A stretch of DNA of 64,000 nucleotides from Saprospiraceae bacterium. GTDB taxonomy: Bacteria > Bacteroidota > Bacteroidia > Chitinophagales > Saprospiraceae. The stretch covers positions 139,166-203,165 of the forward strand of contig JALHQW010000001.1 in assembly GCA_022841745.1 (NCBI GenBank), given 5' to 3'. How positions within the stretch are numbered: the first letter of the stretch is position 1; the number at the start of each line of letters is the position of its first letter. Of the stretch, positions 1 to 64,000 are shown piece after piece. The notes under the pieces were generated by a model, which saw only the letters and a program-made list of their open reading frames with translations, had not been told where the DNA came from and searched no databases. Made by a program: the position numbers and the translations under genes.

Positions 1-690
1 GTTGTAAAGCATTTCCACCAGTTGTACCGACAGTTGTTCCATGAGTTCCTGCCTTGGCTGGAGGTTCATTTGGGTTAATTCGATCCCATCAAGGTCAATT
101 GCGATGCGGGAGCCATTGCCAACAATGGCAGGCTGCTCTCTTATGATGATGGAGTAGTTGGTTTTTAGGTCTTCCTCCACGACCCGCCAGCTTGTGTAAA
201 ACAACTCGTAAAAATCGTGGGCCAATTTCGACCTCGTTTCGTCCAAAACTAGCCCTTCTATTTCTATGTCATCCACATTAAGGCGGTCGGAATTGGGCGA
301 ACGAACGATGTTCTCTTCTTTGCTTTGCACTTCCTGTTTAGGCCCTTGCAGCTCGGCTTTAGCGACCAATTCATCGTTCTTGAAAATAAAGAGATGAACT
401 GCGTCAAACTGGCCACCCTGAACCAAGTAGCTGGCATTGAGCAACAAGTTTGGCTGGTCGGGAATTGCCAAGGTTTTGCCTTCTTTGATGAGGGTATCCT
501 TGTTGATTAAAAGGGCTTTGTAGCGAAGATGAAGTGGGGAATGAGTATGGTTTTGGCACCAAGTGGAGATGATAGCATTGCCATCAGCCGATTGAATGTC
601 AACCCATGCAGTGACCGTGGCGGGTCGCTGGACGATGGAGGTTGCTGCCAGCAGGGGCAGCAAGAGTAGGGTGAATAGTGTTTGTTTCAA
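1..690 (-). CDS. csgE: CsgE-domain curli assembly protein, partial
   Basis: This frame is open from a TTG at 690 to the window edge, 230 codons, with its 3' end missing. The start is followed by a hydrophobic signal sequence rich in Leu. An N-terminal beta-rich region of about 100 residues comes next, then a CsgE-like domain with the pattern DFYELFY..W and an IIIREQP strand followed by GNGSRIAID. CsgE is a periplasmic adaptor that delivers curlin subunits to the CsgG pore. The gene is third after two curlin-repeat genes on the same strand, which supports the call. No ATG gives this frame a signal peptide. AAAGG lies about 8 nt before the TTG. The N-terminal region may be a separate CsgH-like fold, which is inference. 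Confidence 0.75.
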   Translation of the reverse strand, partial: MKQTLFTLLLLPLLAATSIVQRPATVTAWVDIQSADGNAIISTWCQNHTHSPLHLRYKALLINKDTLIKEGKTLAIPDQPNLLLNASYLVQGGQFDAVHLFIFKNDELVAKAELQGPKQEVQSKEENIVRSPNSDRLNVDDIEIEGLVLDETRSKLAHDFYELFYTSWRVVEEDLKTNYSIIIREQPAIVGNGSRIAIDLDGIELTQMNLQPRQELMEQLSVQLVEMLYN

Positions 691-755
691 AATGCCTTTG
701 TTTACCAGGGGGGTAAATTTTAGGTCATTCGCTCGGTCGGGATGGATTGCGCCTT

Positions 756-1319
756 TTATTGCCCAACCCTGTGTACAGTTACTTTCAGGTCGTTGCCTAC
801 TTGGCGGATGATGAATCCTTCACTGTGGATATTTTCAAGGACTTGAATGATTTCATTGTTGTTGCCTATCTGCACCAATTCGCTCCTTACTTGGCTGCTG
901 TTGATCAGTTGTTGGTTGATCTTGTTGTTGGAGCCATCCTGAAAATTCACCAATTCGTTGTCGGCACCGTAGTTCACCAATTCATAGTAATTGTTGTTTC
1001 CGCTTTGAATGAGCGCCAGTTTGTTGCCACCCTCGGTTTGAAGGAGTTCGGCTATGTTCGAATTCCCTGATTGCAGCACCCTTGCGAGGTTGCCTTCAAG
1101 GTTTTCCTGCTGCTGCAAAAGCTGGAGTTGGTTGTTGTTCCCCAACTGTTGGATATATGCCTCGCTTCCCGCCCTAGTCGTGCCCAAGTTGAGCAGTTCG
1201 GATGGCTGTGCCAGCAAATCCGATTCGCTCAGCATTTGTGCCGAACAAGGAAGGCTAAGCCCAAGTGCGTACAGCACAAATAGGGCTAAATGCCATCTTT
1301 TTTTAAACGGCTTTAACAT
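756..1319 (-). CDS. curlin-repeat protein, minor subunit-like (CsgB-type)
   Basis: This encodes 187 residues with a signal peptide ending in SLPCSAQ. The rest consists of degenerate curlin repeats of about 20-22 residues built around Q.G..N (for example QQLGNNNQLQLLQQ, QSGNSNIAELLQ, QIGNNNEIIQVL). Such repeats stack into the beta-helical amyloid of curli. The repeats are more degenerate than in the upstream paralogue and the protein is shorter, which suits a nucleator or minor subunit, but this is inference. A GTG at 1370 would add 17 residues. The ATG at 1319 gives a normal signal peptide and was preferred. The downstream csgE starts 65 nt after the stop. Confidence 0.8.
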   Translation of the reverse strand: MLKPFKKRWHLALFVLYALGLSLPCSAQMLSESDLLAQPSELLNLGTTRAGSEAYIQQLGNNNQLQLLQQQENLEGNLARVLQSGNSNIAELLQTEGGNKLALIQSGNNNYYELVNYGADNELVNFQDGSNNKINQQLINSSQVRSELVQIGNNNEIIQVLENIHSEGFIIRQVGNDLKVTVHRVGQ

Positions 1320-1466
1320 TGGGCGGAGGGTGGATGTCAAGGCTTCGTTCTTAGGGAGGGGATGTTTCACTTAAACAAGTTCGAAGGGGAAAATCATTCT
1401 TTTCCCCATTCGAACCTACTAAAGTCTTAACCAGAAAGCTGATTTATTAATCCCTGTATCTTTGGG

Positions 1467-1561
1467 AAGGATTGGGGGATTGAAGGTTTGAAGGATTGAA
1501 TAGTTAAGGCGTCTGCGTTCTATGTTATTCAATCCTTCAATCCTCCTCCCCTTCAATCCTT
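1467..1561. repeat. inverted pair of 4x8-nt arrays in curlin spacer
   Basis: The left array (1467-1498) has four 8-nt units, AAGGATTG, GGGGATTG, AAGGTTTG and AAGGATTG. The right array (1530-1561) has four units of CAATCCTT type in inverse orientation. A 31-nt loop separates them. The pair can fold into a long imperfect hairpin between the two curlin genes and may tune their relative expression. Confidence 0.7.
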
Positions 1562-2402
1562 AATTATTCGACTGCGTAACGGTGGCCGTATTGTTGTTGC
1601 CAATTTGGCGAACGATATTGGTGTGCTCGGCACCCGTTTGCGAGTTGATGGTCTTGTTTTCATCTCCTTCTTGGCGGATGGAGCTTGAGTTCAAATCGCC
1701 TTGTTGTACCAATAGGATGGAGTTGTTGTCTCCGATTTGGATCAGGCGAGGGTCGTTCCCGGCACCGGCGAAGTTGTTGTCGCCATTTTGCAGCATGTTG
1801 ATTTGGTTGATATTGCCTTCTACAGTAGCGCCCATGCTGTTGGAAATGCCGTTTTGTGTAACGACGTTTAGGTTGGCATTGCCAATGATGTTCAATTTGG
1901 CAAATTGGTTTTCTCCATTCTGTGCTTGGGCAGAGTTGTTGTTGTTGCCCTTCACGTCAATTTGAGCGGAGTTGTTGCCCACGCCAAGCTGCTGCTGAAC
2001 AGAAATATTGCTGTTGCCAAGGTGCGAAATCAAGGCCTTGCTATTGTTGGACTGCAGGTCTTGGTTGGCAATGTTCCCATTGCCATCTTGGGTAATTGTG
2101 GCCTTGTTCTTGTTGGCTTGGATGGTTGACACACCTTGATTGGCACTGCCAACTTGCTGGAGGAAAATATTGTTTTCGTTACCAGTGACTTGGTTCTCAG
2201 CTGTGTTGGTGCCACCGTTTTGACCCATCGAAAGGACGTTCAAATTTCCAGTGTGCTTAACCAGCGTTTTGTTCTGTGAACCCACTTGTGTTAGGTCTGT
2301 GCTGTTATTGTTGCCAACCTGCTCAAGATTGTTAGAGTTGGTTTGTGCAAAAACAGCACCTGCAAACACGAAGGAGGAGAAAAGGAGGAAATGCTTTTTC
2401 AT
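1560..2402 (-). CDS. curlin-repeat protein, major subunit-like (CsgA-type)
   Basis: This encodes 280 residues. The signal peptide MKKHFLLFSSFVFAGAVFAQ is followed by about eleven tandem repeats of the type Q.G..N....Q, rich in Asn, Gln and Gly (LEQVGNNNSTDLTQVGSQN, QNGENQFAKL, QIGDNNSILLVQQGD). This is the curlin signature of extracellular functional amyloid. The reading frame extends upstream to 2450, but the ATG at 2402 begins a standard signal peptide and was chosen. The gene is probably first in the operon, with the CsgB-like and CsgE genes downstream. The csgG and csgF genes expected in a complete system would lie outside the window. Confidence 0.85.
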   Translation of the reverse strand: MKKHFLLFSSFVFAGAVFAQTNSNNLEQVGNNNSTDLTQVGSQNKTLVKHTGNLNVLSMGQNGGTNTAENQVTGNENNIFLQQVGSANQGVSTIQANKNKATITQDGNGNIANQDLQSNNSKALISHLGNSNISVQQQLGVGNNSAQIDVKGNNNNSAQAQNGENQFAKLNIIGNANLNVVTQNGISNSMGATVEGNINQINMLQNGDNNFAGAGNDPRLIQIGDNNSILLVQQGDLNSSSIRQEGDENKTINSQTGAEHTNIVRQIGNNNTATVTQSNN

Positions 2403-2521
2403 AGGGAGTTCTTTTTGAAGAAAATGTGATGTTGACGCAATGTGATTCACGCATGAACCCCAAGCACCAGGATTATTAAGTTTTGATTTTGATGTATTAC
2501 CTTGAAATAGTGTGTAGAAAG

Positions 2522-2582
2522 ACCAGTAAAGTTTACGCTGCCAATTGTTGGCAACGAGCGTTGGAAATCAATACTTACTGGT
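2522..2582. promoter_or_regulatory. nested dyad upstream of curlin operon
   Basis: An inner perfect palindrome, TGCCAA-ttg-TTGGCA (2539-2553), lies inside an outer inverted repeat ACCAGTAA (2522-2529) / TTACTGGT (2575-2582). It sits in the 300-nt spacer between the divergent curlin and cupin genes. It could be an operator or a leader-RNA hairpin. No function is shown. Confidence 0.35.
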
Positions 2583-2748
2583 TCAGCTGCGTTGAGTGAG
2601 ATGGAATCCGAACGGGATGATGTAAATTGCTCTTAATAGTTTTGCAGCAAGGCAAAGGTAAGCACGGGATATTCTATCCACCAATCAGGGTTAAGCCGTA
2701 TTTTTCACCTACGTATTTTCACTTATAACGCATCAGAATTAGATTGTT

Positions 2749-3120
2749 ATGGTTATAAAACTCTTGGAAAAACAATGTTTTTTGGCTGGTGACCACACCC
2801 ATTTGAGGGAATTGCTGCACCCAAATACGAATCCTGAAAATACCTTGTTCAGCTTGGCCCATGCCTTCCTGGAAATTGGGGAAAGATCACTCTCGCACCG
2901 CCTAAAAAATTCTTCTGAAACCTATTTCGTCTTGGATGGGGAAGGTGAGATGCACATTGAGGGGCAATTATTTCGAATCTCAAAAAATGACATAGCGTTT
3001 GTTCCCGCCAATGCTACCCAATGGGTGAAAAACACGGGCCGCACACCACTTGTGTTTTTGTGCATCGTTAGTCCGCCTTGGTCGGCAACTGATGAAGAGG
3101 TCTTGGAGGAACGAAGTTAG
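2749..3120 (+). CDS. small cupin-domain protein
   Basis: This is a 123-residue single cupin barrel with no signal peptide. Cupin motif 1 is visible around residues 45-65 (SHRLKNSSETYFVLDGEGEM), with His and Glu ligands present. Motif 2 reads KNDIAFVPANATQWVKNTG, where the usual His is Gln, so metal binding may be altered. The ending VSPPW is common in small cupins of this class. The substrate cannot be predicted. The stop at 3120 is 43 nt before the glycosyltransferase ATG, so the two genes may be cotranscribed. Confidence 0.75.
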   Translation: MVIKLLEKQCFLAGDHTHLRELLHPNTNPENTLFSLAHAFLEIGERSLSHRLKNSSETYFVLDGEGEMHIEGQLFRISKNDIAFVPANATQWVKNTGRTPLVFLCIVSPPWSATDEEVLEERS

Positions 3121-3163
3121 TATTCCTGTTTGGCGGATTTTTCATTCTACTTTTGCGACAGCA

Positions 3164-4369
3164 ATGAAAATCCTACTTATCACAAAGAAGTTTCCTTACC
3201 CGTTGACGGAAGGCGAACCGATCGCCATCAACTACCTCGCCAAGTCGTTGGTGCAATGTGGGGCTGAAGTGGATTTGTTGGTGATGAACACGAGCAAGCA
3301 TTTTTTCGACCCGGAAAATTTCCCAAAGGCCCAGAATTTTTTTCGGGAAGTACACACCGTCAGCGTGCCAAATCATATTACGCTCACGGGAGCCATGAAA
3401 AGCTTGCTTGCTGGGAAGTCCTACATCCTTGACCGCTTCAAATCCAATGAGTTTTCCAGGAAAATAGCCGAACTGCTTTCTTCTAACAAATACGATGCTG
3501 TGCAAATGGAAACAGTCTATTTAGCACATTATACAAATGTGGTCAGGGCTGAAAGCAAGGCAATTCTGTCTTTGCGAACCCACAACGTAGAACATCGGAT
3601 TTGGGAGCGGGTCACTTCGATTTCCCATAACCCCATCAAAAAATGGTACCTGAAAAACCAGAACAGGCAACTTCGGGAATTTGAAGTGCAAGCCCTTAAC
3701 CAATTTGATTTGTTGATTGCCATTACCCAACCTGATATGGACATATTTCGCAGTTTGGGTTATGCCAAGCAAGGCATTGTCGCACCAGTTGGGATTGATT
3801 TATCGGAATATCCTGAAAATGAAATGGGGGCTGATTCGGCCAAGCGGCTTTGTTTTATTGGCGCTTTGGATTGGATGCCGAACCAACAGGGGCTTGTTTG
3901 GTTTTTAGAAAGGGTTTGGCAAAAATTGTCCAGCACCAATAAAGAGTTGCAATTCCAGATTGCTGGGAAAAACACACCTGATTGGGTGCGCCAAAAAGCA
4001 GGAGAGTCGGCAACCGTTCACGGAGAGGTGCCCGATGCCAAGGCCTTCATCCAAGGGCATGGCATCTTGGTTGCTCCGCTGTTTTCGGGGAGTGGCATCA
4101 AAATAAAGGTACTGGAGGGAATGGCCTTGGGTAGGGTAGTGATCACGACCGAAATTGGCGCCGAGGGCATACCTGCAATAAATGGCCAACACCTGCTCAT
4201 AGCCAACAATGCTGAGGAGTTTGAAAGGCAATTGAACTGGTGCTTTGAAAACCCAGCTGCTGCTGCTAAGATAGGAAAGCAAGCAAGGTCATTTATCCAG
4301 CACTCATTCGATTTGTCAGAAATCGGCAAGCAAGTTTACACAGCCTACAAATCCAACCTAAACAGCTGA
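3164..4369 (+). CDS. GT4-family glycosyltransferase
   Basis: This encodes 401 residues, predicted to be a cytoplasmic GT-B glycosyltransferase. The N-terminus, MKILLITKKFPYPLTEGEPI, is the donor-side Rossmann start of sugar transferases related to those of exopolysaccharide systems. The C-terminal half contains IGALDWMPNQQGL, GKNTPDWV and a GT4 nucleotide-sugar site SGSGIKIKVLEGMALGRVV with the downstream EGI. The frame is open back to 3050, overlapping the cupin gene, but the ATG at 3164 begins the conserved domain. TACTTTTG at 3148-3155 resembles a -7 box but is too close to the start to be its own promoter with certainty. Sugar and acceptor are unknown. Confidence 0.85.
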   Translation: MKILLITKKFPYPLTEGEPIAINYLAKSLVQCGAEVDLLVMNTSKHFFDPENFPKAQNFFREVHTVSVPNHITLTGAMKSLLAGKSYILDRFKSNEFSRKIAELLSSNKYDAVQMETVYLAHYTNVVRAESKAILSLRTHNVEHRIWERVTSISHNPIKKWYLKNQNRQLREFEVQALNQFDLLIAITQPDMDIFRSLGYAKQGIVAPVGIDLSEYPENEMGADSAKRLCFIGALDWMPNQQGLVWFLERVWQKLSSTNKELQFQIAGKNTPDWVRQKAGESATVHGEVPDAKAFIQGHGILVAPLFSGSGIKIKVLEGMALGRVVITTEIGAEGIPAINGQHLLIANNAEEFERQLNWCFENPAAAAKIGKQARSFIQHSFDLSEIGKQVYTAYKSNLNS

Positions 4370-4396
4370 AAATCAAAAATTTATAATTCTTTATTC

Positions 4397-4828
4397 ATGA
4401 AATCATTCAATCATTTTTTCATTTCAATCTTCACGGCTGCTTTGTTTTTCGCTTGTGGTGCCAATGACCCATCCATTGAAAAAGAGGATGCACTCCGCAG
4501 TGAAGTATTTGCTATCCACGATGAAGTAATGCCCCGTATGTCAGAAATAGTCGCCTTAAAGGGCAAGCTGGAGGCACTCAACCCAGATTCAACCAAGGCA
4601 GCAGAAATTGCTGCGGCCATTTCATTACTGGGCAAGGCAGAAGATGGCATGATGGAGTGGATGGTGCAATTTAAGCAACCCGCCAAGCTGCGAGAATCGA
4701 AAAAGCACGAGGAAATCATGGCCTATTTAGCAGCAGAGAAACAGCGAATCACCCAGGTTCGGGATGACATGAACAACAGCATCAAAGCTGCCGAGCAGTT
4801 ATTGGCATCTTTTCCAAAGGCTGAATGA
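4397..4828 (+). CDS. hypothetical helical lipoprotein
   Basis: This encodes 143 residues with a lipoprotein signal ending in the lipobox FFAC, so the mature protein starts at Cys20. The mature part is Ala/Glu/Lys-rich, predicted to be almost wholly helical with coiled-coil character (MPRMSEIVALKGKLEAL, QRITQVRDDMNNSIKAAEQLL). Similar short lipoproteins in Bacteroidota are often labelled viral A-type inclusion protein, without a known function. It starts 27 nt after the glycosyltransferase. Confidence 0.7.
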   Translation: MKSFNHFFISIFTAALFFACGANDPSIEKEDALRSEVFAIHDEVMPRMSEIVALKGKLEALNPDSTKAAEIAAAISLLGKAEDGMMEWMVQFKQPAKLRESKKHEEIMAYLAAEKQRITQVRDDMNNSIKAAEQLLASFPKAE

Positions 4829-4938
4829 GACCATAATTGGCTTTCAAAACAAGTTGGAGAATATCGTAGGTGTGTAGTGTTGGAAATTTGGATTGCTGAT
4901 TGTAGCGAAACCTTCAACAAAATTTAATTTTATATTCA

Positions 4939-4969
4939 TTGCTCAAGCACCGAAAAAAGCCTACCTTTG
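4939..4969 (+). promoter_or_regulatory. candidate Bacteroidota promoter for typA
   Basis: TTG (4939-4941), 20 nt, then TACCTTTG (4962-4969) match the -33/-7 pattern TTG / TAnnTTTG of the Bacteroidota primary sigma factor. The typA start lies about 110 nt downstream. Confidence 0.5.
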
Positions 4970-5041
4970 CGCCTCTTTTATAAAATGGCAGAAAAATCGC
5001 AGTTAAAGCTATGGAAATTTAGGTTGTCAACTGGATTTTCC

Positions 5042-5076
5042 CATTCATAATTCTACCATTTATCATTCATCATTTT
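5042..5076. repeat. 5x7-nt degenerate array in typA leader
   Basis: Five heptamers (CATTCAT, AATTCTA, CCATTTA, TCATTCA, TCATTTT) end 4 nt before the typA ATG. The array replaces the region where a ribosome-binding site would sit. It is the same class as the arrays at 46368 and 57119. Confidence 0.5.
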
Positions 5077-5080
5077 TAAA

Positions 5081-6901
5081 ATGGACATAAGAAACATCGC
5101 CATCATTGCGCACGTTGACCACGGGAAAACCACCCTCGTGGACAAACTCCTTGTAGCTGGCAAACTCTTCGGCGACCACGAAACGCCCGGTGAGCTTATC
5201 ATGGACAACAATGACCTGGAGCGGGAGCGTGGTATTACCATTTTGGCAAAAAACGCTGCTTTCTGGTACAAAGGCGTGAAAATCAATGTGATAGATACCC
5301 CTGGCCACGCCGACTTTGGCGGCGAAGTGGAAAGGGTGCTGAACATGGCCGACGGTGTGCTGCTGTTGGTGGACGCTTTTGAAGGCCCAATGCCCCAAAC
5401 CCGTTTCGTGCTTCAAAAAGCCATTGAACTTGGCCTTAAGCCTATCGTTGTCATCAACAAAGTGGACAAAGAAAACTGCAAGCCAGACGAGGTGCAAGAC
5501 CATGTTTTCGACCTGATGTTCAACCTTGGCGCCACGGAAGACCAATTGGACTTTCCAACGCTTTTTGGCTCTGCAAAGCAAGGTTGGATGGGCAAGGACT
5601 ACAAGACCCCAACTGGTAATATCACCCCGCTGCTCGATGCCATCATTGAGTACATTCCTGCACCCAAAGTGCATGAAGGTACTACCCAAATGCTCGTCAC
5701 CTCCCTTGATTATTCCAGCTATATTGGCCGGATTGCCATCGGAAGGCTGCACCGTGGTTCTTTGAAGGCGAACCAACAAGTAGCCCTTATCAAGCGTGAT
5801 GGTACTACCATCCGCCAACAAGTCAAAGGGGTTTACCTTTTTGAAGGCATGGCTAAGGTGAAGACTGAGGAGGTTCAGGCGGGCGATATCTGCGCAATCC
5901 AAGGCATTGAAGGCTTCGAAATCGGCGACACAATCTCCGACCTCGAAAACCCAGAGCAACTGCCACCGATCAGCATTGACGAGCCAACGATGAGCATGTT
6001 TTTCACCATCAATGACTCGCCATTCTTCGGGCAGGAAGGCAAGTACGTGACTTCCCGTCACATCCGTGAGCGTTTGGAGAAGGAGTTGGAGAAAAACCTC
6101 GCCCTTCGTGTAAAGGATGGTGAAACAACAGATTCATGGAGGGTATTTGGCAGGGGTGTATTGCACCTTGCCATTTTGATTGAGACCATGCGCCGTGAAG
6201 GCTACGAGCTACAAATCGGCCAGCCACAGGTAATCCTGAAGCGGGTGGATGGCCAGATCCACGAGCCAGTGGAAGAACTAACCATTGACGTTCCTGAAAC
6301 AGGTTCTGGTACTGCCATTGACATGGTGACTCGCCGCAAGGGCATCATGACCTCGATGGTTCCAAAAGGCGACCGGGTCATTCTGCGCTTTGAAATGCCG
6401 TCCCGTGGCATCATCGGCCTTCGTGGCAATTTGCTGACCGCAACAGCGGGCGAGGCCATCATGACGCACCGTTTCATAGAGTTTCAGCCCTATAAAGGCG
6501 AACTGCCCAAGCGCCAGAACGGTTCATTGCTTTCGATGGAGCAGGGGAAAGCCATTCCGTACTCCATCTTCAACCTGCAAGACCGTGGCAAGTTTTTCGT
6601 GGAAGCCAACGAGGAGATTTACGAAGGACAAATCGTGGGCGAGAATTCACGTCCCGGCGACATGACCGTGAACGTGACCAAGACCAAGAAGCTCACCAAT
6701 ATGCGTGCATCTGGTGCTGACGAAAAGACAAAACTGACACCTCCCATCCGTTTCAGCTTGGAAGAGGCGCTCGAATACATCATGGAGGACGAATACGTGG
6801 AAGTGACGCCAAAAAACATCCGCCTCCGCAAAATTTGGCTCAAGGATTTCGAGCGCAAGCGCTACTCCAAGTCCACGGAATTGGTAGAGGAAGAGGCATA
6901 A
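5081..6901 (+). CDS. typA: GTP-binding ribosome-associated protein TypA/BipA
   Basis: This encodes 606 residues, the usual length. The G1 motif [10 protein letters not shown]2 RGITI, G3 [14 protein letters not shown] and G4 NKVD are all intact. They are followed by EF-G-like domains and the BipA-specific C-terminal domain ([20 protein letters not shown]). BipA is a translational GTPase that binds the 70S ribosome near the A site and supports 50S assembly under stress. The start codon follows a heptamer array rather than a Shine-Dalgarno motif. The gene is closed by a strong terminator. A 332-residue open frame on the opposite strand is a codon-bias shadow. Confidence 0.97.
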
Positions 6902-6922
6902 ATAAGGCTTCACAGACCTGAA

Positions 6923-6966
6923 AAAAGCCCCGAAACGCAGACAGCGTTCGGGGCTTTTCTTTTTTT
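6923..6966 (+). terminator. intrinsic terminator of typA
   Basis: The stem AAAAGCCCCGAA.CGC / GCGTTCGGGGCTTTT has one bulged A and a 5-nt loop, followed by a T-rich run. Its A-rich left flank could also make it work for the convergent gene ending at 6991. Confidence 0.85.
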
Positions 6967-6990
6967 GATCAATCCATCAGTATTTTAGGT

Positions 6991-7434
6991 TCAATGCTTT
7001 CGCTTACGCTGGTTGGACAATTTTTCCCGGCGCACCAATTCGTCTATTTCAGCAGCTTCGAGAAGGTAGGCGGCGAGGATTTCATGGTTTATTTCTTTCG
7101 CTGCTAAAAATCGCTTATTGTAAACCTGTTTGCGGTTTCCCCGCTCCAAGTAGTTCATCTCATCAGCGAGCAAGTGGCCGTAGTTGAATCCGAACTCCAC
7201 CCCTTGCCAAGTCTTGTTTCCCCATGAAACAGCCCCCGGCCAGATATAGCAAACTCCCTTGTGCTGGCTGTAAAAAGGCACATTGAATGAGAGTTTTTCC
7301 TTGATACCGGGCAAGGTATCAAAGATAAGCGCCCTTAGTATTTCAAGCATTTCCAGTTGGACTTCAGGAAGAAATGCGAGCAATTGGCTCACGGTGTCGA
7401 ATTTGACATTTTGTGCTTGTTTTTTAGGCTCCAT
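6991..7434 (-). CDS. DUF1801-domain protein
   Basis: This encodes 147 residues, cytoplasmic. The core LLAFLPEVQLEMLEILRALI, then IKEKLSFNVPFYSQHKGVCYIWP, matches the small DUF1801 (YdhG-like, SRPBCC-neighbouring) family. The C-terminus is basic. The biochemical role of the family is not established. The gene converges on typA across the terminator and starts within an AT-rich stretch at 7434. Confidence 0.75.
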   Translation of the reverse strand: MEPKKQAQNVKFDTVSQLLAFLPEVQLEMLEILRALIFDTLPGIKEKLSFNVPFYSQHKGVCYIWPGAVSWGNKTWQGVEFGFNYGHLLADEMNYLERGNRKQVYNKRFLAAKEINHEILAAYLLEAAEIDELVRREKLSNQRKRKH

Positions 7435-7615
7435 TTAAAACTTTAATTTTTTTTAAATTTTTTTTGAAAACAACGTTTTTGAGGCAGCGTTTATCCAATA
7501 CGCTTATGCAACACACTAGCAAATATTGTGTGTGGATGATAAGGGTTGACGAAGATTATCAAGGTTGATAATCAACCAAATCAACTTTTATCAACCGAAC
7601 TGGTTATGCACAAAC

Positions 7616-7648
7616 TTTGCTGCGTGAGCTATAATTGCGCTAATTTTG
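7616..7648 (+). promoter_or_regulatory. candidate promoter for OmpA-like lipoprotein
   Basis: TTTG (7616-7619), 21 nt, then TAATTTTG (7641-7648) fit the TTTG / TAnnTTTG pattern. The ATG of the lipoprotein is 45 nt downstream. Confidence 0.5.
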
Positions 7649-7692
7649 GCGTCGCTACCGACAACCATTCATTAACTAAATCAACTACAAAA

Positions 7693-8598
7693 ATGAAAAA
7701 AATCCTAGTAATCTTTTTAGGGCTATTTGTCTTAACGTCTTGTGTCTCCAAAAAGAAATTCCAACAATTGGAGGAGGAGCGAAATAGCATCCGTACTTCT
7801 CATAGCAAGTTGGAGGAAGACTTAAAGGAGTGCGAGCGCAATAAGGCCAACCAAAAATCGGACTACGACCTCCGCTTGAACACCCGTGACTCCGAATTGG
7901 CCGCCGAACGCAGCCGCAGCAAGTCGCTCGAAGACCAAATCAACAACTTGCAGGGCTCCAACAAAAACCTGCTCGACCGACTGAGCGACCTTTCCGTCAT
8001 CAGCAAGTCGGGCGCTGAGAGCATCCAAAAATCATTGGAGGCCATCAACCAGCAGAACACCTATATCAAGGACCTGACCGGAACCATTCAAAGGAAGGAT
8101 TCGCTGAACCTCGCCCTTGTGATGAACCTGAAGCGCTCCCTTGCCAATATCAACGATGAAGACGTAAATATCGAAGTCAAGAAAGGCGTGGTGTATATCT
8201 CCCTTTCTGACAAGATGCTCTTCAACTCAGGCAGCTATACCATTAAGCCTGCCGCAGAAGAGGTCTTAGGCAAGATTGCCAAAGTCGTGAACGATCACAG
8301 CGACCTCGACATCCTCGTGGAAGGCCATACCGACAACGTGCCCATCAAAACAGATTTCATCAAGGACAATTGGGACCTGAGCGCCCTGCGGGCAACTTCT
8401 GTGGTGCGCTACCTACAATGGAAACACAACGTAAAGCCTGAGCGCATGACGGCAGGTGGTCGCAGCCAATTTGTGCCAAAAGCAACCAATGACTCGGATG
8501 CAGGCAAGAGCACGAACCGTCGCACGGAAATCATCATCCTGCCCAAGCTCGACCAGTTTTTTCAGTTGTTGGAGCCGAATGCGGCAGGTGGTAAGTGA
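7693..8598 (+). CDS. OmpA-family peptidoglycan-binding lipoprotein with coiled coil
   Basis: This encodes 301 residues. The lipoprotein signal is MKKILVIFLGLFVLTSC, with acylated Cys17. Residues 20-150 form a long heptad-rich coiled coil (EEERNSIRTSHSKLEEDL, SLEDQINNLQGSNKNLLDRL). Residues 170-300 are an OmpA_C domain with DILVEGHTDNVPI, the conserved Asp and Arg of the diaminopimelate pocket, and STNRRTEIIILP. It probably anchors the outer membrane to peptidoglycan. The open frame extends upstream to 7546, but the ATG at 7693 gives the lipobox and follows the promoter. Confidence 0.9.
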   Translation: MKKILVIFLGLFVLTSCVSKKKFQQLEEERNSIRTSHSKLEEDLKECERNKANQKSDYDLRLNTRDSELAAERSRSKSLEDQINNLQGSNKNLLDRLSDLSVISKSGAESIQKSLEAINQQNTYIKDLTGTIQRKDSLNLALVMNLKRSLANINDEDVNIEVKKGVVYISLSDKMLFNSGSYTIKPAAEEVLGKIAKVVNDHSDLDILVEGHTDNVPIKTDFIKDNWDLSALRATSVVRYLQWKHNVKPERMTAGGRSQFVPKATNDSDAGKSTNRRTEIIILPKLDQFFQLLEPNAAGGK

Positions 8599-8652
8599 AT
8601 GACCTCTTAAGGGTTAAAAAAATGGCTCGGCATTCTACTGCCCGGCCATTTT

Positions 8653-8997
8653 TCATTTCAGCATTTTTAAAGTTTTTGCAGGTAGTTTCGCCTTTATCAG
8701 CTCGTAAGACTGCCGCACATAATAATCCCATTCCGATTCGCTCAATACGTCCCAATTTTCTACCCAAATGAAATGGTATCGGGCAACATAAGACGCAGGT
8801 ACAATGCCTTGGCGGGCAATCATCTCCTCAAATTCATCAGGCTTTACTTTCAAGGTAGTGCCTTCCACATCAGGTGTAAGGCTGGTTACACAGAATAGCT
8901 TTTCCCCGATGCAAAAGCAGAGGTCGGACTTCCATTTTACGTCTTCTGTAGCATATGGAAGTGAAAGGCAAAGGGTTCGGAGTTGTTCGATGTTCAT
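8653..8997 (-). CDS. MmcQ/YjbR-family DNA-binding-like protein
   Basis: This encodes 114 residues. The sequence MNIEQLRTLCLSLPYATEDV, then SDLCFCIGEKLFCVT and the basic-aromatic SYVARYHFIWVE, is the YjbR/CyaY-like fold of the MmcQ family. Its function is unproven. The ATG at 8997 overlaps the stop of the upstream DinB-like gene (ATGA), so the two are translationally coupled. GGAAA precedes the ATG, although that segment lies within the upstream gene. Confidence 0.85.
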   Translation of the reverse strand: MNIEQLRTLCLSLPYATEDVKWKSDLCFCIGEKLFCVTSLTPDVEGTTLKVKPDEFEEMIARQGIVPASYVARYHFIWVENWDVLSESEWDYYVRQSYELIKAKLPAKTLKMLK

Positions 8998-9479
8998 TTT
9001 TTCCAAGTTCCCGATTTCCTAATCAATCCTTTCAAGAACGCTATCTGCCCCAAATGGTAAATATCGTGCTGCAACACCCCTGCTACTAGCCTTCGGTAAT
9101 TCCTGCCCGGCATAAATTCGGTATCCAAAAATGACTCTTCCCTTATTCCAAGATGCTCTATTAGGATCGTTTGTTGCTCCGCAAAAGCAGATTTAGCGGC
9201 TTCCCAAGTCGCTGGCGTTTGGCTTTCGGCACTTGGCCAATTATCGGCATCGGTTACGTCCGCCCTAAAATCGGTGTTGCCAAGCAGGCGTTCCGTGAGG
9301 GTCTTTCGCCATTTGACCATATGCCAAAGAATGACTGCGATGGAGTGTCCGTTTGGCGGTGTCACCAAAGCATCCTCGGCTGAAATATCAGAAATAACAT
9401 CCAAATAGCTATCTCCAAACCAAGGGTTGTCATCGAAAAACGAGTTGAAATCAGCGATTATCGAGTTAAGCGAAGTCAT
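8994..9479 (-). CDS. DinB-like four-helix protein
   Basis: This encodes 161 residues of the DinB/YfiT metal-dependent superfamily. The three His ligands of the four-helix bundle can be placed at NGHSIAVILWHMVKW and in VLQHDIYHLGQIAFLKG. Members act as thiol-dependent S-transferases or are uncharacterised. A GTG at 9509 would add ten residues, but the ATG at 9479 is preferred. The stop overlaps the YjbR start by four bases. Confidence 0.85.
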   Translation of the reverse strand: MTSLNSIIADFNSFFDDNPWFGDSYLDVISDISAEDALVTPPNGHSIAVILWHMVKWRKTLTERLLGNTDFRADVTDADNWPSAESQTPATWEAAKSAFAEQQTILIEHLGIREESFLDTEFMPGRNYRRLVAGVLQHDIYHLGQIAFLKGLIRKSGTWKK

Positions 9480-9611
9480 GGTTGATGCGATGAGTTGAGA
9501 AGAATGCACGATACAAGCCTTGAAATAAAATAATTCGTTAATGCGAAAATGCAGAAAATATGATGTAGCCTGTGGCGTTTTTAACCCGTACCAAAAACGC
9601 AGAACGACATG

Positions 9612-9788
9612 ATGGCTAACAGAGAATTTGAACGGGAGGCTGCCTACCGAAACAGGCTGGCCATTTTAATTGCCTTGGTTGCTCACCTCATTTTGCTAGG
9701 TGCAATCGTATTTCACTCCGATATCCAAGGGCTTATCGGGAAAGATAACCAACCAAAATCAGCTGCAGAATCTGTTCTTCAACCTTAA
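9612..9788 (+). CDS. 58-residue single-span membrane protein
   Basis: The frame runs from the ATG at 9612 to a TAA at 9788. It encodes a charged N-terminus (MANREFEREAAYRNRL), one transmembrane helix (AILIALVAHLILLGAIVF) and a polar C-terminal tail of about 23 residues. No family is recognised. Its 3' end overlaps the convergent kinase stop by four bases. The charge layout suggests an inner-membrane protein with a cytoplasmic N-terminus. It is short, but the clean hydrophobic span flanked by charge argues for a real gene. Confidence 0.55.
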   Translation: MANREFEREAAYRNRLAILIALVAHLILLGAIVFHSDIQGLIGKDNQPKSAAESVLQP

Positions 9789-10426
9789 AATAGGCCATGC
9801 AGTTCACCTTGAACGGTGTTCACGATCTTGCCCAAATCCTCTGGGTTGTTTTCAAAATCAATCTCGTCAGCATTGATGACGAGCAGCCTGCCCTCCGTGT
9901 AGTTGGCGATCCACTGCTCGTATCGGTCGTTGAGCCGTTTCAGGTAGTCGAGGCTCATGCTGCCCTCATAATCCCTGCCCCTCGACTGAATATGCGCCAC
10001 CAAGGTCGGAATGCTTGCCTTTAGGTAAATCAACAGGTCAGGTGCCTGGATTTGGGAAGACATCGTTTTGAACAAACTGAAATAGTTCTCAAAATCACGG
10101 CTAGTCATCAGCCCCATATCGTGCAGGTTGGGGGCGAAAATGAAGGCGTCTTCGTAAATGGTTCGGTCTTGTATAACCGTCCTGTCGCCTTGCAAAATCT
10201 TCAAAACCTGTTGATAACGATTGTTTAAGAAGTAGATTTGCAGGTTGAACGACCATCGCTGCATGTCGTGGTAGAAATCGGCAAGGTAGGGATTGTCGTC
10301 CGTGCTCTCAAAATGGGTATCCCAACTGAAGTGTCGGGCAAGTTTTGAGCAGAGGGTCGTTTTGCCGGCCCCTATGTTTCCGGCTATAGCGACGTGCTTT
10401 ACGATGGGTTTTACTGGTTCATTCAT
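9785..10426 (-). CDS. deoxynucleoside kinase (dAK/dGK type)
   Basis: This encodes 213 residues. The P-loop GNIGAGKTT is at residues 16-24, then the substrate-side WSFNLQIYFLNNRYQQ and the DRT (DRTIYEDAFIFA) signature of the dNK family, followed by the lid RGRDYEGSMSLDYL. It phosphorylates purine or pyrimidine deoxynucleosides in the salvage pathway. The exact substrate cannot be read from the sequence. The start is at 10426 and it runs convergent to the small membrane protein. Confidence 0.92.
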   Translation of the reverse strand: MNEPVKPIVKHVAIAGNIGAGKTTLCSKLARHFSWDTHFESTDDNPYLADFYHDMQRWSFNLQIYFLNNRYQQVLKILQGDRTVIQDRTIYEDAFIFAPNLHDMGLMTSRDFENYFSLFKTMSSQIQAPDLLIYLKASIPTLVAHIQSRGRDYEGSMSLDYLKRLNDRYEQWIANYTEGRLLVINADEIDFENNPEDLGKIVNTVQGELHGLF

Positions 10427-10591
10427 AAGATTCGTTAGTGCTTCAATAGCGGCACGAAATTAGGAATTTTGGTCAAAACCAAGTTTTTATGGCCAACTTT
10501 GAACCCAACTCAGACAGGGCTTGGATTTCGAACCCTCCAGATGCTGTTTGTTTTTATCTCCAAAATGTATCCAATCATCTAAAAAACGATT

Positions 10592-10876
10592 ATGCAAATA
10601 GACCGTGACCTAATATTGAAGCTCGAAAATTTGGCGAAGCTTGAGCTGAGCGAGGCGGAGCGTGAAAAATTGGCCAAAGACATGGGCAACATCCTTGACA
10701 TGGTGGAAAAACTGAAAGAATTGGATACAGCCAATGTTGAGCCATTGGTTTATATTTCTGAAGTCGAAAACCAACTACGTGCGGATGAAGTCAGGCGACA
10801 GGTCTCCAATGAGGAGGCTCTGTCAAATGCCCCGACATCGAGCAAACCATTTTTCAAAGTGCCCAAGGTTATTTGA
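10592..10876 (+). CDS. gatC: Asp/Glu-tRNA amidotransferase subunit C
   Basis: This encodes 94 residues, typical GatC length. [21 protein letters not shown], then [17 protein letters not shown] and VEPLVYI match the family throughout. GatC stabilises GatA/GatB, which convert misacylated Glu-tRNA(Gln) or Asp-tRNA(Asn). gatA and gatB are not adjacent. The stop TGA overlaps the ATG of the ABC ATPase gene (TGATG), so the two are coupled. Confidence 0.93.
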
Positions 10877-11643
10877 TGGCCTTGAAAATTGAAATCACCA
10901 ACAAGTTTATGAAATCAATCATTTCTGTAAAGGAACTCTTCAAGACCTACTATATGGGGGCCAACGTCGTCAACGCCCTTCAAGGCGTCAATCTTGAAAT
11001 TCAAAAAAACGAATACGTGGCGTTGATGGGACCATCGGGTTCTGGCAAATCAACTTTGATGAACCTGATAGGATGCTTGGATTCGCCAACTTCGGGCGAA
11101 TACATCCTCAATGGCTCCAATGTCAGCTTGATGGATGACAGTGAACTGGCCGCTGTCAGGAACAAGGAAATCGGCTTCGTGTTCCAAACCTTTAACCTAC
11201 TGCCTCGTTTGTCGGCACTCGAAAACGTGGCGCTTCCTTTGGTTTATGCAGGAATGGCGAAAGCAGAAAGGATAGAAAAGGCCAAGAAAGTATTAAAATC
11301 TGTTGGCCTTTTCGACCGGATGGACCACAAGCCCAACGAACTTTCTGGTGGGCAACGCCAACGGGTGGCTATTGCGAGGGCCTTGGTGAATGATCCAAGT
11401 ATCATACTTGCGGATGAGCCAACCGGCAACCTTGATTCCAAGACTTCTTATGAGATTATCGGCCTGTTCGAGGAGATTCATTCGGCAGGCAATACTATCG
11501 TGCTGGTCACGCACGAACCTGATATTGCCGAGTTTGCCCACCGAATCGTGAAGATGAAGGACGGCATGGTTGAAAGCGATTTCGTGAACAAGAATGTGGT
11601 AAGAATAGCTGATCTCGCATTCGCAAAGGAAACGGAAGGCTAA
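10876..11643 (+). CDS. ABC transporter ATP-binding protein, MacB/LolD type
   Basis: This encodes 255 residues. It has Walker [10 protein letters not shown], a Q-loop in [19 protein letters not shown], signature [15 protein letters not shown], Walker [13 protein letters not shown] and the H-loop VTHE. The PTGNLD and FNLLP motifs are typical of the MacB/LolD/FtsE group that drives mechanotransmission rather than substrate passage. No permease gene is next to it. The ATG at 10876 overlaps the gatC stop with AAGG upstream; a second ATG at 10909 is possible. Confidence 0.9.
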
Positions 11644-11650
11644 AGGCAGG

Positions 11651-12406
11651 TTATTTTTTGTACCGCTCTTCCGCTTTTTTCGCCGATTCCCATTTTATGC
11701 CAATCATTTCTTCCACAGCGATGATGGCCAACTGGATTTCCGTTTCAGCGCTAAGCCGTTTTTCCTGGGCATTAGTATAAGATTCTGAGGCACGAAGCAT
11801 GTCTTCCATATCGAGGTCGGCATTCTTGAAGCGCTGCTGCGAAACCTGATGGGTGTTGCGGGCATCTTCTTCCGCCTTGGTGCGCATTTTAAGTGTTTCG
11901 ATGGCCAATAGCAATTTTTGGTAGCGTGCCATGGTTTCAGCCCTGATCATCATTTTGTGCTGGTTGTTCTCCATATCCTTCACCAACACATCAATTTCCT
12001 CAATCTTTCTTTTCCGCTTGGTATTGGTAAAACTTCCCAAACTCACACTTGAGGAGAGCTGGTAGAGTGGGTAGAGCACAAGGTTGTCCGTTTTGTCCTT
12101 GTCCAGCACGTTTGTCAAACTTACCTCGTTGATATTGAAACCAAACTTTAGGTCGTCCTGCCACTCGTAGCGTTGCAATTCCACCTCCTTTTCCTCAATG
12201 GTTTTTTCGAAGGCCAATATTTTTGTTTGTGGGCTGTTCATGTAGGCCAATTGAACAAGGTAATCTTCAAAACTGGCAGGCCGCTGGCCTTCAGGTGCCA
12301 CAACTGTATTGTAGTCAAACTGCTGTGCATAAATGAAACTTGGCAATACCAATAAGGCACTGAATGCCAAGCATCTGAATGAATTCGAAAGGTTCTGATG
12401 GCTCAT
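11651..12406 (-). CDS. short TolC-like (OEP) protein
   Basis: This encodes 251 residues with a signal peptide ending in FIYAQ. The rest is helical with the spacing of the outer membrane efflux family (VQLAYMNSPQTKILAFEKTIEEKEVEL.., RMRTKAEED, NADLDMEDMLRASESYTNAQEKRL). TolC proteins are about 450 residues with two repeats. This one has about one repeat, so it is a half-length member or a relative with another role. The ATG at 12406 gives the signal peptide. It converges with the ABC ATPase seven bases away. Confidence 0.65.
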   Translation of the reverse strand: MSHQNLSNSFRCLAFSALLVLPSFIYAQQFDYNTVVAPEGQRPASFEDYLVQLAYMNSPQTKILAFEKTIEEKEVELQRYEWQDDLKFGFNINEVSLTNVLDKDKTDNLVLYPLYQLSSSVSLGSFTNTKRKRKIEEIDVLVKDMENNQHKMMIRAETMARYQKLLLAIETLKMRTKAEEDARNTHQVSQQRFKNADLDMEDMLRASESYTNAQEKRLSAETEIQLAIIAVEEMIGIKWESAKKAEERYKK

Positions 12407-12775
12407 ATTGAAACAAGTGGTTGTTGGACGGGCGAGTAAATGAATCGAATACGCCTCAGTCACAGGTGTTTAAACATTGAAAATCCAACAATCAGGCCAT
12501 AGCATGGGGGAGGTCAAAGGAAAGAATTGACAAAACTACGCCAAACTATTTGTGCGGTAATAGTTTTTGGATTATTTTTGTTCACCTTTTCAAATTCTCC
12601 CACACTCAGTTGTATTCACGTCTGAACTTTTTCAAGGCTATTTCCCTGTGGTATAATAAAATTTTTTGAGCAAAAATGGCCTTGTCCATTTTGCCAAAGT
12701 CTGCCAGATTGTCCCCCTTTTATTGTTTAAACAAACACTGTTGGTCCATTGGACCGCCTATTAGGAAGTAGCACT
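12407..12775. promoter_or_regulatory. 369-nt spacer upstream of NRPS-PKS with candidate promoter
   Basis: TTTG (12549-12552), 20 nt, then TATTTTTG (12573-12580) is a good -33/-7 match on the plus strand and would give a leader of about 190 nt. A palindrome GGTCCA-t-TGGACC lies at 12743-12755, just before AGGAAG and the ATG at 12776. No open frame was found. Confidence 0.45.
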
Positions 12776-15700
12776 ATGAACGAAAACGAGTACGCAAAGA
12801 AGCACATTTCTTTTCCGTCAGGTACTTGCCTACACGATATTTTCAGGCGGGAGGTGTCCCGTTGTCCAGATACAACTGCGCTTGTATTTGGCTCGCAATC
12901 AATGACTTATGCTGAACTTGATCGTAGGTCTGACGCCCTTGCCAGCCAACTTCTCCTGCTTGGCATTCAAACCGAAGACTTTGTAGCTATCTATTTAGAA
13001 CGCTCCTTTGAAATGATCATTGGCATCTTTGGCATCCTGAAAGCAGGCGCCGCCTATGTGCCCATTGACGTGGATTATCCCAAAGACCGAATGGCCTTAA
13101 TGGTCGAGGACTGCCAAGCCAAGGTCATCCTCACACAAAGCAATCTGAAAGAAAACCTGCCCCAATCCGTCGCAAAAATAATCTGCCTTGACCGACCCCT
13201 GCCGGCTTTCAATCCCGAGGTGTCGGGACAAGTTCCGCAATCCCCAATCCGCAATCCGCAATCGGATAGTTTAGCTTACATGATTTACACATCGGGAAGT
13301 ACCGGCAAGCCCAAGGGGTGCATGCTCACGCACGAAAACCTATGCAACCAACTTGAAGGCCAACAGGCCATTGCTCCAGCACCCATCGGAGCGATGATGC
13401 TAACCTGCTCCATTAGCTTCGATGTGTCTGTACTGACGATATTTTGGACATTGCTACAAGGTGCGCCCCTTGTATTGCCCAAACAGGGTGAGGAGAAAGA
13501 CATGGCGCAACTTGCTGATACTATTTTCAAAAACCAAGTTACACATATCCTCACCCTACCTTCTTTATATACCCTGCTGCTCGACCAAGCGCCAGCTCAA
13601 AAATTGCAGAGCATAAAATTGGTCAATGTCAGCGGTGAAGTTTGCCCCACATCGCTGGCGCAAAAGCATGAGCGCATCATCCCCGCAGGCCAGCTTTACA
13701 ACCTTTATGGCCCCACCGAAGCCACTGTCAATTGCACCTATTTCCGTTTTCCAATAGGCTTCCATGAGCCAAAGGCACCTATCGGCATCCCCATTCTCAA
13801 TTACGAGATTTTCATTTTGGATGAAAACATGCAGGAAGTGCCCCGTGGCGAGGTTGGTGAGATTTACATTGGCGGCTCAAAACCCGTCGTAGGTCGTGGC
13901 TACTGGAATCGTCCAGAACTGTCTGCTGAACGTTTTGTCAAACTCCTACCTTCTCACCCGCTCACAGCTCTCACGCTCTCGCCGCTCTACAAAACCGGTG
14001 ACCTCGCCCGCTGGCAACCCGATGGCAACATCGAGTTCCTCGGTCGCTCCGATTTTCAGGTCAAATTCAGGGGTTACCGCATCGAATTGGGTGAAATCGA
14101 GGCAGCCATATCCCAGCACCCCGCAGTACGGGAAACGGTGGTTTTGCTAAAAAATCCTCATCAGGTAAATGAGGGAAAGTTGGTGGCTTATATCGTGAAA
14201 AATACGGGTAAGTCATTGACCATCAGTGAAATGCGGGATTTCCTTTCCAGTTCTTTGCCCGACTATATGTTACCCTCTCATTTTGTCATGCTGGAGAGCA
14301 TCCCGCTCACGACCAACGGAAAAATTGACCGCGCTGCCTTGCCTGAACCTGCGGGCGACCGCCCTGAACTCGCCCAAGGCTACGAGGCCCCTGAAGGCGA
14401 CCTGGAAAATTTTATCGCTGAAAAATGGGAGGAATTGCTTGGCGTCAGCCCCATTGGCCGGCACGACAAATTCTTCGAACTGGGTGGGAACAGCATCCTC
14501 GCTGCCCGCTTCATTGGCGGACTGATGACGGCTTGCGAAGCCTCCATCTTCATCACCACCATCTTCGATCATCCAACCGTCGCTGATTATTCGGCATTTC
14601 TAGAAAAAAATTATGCAAACCTTCTTCCGAGGTTGCTGCACGACATAGTTTCCAATAACTATAATCCTTTGGCAATGGGGGCGGCTGAAAACAGTCGCTC
14701 CCAACATTTGACCTCGGCAGACCTCTTGAGATTTCGGACGTTGATCCCGAAGCACTTGCCCAGCCATCAGGAGGCAACGCCTCGAAGTGGTGGCACCGAA
14801 TCGTCCAGCGTCCAACGTCCATCGTCCGCCGGCGAACCCATCTTCATCCTCGCTCCTCCCCGCTCAGGCACCACTTTGCTACGTGTCATGCTAGCAGGGC
14901 ACCCCGGCTTGTTTGCCTGCAACGAACTGCAATTGCTTCATTTTGAGACACTTGCAGAACGGGAAGAAGCCTACAAGGGCAAGTTCGCCCTTTGGTCGGA
15001 AGGCTTGGTCAGGGCGGTGATGGAGCTCAACCATTGCGGAGCAGACGAGGCAAAACTGCTACTCCACAATTTTGCGAAGCAGGGTATGACCACCCGTGAA
15101 ATGTTCGAGCAACTACAAGAATGGGCAGGCGACCGCCTCCTAGTTGACAAATCACCGAGCTATGCCATTGACGCAGATGCCCTCGAAAAAGCCCTTGCCG
15201 ACTTCCCGAATGCCCGTTTTATCCATTTGGTCCGGCACCCTTATAGCATGGTGAAGTCTTTTGAAAAATACAATATGGACCAGGTGGTGTACCTGCATCC
15301 ACATGATTTTTCATCACAGAAATTGGGTGAACTTGTTTGGCTGGAAAGCCACCAGACTACTTTGGATTTTTTGAAGAAAATACCTGAGAACCAACAATTT
15401 AGAATGGTTTATGAGGACTTGGTTCAGCATCCCGAAACCATGATGCACGCAATGTGCGAGGCGCTCGACATCCCTTTTCACGAAGGCCTGCTCGAACCCT
15501 ACAAAGACCTTGATAAGAAAATGACAGACGGCATCCACCCGGACAGCCGTTCCATGGGGGACACCCATTTTGATAAAAAAGGAAAAATAGAAGCAAAAAA
15601 AGCAGAAGACTGGAAGGGCGTTTTGGAGGATAATTTTCTTTGCAATGAAACATGGAGCATAGCACAATCACTTGGTTATGAACCGTTTGGAAATTTAGTG

Positions 15701-18700
15701 GGCAAGTTAAAGGTTTCTGCCAACTCGGTGCAACCTATCACCCAACAATCCAACAATTCAACAATCCAGCAATCAAAATCAATTGCCATCATTGGCATGT
15801 CCTGCCGCCTACCTGGTGCCAACAGCATCGAGGAGTTTTGGCAAAACCTCCTAGAGGGCAAAGACGTCAGTTACCTTGTCACCGAGGCTGACCTTGAGGT
15901 GGAGGGAATCCACAATCCGCAATCCTCAATCCGCAATCGAGTAAATCGTATTTACGCCCTTGACAACCCATACGCTTTTGATGCCGCTTTTTTTGGCTAC
16001 CAGCCACGTGAGGCGGAGATGATGGATCCACAGCACCGCATTTTCCTCGAAACAGCTTACGAGGCCTTGGAGTCGGCGGGTTACAACCCTTACAAGTATG
16101 AGGGCAAAATTGGCCTGTTTGGCGGTGTAGCTCGCAATACGTATGCTTTGAATAACTTGTTGGCCAACAAGGAGTTATTGGAAACCAGCGGGGGATGGTA
16201 CCAAGAAATGTTAGCTTCTGACAGTACATTCAGCATCAGTCGGGTAGCGTATAAACTGAACCTTCGAGGCCCTGCTGTCAACGTCCAGACTGCCTGCTCG
16301 ACAGGTGGCGTGGCGGTGCATTTGGCTTGCCAAAGCCTCCTCGCTGGCGACTCCGACATGGTCATTATTGGGGGCGGACGGATTCAAGCGCCCGTGCTGG
16401 GTGGGTACGAGCAAGTGGATGGCGGGCCGCTCTCAGCCGATGGTTATTGCCGGGCTTTCGATGCCAATGCAAATGGCATGGTTCAGGGCCACGGTATGGC
16501 GATGCTTGTGTTGAAGCCCCTCGACAAAGCCATTGCCGACGGCGACCATGTTTGGTCGGTCATCAAGTCCACGGCCATCAACAACGATGGCTCGGACAAG
16601 ACGGGCATCACTGCGCCAAGTGCTAAAGGCCAGGCTGCCGTCATTCAGCAAGCAATCGAAAAAGCAGGTATTTCAGGCGACCAAATCGGCTATGTGGAGG
16701 CGCACGGAACAGGGACGTTTATTGGCGATCCGATCGAGATTGCAGGCTTGAGTGATGCCGTAACACGGACTGCCAGTCCGTGCTTTCCCACTCCAACTGA
16801 CCGCCAAGCTGCTAATGTAAAAGCACGGTCTGGCAGACCGTGTTACATCGGTTCTGTGAAAACCAATATCGGCCACCTCGACGCTGGGGCTTGCATTGCT
16901 GGTATCATTAAAACGGCGCTTGCATTGCACCACGAGCAATTGCCAGCCACGTTGCATTTCACGAAACACAACCCACAGATTGATTTTGGGAAAACAGGTT
17001 TTGAGGTAAATGCCGAGTTGCGAAGCTGGCCGAGAACTGAACAGCCTCGCTACGCAGGGGTTAGCAGCTTTGGATTAGGGGGGACGAATGCGCACATTAT
17101 TCTCGAAGAAGCGCCGATGAGAGTTCACAGTCCCCAGTCAGCAGTCTTCAGTCCGCAATTAATGGCGCTCTCAGCTAAGACCGACGAGGCAACTGCGATT
17201 TTGGTATCACAATTGTCAGACTTTTTCCAAAAAAACAAAGGCATCTCATTGGCCAATGCCGCCTACACCCTCGCCACTGGACGCCCGCATTTTGCGAAGC
17301 GAAACGCCCTGCTTTTTGCCGAAGGCAAAGAAAAACCAGAAGTTATAAGTGCATTACCGTCCTCCATCCACCGTCCATCGTCCATCGTCTTCATGTTCCC
17401 CGGTGGTGGCGCTCAGTACCTTGACATGACGAGGGATTTATACGAGTCGAACTGCTTTTTCAAAGAACAGGTGGACGCTTGCTTCGAGATTTTAGAGCGG
17501 GAGCACGATTTGGACATTCGGGGAACGGTCTTTCCGACCGCAATCAGCAATCCCGAATTCGCCATCGAAAATCCAGCGGCTGGCTTGGCATCGCTTTTTA
17601 CCATTGAATATTCTCTTGCTAAACTCTGGCAATATTGGGGCGTCCAGCCTACCGAATTGATTGGACACTCGATGGGCGAGTACACAGCCGCTTGTTTGGC
17701 TGGGGTGATGTCATTGAATTCAGCGCTTGGCTTGGTGACGGTGCGGGGCAAGCTTTTCGAGACCTTGGAAGGCGATGGCTGCATGTTGAGTGTGGCAGCG
17801 ACGGAGGAGCGTTTAAAGCCCTTCCTTGACAGTAACCATACAATTTCCGTTATCAATAAACTGGACAGCCTTGTGGTGAGTGGAACGGCAGCAGCGATTG
17901 ACCGCTTGCAGAAAAAGCTGATGCCTGCTGGCATTGATGCTTCCAAAATCCATATCAAAGTTCCAGCGCACTCACCGCTCATTGAACCGGTTTTGCCTGA
18001 ATTCAAGAAATACCTTGAATCGGTGGAATTGAAAGCCCCTCAAGTCCCAATTGTGAGCAACGTAACTGGCACTTGGCTCACTAATGAAGAGGCCACCAGC
18101 GTTGATTATTGGCTTCGCCATCTCCGCCAAACCGTCCGCTTTGCCGATGGCTTGAATACGCTCATGGAACCGTCAACCGTTGGCCGTCATCCATCAACCG
18201 ATAAAAAGAACCGTATCTTCCTCGAAGTGGGACCCGGGCAGACACTTTCTACGTTTGCCCGGGCTCTTCCCACTCTTCCCAACGAGGCTCGAATCATATT
18301 GGCATCAGTTCGGCACCCCAAAGAGGTGCGCAACGATGTCGAGTTCATCCTTCGCACCCTCGGCAAATTGTGGGTGAGCGGCGTGGACGTGGATTGGCAG
18401 GCGTTTTACGGTGGACGTGTTTACTCCCATGTGCCCCTGCCTACTTATCCATTTGAAAAGAAAAAGTATTTCATTGCACCGAAGCGCAGCGCCGAACCCC
18501 AGATCGGTAACGTGATTGCCCCAGAAATGACAACTGAATTAAAACAAATTCAAGAGGAATCGGGCTTCGGAATTATACCTACAATGAGCGAAACAAACAC
18601 ATCCCGCATCCCCAACCTCATCGCTGAAATCAAGGCATCGTTGCACGAGCTAAGCGGCATGGAACCCGCCCAGATGGATGCTTCAGCGAGCTTTTTGGAG

Positions 18701-21700
18701 CTTGGTTTTGACAGCCTTTTTTTGAGCCAGGCCATCATCCGTTTTAATCAGAAGTTCAAGTTGGAATTGGGTTTCCGAGTGTTGTTCGAAGAGGCACCGA
18801 CGATTGAATCGTTGGCGGATTATGTGGATGGCCTCATTGCGGAGGGGATGTTTGCGCCGGCTGTGACGCAGCCCATGAACCCTACAATGGCCCTCCCGCA
18901 GAATGACCTGCCGAGCCAAGCCGCACAAACGGTTGCACAACCAGCTGCGCAAATTCAGGTTTCTTCAAGCGTTTTGCCTTTGGAAAACGCTACCGCCGTC
19001 CAGCAAATCATCAACCAACAATTGCAGTTGATGCAGCAGCAGTTGGCGTTACTACAGGGGCAGCCTTTGACGCAGCCCACTTTTCAAGCGGCTGTAAACC
19101 AGTCAGTTGGCCAATCAACCACCCCCCAATTCCAAGGTGTCGGGACAAGTTCCGCAATCCGCAATCCGCAATCCGAAATCGAAAAGGCCGAGGTCGAAAT
19201 CCAACGCTCCACCAAGGGCGTCACCGCTAAACTGAACAGCTACAAGAAGATTTCAACAAGCGATGACTTGAGCGAAAAGCAGCGCCAAGGTTTGCAGGAC
19301 TTTATGCAGCGCTACGAGGCAATGACCCCAAAATCGAAGGCGATGGCACAACGCCACCGCCAGTATTACGCCGACCCCCGCTCGGTAACGGGCTTCAGCA
19401 AGCTATGGAAGGAGGCCTGCTACCAGATTGCCCATGAAAAATCAAAAGGCTCGCATATCTGGGACGTGGATGGCAACGAATACGTGGATTATGTGATGAG
19501 CTACGGCGTGGCGCTTTTTGGCCACATGCCCGATTTTGTGGAAAAAGCTGCCACGGCTGCCATACAGCGGGGCAATTCAATTGACTTGTTGCCGCCTGAG
19601 GCCACCGAAATTGCCCGCATGATCTGCGAGATGACAGGCTTTGACCGGGCAACTTTGGCGAACACGGGAACGGAGGCGGTTTTGGGCGCAGTCCGGGCTG
19701 CAAGAACGGCGACAGGAAGGGATAAAATCGCCGTTTTCGACACGGACTACCACGGCATGATTGACGAGTTCATGGTACGGGGCGTGCATTTTAAGGATGA
19801 AAACAAGTCGCTGCCCTCTTCGCCGGGTGTGCCCAAATACAATGTGGAGAATGTGCTGGTGCTGGACTACGACGACCCGAATGTGCTCCAAAAATTAGAG
19901 CGACATGCCAGCGAACTGGCTGCCGTTCTCATCGAACCAGTGCAGGCGCAGAACCCGCATTGGCAGCATGGGGAGCTAATCAAAAAAATTAGGCAACTAA
20001 CTGAAAATCATGGCGTTGCGCTGATTTTCGATGAAATAATCAATGGCTTTCGCCTCGACCAAAGAGGTGCCCAGGCCTGGTATGGGGTGGATGCTGACAT
20101 TTGCGCCTATGGCAAAAGTATCTCTGGCGGATTTCCGTTGGCTGCCATTGCCGGGAAGGCCAAATACATGAGTGCTTTCGACGGTGGCTATTGGGGCTAC
20201 GGTGACAATAGCTCGCCGGAAGGTGTTATCGCCTATTTTGCAAGTACATTTATCAAAAACCCCATCAGCGTGGCAGCGGCACATGCAGCGCTGAGCGAAA
20301 TACAACGTCTCGGCCCCAGCTTGCAACAGGGTTTGAATGCCAAAACCCAACAGTTTGCGGAGCGCATTCGTGAAATTTTCCTTCGGAAAAAAGCACCGCT
20401 GATGATTCAGGCTGCGTCCTCGTTTTTTATGATAAAAAATGCCGACGCCAGCCCGCTTACTCGCTTGTTCAATTACGTTCTCCGCACAAAAGGAGTTAAC
20501 ATCCGGGAACGCCCTTGCTTTATTTCCACTGCCCATACGGAGGTTGATTTCGAGCGAACTTATAAGGCTTTCGAGGAGGCAATTGATGAAATGATGGCGC
20601 TGGGATTAATGGAGGAATGGGTAGGGGAGGATTTGAATGTAGTGGTGGGTATTTCACCCGATGGACAACTTTCCGAAAGTTCTCAACTTTCGGAAAGTTG
20701 TCCATCGGGTGAAATACCCACCACTGAAGGTCAACAAGAAATTTTCCTTTCTGACCAGTTTTCAAAGGAGGCATCAAAGGCTTATAACATCGCCACAGAA
20801 ATAAAGCTGGAAGGCGATTTTGACGAAGGGAAAATGCGTAGTGCCTTGCAATCGTTGGTGGATAGGCACGAGGCGCTGCGGATGGTTTTTTTGCCTGACG
20901 GCAAAACGATGCAGGTGCTGCCGCAATTGGAGATGGATATTCCCTTCGTTGATTTGTCTTACGACCCAAATAGGTTAGCGGAACTCCACATCGAGGAAGC
21001 AGAGCACCTTTTTGATTTACAAAACGGACCGCTCGTTCGCTTCAAAATTATTCGCTTAGCAGAACAGGTTCACCTCGTTTTCATCAATGTCCATCACATC
21101 ATCTGCGATGGTTGGTCGTTGGGGATTTTGACGAGGGAGCTTGGAGAGACGTACGGCGCAGAGGTGACACCTTTTGGAAAGGTGTCACCTCTTAGCAGGC
21201 CCAAGCAGCTCAGCCAATTCGCCACGGAACAGGATAATTTACACCAAATTCCAGTTTTTGAAAAAAACGAAAAATATTGGCTTTCGCAATACGAGAACAG
21301 TGTGCCTGTCCTCGATTTGCCGACAGACTTTGCCCGCCCGCCCGTTAAGACCTTCAACGGTGCGGTCGAAAAAATCAGCTTCGATGCGGAGTTCACAGCG
21401 CAAATCAGAAAGGCTGCAGCCAAACAAGGAAGCACTTTTTATGTGTTCATGCTGGCTGCATATAAAGCCTATCTAAGCCGCATTACAGGACAAGAAGACC
21501 TCGTGGTTGGCGTTGCTGCTGCTGGGCACAACCTACCGGGCAATTCCAACTTGGTTGCCCATGCCATCAGCCTGCTGCCCGTGCGCACACAGGTGAATCA
21601 AAAACTGGAGTTCATGGAATACCTCAAGCACGTGAGAAAACAAGTGCTCGATGCTTTTGATCACCAACAATATACGTTTGGTGCGTTGTTAAAGAAGCTG

Positions 21701-24700
21701 AGGATCGGTCGAAATGCGAGCCGCAATACGCTTGTAAGTGTTGCCTTCAACCTCGATAGCCCGTTGTATGCCTTGGGTTTTGGCAACTTAAAAGCCAGCA
21801 CCCGTGCCATTCCAAGGCATTATGAAACATTTGACACGTTCATCAACCTAAAGCCGCAGCCACTTTCTCCAGAAGGGAATACTTCGGGCGTTGACTTTGA
21901 ATGGAATTTCAACACCGACCTTTTCAAAAGGGAAACCATCCAGCTGCGGTTGGCGGAGTTTGAAGTGTTTTTGAAAAGCATCATTGAAAGCTCGTTTGAC
22001 AATGCACAGCTACCCATTTTTCAGTTTCAACTCCTGCCTGATTTTGAAAAAAAGCAGCTTGAAAAATTTGGGCAGGGCGAGGTCTGCGATGATTTTCCGC
22101 TGCACGAAACGCTGCACGGATTGTTCGAAGAACAGGTAGAAAGAACGCCTGAAAAAAACGCTGTTTCTATAGAAAACCAATCACTTAGCTATCGCCAACT
22201 CAACGACAGGGCAAATGCACTTGCGGTCCATTTAGTAGAAAATGGTTTGCAGCCAGGCGGGTTTGTCGGTCTGTGCATGGAGCGGTCGCTGGAGATGGTG
22301 GTTAGTATCTACGCCATTTTGAAAGCGGGCGGTGCATACGTGCCAATTGACCCACGCAACCCTAAGGAACGCATAAAATTGATTTTGGAAGATGCTGGAT
22401 GCGGGCATGTTTTGACCCAAAAATCGGTCGAAAACCTGCTGCCAGATTTTGCTGGAGTATTGGTCGTGGTGGACAAATTAAATTTGACAAACCTGCGCCC
22501 CACTGATCCCTCATCCCTCATTCCTCATCCCTCAAATGCCTATGTCATCTACACCTCTGGCTCCACTGGCACCCCCAAAGGCGTCGCCATTAGTCACGCC
22601 AACGCCATCAATACGCTGTTTGCCATCAACAAGCAATTGAAAATGAACGAGTTGGATGTGGTGTTCAGCGTGTCGAGCATGGCGTTTGATATGAGCATCC
22701 CGGACTATTTCCTGACCCTGATGACTGGGGCAACCTTGATTTTGGCGGGCGAAGAGACAAAAAAAGATGGTTTTGCCTTACGGGAGGCACTCGAAGAAAT
22801 TCGGCCAACCGTGATGCAGGCTACGCCGACCACTTGGAAAATTCTGCTCATGGCGGGCTGGGCAGGCAACAAACAACTCAGGGCCATTGCCGGGGGCGAA
22901 GGCTTTGCAAAGGAACTTGCGGCGGATATGCTGCAGCGATGCGGCAAGGTCTGGAACGGCTATGGCCCAACGGAAACGACCATTTATGCTACTTGGCAAC
23001 TCATAACGGAGGCGCACTTGGCCGCTTGCCCTGGCGAGTTTGCGGCCATTGGTTCGCCCATTGCCAACGTGGATATGTTGATTTTGGATAAAAATGGGGA
23101 GCAAGTGCCGTTAGGAGTCCCTGGCGAGCTTTTCATTGGTGGAAAGGGTGTAGCGAATGGGTATTTGAATCGAGCAGAATTGACGAAAGAGAGGTTCGTA
23201 ACACAGACTACCAGTCCGTGCTTTCCTGCTTCCCAAGATGGCAGTTACTCCGAAAACCAAGAAACACGGTCTGGCAGACCGTGTTACCGCACTGGCGACC
23301 TCGTACGCTACCTGCCGACCGGAGAGATTGAGTTTCTGGGAAGGATTGACAACCAAGTGAAAATCCGGGGCTACCGGGTAGAATTGGGCGAAATAGAGGA
23401 GACCATGAAGCAGTTTCCCGGTGTGTTGAACAGCGTAGTGAATGTGTTGAACGATGCAATGGATAGCCAACGACTGGTCGGTTATGTGATGGAAAATGGA
23501 AAGCCGCTTGGCGATGGTTGGGAAGAACGGTTGAAGGATTTTTTGCGCAGCAAAATGCCCGGCTATATGGTGCCATCGGTCTTCATGAAATTGGATGCGT
23601 TCCCACAGAACACCTCCCTGAAAGTGGACAGGAAAGCATTGCCCAAACCAGATTTGAACAACATGAATACCAGCCAATACGAAACACCCAAAACCGTTCA
23701 GGAAAAACTGCTCACAAAGATTTGGAGCGAGTCATTGGGTGTTGATAAAATCGGCATCCATGACGACTTTTTTGAGCTGGGCGGGCATTCGCTTGTGGCC
23801 GTGCAGATGATGACAAGGGTGAAGGAAGCCACGGGCATAAAGCTTCCACTAACAGCTTTGTTCCAAAATGCAACCATTCATAAATTGGCGGCTCAGCTCA
23901 ACGGCTTTAATCAAAATGGCAACGGCTCCAAGAATGAATTAAACACTGACAATCAAGATTTTACATCGCTAGTGCCCATAAGGGAAGGCGGTTCTAAACC
24001 GGCGCTTTACTTGGTTCATGGCGGTGGTTTGCACGTGCTTTTTTACCAAAACATGGTGAAGCACATGGACGCTGACCAACCAATTTATGCCTTGCAAGCT
24101 GTTGGCTTGAACGGGGATCGGGAACCCCTTGACCGCATCGAGGACATGGCGGCGCATTATATTTCGGAGATATTGCGGAGCAACCCAACTGGCCCCTATT
24201 GCCTTGCTGGCTACTCGCTCGGAGGCATCATTGCATGGGAAATGGCGGGGCAATTGAAGCAGATGGGAAAGGAGGTGCTGATGCTTTCAATGTTCGATGC
24301 AGTGGCAAAAGACGAGTGGTCGGCAAGTGGTGGCAACGGCGGATTTTCGAGGAAAATCAAAAAAGCGGGTTACAATCTTTCCTTGCTCTTGAAAAACCCT
24401 GTCCATGCCATTGAATACAAGACCCATGTGCTCAAGATGCAGTTTGAACAGAAAAAAGGCAAGCTTAGGACTGCTTTCTTGAATGCCAAAACCAATGAAA
24501 TAGAGGAAGGTTATATCCCTTATGGTTCCAAGGTATATGAAAAAAGTCTGGAAGCTTACGGAAAGTATGAACTTAAGCCATTGGACATCCAAGTGGATTT
24601 GTTCAAAGCCAAAGAGCAAATGTTTTACCTAAACGACCCCGTGCACTACGGATGGGACAATTTCGCACTCGGTGGCATTGTCACGCATGATATTTCTGGA

Positions 24701-24799
24701 AACCACTTGACGCTGTTTGATGATCCACACGGCAAGCAAGTTGCCGAAGTCATGCAAGAAAGGCTAAATGAAATAACCGCCTCAGTGCTCAAAGATTAA
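12776..24799 (+). CDS. hybrid NRPS-PKS megasynthase A-T-ST-KS-AT-ACP-AMT-C-A-T-TE
   Basis: This encodes 4007 residues. Domains, with approximate residues: adenylation 18-528 (YTSGSTGKPKG, NLYGPTEATV); carrier 545-620 (LGGNS); PAPS sulfotransferase 685-950 (APPRSGTTLLR); ketosynthase 1000-1445 (TACSTGG, EAHGTGT, NIGH intact); acyltransferase 1535-1890 (GHSMGEY); ACP 1945-2015 (GFDSL); PLP aminotransferase 2150-2615 (YGKSISGG); condensation 2655-3095 (HHIICDG); adenylation 3110-3625; carrier 3640-3710 (LGGHS); thioesterase 3735-4005 (GYSLGG). There is no KR, so AMT should turn the beta-keto group into a beta-amine. Predicted product: an acyl or aminoacyl starter, one C2 unit, beta-amination, one amino acid, hydrolytic or cyclising release, possibly sulfated. 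AGGAAG precedes the ATG. The gene carries many in-frame repeats. Confidence 0.95.
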   Translation: MNENEYAKKHISFPSGTCLHDIFRREVSRCPDTTALVFGSQSMTYAELDRRSDALASQLLLLGIQTEDFVAIYLERSFEMIIGIFGILKAGAAYVPIDVDYPKDRMALMVEDCQAKVILTQSNLKENLPQSVAKIICLDRPLPAFNPEVSGQVPQSPIRNPQSDSLAYMIYTSGSTGKPKGCMLTHENLCNQLEGQQAIAPAPIGAMMLTCSISFDVSVLTIFWTLLQGAPLVLPKQGEEKDMAQLADTIFKNQVTHILTLPSLYTLLLDQAPAQKLQSIKLVNVSGEVCPTSLAQKHERIIPAGQLYNLYGPTEATVNCTYFRFPIGFHEPKAPIGIPILNYEIFILDENMQEVPRGEVGEIYIGGSKPVVGRGYWNRPELSAERFVKLLPSHPLTALTLSPLYKTGDLARWQPDGNIEFLGRSDFQVKFRGYRIELGEIEAAISQHPAVRETVVLLKNPHQVNEGKLVAYIVKNTGKSLTISEMRDFLSSSLPDYMLPSHFVMLESIPLTTNGKIDRAALPEPAGDRPELAQGYEAPEGDLENFIAEKWEELLGVSPIGRHDKFFELGGNSILAARFIGGLMTACEASIFITTIFDHPTVADYSAFLEKNYANLLPRLLHDIVSNNYNPLAMGAAENSRSQHLTSADLLRFRTLIPKHLPSHQEATPRSGGTESSSVQRPSSAGEPIFILAPPRSGTTLLRVMLAGHPGLFACNELQLLHFETLAEREEAYKGKFALWSEGLVRAVMELNHCGADEAKLLLHNFAKQGMTTREMFEQLQEWAGDRLLVDKSPSYAIDADALEKALADFPNARFIHLVRHPYSMVKSFEKYNMDQVVYLHPHDFSSQKLGELVWLESHQTTLDFLKKIPENQQFRMVYEDLVQHPETMMHAMCEALDIPFHEGLLEPYKDLDKKMTDGIHPDSRSMGDTHFDKKGKIEAKKAEDWKGVLEDNFLCNETWSIAQSLGYEPFGNLVGKLKVSANSVQPITQQSNNSTIQQSKSIAIIGMSCRLPGANSIEEFWQNLLEGKDVSYLVTEADLEVEGIHNPQSSIRNRVNRIYALDNPYAFDAAFFGYQPREAEMMDPQHRIFLETAYEALESAGYNPYKYEGKIGLFGGVARNTYALNNLLANKELLETSGGWYQEMLASDSTFSISRVAYKLNLRGPAVNVQTACSTGGVAVHLACQSLLAGDSDMVIIGGGRIQAPVLGGYEQVDGGPLSADGYCRAFDANANGMVQGHGMAMLVLKPLDKAIADGDHVWSVIKSTAINNDGSDKTGITAPSAKGQAAVIQQAIEKAGISGDQIGYVEAHGTGTFIGDPIEIAGLSDAVTRTASPCFPTPTDRQAANVKARSGRPCYIGSVKTNIGHLDAGACIAGIIKTALALHHEQLPATLHFTKHNPQIDFGKTGFEVNAELRSWPRTEQPRYAGVSSFGLGGTNAHIILEEAPMRVHSPQSAVFSPQLMALSAKTDEATAILVSQLSDFFQKNKGISLANAAYTLATGRPHFAKRNALLFAEGKEKPEVISALPSSIHRPSSIVFMFPGGGAQYLDMTRDLYESNCFFKEQVDACFEILEREHDLDIRGTVFPTAISNPEFAIENPAAGLASLFTIEYSLAKLWQYWGVQPTELIGHSMGEYTAACLAGVMSLNSALGLVTVRGKLFETLEGDGCMLSVAATEERLKPFLDSNHTISVINKLDSLVVSGTAAAIDRLQKKLMPAGIDASKIHIKVPAHSPLIEPVLPEFKKYLESVELKAPQVPIVSNVTGTWLTNEEATSVDYWLRHLRQTVRFADGLNTLMEPSTVGRHPSTDKKNRIFLEVGPGQTLSTFARALPTLPNEARIILASVRHPKEVRNDVEFILRTLGKLWVSGVDVDWQAFYGGRVYSHVPLPTYPFEKKKYFIAPKRSAEPQIGNVIAPEMTTELKQIQEESGFGIIPTMSETNTSRIPNLIAEIKASLHELSGMEPAQMDASASFLELGFDSLFLSQAIIRFNQKFKLELGFRVLFEEAPTIESLADYVDGLIAEGMFAPAVTQPMNPTMALPQNDLPSQAAQTVAQPAAQIQVSSSVLPLENATAVQQIINQQLQLMQQQLALLQGQPLTQPTFQAAVNQSVGQSTTPQFQGVGTSSAIRNPQSEIEKAEVEIQRSTKGVTAKLNSYKKISTSDDLSEKQRQGLQDFMQRYEAMTPKSKAMAQRHRQYYADPRSVTGFSKLWKEACYQIAHEKSKGSHIWDVDGNEYVDYVMSYGVALFGHMPDFVEKAATAAIQRGNSIDLLPPEATEIARMICEMTGFDRATLANTGTEAVLGAVRAARTATGRDKIAVFDTDYHGMIDEFMVRGVHFKDENKSLPSSPGVPKYNVENVLVLDYDDPNVLQKLERHASELAAVLIEPVQAQNPHWQHGELIKKIRQLTENHGVALIFDEIINGFRLDQRGAQAWYGVDADICAYGKSISGGFPLAAIAGKAKYMSAFDGGYWGYGDNSSPEGVIAYFASTFIKNPISVAAAHAALSEIQRLGPSLQQGLNAKTQQFAERIREIFLRKKAPLMIQAASSFFMIKNADASPLTRLFNYVLRTKGVNIRERPCFISTAHTEVDFERTYKAFEEAIDEMMALGLMEEWVGEDLNVVVGISPDGQLSESSQLSESCPSGEIPTTEGQQEIFLSDQFSKEASKAYNIATEIKLEGDFDEGKMRSALQSLVDRHEALRMVFLPDGKTMQVLPQLEMDIPFVDLSYDPNRLAELHIEEAEHLFDLQNGPLVRFKIIRLAEQVHLVFINVHHIICDGWSLGILTRELGETYGAEVTPFGKVSPLSRPKQLSQFATEQDNLHQIPVFEKNEKYWLSQYENSVPVLDLPTDFARPPVKTFNGAVEKISFDAEFTAQIRKAAAKQGSTFYVFMLAAYKAYLSRITGQEDLVVGVAAAGHNLPGNSNLVAHAISLLPVRTQVNQKLEFMEYLKHVRKQVLDAFDHQQYTFGALLKKLRIGRNASRNTLVSVAFNLDSPLYALGFGNLKASTRAIPRHYETFDTFINLKPQPLSPEGNTSGVDFEWNFNTDLFKRETIQLRLAEFEVFLKSIIESSFDNAQLPIFQFQLLPDFEKKQLEKFGQGEVCDDFPLHETLHGLFEEQVERTPEKNAVSIENQSLSYRQLNDRANALAVHLVENGLQPGGFVGLCMERSLEMVVSIYAILKAGGAYVPIDPRNPKERIKLILEDAGCGHVLTQKSVENLLPDFAGVLVVVDKLNLTNLRPTDPSSLIPHPSNAYVIYTSGSTGTPKGVAISHANAINTLFAINKQLKMNELDVVFSVSSMAFDMSIPDYFLTLMTGATLILAGEETKKDGFALREALEEIRPTVMQATPTTWKILLMAGWAGNKQLRAIAGGEGFAKELAADMLQRCGKVWNGYGPTETTIYATWQLITEAHLAACPGEFAAIGSPIANVDMLILDKNGEQVPLGVPGELFIGGKGVANGYLNRAELTKERFVTQTTSPCFPASQDGSYSENQETRSGRPCYRTGDLVRYLPTGEIEFLGRIDNQVKIRGYRVELGEIEETMKQFPGVLNSVVNVLNDAMDSQRLVGYVMENGKPLGDGWEERLKDFLRSKMPGYMVPSVFMKLDAFPQNTSLKVDRKALPKPDLNNMNTSQYETPKTVQEKLLTKIWSESLGVDKIGIHDDFFELGGHSLVAVQMMTRVKEATGIKLPLTALFQNATIHKLAAQLNGFNQNGNGSKNELNTDNQDFTSLVPIREGGSKPALYLVHGGGLHVLFYQNMVKHMDADQPIYALQAVGLNGDREPLDRIEDMAAHYISEILRSNPTGPYCLAGYSLGGIIAWEMAGQLKQMGKEVLMLSMFDAVAKDEWSASGGNGGFSRKIKKAGYNLSLLLKNPVHAIEYKTHVLKMQFEQKKGKLRTAFLNAKTNEIEEGYIPYGSKVYEKSLEAYGKYELKPLDIQVDLFKAKEQMFYLNDPVHYGWDNFALGGIVTHDISGNHLTLFDDPHGKQVAEVMQERLNEITASVLKD
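13218..13263. repeat. 4x7 array plus shared 26-nt block before A1 core motif A3
   Basis: The block at 13218-13243 recurs exactly at 19135-19160. It overlaps four heptamers (CGCAATC, CCCAATC, CGCAATC, CGCAATC; 13236-13263). It encodes a Pro/Gln/Ser stretch directly before YMIYTSGSTG of the first adenylation domain. Confidence 0.8.
13952..13987. repeat. degenerate period-7 array in A1
   Basis: The units GCTCACA, GCTCTCA, CGCTCTC and GCCGCTC, with a preceding CTCACCC, encode a Ser/Leu/Thr-rich loop just before the A7 motif YKTGDLARW. Confidence 0.5.
14802..14829. repeat. 4x7 array between carrier and sulfotransferase domains
   Basis: The units are CGTCCAG, CGTCCAA, CGTCCAT and CGTCCGC, translated as part of a Ser/Pro-rich linker just before the sulfotransferase P-loop-like motif. 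Confidence 0.75.
15743..15774. repeat. 4x8 array before ketosynthase
   Basis: The units are CAACAATC, CAACAATT, CAACAATC and CAGCAATC. They encode a Gln/Ser/Asn linker directly before SIAIIGMSCRLPG of the KS. The same unit forms the mla spacer array at 33456-33487. Confidence 0.75.
15911..15938. repeat. 4x7 array in ketosynthase N-terminal loop
   Basis: The units are CACAATC, CGCAATC, CTCAATC and CGCAATC, in the variable loop between the KS start and the AFDAAFFG region. Confidence 0.7.
16760..16846. repeat. 87-nt in-frame nested palindromic element (KS)
   Basis: The 27-nt arms (16760-16786 and 16820-16846) are inverted copies. Each arm also contains its own 19-nt palindrome with 9-bp arms: CACGGACTG-c-CAGTCCGTG on the left and CACGGTCTG-g-CAGACCGTG on the right. 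The two differences between arms preserve each inner palindrome. The element encodes 29 residues in the loop between EAHGTGT and the KTNIGH motif. A relative lies at 23198-23287. Confidence 0.85.
17128..17155. repeat. 4x7 array after ketosynthase
   Basis: The units are CAGTCCC, CAGTCAG, CAGTCTT and CAGTCCG, in the KS-AT linker directly after the KS-terminal NAHIILEEAP. Confidence 0.75.
17357..17391. repeat. 5x7 array before acyltransferase
   Basis: The units are CCGTCCT, CCATCCA, CCGTCCA, TCGTCCA and TCGTCTT, immediately before VFMFPGGGAQ of the acyltransferase. Confidence 0.75.
18170..18200. repeat. 4x7 array in acyltransferase
   Basis: The units are CCGTCAA, CCGTTGG, CCGTCAT and CCATCAA, in a loop just before FLEVGPGQTL. 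Confidence 0.65.
19135..19180. repeat. shared 26-nt block plus 4x7 array in ACP-AMT linker
   Basis: The block at 19135-19160 is identical to 13218-13243. It overlaps heptamers CGCAATC x3 and CGAAATC (19153-19180). The array lies in the Gln/Pro-rich linker before the aminotransferase. Confidence 0.8.
20641..20725. repeat. perfect 41-bp inverted repeat with 3-nt loop, AMT-C linker
   Basis: The arms 20641-20681 and 20685-20725 are exact reverse complements around CTC. Each arm contains smaller palindromes, such as AACTTTC-c-GAAAGTT and GGGT-atttc-ACCC. The frame is open through it and encodes a Ser/Gly-rich linker between the aminotransferase and condensation domains. Confidence 0.9.
21161..21191. 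repeat. perfect 14-bp inverted repeat with 3-nt loop in C domain
   Basis: GAGGTGACACCTTT-tgg-AAAGGTGTCACCTC. Each arm contains the palindrome GGTG-n-CACC. It is translated within the condensation domain, about 60 nt after the HHIICDG motif. Confidence 0.8.
22504..22531. repeat. 4x7 array before A2 core motif A3
   Basis: The units are TGATCCC, TCATCCC, TCATTCC and TCATCCC, just before YVIYTSGSTG of the second adenylation domain. This is the same place as the unrelated array in A1 at 13236-13263. Confidence 0.75.
23198..23287. repeat. 90-nt in-frame nested palindromic element (A2)
   Basis: This has the same architecture as 16760-16846. The left arm 23198-23224 carries two changes that break its inner palindrome. 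The right arm 23261-23287 contains the perfect CACGGTCTG-g-CAGACCGTG. The loop has diverged. It encodes 30 residues between the ERF and YRTGDL motifs of the adenylation domain. Confidence 0.85.
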
Positions 24800-24800
24800 G

Positions 24801-25631
24801 ATGAAAGCCCCCACAACACACTATATTTTCAAACCCAAGATTTTTACAAAAATGAAAGAGTCTAAACAAGACATTATTCAGATACTCGAACTGCCGAAGG
24901 AAATCGGGCTGGCAGGGGTTCGGGTAGTGCTGTTTGATGCCACAAAATTGCCGAGCAACGTTATTTTTGAAATTGGAAAAACATTGTCGCCCAACGAACT
25001 CCGCAAATCCGCTAAGTTCCGATTTCAGAAAGACCGCCTTGTTTACCTAACTGGTCGGGGTATGTTGCGGAAGCTGGCCAGCGAAATGCTTAAAATGCCC
25101 ACAGACCAACTGGTCATCAAAGAAGGTCAATATGGAAAACCCTATATCGAAGGGTTCGACCGTAAATTGCCGTTCAATGTTTCCAATTCAGGCAACATGA
25201 TTTCCATCGCTTTTGACTTTTCGAGCAGGGACGTAGGCCTTGACATCGAGGTGATTGACAAAAACGTGAATTATTGGGAGTGGGCCGGCCACTATTTCTG
25301 CAAAAGGGAGTGCGATATGATTTATTCCCACCGTGATTTTTACCGTTTCTGGACGATGAAGGAGGCGCTGCTGAAAGTGACTGGCGTGGGGCTTGTGGAT
25401 GACTTGAACTCCATGGATTTGTCGGGAAAAATGAACCGGATTGCCGTTCAGGATGAGCGGTTATTGCCATTTAAAGACAAGGCTTTTACACTATACACCT
25501 TTGACAATGAACAAATTGCATTCACCATTGGCGTTGCTGGGGCACAGCATTCTGAGTACATCAATTCGACGATCAGGGACAAGGATACCAATATTGGCAA
25601 CCTTACTGTGCGGCACGTTTATTTTTATTAA
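24801..25631 (+). CDS. Sfp-type 4'-phosphopantetheinyl transferase
   Basis: This encodes 276 residues. It contains GQYGKPYIEG, FNVSNSGNMISIAF, the Mg-binding VGLDIEVID and FWTMKEALLKVTGVGL, which are the P1-P3 motifs of Sfp-type enzymes. It transfers phosphopantetheine from CoA to the carrier-domain Ser of the adjacent megasynthase, one base after its stop, so the two form an operon. An ATG at 24852 is an alternative start. About 30 residues beyond the usual end (after AFTIGVAG) are not conserved-looking and overlap the signal-peptide region of the next gene in another frame. Confidence 0.93.
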   Translation: MKAPTTHYIFKPKIFTKMKESKQDIIQILELPKEIGLAGVRVVLFDATKLPSNVIFEIGKTLSPNELRKSAKFRFQKDRLVYLTGRGMLRKLASEMLKMPTDQLVIKEGQYGKPYIEGFDRKLPFNVSNSGNMISIAFDFSSRDVGLDIEVIDKNVNYWEWAGHYFCKRECDMIYSHRDFYRFWTMKEALLKVTGVGLVDDLNSMDLSGKMNRIAVQDERLLPFKDKAFTLYTFDNEQIAFTIGVAGAQHSEYINSTIRDKDTNIGNLTVRHVYFY

Positions 25632-28323
25632 TGGCATTGCTGCGCAAAACGCAATCAACCGCTCGGTACAGGTCAGCGCCAAATTCATGACCAACCCCGA
25701 TAGGCTAGAATTCACTTGGCCTTGGGATTGGTCGGATGGGGGCTATGACATTTACCGCAAGCATCCAGATTCGTTAGGCTGGGGGCAACCCATTTTTAAC
25801 CTACCTTGGGGAAGCACCCAGTTTACTGATTTCACGGCCAATAGCAGCTCAGTTGCTGAATATGCTTTTTTCAAAAAAAGGTTCGAGACCGTAGCCAAAA
25901 CAGTGCAAGTGCCTGCTGGCTCCACACTGGTTTTTACTATCGAAAATATATATGGCAATGGCCTTTGCTGCAATTTCGGCCATGGCTGGTACTTGACCTC
26001 GGCATGTGGCAATATCTTGAGCGGTGGCAGCGATTTTGGCTTCGCAAAAAGCGATACCATCACCATCTGTGACAACGGCCAACCCACCGAGCCACTAACT
26101 ATCACCATCAATCCCGACATGTTGGTGAACAACACTAGCTGGCGGCTGAAGATCTTGGCAGGCCAGGTGATTGACAGCAGCGGCGGACCAGGAACCAACC
26201 TCGCAGAACGGCCCAAATACGGCTATATCCTTGCTGGCTCCAACCTGACAGCTATTGAAAATAGGGGCAGCCTGTTGCTGGTGGTTGACGATGCCTATAG
26301 CCAAGCCTTGACCGATGAAATCGCCCAACTCGAACATGACCTCTGGGGCGACGGCTGGAAAGTGCATAAAATAGAAGTGAATCGAAATGATGCGGTGACT
26401 GCCGTCAAAGCATTGATTGTCAACAAGTTTCAGCAATTTCCTGACCTGAAAATGGTCTATTTGCTGGGGCATTTGCCTGTCCCTTATAGCGGCAATTTCT
26501 ATGCGGATGGCCATATTGAGGGACATTGGGGAGCTTGGCCTGCCGATGTTTTTTACGGTGAAATGAACGGCGTTTGGACGGACGCCACTGTGAACAACAC
26601 AACTGCATTGGATGCTCGAAACCAAAACACAGCTGGCGATGGCAAATTCGATCAGAGCGATATACCGACCAAAGTGGAACTGGCTGTGGGTAGGGTTGAC
26701 CTAACCAATTTGCCCAGTTTTGGCCTATCCGACCTTGAATTGACCCGTCGTTACCTACAAAAAGCCCATGCCTTCAAGACAGGGCAATTGGAGGTGCCCC
26801 GCCGTGCCCTCGTGGATGACAACCTTGGTATCGCATTGGGCGCTCCCGCCGCAAGTGGCTGGCGCAACTTTGCCCCGATGTTCACCGCTGACAGCGTCAA
26901 TGCACTCGACTATTTTTCAACCATGAAAAACGAGGCCTACCTCTGGTCGTTCGGTGGAGGAAGCGGTAGTTTTACCAGCGCAAATGGTATCGGCAACACA
27001 CAAGACTTTGCCAACGATTCGCTCCTAAATATCTTCACCATGCTTTGTGGCAGTTATTTTGGGGATTGGGACAGCCCAGACAATTTCCTCCGTGCGCCAT
27101 TGGCATCGGCGGGGTGGACGCTGACAAGTTCCTGGGCAGGCAATCCGCCGTTCACCCTGCACCGCATGGCAATGGGCGAACCCATAGGGGAAAGCCTTCT
27201 GCGCACCCAAAATGCCACGGAGGCCGACTATTATCCCGGCCCGCAGTTGGTCCATACTTCGCTGATGGGCGACCCTTCGTTGCGGCTGCACCCAGTGAAA
27301 CCCGTAGAAAACTTAACGGCTACCGAAAACCTGCTCGGCGTGGAAATCAACTGGACAGCGCCAACGGGAGAAACCGTGGCTGGTTACAATATTTACAGGG
27401 CAACGAACCCATTGGGCGACATCGTCAAAATCAATCCTAATCTCGTTACTGGAACCAGTTTCCTCGACATCGTGCAACCAACTGACAGCGCCCTTTATAT
27501 GGTAAGGGCGGTGAAATTAGAGACCTCTGGCAGTGGCACTTATTGGAACATGAGCCTTGGCAATTCAGCTTGGAGCAGCGGCGACCCTTGCAATGGCCTA
27601 AATGTGGAGACAGAGCTTTTCGTTGAAATTTGCGAAGGGCAAACGTATGAGTACAATGGCGTAACTTACTCACAAGCAGGTATTTATGAGCACAATTTTA
27701 CTGCGGTAAATGGCTGTGATAGTTTGGTGACCTTGTTTTTACAAGTTACTGTCCAACCTATCTTTATCCTCAAGACAACCGTCTGCGAAGGAGAGTCTTT
27801 TACGATTGGAGATACAATTTTATCAGAACCCGGTGAATATGAAATTGATTATCATGATGATTTTGGTTGCTTGGTGCATGCGATTGTGTCGCTTTCGGTT
27901 GCTCCTGTTACCGATACGATGATTGACGTGGAATACGTCCCACCAATCGTTGTAGATGGAACAACGCATTTTGATGAATTTTCAGTGATTTATGCTTTAA
28001 CCTCCTCTCAAGGCTGCGATAGTTTGGTGACAATAAACTATTTTCCCTTGGTTTCCAGTACTCAGTTGGAAAAGGAGGAAGCCATTCGGATATTCCCAAA
28101 CCCGACGAGCGGGCAGTTTTTCATCGAAAACAAAATGGATAAGGAAGCCTTCGGTTTGGAGATCTTAAATGCTATTGGGCAGACGGTTTTCGTGCAAAAC
28201 CTCGGTGCCTCAGAAATCAATGCCATCAATATCAACCACTTGCCAAACGCCGTTTATTGGCTGAAAATCAACACTTTGCAGGGGAGTTTCATCATACGAT
28301 TGGTTCTCATAAGTCAACCCTAA
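25507..28323 (+). CDS. T9SS-exported C25 (gingipain)-like peptidase
   Basis: This encodes about 938 residues. A signal peptide (ILATLLCGTFIFINGIAAQ) is followed by an N-terminal beta domain, then a C25/caspase-like domain with MVYLLGHLPVPY, nearby His residues (ADGHIEGHWG) and a candidate nucleophile Cys in FTMLCGSYFGDWDS. An Fn3 domain (LGVEINWTAPTGETVAGYNIYR), two CEG..Y/F...GCD repeats and a type A T9SS sorting domain (RIFPNPTSGQFFI) follow. It should be secreted through T9SS to the cell surface. The ATG at 25507 lies inside the phosphopantetheinyl transferase gene in a different frame. No ATG is found closer to the signal peptide; a TTG within it (codon for ILA) is possible. Confidence 0.75.
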   Translation: MNKLHSPLALLGHSILSTSIRRSGTRIPILATLLCGTFIFINGIAAQNAINRSVQVSAKFMTNPDRLEFTWPWDWSDGGYDIYRKHPDSLGWGQPIFNLPWGSTQFTDFTANSSSVAEYAFFKKRFETVAKTVQVPAGSTLVFTIENIYGNGLCCNFGHGWYLTSACGNILSGGSDFGFAKSDTITICDNGQPTEPLTITINPDMLVNNTSWRLKILAGQVIDSSGGPGTNLAERPKYGYILAGSNLTAIENRGSLLLVVDDAYSQALTDEIAQLEHDLWGDGWKVHKIEVNRNDAVTAVKALIVNKFQQFPDLKMVYLLGHLPVPYSGNFYADGHIEGHWGAWPADVFYGEMNGVWTDATVNNTTALDARNQNTAGDGKFDQSDIPTKVELAVGRVDLTNLPSFGLSDLELTRRYLQKAHAFKTGQLEVPRRALVDDNLGIALGAPAASGWRNFAPMFTADSVNALDYFSTMKNEAYLWSFGGGSGSFTSANGIGNTQDFANDSLLNIFTMLCGSYFGDWDSPDNFLRAPLASAGWTLTSSWAGNPPFTLHRMAMGEPIGESLLRTQNATEADYYPGPQLVHTSLMGDPSLRLHPVKPVENLTATENLLGVEINWTAPTGETVAGYNIYRATNPLGDIVKINPNLVTGTSFLDIVQPTDSALYMVRAVKLETSGSGTYWNMSLGNSAWSSGDPCNGLNVETELFVEICEGQTYEYNGVTYSQAGIYEHNFTAVNGCDSLVTLFLQVTVQPIFILKTTVCEGESFTIGDTILSEPGEYEIDYHDDFGCLVHAIVSLSVAPVTDTMIDVEYVPPIVVDGTTHFDEFSVIYALTSSQGCDSLVTINYFPLVSSTQLEKEEAIRIFPNPTSGQFFIENKMDKEAFGLEILNAIGQTVFVQNLGASEINAININHLPNAVYWLKINTLQGSFIIRLVLISQP

Positions 28324-28334
28324 TTTCTCTTTCC

Positions 28335-28368
28335 AAGGTCGGCAAGGAGTTTAATCCTTGCCGACCTT
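28335..28368. terminator. 14-bp hairpin after peptidase gene
   Basis: AAGGTCGGCAAGGA / TCCTTGCCGACCTT with a 6-nt loop, 12 nt after the stop. No T-run follows, so it may be a palindromic element rather than a classical terminator. Confidence 0.55.
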
Positions 28369-28448
28369 GTACTTCATAGACGTAACCTGCGTTTACCCAA
28401 ACCATAACCCTTTTCCCTTTTCCACGTACCTTAGCGCACACGAGTGTA

Positions 28449-28483
28449 TTTCGGATTTCGGATTTCGGATTTCGGATTTCGGA
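28449..28483. repeat. 5x7 perfect array TTTCGGA
   Basis: Five exact copies of TTTCGGA lie in the spacer upstream of the TonB-dependent receptor gene. The reverse complement is close to the CGAAATC/CGCAATC units inside the megasynthase gene. Confidence 0.85.
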
Positions 28484-28565
28484 AAAAGCCATGCCTTGAA
28501 ATCAAGGGCATTGTTTCATGCACAAAAATCCAGTTTCAATTGCGCACACAACCAATCCGTTTTTG

Positions 28566-31151
28566 ATGAAAAATCTTTTACTGATAATTGGTTTACTGAT
28601 AACCATTACCACGCTCCAAGCCCAAGTTAAAGCCCTGCTATCCGGCACCGTCTCCGACGCCCTCAATGACCTGCCCGTTGAACTCGTGACAGTTTATGTA
28701 AAGGGCACAAACTTCGCCGACGAAACCAACCAAGCTGGCAAATGGCGACTCGAAGTCCCCGCCGATATGCGCATTGTGTTGATATTCAGTAGGGTAGGGT
28801 ACAAGGAGACGACCGTGGACGTGGAGCCGCTGCCCAAGGGTGCCAAGCAGCAAATTGACGTTGCCATGCCCCCAACCGATGCCTCTGTGGAGGTGATAGT
28901 TCAAGAGAGCCGAATTGAGCAAGGCGGAATGATTCGGGAAAAAACCGACGAGCTAAAGCTATTGCCATCGGCAACTGGTAACCTGGAAAGCATACTGCCA
29001 CACCTTGCACTTGGCACCACTTCTGGTTCTGGTGGCGAACTCACCAGCCAGTACAATGTACGGGGTGGCAACTACGATGAAAACCTCGTTTACGTCAACG
29101 ATTTTGAGATTTACCGCCCGCAGCTGATTAGGGCGGGTCAACAGGAAGGTCTTACCTTTCCCAACATGGATTTGATTTCCAACCTTACCTTTAGCTCTGG
29201 TGGCTTCGAGGCACGGTACGGTGACAAGCAATCGAGCGTGCTCGACATCCATTACAAGCGGCCAGAGCGGTTTGGCGGTAGTGCCTCGGCCAGTTTGTTG
29301 GGAGGCACAGCTCACCTCGAAGGCGTCAAGCAATTAGGAAACGACAAGTACAAGAAACTGCGCTACCTGCTTGGCGCTCGATACAAAACCACTCGCTATC
29401 TGCTTGGCACGCAGGACATCACTGGGCAGTACACCCCCAATTTCCTCGATTTACAGGGTTATTTCACCTACGACCTCAACCGTAACTGGCAGCTTGGCCT
29501 CATTGGCAATTTTAACCGAAGCGAGTTCTTCTTCCAGCCCGACGAACGCCGGACAGCCTTCGGCCTCGTCAACTTCGCTTTGGAATTGTTCAGCGTTTTT
29601 GAAGGCCAGGAAGTGGACGATTTCACCACGGCCATGACGGGAGCCTCCCTCACCTATTTGCCCGAAAAGGATAAAAACCCACTTTTTGTCAAACTGCTGG
29701 CCAGTGCCTACCGAAGCGACGAGAATGAGCGCTTCGACATTATTGGACGCTATTCCCTCCGCCAAATCGAAACCAACCTCGGCTCCGACGACTTCGGAGA
29801 GGTCGTTGCCGAACTCGGCGCCGGCACCCAACACCAATACATTCGGAACTACTTGGATGCCAAGGTGAGCAATGTAGAAATCAAGGGGGGAATCGAATTT
29901 CAAGGGATGAGGAATGAGGGATTAGGGAATAAGGAGGAGCCGGGTGCCCAATCATCCCTCATTCCTCAACCCTCATCCCTTGAAAAGAGCCACTTCCTCC
30001 AATGGAGCCTTAAATACCAGCGGGAGGACATAGACGACCGCATCAACGAATGGGAGCGGCTCGACTCGGCGGGCTATTCGCTGCGCTACGATACCACCCA
30101 GTTGGTACTCTATTCCGTCCTGAAAACCAAAAACAACCTAAGCAGCAACCGCATCAGCGCTTATTTGCAGGATACCTATACCTGGCGGCGTGACTCGGTT
30201 GGCGAACTAAAAGCATCCTTCGGGGTGCGGGCGCAATATTGGGATTTGAACGAAGAGTTTTTCGTGACGCCAAGGGCGCAATTGCTCTACAAACCATTGC
30301 GCAGCAAAAAAGATATATCCTTTCGCTTCGCAACGGGCCTGTATTACCAGCCGCCATTTTACCGGGAACTTCGCAACCCGCAAGGCGTGGTGAACAGGAA
30401 CGTACTTTCGCAAAAATCGGCGCATGTGGTGGGAGGCTTAACCTATGATTTCTTCATCGGACGGCTCAGTCCAACGAAGTTTCGCCTCATCATGGAGGCA
30501 TACTTCAAGCAGCTTTGGGATGTTGTGAGCTACGAGATTGACAACGTGCGCATCCGCTATTCCGGCTTGAATGACGCCACGGGCTACGTGACAGGGGTGG
30601 ACATGCGCCTGAACGGCGAGTTCGTACCGGGCGTGGAGTCATGGTTCAACCTTTCCTTGCTTCGGGCCAGGGAAAAACTCGATGGTATCCAACACATGGT
30701 ACGGGAAATTGGAAAGGAAGATGGTACTGCCGTCAGTGACGTGCCACGCCCAACCGACCGCTTCTTGAACCTTTCCGTGTTCTTCCAGGACTACTTGCCC
30801 CGTAACGAAAACTTCCGCATGCACATGAGTTTGTTTGTGGGCACTGGACTTCCCTACGGTCTAAAGGACAGGAACATTGTTTATCGCAACACCTACCGTT
30901 TCAAGCCTTACCACCGGGTGGATATTGGCTTTTCTTTGAAGATATGGGATGAGTTGCGCAAATCAAAGCGCCCCAAGAGCATCTTCCGGGGCACCAAAGC
31001 CAGTTGGCTGAGCCTCGAAATCTTCAACCTTATGCAGGTCAGCAACGAGGCTTCCCGTACATGGATCAAGACGATTTTTGCCCAGCAATTTGCTATTCCG
31101 AATTATTTAACGGGAAGGTTGGTAAACCTACGCTGGAGGGTGGAGTTTTAA
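28566..31151 (+). CDS. TonB-dependent receptor with carboxypeptidase-like N-domain
   Basis: This encodes 861 residues. A signal peptide ending in TTLQAQ is followed by a CarboxypepD_reg-like beta domain (GTVSDALNDLPVELVTVYVKG), a plug domain (YNVRGGNYDENLVYVNDFEI, GFEARYGDKQSSVLDIHYK) and a 22-strand barrel ending in an aromatic-rich strand. Such receptors import siderophores, vitamins or oligomers with TonB-ExbBD energy. The frame is open from 28518, but the ATG at 28566 starts the signal peptide. A repeat pair at 29905-29978 adds about 25 low-complexity residues in a barrel loop. The 3' end overlaps the convergent methyltransferase gene by four bases. Confidence 0.9.
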   Translation: MKNLLLIIGLLITITTLQAQVKALLSGTVSDALNDLPVELVTVYVKGTNFADETNQAGKWRLEVPADMRIVLIFSRVGYKETTVDVEPLPKGAKQQIDVAMPPTDASVEVIVQESRIEQGGMIREKTDELKLLPSATGNLESILPHLALGTTSGSGGELTSQYNVRGGNYDENLVYVNDFEIYRPQLIRAGQQEGLTFPNMDLISNLTFSSGGFEARYGDKQSSVLDIHYKRPERFGGSASASLLGGTAHLEGVKQLGNDKYKKLRYLLGARYKTTRYLLGTQDITGQYTPNFLDLQGYFTYDLNRNWQLGLIGNFNRSEFFFQPDERRTAFGLVNFALELFSVFEGQEVDDFTTAMTGASLTYLPEKDKNPLFVKLLASAYRSDENERFDIIGRYSLRQIETNLGSDDFGEVVAELGAGTQHQYIRNYLDAKVSNVEIKGGIEFQGMRNEGLGNKEEPGAQSSLIPQPSSLEKSHFLQWSLKYQREDIDDRINEWERLDSAGYSLRYDTTQLVLYSVLKTKNNLSSNRISAYLQDTYTWRRDSVGELKASFGVRAQYWDLNEEFFVTPRAQLLYKPLRSKKDISFRFATGLYYQPPFYRELRNPQGVVNRNVLSQKSAHVVGGLTYDFFIGRLSPTKFRLIMEAYFKQLWDVVSYEIDNVRIRYSGLNDATGYVTGVDMRLNGEFVPGVESWFNLSLLRAREKLDGIQHMVREIGKEDGTAVSDVPRPTDRFLNLSVFFQDYLPRNENFRMHMSLFVGTGLPYGLKDRNIVYRNTYRFKPYHRVDIGFSLKIWDELRKSKRPKSIFRGTKASWLSLEIFNLMQVSNEASRTWIKTIFAQQFAIPNYLTGRLVNLRWRVEF
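29905..29978. repeat. inverted pair of 4x7 arrays inside receptor gene
   Basis: The left array (29905-29932) reads GGATGAG, GAATGAG, GGATTAG, GGAATAA. The right array (29951-29978) reads ATCATCC, CTCATTC, CTCAACC, CTCATCC, in inverse orientation. The loop is 18 nt. It is translated in frame in a predicted extracellular loop. Confidence 0.8.
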
Positions 31152-32317
31152 ATTTCCTCTTTTTTCTCCCCTTTTTTTCCTTCGAACAGTTCATACTGCT
31201 GTAATCGGCACTCCAGCGAGCCATTGTACAGCTTCACCTTCTTCGTTGGCCGTAGGCCAACATGCTTGAGCGCTTCCATGTTTGCGCTGATAATCCAAGC
31301 CTTGTGCCCCGCATAGTGGCGTTTCAGTTGGTTCCCAATTTCCTTGTAATAAGGTACAATGTCGTCGTCGTTTTCAGGTTGCAGGCGTTCGCCGTAGGGT
31401 GGGTTGAGTATCAGTGTGCCCGTTTCGGTGGTGGCCTCCGACTCAAAGAAATCGCCTTGGCGGAAATTCATGAAACGGCTCACGCCTGCCCTTTTGGCAT
31501 TTTGTTCCGAAATCTCCACTGCCTTTGGGTCGAGGTCGCTGCAGATGATTTTTCCTGAAAAACGGCGCTCGGCTTGCTGTGCTTCGTCCTTGGTTTTTTG
31601 CCAAAGTTCGGAATCAAAATCTGGCCATTTCTCGAACCCGAATTCACGGCGCTTACCTGGTGCTATATTGGCGGCCAACATGGCTGCCTCTATGCCAATG
31701 GTGCCAGAGCCGCACATTGGGTCTATCAATGTATCCTCGCCATTCCAGCCGCTCAACATGACAATGCCAGCGGCCAGCACCTCGTTCATGGGGGCTTCGG
31801 TGCGGGCAAGGCGGTAGCTTCGGCGGTCGAGGGTATTGCCACTGCTATCGAGGGAAAGGGTCACCGTCTTGTCGTGAATATGGACGTTTAGGCGCACGTC
31901 GGGTGTTTCAACGTCAACGGATGGCCGCACCCCGAAGCGGTCACGAAACTGGTCAACGATGGCGTCCTTGGTTTTCAGCGCCACATAATGGGAATGGGTG
32001 AAAATTTCGCTGTGCGTAGTGGCATCTATGGCCAAGGTATGGCGGGGCGTTAGGAATCGTGACCAGTCAATATCTCGCACTCGCTTGTAAAGCTGCACTT
32101 CGTGGTGGGCATAAAACGATTCAAAGGGAACAAGCACCTTCAGGGCGGAGCGGAGGCAAAGGTTGGAACGGTAGAGTAGGGCATGGTCGCCCCGATAGCG
32201 CACGGCCCGGGTAAGCAACTCCACATCGGTTGCACCAAGGGCTTTCAGTTCGGCGGCTAGCACTTCTTCCAAGCCAAACTGGGTCTTTGCGACGATTTCA
32301 AAAGTTGGTTTGTTCAT
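31148..32317 (-). CDS. rlmL: THUMP-domain class I RNA methyltransferase (RlmL N-half type)
   Basis: This encodes 389 residues. A THUMP RNA-binding domain occupies about 1-160 (EVLAAELKALGATDVELLTRAV), then a Rossmann methyltransferase with DPMCGSGTIGIEAAM, CSDLDPKAV and the catalytic NPPYGER. This corresponds to the RlmL half of the enterobacterial RlmKL enzyme, which makes m2G2445 in 23S rRNA. The RlmK half is absent, as usual in this phylum. The C-terminus is a charged GKKGEKKEEI tail. Confidence 0.9.
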   Translation of the reverse strand: MNKPTFEIVAKTQFGLEEVLAAELKALGATDVELLTRAVRYRGDHALLYRSNLCLRSALKVLVPFESFYAHHEVQLYKRVRDIDWSRFLTPRHTLAIDATTHSEIFTHSHYVALKTKDAIVDQFRDRFGVRPSVDVETPDVRLNVHIHDKTVTLSLDSSGNTLDRRSYRLARTEAPMNEVLAAGIVMLSGWNGEDTLIDPMCGSGTIGIEAAMLAANIAPGKRREFGFEKWPDFDSELWQKTKDEAQQAERRFSGKIICSDLDPKAVEISEQNAKRAGVSRFMNFRQGDFFESEATTETGTLILNPPYGERLQPENDDDIVPYYKEIGNQLKRHYAGHKAWIISANMEALKHVGLRPTKKVKLYNGSLECRLQQYELFEGKKGEKKEEI

Positions 32318-32366
32318 GCCGCAAAGGTAATACGGGAGGGCAGTCCATGCTCATTTGTCCCATTAT

Positions 32367-33386
32367 TCATCCTTTCTTTCTTTTCTCTTTTTCCAGTTTT
32401 TTGAAATACCGCTTGAACAAAAAGTTGTGCTTCAAGGCTTCCATGTTCTCGTTGAAACGGGTGGCACCTTGGTTCAAATTGTCCAAGGCTTTCAACAGGT
32501 CAGCGGTAGCTGCCGTGTCACGCAGGAGCGCATTGGCCATACCACCTTCTTTGTTGATGGCTTCAATGGCCGATTTCATGGCGGTACTGGAAGCGGCGAT
32601 GTCCTCGCTGGAGCGTTGCAGGTTTTGAAGGATGGGCGCTGTTTGCACTACCAGCGTTGAGTCGAGACGGGTGACGAGCGATTCAACTTGCTTTGGGAGG
32701 GTCTGGTCGTGCAACAGGTAGCCCAAAGTGCCTTGCCCTTTCCCAATGGCTTGCATTTCGGCCTGTAATGAAAGGCTGATGGCGTTCAGGTTTTCAGAGG
32801 CCAGATGAAGGTTCCGTAGGCTTGATAGGAATTCGGCGGCCATCATAGAGTCCCGCAGCAACATGGGCAGCGTACCATCGCCCTCGTTCAGCTTGGTTGA
32901 AATTTCGAGCAGTTTATGCGAGAGCATAGCGATGTTCTCGTTGGTGCCTCCGAGTGTTTCCATCATTTGAGCACCATCGGGCCGCTTCAGAGAAGGAAGT
33001 GTATTGCCGTCCTTGGCAAGTGGCTCATTCCCGTCTCCGGGTTTGATGTTGATAACCACATCGCCGACCAAACCTTCCGTGCCTATGCTGGCCACCGCAT
33101 TGCGCCTAATGAGCTGTTTCAGGTCTTTTCTTAGCAGCATTTTTACCCGGAGGGTGGAATCGTTGATGAAAATAATGTCTTCCACGCTGCCGACCTTGAT
33201 GCCGTTATAACGCACATTATGGCCCACTTGCAAGCCGCTGGCATTGTTGAAGAGGGCATCCAAATGGTATTGCTCCCCAAACTTGCTCTGCCTTGCGCCA
33301 ACCGTGTAAACCGCTGCCGTGAACAGGAATAGGCCCGCAATCACAAAGATGCCAAGCCGAATATTGTTGAATGTATCCTTTGCCAT
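32367..33386 (-). CDS. mlaD: MlaD-family lipid-transport substrate-binding protein
   Basis: This encodes 339 residues. One N-terminal transmembrane helix (LGIFVIAGLFLFTAAVYTVG) is followed by an MCE/MlaD domain (FNNASGLQVGHNVRYNGIKVGSVEDI) and a long helical C-terminal region with heptads. It is periplasmic and anchored in the inner membrane, where it works with MlaE and MlaF in phospholipid trafficking. The frame is open to 33437, but that stretch is the inverted array, so the ATG at 33386 was chosen. It is third in the mlaE-mlaF-mlaD order on the minus strand. Confidence 0.9.
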   Translation of the reverse strand: MAKDTFNNIRLGIFVIAGLFLFTAAVYTVGARQSKFGEQYHLDALFNNASGLQVGHNVRYNGIKVGSVEDIIFINDSTLRVKMLLRKDLKQLIRRNAVASIGTEGLVGDVVINIKPGDGNEPLAKDGNTLPSLKRPDGAQMMETLGGTNENIAMLSHKLLEISTKLNEGDGTLPMLLRDSMMAAEFLSSLRNLHLASENLNAISLSLQAEMQAIGKGQGTLGYLLHDQTLPKQVESLVTRLDSTLVVQTAPILQNLQRSSEDIAASSTAMKSAIEAINKEGGMANALLRDTAATADLLKALDNLNQGATRFNENMEALKHNFLFKRYFKKLEKEKRKKG

Positions 33387-33395
33387 GGCTTGATA

Positions 33396-33495
33396 GGATT
33401 GTTGGGTTGTCAAATTGTTGGATTGTTGAATTGTCAAATTGTTAGGTGGAGCTTACAACAATCCAACAATCCAACAATCCAACAATTTGACAACC
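33396..33495. repeat. inverted pair of 8-nt arrays in mlaF-mlaD spacer
   Basis: On the plus strand, six units of the GGATTGTT type (33396-33443) face four CAACAATC-type units (33456-33487) plus TGACAACC. The loop is 12 nt. It fills almost the whole 115-nt spacer, and the transcript would form a long hairpin just before mlaD. Confidence 0.8.
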
Positions 33496-33501
33496 TAACT
33501 T

Positions 33502-34263
33502 TCATTTAAAAAATGCCCTCACCCTTTCATCGTCCACCGCCATTAGATCCTGATAAGTGCCTTCGCAATAGTTGATGCCATCAATCAAGATTATCATTCG
33601 ATTGGAAATTACCCTTGCACAGTCCATATCATGGGTGATGATAAGTGAGGCCGTGTTATATTGCTGCTGAACCTTCAAAATCAGCTCAATGATTTCCTTG
33701 GCTGTGATGGGGTCAAGCCCACTTGTTGGTTCATCGTAAAGGATGATTTTTGGTCTCAAAATCAAGGTGCGTGCAAGTGCGATGCGCCTTTTCATGCCAC
33801 CAGAAAGTTCTTCGGGCAGCATGTCAACCGTATGTGCCAAGCCTACGCTTTCCAGCGTGGCCCTTATTAGCGATTCCTCATTTTCGCCACGGCTTCGTTC
33901 CACATGCCGCCGCAATGGGAATTGCAGGTTTTCACGCACCGTCATGGAGTCGTAGAGGGCACTGCCTTGGAATAGGAAGCCCACATCGCTCCGCAATAGG
34001 TCAAGCTCAACTTGGCTGAGGTCCGCAATGCTTTTACCAAGCACCCACAAACTGCCGCCATCAATTTTCTCCAAGCGGACAATGCATTTCAGCAGCACGG
34101 ATTTCCCTGACCCCGACTTTCCAACTATGACCAAGTTTTCTTTTTCATGCAGGTTTAGGTCGAAGCCATTGAGCACCTGGTGCTCACCAAACGACTTCCG
34201 CACCCCCCGAATTTCTATAAGCGGGGAGCCGCTGAAATGGCCGTGTGAGTAGGGTTGATTCAT
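33502..34263 (-). CDS. mlaF: MlaF-type ABC ATPase
   Basis: This encodes 253 residues. It has Walker A GKSGSGKS, Q-loop FLFQGSALYDSMTVRENL, signature LSGGMKRRIALARTL, Walker B IILYDEPTSGLDPITA and H-loop ITHDM. The GGMKRR signature and QGSALYDS are typical of MlaF/Ttg2A. It couples ATP hydrolysis to lipid movement by MlaE. The ATG at 34263 is 37 nt after mlaE. Confidence 0.93.
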   Translation of the reverse strand: MNQPYSHGHFSGSPLIEIRGVRKSFGEHQVLNGFDLNLHEKENLVIVGKSGSGKSVLLKCIVRLEKIDGGSLWVLGKSIADLSQVELDLLRSDVGFLFQGSALYDSMTVRENLQFPLRRHVERSRGENEESLIRATLESVGLAHTVDMLPEELSGGMKRRIALARTLILRPKIILYDEPTSGLDPITAKEIIELILKVQQQYNTASLIITHDMDCARVISNRMIILIDGINYCEGTYQDLMAVDDERVRAFFK

Positions 34264-34299
34264 TTTTTTAAACAGTGAGAGCGTTTTGTGATTCGTGAC

Positions 34300-35085
34300 T
34301 CACAACTCATAAAAAATATCAGCAATCAAAACGGCTATTAGGTCGAGCACAAAGACCAACATGGAGGCAAGTACCACGGCCACGTTGGCGGCAGCACCAA
34401 CGCCTACAGTGCCTTTTTTGGCATAATAGCCTTTGTAGCAACCTACCAATCCAATGGCAAAACCGAAGAAAAAACATTTGGTAAACGAGGGTATCAAATC
34501 GCCGAATGCGAGGTTGTTCATTACTTTGTTGTAGTATAAAACTGGGGTCACGCCGCCCTTGAGGTTTTCCACCAAAAATGACCCGAACAGCCCAACAGCA
34601 TTTGACAGCATGGCCAGCACGGGAAGCATCAGCATCGTTGCTAAAATTCGTGTCACGACCAAGTATTTGAAGGGATTTGTACCCGAAACCTCCATGGCGT
34701 CTATTTGTTCAGTGACCCGCATGGAACCAAGCTCGGCACCTATGCTGGAGCCAATTTTACCAGCACACATCAAAGCCGTGATTACTGGCCCAATCTCCCG
34801 AACCACCGAAATGCCAATCATCGCAGGCAGGTAAGATTCTGCTCCAAACTCAATCATGGTGGGCCTGGTCTGTAAATCGAGCACAAGACCCATGATAAAA
34901 CCCGTCAATGCAATCAGGAAAAGCGATTGATAACCAATGACATAGCATTGATGGAACAGTTCCCTGAGTTCGTAGGGTGGCTTCCATACCGCCTGTAAAA
35001 AACGACCTGCAAACCGGGCAATTTTGCCGGCTTCTTCGAAGAAATTGGCCAAGTCACGCAGCGGCTTTACCATAATAGGACACAT
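34300..35085 (-). CDS. mlaE: MlaE-type lipid-transport permease
   Basis: This encodes about 261 residues with five to six membrane helices. It has the MlaE core GLVLDLQTRPTMIEFGAESYLP, REIGPVITALMCAGKIGSSIGAELGSMRVTEQIDAMEVSGTNP in pieces matching the family, and GCYKGYYAKKGTVGVG. It is in the inner membrane and is the first gene of the mlaE-F-D operon. The start is uncertain: ATG at 35085, ATG at 35073, or TTG at 35106. The stop region overlaps a weak period-7 stretch at 34288-34308. Confidence 0.92.
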   Translation of the reverse strand: MCPIMVKPLRDLANFFEEAGKIARFAGRFLQAVWKPPYELRELFHQCYVIGYQSLFLIALTGFIMGLVLDLQTRPTMIEFGAESYLPAMIGISVVREIGPVITALMCAGKIGSSIGAELGSMRVTEQIDAMEVSGTNPFKYLVVTRILATMLMLPVLAMLSNAVGLFGSFLVENLKGGVTPVLYYNKVMNNLAFGDLIPSFTKCFFFGFAIGLVGCYKGYYAKKGTVGVGAAANVAVVLASMLVFVLDLIAVLIADIFYEL

Positions 35086-35216
35086 TTGGTTGACGGCTGG
35101 AATCAACTGGCAAATTACCCTGTCTAAACATCCGTTTGGGTAGGGTTCTTCAATTTAGTGGATGATTTTGGTCAATGGTGAGGTTTAAAAAGGACAGGTC
35201 AATAAAATCAGTTTGC

Positions 35217-35224
35217 TACATTTG
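35217..35224 (+). promoter_or_regulatory. candidate -7 box TACATTTG before GH109-like gene
   Basis: TACATTTG lies 46 nt before the ATG and matches TAnnTTTG. No good TTG was seen at -33. Confidence 0.35.
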
Positions 35225-35270
35225 CGAGGTCAGCAGACGAGGAAAATTTCCTTCATAAAAAACAACTAAG

Positions 35271-36674
35271 ATGTCCAACACCAACCAACGTCGCAACTTC
35301 CTCAAAAATGCCGCAGCATTGGCCACCTTGGTTGGCTTGCCTGCCTCCCACAGTTACGCCAAGGCAGATGCCTTTGAATTGGCAGATGCTGCTTCGCAAA
35401 CAATGCCCGCATTTGGCAAGCCAATATTTGGATTGAAAGTAGCACCTATCAAACAGGTGCGGGTGGCTGTCATCGGCCTTGGCAACCGGGGCGAGGAACA
35501 TGTCCGACTGCTCAATGCTGTGGGTACCGACAAGTGCAAAATCACCGCTATCTGCGATGTCAGGGATGAAATTGTGCAGAGGAGCCTCCAAATGCTCAAG
35601 GAAAACGGGGGGCAGAAACCAGCAGTTTACAGTGGCAAATTAGATGCCTGGAAGGATCTGTGTAAGCGGGACGATATTGACCTCATTACCATTGCCACAC
35701 CTTGGGAAGACCACGTGCCGCAAGCTGTTTTTGCTATGCAACACGGTAAGCATGTCGCCATTGAAGTGCCATGCGCCATTACCATTGACGAATGCTGGCA
35801 ATTGGTCAACACCGCTGAGCAAACGCAACGAAATTGCATGATTTTGGAAAACGTCTGCTATGGTGACGAGGAGCTTTGGCTGCTCAACATGGCACAGAAT
35901 GGCGTTTTTGGCAAGCTGACCTACGGGGAATGTGCCTATATCCACGACCTTCGTGAACTCTTGTTTTCAAAGACCTACTATTATAATATGTGGCGCATCC
36001 GCCACAACGAGGCCCGTGATGGCAACCTATACCCAACTCATGGCCTTGGCCCCATTGCCCAATACATGGACATTGACCGGGGCGACCGTTTTGACTACCT
36101 TGTGAGCATGAGCAGCATCCAAGCCGGCCTCGATGAATATGCACAAACGGTTGAAACTGACAACGAGTTCTACAATCGCAAGGGCTTCAAACATGGCGAC
36201 ATGAGCAATACCCTCATCAAAACTGCGATGGGTCGAACCATTTTGCTCCAGCACGACGTGACCACGGGCCGTCCATACAGCCGCATCAATTCTTTAGCTG
36301 GCACCAAGGCTTTTCACAAAGGTTACCCCAGCCAAATGTCAGTCAGTGGGAAGGGGCATGGCTTTTTAAAAACGGAGGAATACAAAGAATACAGGGAACG
36401 TTTCGCACACCCACTTTGGAAAAAGCTGGAATCATTGGCTGAGAAGAACGGCGGGCACGGTGGCATGGATTTCATCATGCTCTGGCGAATGATTGACTGC
36501 CTGAACAGGGGCGAAGCATTGGACATGGACGTTTATGATGCCGCTGCATGGTCGGTGGTGACGCCAGTCTCAGAGCTGTCCGTACAATTGGGCAGTGTGC
36601 CCGTCCGATTCCCCGATTTTACGAGAGGCTATTGGAAAACAGAACGGAAGCTGGGTGTGATGGCGAATCCATAG
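35271..36674 (+). CDS. Gfo/Idh/MocA-type protein, GH109-like, Tat signal
   Basis: This encodes 467 residues. A twin-arginine signal (QRRNFLKNAAALATLVG) is followed by a dinucleotide-binding motif VAVIGLGNRGEEHVRLL and EVPCAITIDECWQLV. ENVCYGDEELWLLNMAQNGV and AYIHDLREL then match GH109 alpha-N-acetylgalactosaminidases, which use tightly bound NAD+. It is probably a folded cofactor-containing enzyme exported to the periplasm. A GH29 fucosidase at 46398 is compatible with glycan scavenging. The exact substrate is inferred from family only. Confidence 0.85.
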   Translation: MSNTNQRRNFLKNAAALATLVGLPASHSYAKADAFELADAASQTMPAFGKPIFGLKVAPIKQVRVAVIGLGNRGEEHVRLLNAVGTDKCKITAICDVRDEIVQRSLQMLKENGGQKPAVYSGKLDAWKDLCKRDDIDLITIATPWEDHVPQAVFAMQHGKHVAIEVPCAITIDECWQLVNTAEQTQRNCMILENVCYGDEELWLLNMAQNGVFGKLTYGECAYIHDLRELLFSKTYYYNMWRIRHNEARDGNLYPTHGLGPIAQYMDIDRGDRFDYLVSMSSIQAGLDEYAQTVETDNEFYNRKGFKHGDMSNTLIKTAMGRTILLQHDVTTGRPYSRINSLAGTKAFHKGYPSQMSVSGKGHGFLKTEEYKEYRERFAHPLWKKLESLAEKNGGHGGMDFIMLWRMIDCLNRGEALDMDVYDAAAWSVVTPVSELSVQLGSVPVRFPDFTRGYWKTERKLGVMANP

Positions 36675-36677
36675 GAT

Positions 36678-36745
36678 GTGTGAAGGTATGGAAATAGGAA
36701 GGCATGACCGTTAACTAACATACCTTCATACCTCATACCTCCAAA
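36678..36745. repeat. inverted pair of 4x7 arrays between convergent genes
   Basis: The left array (36678-36705) reads GTGTGAA, GGTATGG, AAATAGG, AAGGCAT. The right array (36718-36745) reads ACATACC, TTCATAC, CTCATAC, CTCCAAA. The loop is 12 nt. It may serve as a bidirectional terminator. Confidence 0.7.
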
Positions 36746-36746
36746 C

Positions 36747-37592
36747 CTAAAATAAAGCTGCTTGCGGCAATTCTTTTTTAACTTCTTTTTGCTCCGCAAT
36801 GGGCAAGGATTTATGCTTAAGAACTCGCTTGGCAACTCGAAGCCTGAAAGTATAGCGGGATGTTTCTTCGTCAAAAATGCCGAAGTGGTCAATGCGGTCA
36901 ATGCGCACTTGCTCGGCGGTATGGATGACCTTGCCATCAGGAAGTAGGATGCCCGTGTGGGTGATGGCGCCAGCTGAGTTTTCGAAATAGGCAAGGTCGC
37001 CTGGCATGGCTTGTTCGATAAAATCCACCAATTCACCTTGGTGAACCTGTGCATCTGGGGTTCGGTGCAGGGAAATTCCTACCAATTTAAAGACCATTTG
37101 GGTAAATCCCCCAGCATCAATGCCGAATGGGGAGCGGCCACCCCATTGGAAAGGGGCCAACAAATAGCGTTTTGCAATCTTGATGACCCGTTCGGGCGTA
37201 GCTTCGAGGTTTTCAGGAAAAACGGCCTGACCAGCGTAGTTATAAGTCTTACCATCAAAACTGAACCTCATACCATCGAAATCAGGCAACTTGGCGCCAA
37301 TAGGAATTGGCATCACAAAATCATTGGACATCAAGGGTTGGAAAAGGTCGAGGCAGTAGGCGAATTTTTCATTGAAAAGCCGATGCTCAGAACTGGTCAA
37401 CGGCTTGATCTGCCGAGCTTGTGCCCAAGCGATGCAATTGTCCCAAGTGCAACGGACTTTGACCCAAGTCTTGCCTTTCCATTCGAGCAATTCAACGATT
37501 TCGCCGAACAGCAATTGGCTGACCTGCTCGCTCTTGTCGGAAGGGCTGGTGCGGAGCGGTACAACACTGAGATGGCATAAAGCGAAGTCCAT
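36747..37592 (-). CDS. NlpC/P60-family protein lacking catalytic Cys
   Basis: This encodes 281 residues with no signal peptide. Two N-terminal SH3b-like regions (VVPLRTSPSDKSEQVSQLLF and WVKVR) precede an NlpC/P60 domain at about 140-260. In active gamma-D-Glu-diamino acid peptidases (YkfC type) the motif is GIDCSGF. Here it reads WGGRSPFGIDAGGF, with Cys replaced by Ala and Ser by Gly. The His region (ITHTGILLPDGKVIHTA) is kept. It is therefore probably a binding protein or pseudo-enzyme. Its 3' end faces the inverted array at 36678. Confidence 0.85.
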   Translation of the reverse strand: MDFALCHLSVVPLRTSPSDKSEQVSQLLFGEIVELLEWKGKTWVKVRCTWDNCIAWAQARQIKPLTSSEHRLFNEKFAYCLDLFQPLMSNDFVMPIPIGAKLPDFDGMRFSFDGKTYNYAGQAVFPENLEATPERVIKIAKRYLLAPFQWGGRSPFGIDAGGFTQMVFKLVGISLHRTPDAQVHQGELVDFIEQAMPGDLAYFENSAGAITHTGILLPDGKVIHTAEQVRIDRIDHFGIFDEETSRYTFRLRVAKRVLKHKSLPIAEQKEVKKELPQAALF

Positions 37593-37717
37593 AGTTCAGG
37601 AAAGTTGAATTTGGTGGGGCAAAGCTGGCAAATTTCGGTGAAAGCAAACCAAAAAAAGCCAGATGTGAAAATAACGGCCTACAAGTTGCCGTTCGGATAC
37701 TCATTGAAAAACGGCTT

Positions 37718-37725
37718 ACATTTGC
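37718..37725 (+). promoter_or_regulatory. candidate -7 box TACATTTG before porP/sprF-like gene
   Basis: TACATTTG matches TAnnTTTG, 28 nt before the ATG. No well-placed TTG was seen. Confidence 0.35.
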
Positions 37726-37753
37726 CGCTCATTCATTTCTAACCACCGATTTG

Positions 37754-38809
37754 ATGTCCATGTTCAAATACTTTATTGCTGGTCTATTTTGCTTTTCAAT
37801 TTTTGAAGCCAAGGCCCAAGACCAATTGTTCAGCCAATTCTACTCGGCCCCTCTTACCTCCAACCCAGCCTTGACTGGAGCGTTTGAAGGGAAATTCAGG
37901 GTATCGAGCATTTACAGGGATCAATGGCGCAAAGCATTGGAGGAACCTTACCAGACTTTTGCAAGCGCCCTCGACCTGCGTTGGCGAATGGGCAAGGAAC
38001 GGTCAAGGTATCAAGACCATGCAGCAGTCGGCGTCCTGTTCATGCAGGACAGGGCTGGGGTCATCAATTTCAGCACAACGAGGATTGCCGTATCGGGTGC
38101 CTACCACAAAGCCTTGGACATCAACAACACGCAATTCCTATCCCTGGGATTTCAGGCTGGTGTTGTGCAACGAAACGTCAATTTTGGCAATGTGACTTTT
38201 GAAGACCAGTTCAATGGTACCACGGGCTATTCCGACCCAAGCGGGGAGCGGCTCCCAGAGAACAATTTTTCATTTGGCGATTATTCGGTCGGCCTGAACT
38301 ATGTGTTTTCACCCAAATCATCGAAAATAAGGCTTTTTGCAGGCGGGGCAATCCATCATTTCCACAAGCCAACTGTCAGTTTTTACCACCGTGCCGACAA
38401 TGACTCCGAATTGCCCAACAGCAGGTTGGCACCGAGGTACTCGGCACAGTTGAGCGCCCAGATACCCGTAGCGGACAATATCAACTTCCTGCCACGGGCC
38501 ATATTCGACAAGCAAGACAACCACCTAAAATTGGACGCTGGCGGCAATTTCCGAATCGGCCTGAGTGATTTTAGGACAATGTCCCTGCACCTTGGTTCTT
38601 ACCTTCGACCCGTTCGTGACTTTGACAACAATTATCGTTTGGACGCCGTGGTGGCCTTGGTGGGCATTGAAATCAACAATGTGCTGATAGGAACCAGCTA
38701 CGATATTTTCCTTGGGAAGACCACAGGTTTCAAGCGGGGAACCTTTGAAATATCTGTGGCTTATCTTGGTGAGTACGAGGATGATTTGATTCTTTGCCCG
38801 AAATTTTAA
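37754..38809 (+). CDS. PorP/SprF-family T9SS outer-membrane protein
   Basis: This encodes 351 residues. A signal peptide ending in FEAKAQ is followed by DQLFSQFYSAPLTSNPALTG and FRVSSIYRDQWR, the hallmark of the PorP/SprF family. The rest is a predicted beta barrel with alternating strands (FGDYSVGLNYVF, IGLSDFRTMSLHLGSYLRP). In Bacteroidota these proteins partner with PorE or with very large T9SS adhesins. No such adhesin gene is adjacent. Start: TTG 37751, ATG 37754 or ATG 37760. Confidence 0.88.
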   Translation: MSMFKYFIAGLFCFSIFEAKAQDQLFSQFYSAPLTSNPALTGAFEGKFRVSSIYRDQWRKALEEPYQTFASALDLRWRMGKERSRYQDHAAVGVLFMQDRAGVINFSTTRIAVSGAYHKALDINNTQFLSLGFQAGVVQRNVNFGNVTFEDQFNGTTGYSDPSGERLPENNFSFGDYSVGLNYVFSPKSSKIRLFAGGAIHHFHKPTVSFYHRADNDSELPNSRLAPRYSAQLSAQIPVADNINFLPRAIFDKQDNHLKLDAGGNFRIGLSDFRTMSLHLGSYLRPVRDFDNNYRLDAVVALVGIEINNVLIGTSYDIFLGKTTGFKRGTFEISVAYLGEYEDDLILCPKF

Positions 38810-39600
38810 CAAAGCAAAGAATCTTTCTAATTTTTTTTCCACATAGTTTTCCACATAGTCTATGATTGACTATCAGCCTGTTTTCCATTATAAAACTTTT
38901 GAATGAGTAGATGGGACTTGGCGTAAGTAATTGATAATCAGTCATATTTTTAATCTCTTTAATTGATTGCCAACATAGGGGCGTTGATAAATTATCCGCC
39001 CAATTTTCGGTTGGAAAAAACTCTTGCCGTATCTTCGTCATCCTTTTCTATGAGAAATATTACATCTCGGTTTTAACTTCCGTGAAACATTATTGGTTGG
39101 GGTGCCGTATCAGAACACTGTGTCTGAGAACGGAGATCTTTTGAGCGTTGCCTCAAGATTAGCTACCGTTCCGTAAATGGGTGCGACCGTATGCATTTTA
39201 TGTATTGCAAGAAATGATATTCGTTCGTACCTTTATGAGAAGTTTTTAAATCCTTTTGTCTATAGTATCAGTAAGTTAGATAGGCTCCTGCTACATAACG
39301 ATGTAGCAGGACTTTTTTTTTGTCCAATGTCCAAGCACAAAACCAATTTGGAAAACCTTTCTTTCCATCAAGGCAGCTATATTTGCGCCGCTTTTTAGGA
39401 GCCGATGAATTTGTTCCGGTTTTGGCCACAGCTTTGGCCAATTCATTTCATCGAAATGACGACTGAGCAGGGATAGCCCTTTTGTGGAAGTTTTTCAATT
39501 CCCCAAAGAGCAATCCCAAGCTGTGGGATGAAGTTGGGAATTTTCATTTCCTCCGCATCCCATTCCCTCCTAAGCAGCTTTCATCATAAACTTATCAGCA
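38810..39600. other. 791-nt spacer with possible small RNA and terminator
   Basis: No convincing protein gene is present. A TATCTTCG box (39030-39037) is preceded by TTG at 16-nt spacing. A perfect 11-bp hairpin TCCTGCTACAT-aacg-ATGTAGCAGGA followed by nine T residues ends at 39321. Together they could bound an RNA of about 285 nt. No known RNA family was recognised. An imperfect palindrome CAGAACACTGTGTCTG lies near 39113. Confidence 0.3.
39286..39321 (+). terminator. intrinsic terminator of unknown transcript
   Basis: An 11-bp perfect stem with a 4-nt loop is followed by C and a run of T. It stands about 480 nt after the porP/sprF stop and 280 nt before lpdA, so it implies a separate transcript. 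Confidence 0.8.
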
Positions 39601-40998
39601 ATGAATTTTGACCTTATCGTAATCGGCAGTGGCCCCGGCGGCTATGTGGCCGCTATCCGTGCTGCGCAATTGGGAATGAACGTGGCCATTGTAGAGCGGG
39701 AATCGCTCGGCGGAATCTGCCTGAACTGGGGCTGCATCCCGACCAAAGCACTCCTGAAAAGTGCCCAAGTGTTTGAATACATCAAACATGCTTCCGACTA
39801 CGGCATCACGGTTGAAAAGGCAAAACCTGATTTTGACAATATCGTGAAAAGAAGCCGTGGGGTCGCCGACGGGATGAGCAAAGGCATCCAGTTTCTGATG
39901 CGCAAGAACAAGATCACGGTGATTGAAGGAAATGCGAAACTGCTCCGAGGCAAAATGGTAGAAGTAACTGCTGCCGATGGTAAGAAAAGCGAATATGCCT
40001 CCAACCATATCATTTTGGCAACTGGTGCAAGGGCAAAGGCATTGCCGAACTTGCCCATTGATGGTACTAAAATAATCGAGTATCGAAAAGCAATGTCGCT
40101 GGAGAAGCAACCCAAACGCTTGGTCGTGGTGGGTGCTGGCGCAATTGGGGTAGAGTTTGCCTATTTCTACAATACCATTGGTACCGAGGTCACTATTGTT
40201 GAATTCCTCGAACAAGGCCTTGTACCAAGGGAAGACCCGGAAGTGTCAAAAGAACTGACCAAGATTTTTAAGAAAGAAGGCATCAGTGTATTGGCCAATA
40301 CCTCGGTTGAGTCCGTTGACACATCGGGCAAGACTTGCAAAGTGAAGACCAAGGATCGCAAGACTGGTGCGGAATCCACCATCGAATGCGATGTGGTACT
40401 TTCCGCAGCAGGCGTTACGCCAAACACCGAGAACCTCGGCTTGGAGGCACTTGGCATCACAACTGACCGTGGCGTGGTGAAGGTGGATGAATTTTACAGA
40501 ACGAACGTGCCGGGTATTTACGCCATTGGCGACATTGTGCCAGGGCCAGCTTTGGCGCACGTCGCCAGTGCTGAAGGCATTATCTGTGTGGAAGCAATTG
40601 CAGGACACCACCCACAGCCCTTGGACTACAACAATATCCCTTCTTGCACCTATTGCTGGCCCGAAATCGCCTCGGTTGGTTATACAGAGCAAGCTGCCAA
40701 AGAGGCTGGCTATGAGGTCAAGGTAGGAAAATTCCCTTTCACGGTTTCTGGAAAGGCAAAGGCCAGCGGTTCCGCCAATGGATTTGTAAAGCTGATTTTC
40801 GATGCCAAGTACGGCGAATTCCTTGGTGCCCACATGATTGGAGCAAATGTTACCGAAATGATTGCCGAGGTGGTGGTTGCACGCAAGTTGGAGACCACGG
40901 GCCATGAAATCATCAGGGCAGTACACCCGCACCCAACCATGAGTGAAGCCGTCATGGAAGCGGCAGCGGCTGCTTATGGTGAAGTTATTCACCTTTGA
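39601..40998 (+). CDS. lpdA: dihydrolipoyl dehydrogenase
   Basis: This encodes 465 residues. FAD-binding GSGPGGYVAAIRAAQLG, the redox pair in GGICLNWGCIPTK, NAD-binding VVGAGAIGVEFAYFYNTIG, YAIGDIVPGPALAHVASAEG and the C-terminal HPHPTMSE with the catalytic His-Glu are all intact. It is the E3 subunit of pyruvate/2-oxoglutarate dehydrogenase complexes and the glycine cleavage system. It stands alone here, with its own terminator. Confidence 0.97.
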   Translation: MNFDLIVIGSGPGGYVAAIRAAQLGMNVAIVERESLGGICLNWGCIPTKALLKSAQVFEYIKHASDYGITVEKAKPDFDNIVKRSRGVADGMSKGIQFLMRKNKITVIEGNAKLLRGKMVEVTAADGKKSEYASNHIILATGARAKALPNLPIDGTKIIEYRKAMSLEKQPKRLVVVGAGAIGVEFAYFYNTIGTEVTIVEFLEQGLVPREDPEVSKELTKIFKKEGISVLANTSVESVDTSGKTCKVKTKDRKTGAESTIECDVVLSAAGVTPNTENLGLEALGITTDRGVVKVDEFYRTNVPGIYAIGDIVPGPALAHVASAEGIICVEAIAGHHPQPLDYNNIPSCTYCWPEIASVGYTEQAAKEAGYEVKVGKFPFTVSGKAKASGSANGFVKLIFDAKYGEFLGAHMIGANVTEMIAEVVVARKLETTGHEIIRAVHPHPTMSEAVMEAAAAAYGEVIHL

Positions 40999-41022
40999 TG
41001 TGCTGAAGATATCCTATACAAT

Positions 41023-41060
41023 AAAGCCCAGCAGATGTATTTTGCTGGGCTTTTTATTTT
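41023..41060 (+). terminator. intrinsic terminator of lpdA
   Basis: AAAGCCCAGCA / TGCTGGGCTTT with a 9-nt loop, then a T-rich run. Confidence 0.85.
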
Positions 41061-41154
41061 GATTTAGGCAGTTTGGAGAAAATAGGTTTAGTTTGTCAAG
41101 AAATTAGGTGCGGTTACGAATCTTTTTTCAGCTAGTACCAAAAATTCAATTTCT

Positions 41155-41601
41155 ATGAAAAAATCAATTCTTGCCTTGTTTCTTGTAATGAATGGCCTTG
41201 CTTCCAATGCACAGGTTGATCTTACTATAAATCCTTTTTTCCTACTCATTCCTGGCGTCCAAGTCTCTTTGGAGTTTAACACCAAAAAAGATTGGGGATT
41301 TGGAGGTGATGTTTATGCAGGTGAGGATGCTTATGCCTTTTATTTATCCAGTAGGCATTTTTTTAGTCCTAACAAGGGCGGTGATAGATTCAATATGGGA
41401 GCTTTTGCTGGAGGGGCAGGAGGCGGTGGATCTAGCGGTGCTGGTTTGGGTTTTTTCATTGGTTACAAGGCTGTTTCTGTTCAAAAAATAGTTTTTGACA
41501 TTGCAATTGGTGGAGGGAGGGATTTTACCGATGATATCGGATTTCTGCCATATTTTAAGGCCAATGTTGGCTATAGATTTGGCCTGAAAGAGACAGATTA
41601 A
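41155..41601 (+). CDS. hypothetical secreted Gly-rich protein
   Basis: This encodes 148 residues. A signal peptide (MKKSILALFLVMNGLASNAQ) is followed by short amphipathic strands, a run of Gly/Ser (GGAGGGGSSGAGLGF) and an aromatic C-terminal strand (YFKANVGYRFGLKE). This suggests a small outer-membrane beta barrel. No family was recognised. Confidence 0.65.
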   Translation: MKKSILALFLVMNGLASNAQVDLTINPFFLLIPGVQVSLEFNTKKDWGFGGDVYAGEDAYAFYLSSRHFFSPNKGGDRFNMGAFAGGAGGGGSSGAGLGFFIGYKAVSVQKIVFDIAIGGGRDFTDDIGFLPYFKANVGYRFGLKETD

Positions 41602-41648
41602 AAAGAGGTCGTCCTGAATTTGTAGCGATGAAACTAGCTATAACACCC

Positions 41649-41699
41649 AAAAACACAAACGGCAGCGGCATCAAAAATGCCACTGCCGTTTGTGTTTTT
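41649..41699. terminator. bidirectional terminator
   Basis: A long hairpin AAAAACACAAACGGCAG-c-GGCA / TGCC-a-CTGCCGTTTGTGTTTTT with a short A-rich loop lies between convergent genes. A and T runs on both sides suit termination in both directions. Confidence 0.85.
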
Positions 41700-41766
41700 A
41701 GGAGAATTAAAAAAGCCCCGGTGAGCAAACTTTTCTTCTCACCAGCTATGGTTGATAAGGAATATT

Positions 41767-42348
41767 TTATAGGCCAACAGCCTTTTTGAATTCGGCATCG
41801 TCCGGCTTAACACCCGAAGGGAAAAAGCTCACCAATTCGCCTTTCTCATCCACCACGTACTTGCAGAAATTCCAAGATGGCGCTTGGTCGTTCCAACCGT
41901 TTTTGTCTTTTTGGGACAGCCATTGGTAGATTGGGTGCATATCATCGCCCTTCACACTGATTTTCTGGAACATGGGAAAGGTTACGCCATAATTCTTTGA
42001 GCAAAAAGTCGCAATGTCTTCATTGCTGCCGGGTTCTTGGCCCATGAAGTTGTTGGCAGGGAATCCAAGCACCACCACCTTGTCGCCATATTGCTTGTGG
42101 AATGCCTCCCAATCAGCGTATTGTGGTGTGTAGCCGCATTTGGAGGCCACGTTCAGCAGGACGATTTTCTTTCCCTTATAGGTTGAAAAATCAACGGGGG
42201 CACCAGACTCAAGTTCCGGCAGTTTGAAACTATAAAATGAGGTTGAGGAAGTCGCAGGAGCATCCGAAGGCCGTTGCCTTGCACTTTGGCTGGTACAGGA
42301 CGCAAGTGCCAAGATTGAAGTTAAGAAGGATAAGAGTTTTTTCATCAT
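41767..42348 (-). CDS. glutathione peroxidase-family lipoprotein
   Basis: This encodes 193 residues. A lipoprotein signal (LTSILALASC) is followed by NVASKCGYTPQYADWE, with peroxidatic Cys in place of Sec, then the resolving-Cys region (FCSKNYGVTFPMF) and WNFCKYVVD with the catalytic Trp/Asn. Bacterial GPx of this type usually uses thioredoxin. It is probably attached to a membrane facing the periplasm. Confidence 0.92.
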   Translation of the reverse strand: MMKKLLSFLTSILALASCTSQSARQRPSDAPATSSTSFYSFKLPELESGAPVDFSTYKGKKIVLLNVASKCGYTPQYADWEAFHKQYGDKVVVLGFPANNFMGQEPGSNEDIATFCSKNYGVTFPMFQKISVKGDDMHPIYQWLSQKDKNGWNDQAPSWNFCKYVVDEKGELVSFFPSGVKPDDAEFKKAVGL

Positions 42349-42521
42349 CTATTTTTTTGCGGATAGAACATGGAACAGGTGAAAAGGTTTTGGAAGGTGA
42401 ACCTTTATTAATAGGCAGCGTACCTTCCCAACGAATTACAGCTATTAAATTTTTGTTTTATCAAAAAAATACGGTTCTTACGTGCTCATTCTTAGGAAGT
42501 TATAAAAAACAGGCACACTTT

Positions 42522-42529
42522 TATCTTCG
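42522..42529 (+). promoter_or_regulatory. candidate -7 box TATCTTCG before helicase-like gene
   Basis: TATCTTCG lies 29 nt before the ATG at 42559, with a one-base departure from TAnnTTTG. No -33 TTG was seen. Confidence 0.25.
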
Positions 42530-42558
42530 CTGCCACTTGATAACAAACATCGGTACCT

Positions 42559-45500
42559 ATGAGGAGTCATCAATCGCCATCTATTTATTCCATTTACCAT
42601 AACTGCCTTCCCTTCTATTTGGACAGGGTGGACATCTCCATGTTGGATGAAGAAACGCCCGGCTTTGCCGATGCTTTCTTGGAGGAACTGCTGTCCGGCA
42701 CCTTGGCAAGGCAGGTGGAGACAAAAGGCATTACAGCCGATAAAACAAGGCACCTTTATTTTGAAGCCCGGAATTTCCAGAAAATCCACGGCGCAAAAAC
42801 CTTTTCATTTGGGTTCCCGCTTTTCATAGACACGTACAACAGCGACTTGGTGGTTTCGCCTGCTTTCATTTGGCAAATGGAACTGGAACCTGCCCAGACC
42901 AAGGTTGACGCATGGGTGATTAAGCAATCAGCGCAAAAGAACATACAGCCAAATTATCGGCTGCTCGAACACCTAAAAGATAAATACGGCTTTGATTTAA
43001 GGCCAAAGGCCGAAGAATTGGCTTTTTCAAAAAAGATTTCCCTCGAACAAGTCACGAACTTTTGCAGTGAACTGGCAGCAAGGCTCAACTTGGAGATACA
43101 CGGTCATCCCCACGAGGTGCTTCCTTGTCCTGGCATTGACGAAATAGGCGATTTTACCCAAAAAGGCGCATTGCACTGGTCGGGGGTACTCGGCATGTTC
43201 CCACCACAGAACACCCGTTGGTCGCCGGGCAACGCCCGCCCCGAAGATATCTTTGTTGCCTCCACCGACACCGAAATTGAGGAGGCAATGTTTGCTTACC
43301 AGCCCGACGACCCGGAGCAAACTACTGCACTGGAATTGATTGCGAGGCAAAAAAATACTGTTGTAGAAGGAGAAGATGCCCTTGGCAAAGCTCAGACCTT
43401 GGTCAATTTGCTCATTAATGCTTTGTCGAATGGTAAAAAATGCCTTGTCGTTTCAGAACGATCTCAATCCTTGGGCTTTGCGCAGCAATTATTGGCAAAA
43501 GCAGGTATTTTCCAATACAATTTCCTGCTGGATGATGCCCTGCTCGACAAGATGCCCCTGCTCGAACTCCTCCGTTCAGCAGCAAGCGGAGGCGGCAGGG
43601 AGGTTATTTTCAATGCCCAGGATTTTGCTGGAAAAAAGACAAAGTACCTTCGGGCAAAGGAGGCAATGCAGGCAACTTACCAGGCTGTGAAAGACAAAGT
43701 GTTCGGGGACCACGATTGGACAGATACAGTTGGGCTTTTCATGGCAAGCAACCGCATAGAAGGCAAAGAGCGATTGGCCAGCCACTTGAACGCCAATGAT
43801 TTTGGATTTTACCCTGCCGAGCATCAACAACTGGTAGAAGGAATCCTAAGAAGCGAACCATTGTTTGAAGCCATAAAGACGCTAACGCACCCGCTGTCAA
43901 ATCTCAACGACCAGGTTTTCGTCAACTCAGAAGCCCAAAAGGCCAAGCAGTTCGTAGAGACCAACCTGCGGCTTTACGTAGCCAAGACCCATGAACTTCA
44001 AAAAGAATACATCAACCAGACTGATAGCTATGCTGCCAGATTAAAGGAACACTACCGGGATTATTTCAACAACTTGGATGCTCATGCGAGGTCGCTCGTT
44101 GAAAAAATCCAAAACCACACGGCCTTGCTCGGTGGGGATTTTGCCTCGGCTGGGTCTGGTTCTTTTGTTTGGCCTTCTTTTTTTTCATCGAAACGGAAAA
44201 AAATCAAACTGGCGCAAGAAGAAGTGGCCAAGGCGTACAAGGCTTTCGTCAAGCACTATGAAACCAATCCATATTTCGACTTTGGTTTTGCGCCCTGCAA
44301 AGACGGTGAAAACATTTCGAAGACCCTTGAGAACGCCCAAAAATTCAGGGAGGCGCTGGCCGCTTGGTATGCAAATTCAGATGGATTGGTGCAAGAGGAG
44401 GTCATGAGACTAAACAGCAAAACCGCTCATCCGGCCCTCGATGTTAAGGAACAAATCACTTCGTTGGAATTTGAACTGAACACGCTGATTGAAGAAATCA
44501 ATGAGGCTGGACTTTACCAAAAACCGTTCGAGAACAAGACGCTGACCATTCCTCAGCGACAGAAATACTTGGAAAGCATCATTGAGCAATTGGAGAACAC
44601 CCAGCTGAACCTCCGTGATTTTCCGCAGTTCCATGCTTGGCAGGCCAATTGGTTGGGCTTGGGTGGCCTAGGCCAAAAAGTGGTTCGGGCCTTGGTCAAG
44701 GTAAAGCCTGGCGATTGGGTGGCCGCTTTTGAAAGTTGGTACTTCAACAGCCTTTTGTCGAAGGTGCAATCGCCCGTTTTGCCAGAAGACAGCAATTCGA
44801 TCGTCCAATACAATGAGGCTTGGGGGCAATTCAGGCCATTGATTTTCAACCAGTTGACTACGCTATGGCAAGAGCGGCAAACCGCCGGACAAAAAGCCCT
44901 TAAAAAGAAAGACAAGCAGGCATGGCAATTGATTTTCGATAAAAACGGGCATAAGGCAGCTGTGAACATGCCGATGTCGGCCATATTCGAAAATAGCTTC
45001 GATGCCGTCACAGTTTACCTGCCCCTGCTTTTTGTGACCCCGCATGTTGCCCTAAACGAATTGCCCAATATTCCCAACTACTTCGATTATGTAATATTCG
45101 ACGAGGCCAACAAATTCCCCGTGGAGATGGCGACAGCCATTGCTCCGTTGGGCAAGAAAATGGTCATCATGGGCAGCAACGACAGCTATGGTAACGAAAC
45201 CAGCCTCTTGCAGTACGCATTGGAAAATGGCGTTCCGTCCGCATTAATCAGTAACCGATACGAGCCACCTGCACCCATCACTGGCTTGGTAGGTGGCGAT
45301 GCCCATTATCTCGACCACCGCATTAATTACCAAGTTGACAATGTGGAAGGCCGCTTCCATGAATTGGAGGGCACAAACGACACAGAGGCCCAGCACATCC
45401 TCCGTTTGTTGAATCAAATCAAACAAACGCCCCAACGGGTACTGCCATCGGTTGGTATCGTGACCTTCACCGTTGAACAGCGAGACTTGATAGCCAATTA

Positions 45501-46314
45501 CCTGCTTAAGCTGAAACAACAGAATGCACTCGGCAGTGAGAAAATCCAGCAATTGGAGCGCAATGGGATGGGCGTGTTCCATGTGGACGAACTATTCGGG
45601 CAGTATTTTGACATCATCATCGTATCGTGTACCTATGGGGCGGTGAACCTGAAGGGGGAAATGACCAAAAAAATGGTATTCCTGAACACCCCGGCTGGTG
45701 TTGGGCACCTGCGCATGTTGATCAACAAGCCGGTTGATGAATTCCATATTGTGCATTCTTTGCCAGAAGATTACCTCCAACAAATTGAAGCCACGAAATG
45801 GGAAGAAGGCACTTGGTACTTGGCTCATTTCATCCGATTGGCCGAGGCCATGAAAAATGGCAACCAGCCGCAATTAATGATTTCCAGCGAAGCACTTGGC
45901 AAACGTCAAGGTGTAGCGCATCTTCCTTCCATTTTTGCCAATGAAGTGGTGAGGGCCTTGGAGCCTTATATGGACGTTAAAAGGATTACAACAAACGTGG
46001 GTACTGAAAGCATCTATTTCCCAATGTTCGTAAAGCCGAGCCACGAAGGTGGAAGGCCAGTGGTGCTTGTACCCGATGGGCATTTTTCTGCTACGGCGTT
46101 TACCTCACCTCCTTGGGAACAAGACCAAGTTAAGACCATTGAAAAATCGGGCTTCGGTTACCTACCCATTTGGTCGGTGAACTGGTTGAAAAACCCCGGA
46201 GTAGAGGCAAGGCTTTTGGCCAGTAAGATCATCAAATTGGATTCAAACTCAGCAGGTATTGCCTCAAATGAAGATGCCGAATTGCAGGGATTGGAAGAGA
46301 AGTTGAGGGAATAG
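42559..46314 (+). CDS. degenerate SF1 helicase-nuclease-like protein
   Basis: This encodes 1251 residues. An N-terminal region precedes a DUF4011/AAA_11-type ATPase whose Walker A position reads VVEGEDALGKAQT, where families have GPPGTGKSQT; the Ser/Thr is Ala. A coiled-coil insertion occupies about 400-750. Walker B is VIFDEANKF, and the SF1 motif near the end reads LNTPAGVGHLRMLINKP instead of NVALSRA. The last 120 residues resemble the REase_MTES_1575 fold (PIWSVNWLKNP) but lack the usual E.DG..YH residues (LVPDGHFSAT). It may be a non-catalytic relative of the helicase-nucleases found in defence islands. No partner gene lies nearby. Confidence 0.65.
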   Translation: MRSHQSPSIYSIYHNCLPFYLDRVDISMLDEETPGFADAFLEELLSGTLARQVETKGITADKTRHLYFEARNFQKIHGAKTFSFGFPLFIDTYNSDLVVSPAFIWQMELEPAQTKVDAWVIKQSAQKNIQPNYRLLEHLKDKYGFDLRPKAEELAFSKKISLEQVTNFCSELAARLNLEIHGHPHEVLPCPGIDEIGDFTQKGALHWSGVLGMFPPQNTRWSPGNARPEDIFVASTDTEIEEAMFAYQPDDPEQTTALELIARQKNTVVEGEDALGKAQTLVNLLINALSNGKKCLVVSERSQSLGFAQQLLAKAGIFQYNFLLDDALLDKMPLLELLRSAASGGGREVIFNAQDFAGKKTKYLRAKEAMQATYQAVKDKVFGDHDWTDTVGLFMASNRIEGKERLASHLNANDFGFYPAEHQQLVEGILRSEPLFEAIKTLTHPLSNLNDQVFVNSEAQKAKQFVETNLRLYVAKTHELQKEYINQTDSYAARLKEHYRDYFNNLDAHARSLVEKIQNHTALLGGDFASAGSGSFVWPSFFSSKRKKIKLAQEEVAKAYKAFVKHYETNPYFDFGFAPCKDGENISKTLENAQKFREALAAWYANSDGLVQEEVMRLNSKTAHPALDVKEQITSLEFELNTLIEEINEAGLYQKPFENKTLTIPQRQKYLESIIEQLENTQLNLRDFPQFHAWQANWLGLGGLGQKVVRALVKVKPGDWVAAFESWYFNSLLSKVQSPVLPEDSNSIVQYNEAWGQFRPLIFNQLTTLWQERQTAGQKALKKKDKQAWQLIFDKNGHKAAVNMPMSAIFENSFDAVTVYLPLLFVTPHVALNELPNIPNYFDYVIFDEANKFPVEMATAIAPLGKKMVIMGSNDSYGNETSLLQYALENGVPSALISNRYEPPAPITGLVGGDAHYLDHRINYQVDNVEGRFHELEGTNDTEAQHILRLLNQIKQTPQRVLPSVGIVTFTVEQRDLIANYLLKLKQQNALGSEKIQQLERNGMGVFHVDELFGQYFDIIIVSCTYGAVNLKGEMTKKMVFLNTPAGVGHLRMLINKPVDEFHIVHSLPEDYLQQIEATKWEEGTWYLAHFIRLAEAMKNGNQPQLMISSEALGKRQGVAHLPSIFANEVVRALEPYMDVKRITTNVGTESIYFPMFVKPSHEGGRPVVLVPDGHFSATAFTSPPWEQDQVKTIEKSGFGYLPIWSVNWLKNPGVEARLLASKIIKLDSNSAGIASNEDAELQGLEEKLRE

Positions 46315-46395
46315 TAAATGAATGATGAATGATAAACTTGCAAATACCTATAATGTTAGGATAGCAAATTCATCATTCATCATTCATCATTTATA
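46315..46395. repeat. inverted pair of heptamer arrays between convergent genes
   Basis: The right array (46368-46395) is ATTCATC x3 and ATTTATA. The left region (46315-46342) reads TAAATGA, ATGATGA, ATGATAA, ACTTGCA, and pairs with it. It spans exactly the spacer between the helicase-like and fucosidase genes. Confidence 0.7.
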
Positions 46396-46397
46396 AA

Positions 46398-48497
46398 TCA
46401 CTTAGGCTTCACATGAAACAACACACCATCGGGAATTTGTTGCTCTGCAATTTTATCGGAAGTCCAATAGACCTTTAGCTCATCGCCGCCTACGCTTTCA
46501 AAATAGCGAACCATTATTTCGTGTAGGCCCGCTTGCAAAGGCACCATGCCTGTTATTTTTTTGGTGCCGTGCAACCCATCATTGTCCACTACCATTTCAT
46601 TGTCAATCAGCAGGATGCTGCCGTCGTCGGAAGCCGTGGAAAACTGATAGACTGCGGTCTCTGGCACTTTGATAAAACCACGAAACTCGTAGCCGTATCG
46701 CTCGCCGTCGGCGCTTTTCACTTCAAGGTTGAAGTTTTTCCCTACCCCTTTCTTCACGGCTTTTAGCTGGTCGAAATTGGGTACTTTGCTCCATTCTCCC
46801 TCAAAGAAAAAATACTGTATCCCCGGTGCCATGCCGCCGAGGTTGGTACTTGGCTTGGCTTCTTTTTTCCAAAAAGTCTTTTGCAACGTGCCGCTGATTG
46901 GTTTACCGTTACGGAATGAACGAGCAGTGAGAATGGTCGTCTCGTTCAAGGTAATTGGGGACTTATACATAGCCGATTGCGCTGTCGGTGCGGAACCATC
47001 TGTTGTATAATGGATGTCAACATTGCCGCCTTCATCAACGAGCGATACCTCCATCTTATCTATAAAAATATCACGGGCTGCTTTGGCAATGGGCAGCAGG
47101 TGAATGTCTGGCTTGCCCTTTAGTTGTAGCATGATGACCGAGTTGATTTTGTCGGGCATGGCCTGCGGTAGCTCCACCACGATGCCGTCGTCCAATCTTT
47201 CCACTTTAGGCGATTTAGCGGAAGACGATGCCAAAAAACTGGCCCCCATCGGCGTATTGACTACGCCGTTCAGGATGAGTTTGTTGTCACGTGGTGGCTC
47301 AAAAACATGGAGATAAAGGATGGTATTCCCATCCTTTTGCTTCATGGTGATGCGGCCCCAATCAAAATTGCCAAGCGGGCTGGCTTCTGTGCCGTAAATT
47401 GACTCACTGTTTTTCTTCATCCAATCCCCCATTTCACGCAGCCGTTGTATGCTTTCATCTGGAAAAAGGCCCTCGGCGGTGGGGCCTACATTGAGCAGGA
47501 AATTGCCGCCCTTGCTGGCGATATCGGTGAGGTTGTGCAGCAGTTCCTTGGTGGACTTGAAGTTCTTGTCGGCCTTGTTATAGCCCCAATTGGCATTCAT
47601 GGTCATGCAGCTTTCCCAATCCGTGCCAGGCAATCCAGTGGCCGGTATTTCCTGCTCTGGCGTACCGAAGTCGCCTGCAAACTGTCCAGGTGCGGTAAAC
47701 CCAGCCATGCCATCCCGATGGGCACCTACCCGGTTATTGATGATAATATCAGGCTTTAGGCTGCGTACGAAGTTGTAGAGGTCTTTCCCCCTGGTACTGT
47801 TCCAAGTGGCCTCCCATTCCCCATCGAACCATAGTACGTGCGGTGCATCGCCGTAGTTGGTGAGCAATTCCTTCAACTGTTTTTTCATATAGTCCACATA
47901 TCGGTCCATGTCGGCACCCTTGGTGGATCGGTCTTTCTCCCAGGTGCGGCGGGGTAGGTAGTCAGGGTGGTGCCAGTCCATGATGGAGTGGTAGAAGCAG
48001 AGTTTGATGCCTTCTTTCTTGCATTCATCGGCCAGTTCCTTGAGAATGTCCCGTTTGAAGGGCGTTTCCATGATGTCAAAATCACTGGTCTTGCTGTCAT
48101 AAATGGCAAAGCCATCGTGGTGCTTGGAGGTGATGACGATGTATTTCATACCGGCTTCTTTGGCCATGCGCACCCAGTCCTTGGCATTGAACTTAGTGGG
48201 GTTGAACTGCTCCCGGAACTGGTCATAGGTATCGAGCGGAATTTCGGCGGTGGTGCGAATCCATTCGCCATAGCTGTCCTTGCTGCCCCATTTGCCAGCG
48301 GGCACTGCGTACAGGCCCCAGTGGATGAACATACCAAAACGGGCCTCCCGCCACCATTCCATGCGCTTGTTGCGGTCAGCCTCCGACTCATTCAGGTAGT
48401 CCTTTTGGCGGCTGGTTCGTTTGGCGGGGTTACAGCTTTCGCTGGTAAGGCTAATTATGGCTATGATTATGAAAAAGGTGATGAAGTTGAATTTCAT
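46398..48497 (-). CDS. GH29 alpha-L-fucosidase with PA14 domain
   Basis: This encodes 699 residues with a lipoprotein-like signal (SLTSESC). The GH29 catalytic domain (about 45-400) has ARFGMFIHWGLYAVP, KYIVITSKHHDGFAIY, SIMDWHHPDY and LWFDGEWEATW, whose Asp is the expected nucleophile. Next come a beta-sandwich, a chitobiase-type segment (DIHYTTDGSAPT) and a C-terminal PA14 carbohydrate-binding domain (FSTASDDGSILLIDNEMVVDN). It removes alpha-L-fucose from glycans in the periplasm or on the surface. Confidence 0.93.
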   Translation of the reverse strand: MKFNFITFFIIIAIISLTSESCNPAKRTSRQKDYLNESEADRNKRMEWWREARFGMFIHWGLYAVPAGKWGSKDSYGEWIRTTAEIPLDTYDQFREQFNPTKFNAKDWVRMAKEAGMKYIVITSKHHDGFAIYDSKTSDFDIMETPFKRDILKELADECKKEGIKLCFYHSIMDWHHPDYLPRRTWEKDRSTKGADMDRYVDYMKKQLKELLTNYGDAPHVLWFDGEWEATWNSTRGKDLYNFVRSLKPDIIINNRVGAHRDGMAGFTAPGQFAGDFGTPEQEIPATGLPGTDWESCMTMNANWGYNKADKNFKSTKELLHNLTDIASKGGNFLLNVGPTAEGLFPDESIQRLREMGDWMKKNSESIYGTEASPLGNFDWGRITMKQKDGNTILYLHVFEPPRDNKLILNGVVNTPMGASFLASSSAKSPKVERLDDGIVVELPQAMPDKINSVIMLQLKGKPDIHLLPIAKAARDIFIDKMEVSLVDEGGNVDIHYTTDGSAPTAQSAMYKSPITLNETTILTARSFRNGKPISGTLQKTFWKKEAKPSTNLGGMAPGIQYFFFEGEWSKVPNFDQLKAVKKGVGKNFNLEVKSADGERYGYEFRGFIKVPETAVYQFSTASDDGSILLIDNEMVVDNDGLHGTKKITGMVPLQAGLHEIMVRYFESVGGDELKVYWTSDKIAEQQIPDGVLFHVKPK

Positions 48498-48635
48498 ACT
48501 GACATAGTGGTTGTGAAAGAATGGGGTAAAGGTCTAAAGAATGGGGAAATCGTGGAAGGAAAAATTGATGGGGAGGTGTGAGGTAAGTTTTAAGCCACTG
48601 ATGGCTAATTCAAGAATTTGTTATTTACATTGGTT

Positions 48636-50039
48636 TCAGTAAATACAAGTCAGCCCCAAGGAGTTAAATCCCAATGTATCACCCTCATCAAAACAAAAAA
48701 GGTCATAGTTTGTGACATTGTCTTGGTAGAAGGCGGTTGCTTGGATGGTGCTGCCATCGCCCAATTGCAGCGTTTGAAGCACTTTGTCAAAATAAACACG
48801 AAGCGAATAGAACCTTAGCATATCGCCAGGTTCGATTTCCTTGGCAAGTTCAATGTTTTTCAGAACTATTGGCTTGCTACCTTTTACGGTGACCTTAGTA
48901 TCTGGCATTGCCAATTCGTAGGTTTTGCAGTCAACCTCGTATTTTTCCTTGACAAGTATAGTGTAGGTGCTTACATCGAACAAATCCACCAAGCGGAAGG
49001 AACCCATCAGGTTTTTTTGCCACGGTCCTTCCAATGCTGCGTTCAAATGCTGGGTCAACATCAAAGGGCAAACATTCTCAAACAGGATGGTATGGGAGTT
49101 TGACCTATAATAATAATTGAATTCATATTCCAATGCGTTTAAATTTAATCTATGAATCAGTAATTCATTGACAAGCAGTTTTCGGCTTTCTATAGGAATG
49201 CATTCATATTGGCAATTGACCGTACACCCGGTCAAGTTATAAGGGGTGTTTACCTTGTTGCCGAGTTGGTTTAATTCTTTCACCAAATCGTTAATGGCAA
49301 CAATAAAATATTCCGTTCCGTGGATGTCAAGCGAGGTGCCGATTGTGGCCAAAGCGGGAATTTCAGCTAAATCATACGGGTGTAGGTAATAAAAAGGCAT
49401 ATCGTTGTGCATGGTCAGTTGGTTGTCCACCAATACATGGTCTTCACTCGCCTTCAATACCAATGGAAAATATTTAGGTATCCCAAAAGTATAGCGGTCA
49501 ATCAGGCCAGCGCCATGAAAACCGACCATCGAAGCCGAGTCTGTGTCGGCTTGGTTCCTGACCAATCGGTTGGTGCGGACGTAAAGGAACGGTACCACCT
49601 TTTCGGCATCCCAATCCTGGGCCTTGAAAAGGTCGGGCAACTTCAGCACCAAGGCTGGGTCGTTCATAAAAAGACTTTTGAGGTCGTCACCTGCGTTTAG
49701 GCAGGGAATATCGTACTTGGCCGTAGCAGCTTGGAGCAGTTCTGCCAAGGTTCGGCCATCGTACAGCGCTGTGTCCCAATAAGCCAGCAGCACGATTTCA
49801 TTGTTCCAAACCTGGCTGTCATTGACCGATGCCGATTTTACAAATTCTCGAAAATCAGCATCCAGCAGAAGCTTGGATACCAATTCCCCTAAACAAAGCC
49901 TTTTTGCATCTACAGGATTGGTGGTAAGCGCCTCGTAGTCCAAATACATTGGAGGCAAAGAGGGGTGATCGTCGTCCTTGCAGGCAATAAGGAAGCTGGC
50001 AAACAATAGACAGGCAAGATAAAATGAAGTTCTTTTCAT
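48636..50039 (-). CDS. hypothetical surface lipoprotein
   Basis: This encodes 467 residues. The lipobox is FLIAC and the mature N-terminus C-K-D-D-D fits the Bacteroidota lipoprotein export signal (Lys followed by acidic residues), so it is probably surface exposed. The middle holds four to five Cys, including TGCTVNCQYECIP. No domain was recognised. It follows the interrupted lipoprotein gene on the same strand, across a hairpin. Confidence 0.7.
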   Translation of the reverse strand: MKRTSFYLACLLFASFLIACKDDDHPSLPPMYLDYEALTTNPVDAKRLCLGELVSKLLLDADFREFVKSASVNDSQVWNNEIVLLAYWDTALYDGRTLAELLQAATAKYDIPCLNAGDDLKSLFMNDPALVLKLPDLFKAQDWDAEKVVPFLYVRTNRLVRNQADTDSASMVGFHGAGLIDRYTFGIPKYFPLVLKASEDHVLVDNQLTMHNDMPFYYLHPYDLAEIPALATIGTSLDIHGTEYFIVAINDLVKELNQLGNKVNTPYNLTGCTVNCQYECIPIESRKLLVNELLIHRLNLNALEYEFNYYYRSNSHTILFENVCPLMLTQHLNAALEGPWQKNLMGSFRLVDLFDVSTYTILVKEKYEVDCKTYELAMPDTKVTVKGSKPIVLKNIELAKEIEPGDMLRFYSLRVYFDKVLQTLQLGDGSTIQATAFYQDNVTNYDLFCFDEGDTLGFNSLGLTCIY

Positions 50040-50053
50040 GTCAAAATATTAAA

Positions 50054-50084
50054 ACCTTGGTCAGTGAGTAACGCTGACCAAGGT
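50054..50084 (-). terminator. hairpin between lipoprotein genes
   Basis: ACCTTGGTCAG / CTGACCAAGGT with a 9-nt loop. On the minus strand it is followed by a T-rich stretch, consistent with an intrinsic terminator. Confidence 0.65.
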
Positions 50085-50108
50085 ATGAAATACAATTTAG
50101 AATTGGCA

Positions 50109-51935
50109 TTAATTGCATTTTTTTGCCATCATTCTCAAGAATAAAATATTCCCAAAAGGTACCTCATGTACTTGCTCATTAGTGCCTTGGTCCAACCAAC
50201 AATAAGAATAGTTTATTCGGCCAGCATAATAGTCATTTACATAGCTTGTTTTGTAAGAGGAGCTTATTTGATTCGTTTCTGTAGTTGCCCTTTCCGTTGA
50301 ATTTTTGTACAAAATTCCACCAGTAAGAGGAAAAGAGTCGGATTCCAATCCGAGCTTGACCTCAAATCCTGAACTATAAGTTCGCTCGACAACGGTTGTA
50401 TTTATTTGGCCGGTTGTCTCTTCAAAATTGCAACCATCAAATTCATGAACTGAAATCCCTACCTTATCTCCTAAAATACCCGGATCCCAATTGTTTATCC
50501 CACAAACATCTGAGGCAGTATAAAACAGTAAGGGACCTAAAGTAACAGGTTTTGTCTCACTTATGCCACTTTTTGTCACAACCAAAACTGCAACACCACC
50601 CGCGCCACCTGTACCAGACCCGCCCGCTGAAAAATAAGAATAACTGAACTCAGGCTCGTTTACTAAATGGAATAAGTGGAATCTGTATATTAAATCTTGA
50701 AAGATACCCTGACTCCCCGTAGCAGATCCCCAGTGGACAGTTATCCTGAAATCATACCATTCTTCTAATGCTGTTGTACTACCTAAAGCTGTAGAATATA
50801 AGGGAGTAGCTGAGTTGTTCCAAACATTTTGACCACTAGGCGGAGGTATTAATTGAACTACACCAAGGCATAAATTGCCACCGAATGCGGTGATTTGTTC
50901 AGCAAATTGGAGTTCCAACGAGTAAAAGAAATTATCCTCAAGATAATGGTCACGCATGCAAGGTGAATTTATTCCCCAACAATCATTGTCCGCTTCATCA
51001 ATTAGGCCATCTCCGTCGTCATCGGTGTCATTATCACATATCTCATCTTGTGTACAATTACATCCTGCAAATGCACAACATTGAGGGTCGTCACAATCAA
51101 TCAAACCGTCGTCGTCATCATCAATTCCATTGTCGCAAATCTCCACTAGAAAATTCGGTGGAAGATTGTTGTTTACGCAAAGGTCAAAGTACAAGTCTTG
51201 TAGGTCATAGCTAATGCTCAATGGAATTTCTCCTGAGCAGATTGGGTCTGCCAATTCCAAAAGCCGATTAAAAAATAGACCTTCTCCACAGTCCTGGTAC
51301 AAAATCGGAATGTTGAATTGATGCTGAGATGGATTATAAAGAACTGTGTTTACTGCTTCGGTAATTCTAAAGTTTACGATTAACGTTCCATTTGCCTGAT
51401 TCAGTATTGATGCGCCATTATATGGTACACCATGATGGTAGGTATTACTTAAATCAAAATCAGCTATCACTGGTGTGAAATTGTCCATCCGTTCTATCAT
51501 TGGTTCAAGAAATCTATCAATTTTTATACACAATAATTCAGCGCTAGATTCAATGCTTTGTGTCAGTGACGACTTAGTTACTGGATTGCCAGGAAGTTCA
51601 TTGTAATTTGAAACAAAGTTCTCTCCTTCTTCTGAGCAAAGAATTTCAAGAATCAAGATTTCATCCAATGGTCGTTCTTTTTCGTTTTTAAGATTTCTTA
51701 TCCAGTTTTTTGCACCAGTTGTTCCTACCCATTTGGAAGTTGCTTTGACTAACTTGTCATAGTTAGGGACATTCTGCCTAAGGTTAGAATAGGTATATTC
51801 TCATGGTGTAATCGAACCAGAAGAAAGATTTGAAGAATCTCTCTGTTTCCGAGTGGATTCCTCAAGTAAGGATTGGTCTTTTTTGCAAGAAAAAACAAGG
51901 ATGGTTAGTAAGAAGAAAATCAGAACCTTTTTCAT
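50109..51935 (-). pseudogene. lipoprotein gene with single in-frame TGA
   Basis: The ATG at 51935 begins a lipoprotein signal (MKKVLIFFLLTILVFSC, then K-K-D-Q). After 44 codons a TGA at 51803-51801 interrupts the frame, which then stays open in phase to 50109 for another 563 codons. The distal part has acidic Ca-binding-type repeats (CDNGIDDDDDGLIDCDDPQC and CDNDTDDDGDGLIDEADNDC) and no signal of its own. Removal of the one stop gives a coherent 608-codon surface lipoprotein. It could be a real pseudogene, readthrough or a sequencing error. The function is unknown. Confidence 0.75.
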
Positions 51936-52067
51936 TTTTGTGATTTAAGATGTGAAAGAAAAGTCATGCGACAAAATTGGGGCCGTCCAATAAGCCCCGC
52001 AATGCACAATTCGGGAGAAAATGTTCAATTTTCGGGACAGGATGTTCAAATTTTGGGAATCAATGCC

Positions 52068-52502
52068 CTAAGTCAAACCATTTCGGTGCGCCTTGGCGGT
52101 CATGCCAAGCCTTTTCTTGAAAAAGCGGTAGAAATAGTTGGGGTTGTCAAACCCCAGTTGGTGGCCTATTTCCGCAATGGTGAATGTTGGGTCTTCCAGC
52201 AGCTTGCAAGCCTCCAGACTTAGCCTGATGGAGATGCATTCCGCTGTCGAAACCCCAACCACTAGATTGCAGGTTTTTCGAAGGTAGCTTTTCGTGATGT
52301 TCAGGCTTTCGGCGTAAAAAACAGGAGAATGTTGCGCTCGGAAGTTTTCTTCAAGCAGACCAATGAAGGCTTGTATAAGGCTGCCTTGCCTCGTTTTATC
52401 CATGGCAGTTTTGTGCTGAATGGCTTGCCAGTTTTGGGAAAGGATTGCTTTTCGGGCGGGTACCTCGTTGTCACTGGACGTTGATTGGGGATTGTTGTTC
52501 AT
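52068..52502 (-). CDS. AraC-family DNA-binding protein, short
   Basis: This encodes 144 residues. The C-terminal 100 residues are a double helix-turn-helix AraC domain (YAESLNITKSYLRKTCNLVVG, then TIAEIGHQLGFDNPNYFYRFFKKRLGMT). The N-terminal part is short and has no ligand-binding cupin. It lies 67 nt after the helical protein gene on the same strand and may regulate the nearby peptide gene, which is inference. Confidence 0.85.
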   Translation of the reverse strand: MNNNPQSTSSDNEVPARKAILSQNWQAIQHKTAMDKTRQGSLIQAFIGLLEENFRAQHSPVFYAESLNITKSYLRKTCNLVVGVSTAECISIRLSLEACKLLEDPTFTIAEIGHQLGFDNPNYFYRFFKKRLGMTAKAHRNGLT

Positions 52503-52569
52503 ATTTTTTGTGCTTTGTTATAACTGCTTAGTAGTAAATGGAAACCATCGCCTAGCCCATGACCTCCTT

Positions 52570-53580
52570 CTAAATATCTTTTACTCCCTTTCCTTGCAGG
52601 ATGGCTTCCACGATGCCCCATCGCCTGTCTATATCTGGATTATCGTGTTCCCTTGGCGCTTCCTTTGCCAACTTAAGCGCCGCTTGCGCAATCGGCAATT
52701 TACCGCTCTGTAGGCCCACGCATGCTTTTTGCAGCATTAGCAAATGCCAGTTCTGGCTTCCTGCTAAGTTCACCTGTAATCCCCGAGATATTTCTGCTTC
52801 AGCCTCCGCAAACCGACCCTCAGCCGACAGTAGTGGCACAAGCTGCCTATAGACAATCGCCACAGCTACACCAGGAACATCCGCCCCGCAGCTTCCATAG
52901 AATTTCAAAGTCTCCTTCGCCAAGTCAATCAGCCCAACCCAGTCCTTTTTTTGCTCAAACCATACTGCCAGCACGGTGAACCGATACCGCATGAAATTTA
53001 AGGAGCCTTTGTTTTTGCCGACAAGTCTTGTCAGTTTTTCCTCCAGCTCTGAAATTCCCTTCCCTTTGTTCAGGCTAAAGACAAGTTCCGCCTCCAGTGC
53101 CTTTACGTCCATTTCATCTTCCAATAGCTTCCAATATTCCTTTCTGATTTTCCGATATCGCAGGTAGCGGCGGGTATCCGTTTCTATTGCGCCAAAATGC
53201 CCTTCCAGCAGCATTGCCAGGTTGACCACCATATCCGTGAAGCCTGCTTTTTTTGCCGCCTCCACCAATTCAATGGCCAGGCTCACAGCCGCTTTTTTTT
53301 TGCCTGCGATGAGCGATTGGTTCACCACGGCATATTTTTCCCTAATGGCAATCCGCTTGTCGGACAGGTCGGTGGTTTTCTTGAATGCAGACCTCAACAG
53401 GTCGTCTTTCAGCACCTTGTAGGCTTTGTAGAAACTGGGCTCGGTGCGCCCTTTAGCTACCCAACGGGCCAATGCCTCTGAGCGGCTCAACCCCGCTTTG
53501 GCCATCTTCGCTAAATCGAGCGAATAGCCAGCAGTCGGTACGTAGGCCGACACTTCCAGGAGTTCCAGTAGTGAGTGCAT
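52570..53580 (-). CDS. helical-repeat protein of unknown function
   Basis: This encodes 336 residues with no signal peptide. It is predicted to be all-helical with TPR-like pairing (KKAAVSLAIELVEAAKKAGF, DWVGLIDLAKETLKFYG, EGRFAEAEAEISRGLQ). No family was recognised. It is divergent from the 41-residue double-glycine peptide at 53740, with a 159-nt intergenic region holding two palindromes (near 53643 and 53670). Confidence 0.7.
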   Translation of the reverse strand: MHSLLELLEVSAYVPTAGYSLDLAKMAKAGLSRSEALARWVAKGRTEPSFYKAYKVLKDDLLRSAFKKTTDLSDKRIAIREKYAVVNQSLIAGKKKAAVSLAIELVEAAKKAGFTDMVVNLAMLLEGHFGAIETDTRRYLRYRKIRKEYWKLLEDEMDVKALEAELVFSLNKGKGISELEEKLTRLVGKNKGSLNFMRYRFTVLAVWFEQKKDWVGLIDLAKETLKFYGSCGADVPGVAVAIVYRQLVPLLSAEGRFAEAEAEISRGLQVNLAGSQNWHLLMLQKACVGLQSGKLPIAQAALKLAKEAPREHDNPDIDRRWGIVEAILQGKGVKDI

Positions 53581-53739
53581 ATTTGGAATTGTGTTTTTGC
53601 TTGATTATCAATTGATTGAGGTAAAGTTTTTTTTTCGTCCAATGCCCTATTTTAGGGTATAAATGTTTGCCCAATTCAATTTTGGGCATATTTTTTTATA
53701 GCAAGTGCTTGAATTATTTCAATCACCAAATAAGTTTTC

Positions 53740-53865
53740 ATGAAAAAGCGACTCAAAGACTTCCAGCAAACGGAGGTCAAGCAACCCGAAGCCGTCAAGG
53801 GCGGCGACGGAGGCAACCTTACTGCCATCATCATCATTGATGACAACTCCGTTGGTAGAGGCTGA
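53740..53865 (+). CDS. 41-residue double-glycine peptide
   Basis: The frame from the ATG at 53740 encodes MKKRLKDFQQTEVKQPEAV, then KGGDGGNLTAIIIIDDNSV and GRG. A basic start, a Lys-Gly-Gly motif at residues 20-22 and a short hydrophobic core are typical of double-glycine leader peptides, including Bacteroidota RiPP precursors. The core has no Cys and only single Thr and Ser residues, so it is not an obvious lanthipeptide. A GC-rich hairpin follows 6 nt after the stop. No C39 transporter or modifying enzyme is adjacent. Confidence 0.55.
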   Translation: MKKRLKDFQQTEVKQPEAVKGGDGGNLTAIIIIDDNSVGRG

Positions 53866-53871
53866 CAAGTA

Positions 53872-53895
53872 CGGGGCCTCCATTTGGTGGCCCCG
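53872..53895 (+). terminator. hairpin after small peptide gene
   Basis: CGGGGCC / GGCCCCG around a 10-nt loop. A T-poor tail makes efficient termination uncertain. Confidence 0.5.
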
Positions 53896-54706
53896 CACCT
53901 AAGTCTTTGTATTTCAAGGCTTTTGGCTCTTTTAAACAAGCAGTGCGGGTTTACCATCACATCTTCCCAGCATCCCACCAATGCCGTATTCGCCGAAGTC
54001 CTATTCCATGTCTTGGTGTCCGTTCGTGCCATTTGTTGTCCATTGTCAAGTGTTTTGTGCAATAAAACCTGCACAATCTACGAACAAACCAATGGTTTTT
54101 ACCCTGCTTGTACAAGATGGCAGAACCCTGTCATTTCAGCCCCAACCATAAATCGCAACAAGTTTTAAACTCCAATACATGTACTCCAACTGCTGCCAAA
54201 AGCTTCTATGCTGCTATTGATTGTGGTCGCCAAATTTATTGGGCTGACCTATGGACTTGAAGGGTTCAAACAGAGAATCAGGCATGAAATCAAGCGAGTC
54301 AGCCAAATAAATTTGGCGACTACAGTGCGAGCCGGACATTTGTCGCAGCCTCCTGAACAGCGGCTCATTTCGAATTATTTCTGCATAATGTCAATTGTTA
54401 CCTTCAATGGGGAATTGCCGATTCTCCACTGAATCAAATTCGGCACAATTTTCACAGGCCATCTGCTGTTAGATAACCATCGGAGGTTATAACTCCCCAC
54501 CACACTACTTTCCCACTAAATTTCATAGGCTATTCCATGTTGTTGTGATGCGCTATCAGCGCAATGGCACTAAACTTTTTCCCAACTATAAATCCCTGTT
54601 TTGAACAAATCATGACCAATGGCTGCCAACCCATGCCCTGGCTCAAGCTGATAACTTAATGTCAAGAATGAGATAAAAAATACTTACCCCCACAACACTG
54701 TTAAAA
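53896..54706. other. 811-nt spacer without recognised gene
   Basis: Open frames here have poor composition and no recognisable domain. The notable structure is a 23-nt inverted repeat at 54226-54248 and 54298-54320. Confidence 0.5.
54226..54320. repeat. 23-bp inverted repeat with 49-nt loop
   Basis: GTCGCCAAATTTATTGGGCT-GAC (54226-54248) and GTCAGCC-AAATAAATTTGGC-GAC (54298-54320) are reverse complements with one mismatch. The total length of 95 nt is close to that of the 87-90-nt palindromic elements in the megasynthase gene, but without inner palindromes. Confidence 0.75.
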
Positions 54707-55597
54707 ATGAACAACATGAGAAAAAAGGCTTTTAATATCACAAACCTGCTGTTGTTGGTGTTTTGTGGCAACACGATTTTCGCCAATAAAAACCATGATT
54801 TTCCAACCGTAAGCCAGTTTGAATTGGTTCGGGGCATGGTGGTCGTTCAAGCGGAATTGGACGGGAAACGTGCCAAATTCATCCTGGACACTGGTTCGCC
54901 CATGATGATCCTAAACGAACAGGATGACAATGCGAAGGCCATACAGGCAAGCACCCTCCATGGTGGCATGGCTGGCGATTGGAAGACCATCGAATCTTTC
55001 TCCTGGGCGGGCGTCCGCAAATTCGAGTTACCTGCGCTCACCACCGATATTGGTGCATTGGAAATGGTCACAAACCGCCCCATCGCTGGGCTTATCGGCT
55101 ACAAGTTTATGGAGGATTTTGACCTGTTGATTGATTTTGAAAACCTGCTGATTACGCTGGTGCCGCATGGAAAACCTGCGGTGATGAAAGGTTGGATGTT
55201 AAAAACACAAATACCTTTTACGATGGCAGGCCACTTGCCCGTCATTGAGGCTAAAATCGGTGATAAGGTACTGCGCTTCGGCCTCGATACGGGGGCCAAT
55301 ACCAATATGCTTGACCTGCAAAAATCATTTGAATTGGAACAGGAATTAGTCACGCCGGTAAACAACGCCGGGGTGCTGGGCATGTCAGGTGGCTCCAATA
55401 GAACCTATGCGGGCGACGTGGTGGAAACGACCATTGGCGGCCTGAATTTCTGGAACATGCGCTTCGTTTTTTCCGATATTTCGCACCTGCAAAACTTGGT
55501 GACGAATGGCGTGGATGGGTTGCTCGGTTTCCCTTTTTTCAAATCAGGGAAGTTTTCCATCAATTATTCCACGAAGATGATGTCTATTTGGGAATGA
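54707..55597 (+). CDS. secreted double-domain retropepsin-like aspartic protease
   Basis: This encodes 296 residues. A signal peptide (LLLLVFCGNTIFA) is followed by two retropepsin-like half-units: FILDTGSPMMIL (about residue 64) and FGLDTGANTNML (about 190), each with the catalytic Asp-Thr-Gly and a downstream hydrophobic-Gly (AGLIGYKF, GLLGFPFF). The two DTG motifs in one chain could form a pseudo-dimer like eukaryotic pepsins. It is probably periplasmic or secreted. Confidence 0.85.
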   Translation: MNNMRKKAFNITNLLLLVFCGNTIFANKNHDFPTVSQFELVRGMVVVQAELDGKRAKFILDTGSPMMILNEQDDNAKAIQASTLHGGMAGDWKTIESFSWAGVRKFELPALTTDIGALEMVTNRPIAGLIGYKFMEDFDLLIDFENLLITLVPHGKPAVMKGWMLKTQIPFTMAGHLPVIEAKIGDKVLRFGLDTGANTNMLDLQKSFELEQELVTPVNNAGVLGMSGGSNRTYAGDVVETTIGGLNFWNMRFVFSDISHLQNLVTNGVDGLLGFPFFKSGKFSINYSTKMMSIWE

Positions 55598-55602
55598 AAA
55601 AA

Positions 55603-55642
55603 GCAAGAAGGGCTGGTCGGCAAACCGACCAGCCCTTCTTGC
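55603..55642. terminator. perfect 18-bp bidirectional terminator
   Basis: GCAAGAAGGGCTGGTCGG-caaa-CCGACCAGCCCTTCTTGC separates the convergent protease and adaptor genes. Confidence 0.85.
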
Positions 55643-55643
55643 A

Positions 55644-57110
55644 TCAATCAACCTCCACTTCTACTTTCGCTTCGGCTTCTTTCTCTTTTTTCTTCTTTTT
55701 GTCTTTATCCTCTTTTGTTTCCTTGTTGATTTTCGACCCTGATTCCAATTTGCGGGAGACCGCCGCATACGGGCCGATAACTATTTCCTCACCTTCCTTC
55801 AAGCCTTCCAAAATCTGGATATAGTCATCGTCCTGAATACCAGTTTTAACGGTTCGCTGCGCAACGGTGTCACCGGGCATGGCCACAAAGACCACTTCGA
55901 GCAGGTCGTCGAATCCGGCAACTGATGCTGTCGAGGCTTCTTCTTCGTTCACTTTCTCCTCTTTTTTGGAGGCAGCTTTCTCTTCTTCCTTGTCCCTTGT
56001 GCCCACCGCTTGGATGGACACACTTACCACGTCCTTGACGGTATTCGTCAAAATCTCCACAGATGCTGACATACCAGGGCGGAAAGGGTAGGGCTTGCCC
56101 GGCTTTATCAGGTCTTTATAAGAGGATTGGTCAATATCAATCGTGACGATGAAATTGGTCACTTGGTCGGTGGTGAGGTTCACAGAGCCTGTGGCTGAGC
56201 TAACAAGATTGTTGGCTGTGTGGGCGATTTCCACCACTTTTCCTGTGAACTTGCGGTCGAGGTAAGCGTCAATTTCAATCACGGCAGTCTGGCCCAAGGC
56301 AATGCGGGGAAGGTCGTTCTCGGTTACTTCCACCTGCACCTCCATCAGTTTCAGGTCGGCGATGCGCATGATTTCCGTACCCGCCATCATGGAAGTACCC
56401 ACCACCCGCTCACCTTTTTCCACGTTCAGCTTGGAAAGAATACCGCTCATGGTTGCATAAATCGTGGTACGCTTGAGGGTCGTGTTGATTTCCTTTAAGG
56501 ATGCCTCGGCACTCTTGATTTGAAACTCGTTGGACTGCGCCGTCTGTTGCGCAGAACGGATATTGGCCTCTGCTGCCCGGATATTCGATTCCAATTGCTT
56601 GACGTTCGTCAAAGAAGCGTCGAAATCCTGCTGCGAGACCACGCCGTCCTTGAACAGTTTTTCGTTGCGTCTGTGGATTTCACGGGCATTCACCAACTGC
56701 GCTTCCAACTGCTCTTTTGAGGCCCTTGCGGCTTCAATTTGGGACTTCGCATTGGCAAGACCCGATTTGGAACTGTTCACGCCAGCAGCAGCCCGCTCCA
56801 CCTGGGAGTTGTAAGCCTCAGGGTCAACCCTTGCCAAGACTTGGCCCACCGTGACGCTGTCGCCCTCTTGTACGTAGAGTTCCACAATCTCGCCCGATAC
56901 GTCCGAACTGATTTTGACCTCTGTTTTGGGGAACACTTTGCCACTTGCCTCCACGGTTTCCTTGATGGTGCGCAGGGCCGCTTTTTCAGTTTCCACGGTT
57001 TCCCCTGTCTTGCTGTTCTTTCCTTTGATGACGGCTGCCACCACCAGCAGTACAATTAGGCCGACGATGCCGAAAATCAACCAATTACGTTTCTTTTTTG
57101 ACGTTGCCAT
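55644..57110 (-). CDS. MacA-like efflux periplasmic adaptor
   Basis: This encodes 488 residues. One N-terminal membrane helix (WLIFGIVGLIVLLVVAAVI) precedes a lipoyl/barrel-sandwich half (SSDVSGEIVELYVQEGDSVTVGQVLARVDPE), a long coiled-coil hairpin (about 90-200), the second lipoyl half (IYATMSGILSKLNVEKGERV) and beta-barrel domains. The C-terminus is a charged Lys/Glu tail (EDKDKKKKKEKEAEAKVEVEVD). It bridges an inner-membrane MacB- or RND-type pump to TolC. The TolC-like gene is upstream on the same strand; the pump gene is not present here. Confidence 0.9.
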   Translation of the reverse strand: MATSKKKRNWLIFGIVGLIVLLVVAAVIKGKNSKTGETVETEKAALRTIKETVEASGKVFPKTEVKISSDVSGEIVELYVQEGDSVTVGQVLARVDPEAYNSQVERAAAGVNSSKSGLANAKSQIEAARASKEQLEAQLVNAREIHRRNEKLFKDGVVSQQDFDASLTNVKQLESNIRAAEANIRSAQQTAQSNEFQIKSAEASLKEINTTLKRTTIYATMSGILSKLNVEKGERVVGTSMMAGTEIMRIADLKLMEVQVEVTENDLPRIALGQTAVIEIDAYLDRKFTGKVVEIAHTANNLVSSATGSVNLTTDQVTNFIVTIDIDQSSYKDLIKPGKPYPFRPGMSASVEILTNTVKDVVSVSIQAVGTRDKEEEKAASKKEEKVNEEEASTASVAGFDDLLEVVFVAMPGDTVAQRTVKTGIQDDDYIQILEGLKEGEEIVIGPYAAVSRKLESGSKINKETKEDKDKKKKKEKEAEAKVEVEVD

Positions 57111-57118
57111 ATCTTAAG

Positions 57119-57153
57119 AATGATGAATGATAGATGAGGAATGATGAATGAAA
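57119..57153. repeat. 5x7 array upstream of adaptor gene
   Basis: The units are AATGATG, AATGATA, GATGAGG, AATGATG and AATGAAA, in the 74-nt spacer between the TolC-like and MacA-like genes. Confidence 0.7.
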
Positions 57154-57184
57154 CGGCCGCATGGTCCCGACCTCGTTTTTTTCA

Positions 57185-58663
57185 TCAATCTAATTTGATG
57201 GTTTTGCCGAGGTAGAAGTCCAGGATTTTCAATCTGAACAGGTAGTCGTATTTGGCCACCGTCAGGTTGGTCTGTGCGATGTCGTAGTTGTTCCTCGCCG
57301 TCAGCAATTGGAGGTTGTTGATGGCGCCCAATTGGAAACGCTTCTCGGCGTTCTCATAAGCCACCTTCGTCGCATCAATGGATTTTTGCGAAGCATCCAA
57401 GGTCTGCTTGGCATTCTTGGCGCTTGCAATCGCCTGTTGCACATCGTTTTTCAATTGTTGCTTGGTCTGGTCGCTTTGTAATTTGGCGTTCAGGATGTTC
57501 ACCTCAGCCCGTTGCACATTGATGTCATTTTGGCCGTTGGAGTAAATGGGAATGTTCAAGCCGACCCCAAAGCTCTGGCCAAAGTTGTCTCTTAGCTGGT
57601 CAAAATAGGGATAATTCAGAAAATTCTCCTTAAAATTAGGGGCATCGTATTCAACATTTAGTTCAGTTTCGCCCTGTCCGAGGTCAACATAGAATATTTG
57701 TGATTCCCGTACAGTCCCCAGGTTCAACAATTCAAACTGTTTAGCTGCATCCGACCACGAAGAGTTTAGGCTACCAAAAAGACTGAGTGTTGGGAAATAA
57801 CCCGCTTTTGCAAGATTTATCCCGACTTCAGAACTCCGCACCCGAAGTTCAGCTGCCGCCACTTGAGGCTGCGTATTCAGGGCCTGTGCATAGAGCGAAA
57901 AGAAATCCATGGCATCGGGGTTGGCATCAGCGGGAATGGTAAAGTCTGGCCGCTCCACTTTTATGCTTGTGGCTGGGTCAAGTTGCATAAAGTTTTTCAA
58001 GGTCAGGTAATTGATGTCAATTGCGTTCCTGGCCTGTACAATGGCCTGCTCGTCGTTGGCGATTTGTGCTAGTACATCCAAGCGATCATTGGCAGGCAGG
58101 GTGCCTGCGGCAATGCGTTTGTCAGTCTGGTCGAGTTGTTGCTGGGAAAGTGCCCGGCGCCTGTTCGCATTTTCCAATTGCTCCTCGGAGAGCAGCACAT
58201 TCAAATAGGCCGTTGCAATGCTCAAGGCAATATTGTTAAAGCTGGATGATGCATCCTGCTCAGCAGCTTTAAGGTCAATTTGGCCTTGTTTGATGGTATT
58301 GCTGATGCGGCCCCCGCTATAAACCGTTACGCCTGCACTCAACCCCATACTGTTGAAGGCAATGGTCTGGCTCCTGAATTCGTTGGAAACTGGGTCAATC
58401 GTGCGGCCAAACTGATAGCCAAGATTGGTGCTGGCACTTAGGCTAGGCAGCCTTGATAGTTGGTTTGCCTTATCGTTTAGGGCAGCCAATTGGATGCCAT
58501 TTTCAGCTTGTTTTAAGGCAATGCTATTAGTGCGGGCGTATTCTATGCATTGCTGCAATGACCAAATTTCCTGGGCAGAAACATTTTTTACAAAAAATAA
58601 GTTGGCCAAAAGGAAAGCGAAAACGAACGCTAGGAATGCTGTGTTGGAAGTCCTCAACTTCAT
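57185..58663 (-). CDS. TolC-family outer-membrane efflux protein
   Basis: This encodes 492 residues. A signal peptide ending in NVSAQ is followed by two OEP repeats (IWSLQQCIEYARTNSIALKQAE at the start of the first; ELRVRSSEVGINLAKAGYFPTLSLFGSL in the second) and a final coiled coil. It is a trimeric outer-membrane channel, operonic with the MacA-like adaptor. The frame opens at 58693, but the ATG at 58663 starts the signal peptide. Confidence 0.92.
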   Translation of the reverse strand: MKLRTSNTAFLAFVFAFLLANLFFVKNVSAQEIWSLQQCIEYARTNSIALKQAENGIQLAALNDKANQLSRLPSLSASTNLGYQFGRTIDPVSNEFRSQTIAFNSMGLSAGVTVYSGGRISNTIKQGQIDLKAAEQDASSSFNNIALSIATAYLNVLLSEEQLENANRRRALSQQQLDQTDKRIAAGTLPANDRLDVLAQIANDEQAIVQARNAIDINYLTLKNFMQLDPATSIKVERPDFTIPADANPDAMDFFSLYAQALNTQPQVAAAELRVRSSEVGINLAKAGYFPTLSLFGSLNSSWSDAAKQFELLNLGTVRESQIFYVDLGQGETELNVEYDAPNFKENFLNYPYFDQLRDNFGQSFGVGLNIPIYSNGQNDINVQRAEVNILNAKLQSDQTKQQLKNDVQQAIASAKNAKQTLDASQKSIDATKVAYENAEKRFQLGAINNLQLLTARNNYDIAQTNLTVAKYDYLFRLKILDFYLGKTIKLD

Positions 58664-58793
58664 GTTTTTAGTTGTTATGAAAATGTCTGGCAATGTTAGA
58701 AGCTATTCCTCCTTCCGCTTAAATAATTCTATCAACTACGGCCTATTTTGGATAAAAGGCAATGATGGGTTTGTTTTGAGAACAAATTCGCCT

Positions 58794-58850
58794 GCCAATT
58801 GCGGACTGCCAGCTGCATACTGCCAACTGCCAACTGTCAAACTGCCAACT
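58794..58850. repeat. eight-unit period-7 array abutting a stop codon
   Basis: The units GCCAATT, GCGGACT, GCCAGCT, GCATACT, GCCAACT, GCCAACT, one 8-nt variant, and GCCAACT end exactly at the TAA (58851-58853, reverse strand) of the next gene. Confidence 0.75.
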
Positions 58851-59822
58851 TTACTGCCGTCCCTTCAACCAACCAATAATCTCCGTGTCCTTTTTCGCCG
58901 CCACGTCGGGAGGCAGGTCAACCGATTTCCGGTTTTTCATGTCCACGGCATAGTTAGTGCCCTTTTCGCCGTCCCCCTTTTCCATCAGGATAATGAAACG
59001 GTTGTTCCTGAACGATTTATTGATGACCGTGCTAAATCGCTTTGGGTTGTCGAAAAGCACGTTCAACGAGAACTCCTCCTTTTCGTAGTCGTAGTCGGGA
59101 GCAAGGGCCTGGTAAGTGTCCTCCCCGTTCGTTGATTTCAGCAGAAACATGCTGCTATAGTTCTCGCCCTGCACGATGGGGAACTCTGCTGCTGGAAGCA
59201 CCGCAGCGGGTTTTGCGGAGTTGGATATGTCGAACACAAAAGGCCCCTTGCTCGCTGCGTATCCCACGATATAGTTCTCCCAAAGCTCCAACCGCTTGAT
59301 GGAGCCGCTTTGGGCGTCCTCCGCATAGCGCTCGTTGAGGTATTTGGGCGTAAGCGGTGCGGAGAGTTTAAGGGTGGCCAAGTCGAGCAGGTAGAAATTG
59401 TACCAACCCCGTATGCCCACCTGTTTGCTCACCTTGTTATAAGTGATGTCCGTCAGGTAATAAGGATAATCCGGGCTGAAATTCACGGGCAACACCTCCC
59501 GGAAAAGCTGCTTGCACTGGCCATCATACACGGAAAGAATCCGGTGGCTCTCGCCAAGGTCTTTGTCCTTTGTTTCCTCCTCGGCGGAGATGACCACAAA
59601 ACGGTCGTCGCTGCCCGCCCAGAACATATTGCCTTCGAGCGTGCTGCCCACCAACTTGCAGGTCGGTCGGCTTGGCGCTATTGGGGTAGGGGCCTCTGCC
59701 GTGGTGGTGGTATCGGTGCCTTCAGGTTGTGGGTTCTCCCCGCCGCTTGTGGTCGGCTCGGAGCCGCAAGAAAAATGGAGCGTCACTAACAGGAGGAAAA
59801 AAAGCTTGGAAAGGAATTTCAT
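58851..59822 (-). CDS. hypothetical lipoprotein with beta-rich fold
   Basis: This encodes 323 residues. Lipobox LHFSC is followed by a Thr/Pro/Glu-rich linker (about 20-50), then short beta strands in a repeating pattern (RFVVISAEEET, LSVYDGQC, GIRGWYNFYLLDLATL, NYIVGYAASKGPFVFDISN), which resembles a propeller without a recognised family. The frame extends upstream to 59951, but the ATG at 59822 gives the lipobox. Confidence 0.7.
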   Translation of the reverse strand: MKFLSKLFFLLLVTLHFSCGSEPTTSGGENPQPEGTDTTTTAEAPTPIAPSRPTCKLVGSTLEGNMFWAGSDDRFVVISAEEETKDKDLGESHRILSVYDGQCKQLFREVLPVNFSPDYPYYLTDITYNKVSKQVGIRGWYNFYLLDLATLKLSAPLTPKYLNERYAEDAQSGSIKRLELWENYIVGYAASKGPFVFDISNSAKPAAVLPAAEFPIVQGENYSSMFLLKSTNGEDTYQALAPDYDYEKEEFSLNVLFDNPKRFSTVINKSFRNNRFIILMEKGDGEKGTNYAVDMKNRKSVDLPPDVAAKKDTEIIGWLKGRQ

Positions 59823-60377
59823 TGCCGTATTTGTTTTCGGCAAAGTTGGTGAAGATTTTTTGAAAATGGGGAAAAAACGCAGAAAGGGAACTTCGGATGC
59901 TTCGCTTTGAAAACCGCATGCAGAAAGGAAGGGACAGCGAGGGCATGTCATGGGGTGGCAAAGGGAACCTGCATCAGCTGCAATTTTTCTTTGCGATAGC
60001 TTTCCGAGTGGGAAATGTTAAAGTTTACGTGAATTTCTTGTTTTTTTTTTGCAATATATTTACATGAATCAAACCTTTTTCTAAGTTTGCCTCAATGTTG
60101 CAGAAAGACAACTGTTTTTTTGAAAATTGTTCATTACCACAATGGAGGCAAATTAGCCTCCCAGCGGCCAAACCACATTCAAATAGTTTTTACCCAGCGC
60201 CGCTAAACACCCTGTATGAAATAGTTTTTGTTCGGTGATACGATGCTTTGTCTTCTTCTTTGCTTGCGCAAAGAATGTCGTTGTATTGCCTCGATTTTCT
60301 TGGATTCACCGCATGGCACTTACGCCTTTGGGGGTGGGAGTGGTGTGCGTGAGCATAAACCAATAAAAATTTAATTC
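59823..60377. promoter_or_regulatory. 555-nt spacer upstream of PKD/T9SS gene
   Basis: No gene is seen. A TAAGTTTG box at 60082-60089 matches TAnnTTTG on the plus strand, without a clear -33 TTG. If used it would give a leader of about 280 nt. Confidence 0.3.
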
Positions 60378-62720
60378 ATGAAGAACAATTCCTGTTTTAA
60401 CATAGGAACAAATCTCGTCAAATTAAAGACCTGTTTTGTCAAAGGCCTCATTTTGATGCCCATGCTACTTGCAATTTCGTACCATACTAGCGGCCAGCTC
60501 GTTTGCTTTCCTCCTTCAGACCCTTGCGAAAAAATCAAAAATGCTGATTTTGAACAGAATTCAGGAGGAATTGGGGCTTTTGATTTTGATTTTCAAGGTA
60601 ACCCTGTAGGTGAATTGTGCTATTGGGAGCCGACAGTTCCTGGAGGTTTTTTTTGTAACAATCAAGATGGGAACACAGCTATTGGTATTTTCATTAATAC
60701 CATAAACAATATTTCTGCATCAGACCAGTTGTCAACTACCTACCCATTGGATTTAATGGTCAATACAGAATATGAATTCTCTTTTAAGTATCTGGTATTC
60801 GCTAGCCAGCCCAATGTCCCTCCAATTCCCCTCATTCCTTGGCCAGAAATACGAATAGGTTTAACTCAAAGCCCAGTGATTTCTACTCCATTGAATACAA
60901 CGTACTTAGTTAATTCAGCTATGCAATCTGGATTGGATGGTTTTGCAAATCTTGATCATAGTTGTTACCCAACTGGGATGGAATTTCACACTTTTAACGG
61001 TAGTTTTATATATACAGGTGATGGACGGAAATACTTGAACATTTCTGGTTTTAATCAGTCATTACCTTTTAATAATTCTTTTATTCAAGCAAGGCATACT
61101 ATTTTTATTGATGATGTCTCTATAAGACGCTGCAATCAACCCTGCACCCTCGTCCCCTCCTTCACCTCCACTTATTCCCAAGATTCCTGCACGGTGACCT
61201 TCACTGGCCTGAACACAGGCTCACCTGGCACCTACCATTGGGATTTCGGGGATGGCTTCTCCGGCGAAGGGCAAACATCCACGCATAAGTATTTGATAGG
61301 AGGAGAATATGAAGTTTGCTTGACTGTAACCTGCGATGAAGATCCAGAAACATCCGAGCAAGTTTGTAATTCCATCACCATCCCAAGTAGCTGTGAAGGC
61401 TGTATTGAACTACGTAAACCTGTTGTAGCGAATATTTGCTTGGAATCGGAAACAGGGCCGAACACCTACAATGCCACTTTCAGCTTCGACGTGCCGAAAG
61501 GCACACATCCCTGTCCAGCAGATGAACTGTTGCTGCATTCACCCCAAGTGGACATGACAATTTTGGACTACCAAATAAATGACACAGACCCACAATTTGA
61601 CGTAGTGACCGTTTCCCTTGCTGTAACAGTTGCAGCAGGAGAGACTTTCCCAACCCATGAAGTGCATAGCTTCATCACCATGTGCGTTGACGAGGGCAAT
61701 CCCGTTTGCTTTGTTTTCCAAGTGTTAGTGGACGAATGTGATGTTTGTTATTCCCTGGTATCATCTCTGGCCACATGCACCGACCCAATTTCAACCGACA
61801 ATGTTTTCATCTATTCTGGGGTAATCAACTTGACTCTAATTGGTCTGTTGTCTAACACAGCAATATTTGATGGTTATTCTTCACCTGAACCGGGTTTTGA
61901 AATCACAAACATGGTAAGGAATGGTAGTAATTGGTCTATTAACTATACCATTACCACTGAGAACCCGAATTTTAACCAAACCACTGCGTTGATTTCATTC
62001 ACAGTGAATACTACTATAAAACACTGCGTTCCAATAAACATAACTGTCAATGCCACTTGCATTGATGAACCTGAAACCTGCATTGCGGAATGGAGTACCA
62101 AGCCTGGGCCTGCTTGCACGGTTGCAAATGGACAGGTTATCTTTGATTTTCCGAATATGTATGTGACCGGCCCGAACAGCAACTATTCCCTTTGCCAACC
62201 CAGCGGCCTTTATGGCAGCATCGAGGAAGGGGGGACAGTGACGGTTACCTCTGCCAGTGTACAAGGAGCCAATTTATGGTTCGACATTTCACTGTCAATC
62301 CCCCAAACCAGTTTCGTGTCCGGCCAAGTCTATCATGTAAGGCTGTTCTTATGCGACGGAGAAGGTAATATCGTGTGTTATCGGATTCCTTGGCTGTTAA
62401 CTTGCTTAGGCACAGGTGGTGGCGGTGAAGGCGGTGGCGGTGGACTTATTGTCAAGCCAAACGCTCGTTACGATAACGGATTTGTCATTTTCCCAAACCC
62501 AGCCTATGACAAACTCAATATAGTAACGCCTGAATACAAAGAAGGGAGCGAAATTGAAGTCAAAATCCAAGACCATTTTGGTAGGGTGGTCAGTCTTTTC
62601 CCATTGGCATCCGATAGGTTAGAGATTTCGTTAACCAAATTTGTTGGAGGAATTTATTTCATCACTGTTTTACAAGATGGCCTTCCAGTCAAGACGGAGA
62701 AAATAATCGTGATGGAATGA
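60378..62720 (+). CDS. PKD-domain protein with T9SS sorting signal
   Basis: This encodes 780 residues. A signal region (LILMPMLLAISYHTSGQ) is followed by a Cys-rich N-terminal domain that looks like a lectin-type jelly roll (NADFEQNSGG, ADNTAIGIF-like strands), a PKD domain (TYHWDFGDGFSGEG, YEVCLTVTC), two or three Cys-containing beta repeats, a Gly linker, and a type A T9SS C-terminal domain (FVIFPNPAYDKLNIV, GGIYFITVL). It is predicted to be exported to the cell surface. The ligand is unknown. Confidence 0.85.
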   Translation: MKNNSCFNIGTNLVKLKTCFVKGLILMPMLLAISYHTSGQLVCFPPSDPCEKIKNADFEQNSGGIGAFDFDFQGNPVGELCYWEPTVPGGFFCNNQDGNTAIGIFINTINNISASDQLSTTYPLDLMVNTEYEFSFKYLVFASQPNVPPIPLIPWPEIRIGLTQSPVISTPLNTTYLVNSAMQSGLDGFANLDHSCYPTGMEFHTFNGSFIYTGDGRKYLNISGFNQSLPFNNSFIQARHTIFIDDVSIRRCNQPCTLVPSFTSTYSQDSCTVTFTGLNTGSPGTYHWDFGDGFSGEGQTSTHKYLIGGEYEVCLTVTCDEDPETSEQVCNSITIPSSCEGCIELRKPVVANICLESETGPNTYNATFSFDVPKGTHPCPADELLLHSPQVDMTILDYQINDTDPQFDVVTVSLAVTVAAGETFPTHEVHSFITMCVDEGNPVCFVFQVLVDECDVCYSLVSSLATCTDPISTDNVFIYSGVINLTLIGLLSNTAIFDGYSSPEPGFEITNMVRNGSNWSINYTITTENPNFNQTTALISFTVNTTIKHCVPINITVNATCIDEPETCIAEWSTKPGPACTVANGQVIFDFPNMYVTGPNSNYSLCQPSGLYGSIEEGGTVTVTSASVQGANLWFDISLSIPQTSFVSGQVYHVRLFLCDGEGNIVCYRIPWLLTCLGTGGGGEGGGGGLIVKPNARYDNGFVIFPNPAYDKLNIVTPEYKEGSEIEVKIQDHFGRVVSLFPLASDRLEISLTKFVGGIYFITVLQDGLPVKTEKIIVME

Positions 62721-62859
62721 TGGAAGGGGTCTGATTTTTGAATATTAAGAAAATTATGGAATTGGTTGAAGGATTTGAATGCCAATAAATGGAATTCAAT
62801 TCCTTCGACCAGTTTTTTGCGAGAAACTGATTTTACCCAGACACACCCAATTAACACCC

Positions 62860-64000
62860 ATGAAAGGCGCAATTTCACTGTTTGCTTTTTGTATTCTCTT
62901 CATAAAACTCTTCGGGCAGCCATCTGCGCCTTTGCATGATTGCGCAACTGATTTGCTTTATGAAGATTTGAAGAAAGGCGACCCTGCCTACGCCAAACAG
63001 GAAGAATACCTTGAAAGCAAATACAGGCAATTCGCCGTTTCTCCCACAGTCAAAAAAGGACTTGCCCAATACACCCTTCCCGTCGTCGTCCACCTCATCC
63101 ACAACAACGGCCCAGAGAATATCAGTGATGCGCAAGTGATGCAAGGCTTGGCACACCTCAACCAAGCTTTTCAAAACCTTGGGCCATATCACTTGGACAA
63201 TGGGGTGTCAGTAGGGCTTGAGTTCTGCTTGGCACAGCGTGACCCCAATGGCAACCCGACCAATGGCATCATACGGTATCAATCACCACTGACGGACATG
63301 TCAATCCCATCAAATCAAGGCACGGTCATTAGCCTTGCCAGTTGGAATTCCAAGGAGTATATCAATATAAGATTGGTAAAAGAAGCATGTTTTGGCAGTA
63401 ACAATTGTGCGAATGTAGCAGGGTTTGCTTATGGCCCATCATCGCACGGCAATCAGGCAGACGGCATTGTGATGGAAGCCAGCTATTTTGGTTCAATGGT
63501 AGCCTATTCCACCGTTGCCATCCATGAAATAGGACATTACCTTGGGCTATGGCATACGTTTGCTGGTGGGTGCGTCAATGGCGATTGCCTGTTGGATGGC
63601 GATCGAGTTTGCGATACCCCACCTGACAACCAGACGGCGAGCAAACCTTGTAGTGTGATTTCAAACAGTTGTGAGACCGATGAAGATGACACCTCGAACA
63701 ACAACCCCTTCCGTAGCCAAAGTCTCGGTGGCCTTGGCGAACAGGACGACCTTGGCAATAATTTCATGGATTATATATTCAAGGATTGCAGGCGGCAGTT
63801 TACCGAAGGTCAAAAAGAAAGGATGTTTTTTTTCTTGGAATCGGCCCGTTCCAGCCTATTGACATCGAAAGCCTGCCTACCGCCTTGTCCTTCCTTGGTG
63901 GTTGCAGATTTCTATATTGATGCAGATACCATTAACGCTGGGGAAACACTTCTGTTGACCAATCTTAGCTCGAATGCCTCTAATTATAGTTGGTACTTGA
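62860..64000 (+). CDS. M43 (cytophagalysin-like) metalloprotease, partial
   Basis: The frame opens at the ATG at 62860 and is cut by the right edge after 380 codons. A signal peptide ending in LFGQ precedes a propeptide. The catalytic motif HEIGHYLGLWH (HExxHxxGxxH) and the Met-turn NNFMDYIF define a family M43 zinc protease. The Cys pattern fits the pappalysin-type members. The sequence after SLLTSKAC begins a PKD domain (FYIDADTINAGETL). It probably ends with a T9SS domain outside the window. Confidence 0.92.
   Translation, partial: MKGAISLFAFCILFIKLFGQPSAPLHDCATDLLYEDLKKGDPAYAKQEEYLESKYRQFAVSPTVKKGLAQYTLPVVVHLIHNNGPENISDAQVMQGLAHLNQAFQNLGPYHLDNGVSVGLEFCLAQRDPNGNPTNGIIRYQSPLTDMSIPSNQGTVISLASWNSKEYINIRLVKEACFGSNNCANVAGFAYGPSSHGNQADGIVMEASYFGSMVAYSTVAIHEIGHYLGLWHTFAGGCVNGDCLLDGDRVCDTPPDNQTASKPCSVISNSCETDEDDTSNNNPFRSQSLGGLGEQDDLGNNFMDYIFKDCRRQFTEGQKERMFFFLESARSSLLTSKACLPPCPSLVVADFYIDADTINAGETLLLTNLSSNASNYSWYL

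Follow-up and report, generated by a model that had tools for sequence, protein, structure and literature searches.

Arrays in excess of chance

The question raised by this locus, a 64,000-nucleotide stretch of DNA from an environmental Saprospiraceae bacterium (the window), is how short tandem arrays of a common period and differing units come to lie both between its genes and within them. A lag scan of the window at a score of at least 11 returned 10 lag-7 segments, where 60 order-3 Markov simulations averaged 0.02 (at most 1), and four lag-8 segments, where they gave none; no other lag between 4 and 13 yielded a segment, save for one at lag 12. Within the 4016-residue ORF, six lag-7 segments were present, compared with 0.04 in 200 synonymous-codon shuffles and 0.01 in 200 codon-order shuffles. 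A genome sample of G000 (1,263,165 of 8,428,107 nt, 15%; score at least 12) contained 89 lag-7 and 51 lag-8 segments, against 0.0 and 0.33, respectively, in three order-4 Markov simulations, and ATCC-type four-unit 7-mers gave 186 overlapping matches over the whole genome and none in the control. The arrays noted in the initial annotation are real, and null models, which might have yielded arrays in similar numbers, yielded close to none.

Tandem Repeats Finder (minimum score 30) gave a row of period 7 or 8, or a multiple, at 19 of the 22 array coordinates listed; the three that it missed (17128, 29905, and 36678) have degenerate units and were identified by eye, and the lag scan recovered the segment at 29903-29935. 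By ORF label, intergenic sequence made up 17.5% of the total and held 122 of 166 arrays. Heptamer and octamer arrays are scattered between genes and in frame inside genes, often as hairpins. The arrays of the window that lie before, between, or after ORFs were as follows.

1466..1500, - strand: 8-nt array GAAGGATT (Tandem Repeats Finder), G-strand on +, 5' arm of an intergenic hairpin whose arms are recovered by the inverted repeat 1488-1540
1528..1561, + strand: 8-nt array TTCAATCC, 3' arm of the hairpin begun at 1466..1500
5042..5075, + strand: degenerate ATCATTC array, C-strand on the sense strand (Tandem Repeats Finder row 5057-5075), directly followed by the BipA/TypA ORF 5081-6901
28448..28483, - strand: perfect ATTTCGG, 5.1 units, G-strand on +, 34 nt upstream of the TonB-receptor ORF 28518-31151
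33396..33443, - strand: 8-nt array GGATTGTT, hairpin 5' arm between the ABC-ATPase and MlaD ORFs, overlapping the called start of the latter
33456..33486, + strand: 8-nt array CAACAATC, 3.9 units, 3' arm paired with 33396..33443
36678..36710, - strand: degenerate 5' arm beginning GAAGGTATG, of a hairpin between convergent ORFs (end set by eye)
36719..36748, + strand: CATACCT/CATACCTT array (Tandem Repeats Finder), 3' arm paired with 36678..36710
46318..46333, - strand: ATGAATG array, 5' arm, directly after the stop of ORF 42559-46314
46368..46391, + strand: ATTCATC, 3.4 units, 3' arm paired with 46318..46333
57118..57151, - strand: GAATGAT array, C-strand on the sense strand, directly upstream of an HlyD-type ORF
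58792..58850, + strand: CTGCCAA, 8.3 units, G-strand on the sense strand, abutting the stop of ORF 58851-59951 (-)

The remainder lay within the PKS/NRPS and a TonB-dependent receptor. The YTSGSTG sequence of the AMP-binding domains we take to be their A3 motif.

13214..13263, + strand: REP-like CCCGAGGTGTCGGGACAAGT (13214-13233), then TCCGCAA, 4.3 units (13234-13263), in frame in the first AMP-binding domain, directly before YTSGSTG
14802..14827, + strand: CGTCCAA/CGTCCAT array, in frame, directly before the PKS/NRPS sulfotransferase domain
15742..15774, + strand: 8-nt array CCAACAAT, directly before the ketosynthase domain; another array in the G012 ortholog
15907..15938, + strand: AATCCGC array inside the ketosynthase domain; AAATCGT at that site in G012
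17126..17158, + strand: degenerate CAGTCNN, 4 units, in the ketosynthase C-terminal extension; AAATCGT G-strand there in G012
17356..17389, + strand: ACCGTCC array, directly before the acyltransferase domain; AATCGTC in G012, in an insert of equal length (39 nt)
18168..18200, + strand: degenerate AACCGTC array where the acyltransferase domain match ends; AAATCCG hairpin in G012
19136..19180, + strand: partial REP-like GGTGTCGGGACAAGT, then TCCGCAA, 4.3 units (19151-19180)
22506..22534, + strand: ATCCCTC array, directly before YTSGSTG of the second AMP-binding domain; AAATCCG hairpin in G012, a different insert in G008, an ordinary linker in G004
29903..29935, - strand: GAGGGAT, 5' (G-strand) arm of an in-frame coding hairpin in the TonB-dependent receptor
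29952..29980, + strand: 3' (C-strand) arm of the same coding hairpin

The paired arrays are reverse-complement hairpin arms. Four of the five (1467/1530, 29905/29951, 33396/33456, and 46318/46368) were found as inverted repeats with exact arms of 13 nt, and the degenerate pair 36678/36718 was seen by eye. Arrays or repeat hairpins were present in six of 13 orthologous gaps before the HlyD-type ORF.

Copy number, words, and flanks

Most arrays had been described as exactly four units long, and each as having its own heptamer; neither statement held. Copy number spans 2.5 to 38. Of 161 7-nt arrays, 60 fall in a length hump at 27-35 nt and 53 in a peak at 15-20 nt, close to the limit of detection, whereas 8-nt arrays are broadly spread in length; the array at 15743 has a period of 8. 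In all, 70 canonical units were counted over 170 arrays, the commonest being AATCCTTC (16), AATCCGC (11), and AGCATCC (9). Rather than being private to each array, the words are drawn from a shared, species-biased stock, and some arrays lie in recurring composites.

One word, AAATCCG, dominates G012 (51 arrays). This dominance, together with a composite common to G000 and G006, points toward copying between loci.

Flanks of masked arrays had matches in 80 of 332 cases, compared with 14 of 332 for control flanks, a difference that speaks against building in place. The 71 flank match pairs comprised 35 from the same place, 17 from one 161-nt family, and 19 from other places (some of them duplicates).

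Order of paired arrays

In the examined sequence of G000, G012, G330, and other members of the genus, pairs at most 80 nt apart had the G-strand arm before the C-strand arm (G>C) in 82 cases and the reverse (C>G) in two, one of them formed where two tandem hairpins meet; 17 pairs were on one strand. The count was 30 to 0 in G330, which belongs to another family, and 20 to 0 for pairs labeled coding. Pairs below half of full complementarity (0.07-0.44) kept the order in all eight cases (five in G330, three in G012). Over 14 whole genomes, the pattern GGAT..GGAT followed by ATCC..ATCC gave 239 overlapping matches in 10 genomes, and the reverse gave seven, all in G003/G005 and from one different palindrome. 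A looser partner test in G000 gave 68 G>C and five C>G pairs; three of the five were read as misassigned strands, and that at L121:389-474 is a real reversed pair. Outside G000, AATCC patterns in 296 genomes gave two G>C pairs (G293) and two C>G pairs (G293 and G213); the G>C order is shown in this genus and in G330, not in the phylum at large.

The two arms have a common word and yet pair barely better than the units match within one arm (n = 21; 0.91 in the best register, 0.87 in other in-phase registers, unit purity 0.92). For 91 of 164 arrays there was no inverted partner within 160 nt.

Orthologous sites

Counted by eye, arrays were borne by eight of 13 orthologs at the Lnt linker, six of 12 for MetG, six of 11 for TonB, and three of 13 for RNase H. 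Six of the nine sites in the window PKS were comparable with G012, and the words differed at all six. The MetG word AACAATTC occurs in the non-sisters G000 and G013, whose own sisters carry other words. The possibility that relatives would show the arrays as conserved coding sequence is thus not in keeping with the data, since other words or ordinary linkers were found there.

All inserts listed at orthologous loops and linkers were multiples of 3 nt, and in G012 hairpin arrays stand in frame within AroB, PheT, ArgS, and MurC. Many palindromic inserts at array-bearing loops are not arrays, for example that at window 20641-20725. In a kinase gene of G000, 27 nt have been cleanly gained next to CAGTTG, with a similar 7-mer alongside. 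The initial proposal of growth from a local or variable seed is plausible at this one site, but a seed was visible nowhere else. No array gain at strain level was caught, the closest relative, G011, being 88% identical over concatenated segments.

Origin of the arrays

One interpretation of these data, which we put forward tentatively, is that the arrays form a population of G-poor heptamers and octamers spread over the genome, mostly built in place by slip-extension rather than brought in as one mobile element. Where replication stalls or the DNA is broken, a G+T-rich 3' end would slip back by 7-8 nt and be recopied repeatedly, the seed word being local or borrowed from another array. Slip-extension of a 3' end would make the G-strand grow away from the retained sequence, and extension from both sides of one point could then leave two convergent arrays in the order G-arm, loop, C-arm. 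With equal words on both sides these would form a hairpin, and with unequal words a poorly pairing composite. Survivors would presumably be kept where extra DNA is harmless, in intergenic gaps or as inserts of a multiple of 3 nt in protein loops and linkers. Arrays may further be homogenized and whole words replaced, which would lead species to differ in word at one site.

It is possible, if somewhat doubtful, that the arrays derive instead from mobile palindromic elements of the Rickettsia-palindromic-element, REP, or MITE kind, which a transposase acting in trans would insert as whole hairpins, in many cases in frame, with arms that turned into tandem arrays later or were array-like from the start. 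This would fit the in-frame hairpins of the four G012 genes, the rank of AAATCCG as the commonest word there, the non-array palindromes at the same protein loop, the composite of the REP-like hairpin CCCGAGGTGTCGGGACAAG with AATCCGC (four places in the G000 sample and one in G006), and the 161-nt palindromic family with AAAACCCG units (five places). However, with that family set aside only 19 of the 71 flank matches join different places, so that most arrays have no common flank, in line with the original view that they are not copies of one mobile repeat. The many arrays without an inverted partner, and the different words on the arms of some pairs, also argue against it.

Selection for a regulatory or structural role, in which function would maintain RNA hairpins, G-quadruplexes, or untranslated-region signals, appears unlikely, although such roles have been suggested for Xanthomonas and Nostoc. 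Gene polarity does suggest such a role: the C-strand is sense in 47 of 57 G000 and 19 of 26 G330 arrays at most 60 nt before predicted starts, and in 26 of 31 unpaired G000 arrays before starts, and after stops the G-strand is sense in 36 of 41 in G330. At least four GG tracts occur in 64 of 166 arrays, and passages of the Xanthomonas/Nostoc study of Rehm 2015 (PMC4692102) report equal gene polarity. Yet after stops the G-strand is sense in just 33 of 57 cases in G000, polarity in G012 is 15 of 25 and 22 of 43, 40 of the 166 arrays have no GG tract, and the orientations of flanking genes match background. Moreover, coding pairs hold the same order, the arms gain little in pairing over word matching, and the word is swapped or missing in relatives.

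Plain replication slippage at chance seeds, with arrays independent and words never exchanged, is improbable. The precise gain in the kinase gene would suit it, and the 7-nt step fits the published idea of a polymerase contact of ~ 7 nt (Mrazek 2007, as cited in PMC4679880 and PMC4692102), but words recur over unlinked loci and species, pair order is unpredicted by slippage, and octamers, frequent in G000 (51 lag-8 segments), are nearly absent from G330 (1).

A dedicated system that would add templated G-rich 7- or 8-nt repeats to free 3' ends at breaks and then join them, a telomerase-like or template-switching polymerase acting in break repair with species-specific words as template, is very improbable. 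The order seen here, with the G-strand toward the junction on both sides and retained even when the two arms carry different words, is that of head-to-head interstitial telomeric repeats; the two reversed pairs elsewhere in the phylum lower the odds of this reading. Finally, G000 is a draft of 178 contigs, but chance, assembly error, or conserved coding sequence has almost no likelihood, given nulls near zero, like arrays on a 3.15-Mb contig of G330, and orthologs that differ at array sites.

Comparison with known systems

Cyanobacterial STRR, described by Mazel in 1990, reportedly consist of specific heptamers. The claim that Bacteroidota hold no counterpart was too strong, as MacGregor 2015 (PMC4679880) describes, in the portion available, TAACTGA arrays in five Bacteroidetes. 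Those repeats (Beggiatoaceae, Cyanobacteria, and the five Bacteroidetes) are likewise dispersed heptamers, often directly before start codons and patchy over phyla including Bacteroidota, but the account available follows one word, related heptamers being seldom repeated in the BOGUAY genome.

The GGGAATC and GGGGA(C/T)T repeats of Xanthomonas and Nostoc are closer. Excerpts of Rehm 2015 (PMC4692102) describe dispersed 7-nt arrays with intergenic enrichment, convergent pairs, and the G-strand after stops and antisense before starts, as here. The four-unit preference reported there may be set beside the 27-35 nt hump (60 of 161) and the 15-20 nt peak (53 of 161) of the 7-nt arrays here, and beside the broad spread of the 8-nt arrays. 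The same excerpts follow one G-quadruplex heptamer type per genome, whereas here there are 70 words and 8-mers, two-word composites, and in-frame hairpins in conserved genes; units with GGG/GGGG tracts able to form G-quadruplexes are not a general trait of the present arrays, 40 of 166 having no GG.

The P6b stem of the Nostoc trnL intron is also built of 7-nt repeats (Class I TDNGATT, Class II NNTGAGT), and one word class is repeatedly replaced by another at one site, according to parts of Kaasalainen 2015 (PMC4476775); here, too, relatives differ in word at a conserved site. That is one intron locus with two classes, compared with many loci and many words here, and in the window neither a tRNA nor an Rfam match reaching the gathering score turned up, and so no tRNA-Leu group I intron setting.

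Rickettsia palindromic elements, as outlined in sections of a MITE review (PMC10969869), are palindromes in frame in unrelated genes, as are the inserts in AroB, PheT, ArgS, and MurC of G012 and in the TonB receptor of the window. Those elements form families of related ~ 150-bp sequences, whereas the present inserts have a heptamer grammar and the examined loops differ. Family sequence beyond the repeat unit, a trait of such elements, is not general here: of the 71 flank matches, 35 are within the same place, 17 belong to the one 161-nt family, and 19 are to other places. Borg tandem repeats are fast-evolving, arise independently, and lie both between and in ORFs, as here; Borgs are archaeal extrachromosomal elements, and the abstract of PMC9879509 does not mention convergent pairs.

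The general kind is already known (heptamers of Xanthomonas and Nostoc, stems of Nostoc trnL, Rickettsia palindromic elements); no description of a many-word, in-gene version was found in the literature searched. Heptamer arrays have been recorded independently in several phyla, with no mechanism given. Here, one genus combines many sites, a strong pair order, array-free alleles at several sites, and differing words at fixed sites, so that sequence data can now be used to test how arrays arise. Hairpins lying in frame within essential enzymes also point to a way in which neutral DNA may give proteins new peptide loops.

Form and words of the arrays

The tandem arrays that the initial annotation had listed in the window were found to be real, being confirmed by direct reading and, at 19 of 22 coordinates, by Tandem Repeats Finder. 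The window occupies C1:139166-203165 of G000, an 8.43-Mb draft genome, of which a sample of 1,263,165 nt (15%) was analyzed. A lag scan gave an extreme excess over the null models that was specific to lag 7, lag 8 and multiples of these, and this excess persisted after synonymous-codon shuffling of the 4016-residue PKS/NRPS ORF. The sample contained 170 arrays, the period being 7 nt in 109 and 8 nt in 61, and their composition on one strand was poor in G (32% A, 36% C, 9% G and 23% T). The proposal that each array has its own unit did not hold, as the 170 arrays used 70 canonical words (repeat units), and the fixed copy number was replaced by a broad spread: the 7-nt arrays showed a hump at 27–35 nt (60 of 161) and another peak of short arrays at the detection limit. 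By simple ORF labels, 122 of 166 arrays were intergenic, 31 lay in coding sequence and 13 partly so, labelled coding sequence making up 82.5% of the sample; at least one ORF so called in the same-genus relative G012 (L277) looks doubtful. These location counts, like the pair counts below, leave out arrays over 80 or 110 nt. Very long arrays were seen at loci L089:11944-12246, L013:3178-3279, L101:1-119 and L127:1-255, with the words AAAACCCC (×38), ACCCTCTC (×13) and AGCATCC (×17–18, at contig ends), and are possibly assembly breakpoints.

Order of paired arrays

An inverted partner within 160 nt was present for 73 of 164 arrays in G000. By composition, 68 had the G-rich strand leading into the C-rich strand (a convergent pair, G>C) and five the reverse (C>G), strand and pair counts being restricted to arrays with |C − G| of at least 3. 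Three of the five were read as mis-assigned strands and two as both arms of one real exception. Neighbouring arrays no more than 80 nt apart, counted across G000, G012, other members of the genus and G330, a genome of another family, gave 82 G>C pairs, two C>G pairs and 17 on one strand; one reversed pair (L106) was the join of two tandem hairpins and the other lay at L121:389-474. When 14 whole genomes were tested with a composition-symmetric pattern, there were 239 overlapping G>C matches, in 10 genomes, vs seven C>G matches, all one different palindrome in G003 and G005, and the reverse pattern had no match in the whole G012 genome. The G003/G005 palindrome reads ATCCCGAATCCCGAA..TTCGGGATTCGGGAT, in the opposite order.

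The G>C order was retained where the arms were poorly complementary (scores 0.07–0.44; 8 vs 0) and inside ORFs (20 vs 0), with 14 of these 20 pairs coming from loci that had been selected for G>C hits; in G012, 14 of 19 coding pairs were ascertained in this way, from loci mostly on contigs with such hits, and the other five lay in L128, its orthologue of the window PKS/NRPS. G330, sampled from a 3.15-Mb contig with 14 of 20 stretches picked for array hits, gave 30 G>C pairs vs none, with its own words AACATCC, ATCCGTC and ATCTGTC. Hairpin arms resembled each other barely more than units within one arm did, which points to a word common to both arms, and selection for exact pairing was therefore not supported.

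Within the order, 24 of 119 genomes contained four-unit arrays of the ATCC type. A phylum-wide presence was rejected, the AATCC hairpin pattern occurring in only two of 296 Bacteroidota genomes, G000 included. In that sample, G000 had 18 G>C and no C>G matches; elsewhere there were two G>C, both in G293, and two C>G, in G293 and G213. Heptamer hairpins of C>G order, contrary to the genus rule, were located at L203 (G213:C27) and L204 (G293:C40), and these cases count against the generality of the G>C order. Two named relatives matched by one window protein were Saprospiraceae metagenome-assembled genomes.

Different words at orthologous sites

In-frame arrays of G000 were traced into same-genus genomes, array presence being judged by eye, and the G000 site proteins were named through Pfam and NCBIfam on the joined flanks.

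Arrays at orthologous sites
Lnt N-terminal-domain linker: 8 of 13 orthologues; words include AATCCTTC, AATCCGC, AATCGTC, AAACCTG, AACCGTC and AAATCCG
MetG linker: 6 of 12
FG-GAP protein: 3 of 8
Alpha-amylase-like protein: 4 of 6
4Fe-4S protein: 4 of 12
Histidine kinase (L093): 1 of 6; proteins compared are 36–61% identical and possibly paralogues
RNase H linker: 3 of 13, a C-rich linker in G012 being excluded
Window TonB receptor: 6 of 11; GAGGGAT in G000 and G008, ATTTCGG in G012, ATCCGCC in G001, AACAACC in G007, AGTTGGC then AATCCGC in G004
Window PKS/NRPS vs G012 (L128): array in both, with different words, at 6 of 6 comparable sites of the window's 9
OEP-HlyD gap: arrays or repeat hairpins in 6 of 13 genomes; four words

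The eight Lnt carriers together made up the whole of clade A in a tree from concatenated flanks, and the G011 array there had a 9-nt period. At the TonB site the other five orthologues had ordinary linkers, and a strand-aware comparison found no empty site among the 11. The kinase array of G000 was a 27-nt insertion relative to four relatives, adjoining a similar 7-mer. At the 4Fe-4S site, L192 (G011), L173 (G006) and L164 (G004) have ACGGACGGCCCGTCCGT-type palindromes in place of the heptamer arrays seen in other species. Every listed insert was a multiple of 3 nt in length, making translational bypassing of the coding hairpins unlikely.

Palindromes in coding sequence

The commonest word of G012 was AAATCCG (51 arrays), and in-frame hairpins in this genome interrupt AroB, PheT, ArgS and MurC, together with an SNF2-type helicase and an Oxidored_FMN/Pyr_redox protein. 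All seven G012 ORFs tested matched Pfam, the insert in L266 falling outside the domain match; among five searched against NCBIfam, AroB, PheT, ArgS and MurC scored above the cut-off and the OYE-type protein below it. The C-terminal profile match of AroB stops at the insert. Palindromes were also present in the window:

20641-20725: near-perfect non-repetitive palindrome lying in frame within the PKS/NRPS ORF, its arms of ~ 40 bp separated by a short loop
21160-21192: second short palindrome, also within that ORF
41649-41699, 54226-54320, 55603-55642 and 28334-28369: array-free inverted repeats, some perhaps terminators

The protein loop matching 20641-20725, in the condensation-domain region, carries a heptamer hairpin in G012 and other inserts with inverted repeats in G004 and G008, so that heptamer hairpins form one class of a wider palindromic-insert habit. 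Inverted repeats in the G000 sample numbered 249 for the non-array and 37 for the array kind, vs three in one simulation, by a single simple test whose count includes terminators.

Possible copying among loci

At four places in the G000 sample and one in G006, AATCCGC arrays were fused to a REP-like hairpin, CCCGAGGTGTCGGGACAAG, and a similar hairpin accompanied AACTGCC-like arrays (four hits, in L104 and L113). A dispersed 161-nt palindromic, MITE-like family bears AAAACCCG octamers in its terminal inverted repeats.

Window 13214-13233, partial at 19136-19150: REP-like CCCGA-N4-TCGGGACAAG, joined to AATCCGC arrays; further occurrences in L014 and L015 and, in G006, in the RNase H linker
L089:13778, L089:19075, L111:17010, L107:7438 and L022:15507: the 161-nt palindromic family

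Array flanks gave 71 hits, 35 at the same place, 17 in the 161-nt family and 19 at other places, and control flanks gave seven hit pairs. The composites and the 161-nt family are signs of copying between loci; a single larger mobile element was not supported by the flank comparison.

Position relative to genes

In G000, the C-rich strand was the sense strand in 47 of 57 arrays no more than 60 nt before predicted starts, and the G-rich strand in 33 of 57 after stops. The corresponding values were 19 of 26 and 36 of 41 in G330, and 15 of 25 and 22 of 43 in G012. Some arrays may have a role in untranslated regions. Flanking-gene contexts (−− 36, ++ 32, +− 14, −+ 14) tracked the intergenic background (196, 192, 92 and 111), and TTTT lay within 10 nt outside the arms in one of 12 G000 pairs, both of which disfavour terminators. 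G-quadruplexes were rejected as a common cause because 40 of 166 arrays lacked GG.

Origin of the arrays and published parallels

The best reading, which we hold tentatively and with rather less than even confidence, is slip-and-copy growth of G-rich 3′ ends. Such an end would grow in steps of 7–8 nt, from both sides of one point, and the arrays would be retained where tolerated. This growth is suggested by a pair order that does not depend on complementarity and extends into ORFs, by the word common to both arms, and by the differing words at orthologous sites; it is made slightly less probable by the two reversed pairs found elsewhere in the Bacteroidota. Its main rival is the insertion of mobile palindromes, which may contribute alongside stepwise growth.

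A literature search, with subscription papers mostly outside its coverage, found no description of the present Saprospiraceae case. The heptamers of Rehm 2015 (PMC4692102), the repeats of Kaasalainen 2015 (PMC4476775) and MacGregor 2015 (PMC4679880), and the Rickettsia palindromic elements each have some, but not all, features in common with the present arrays.
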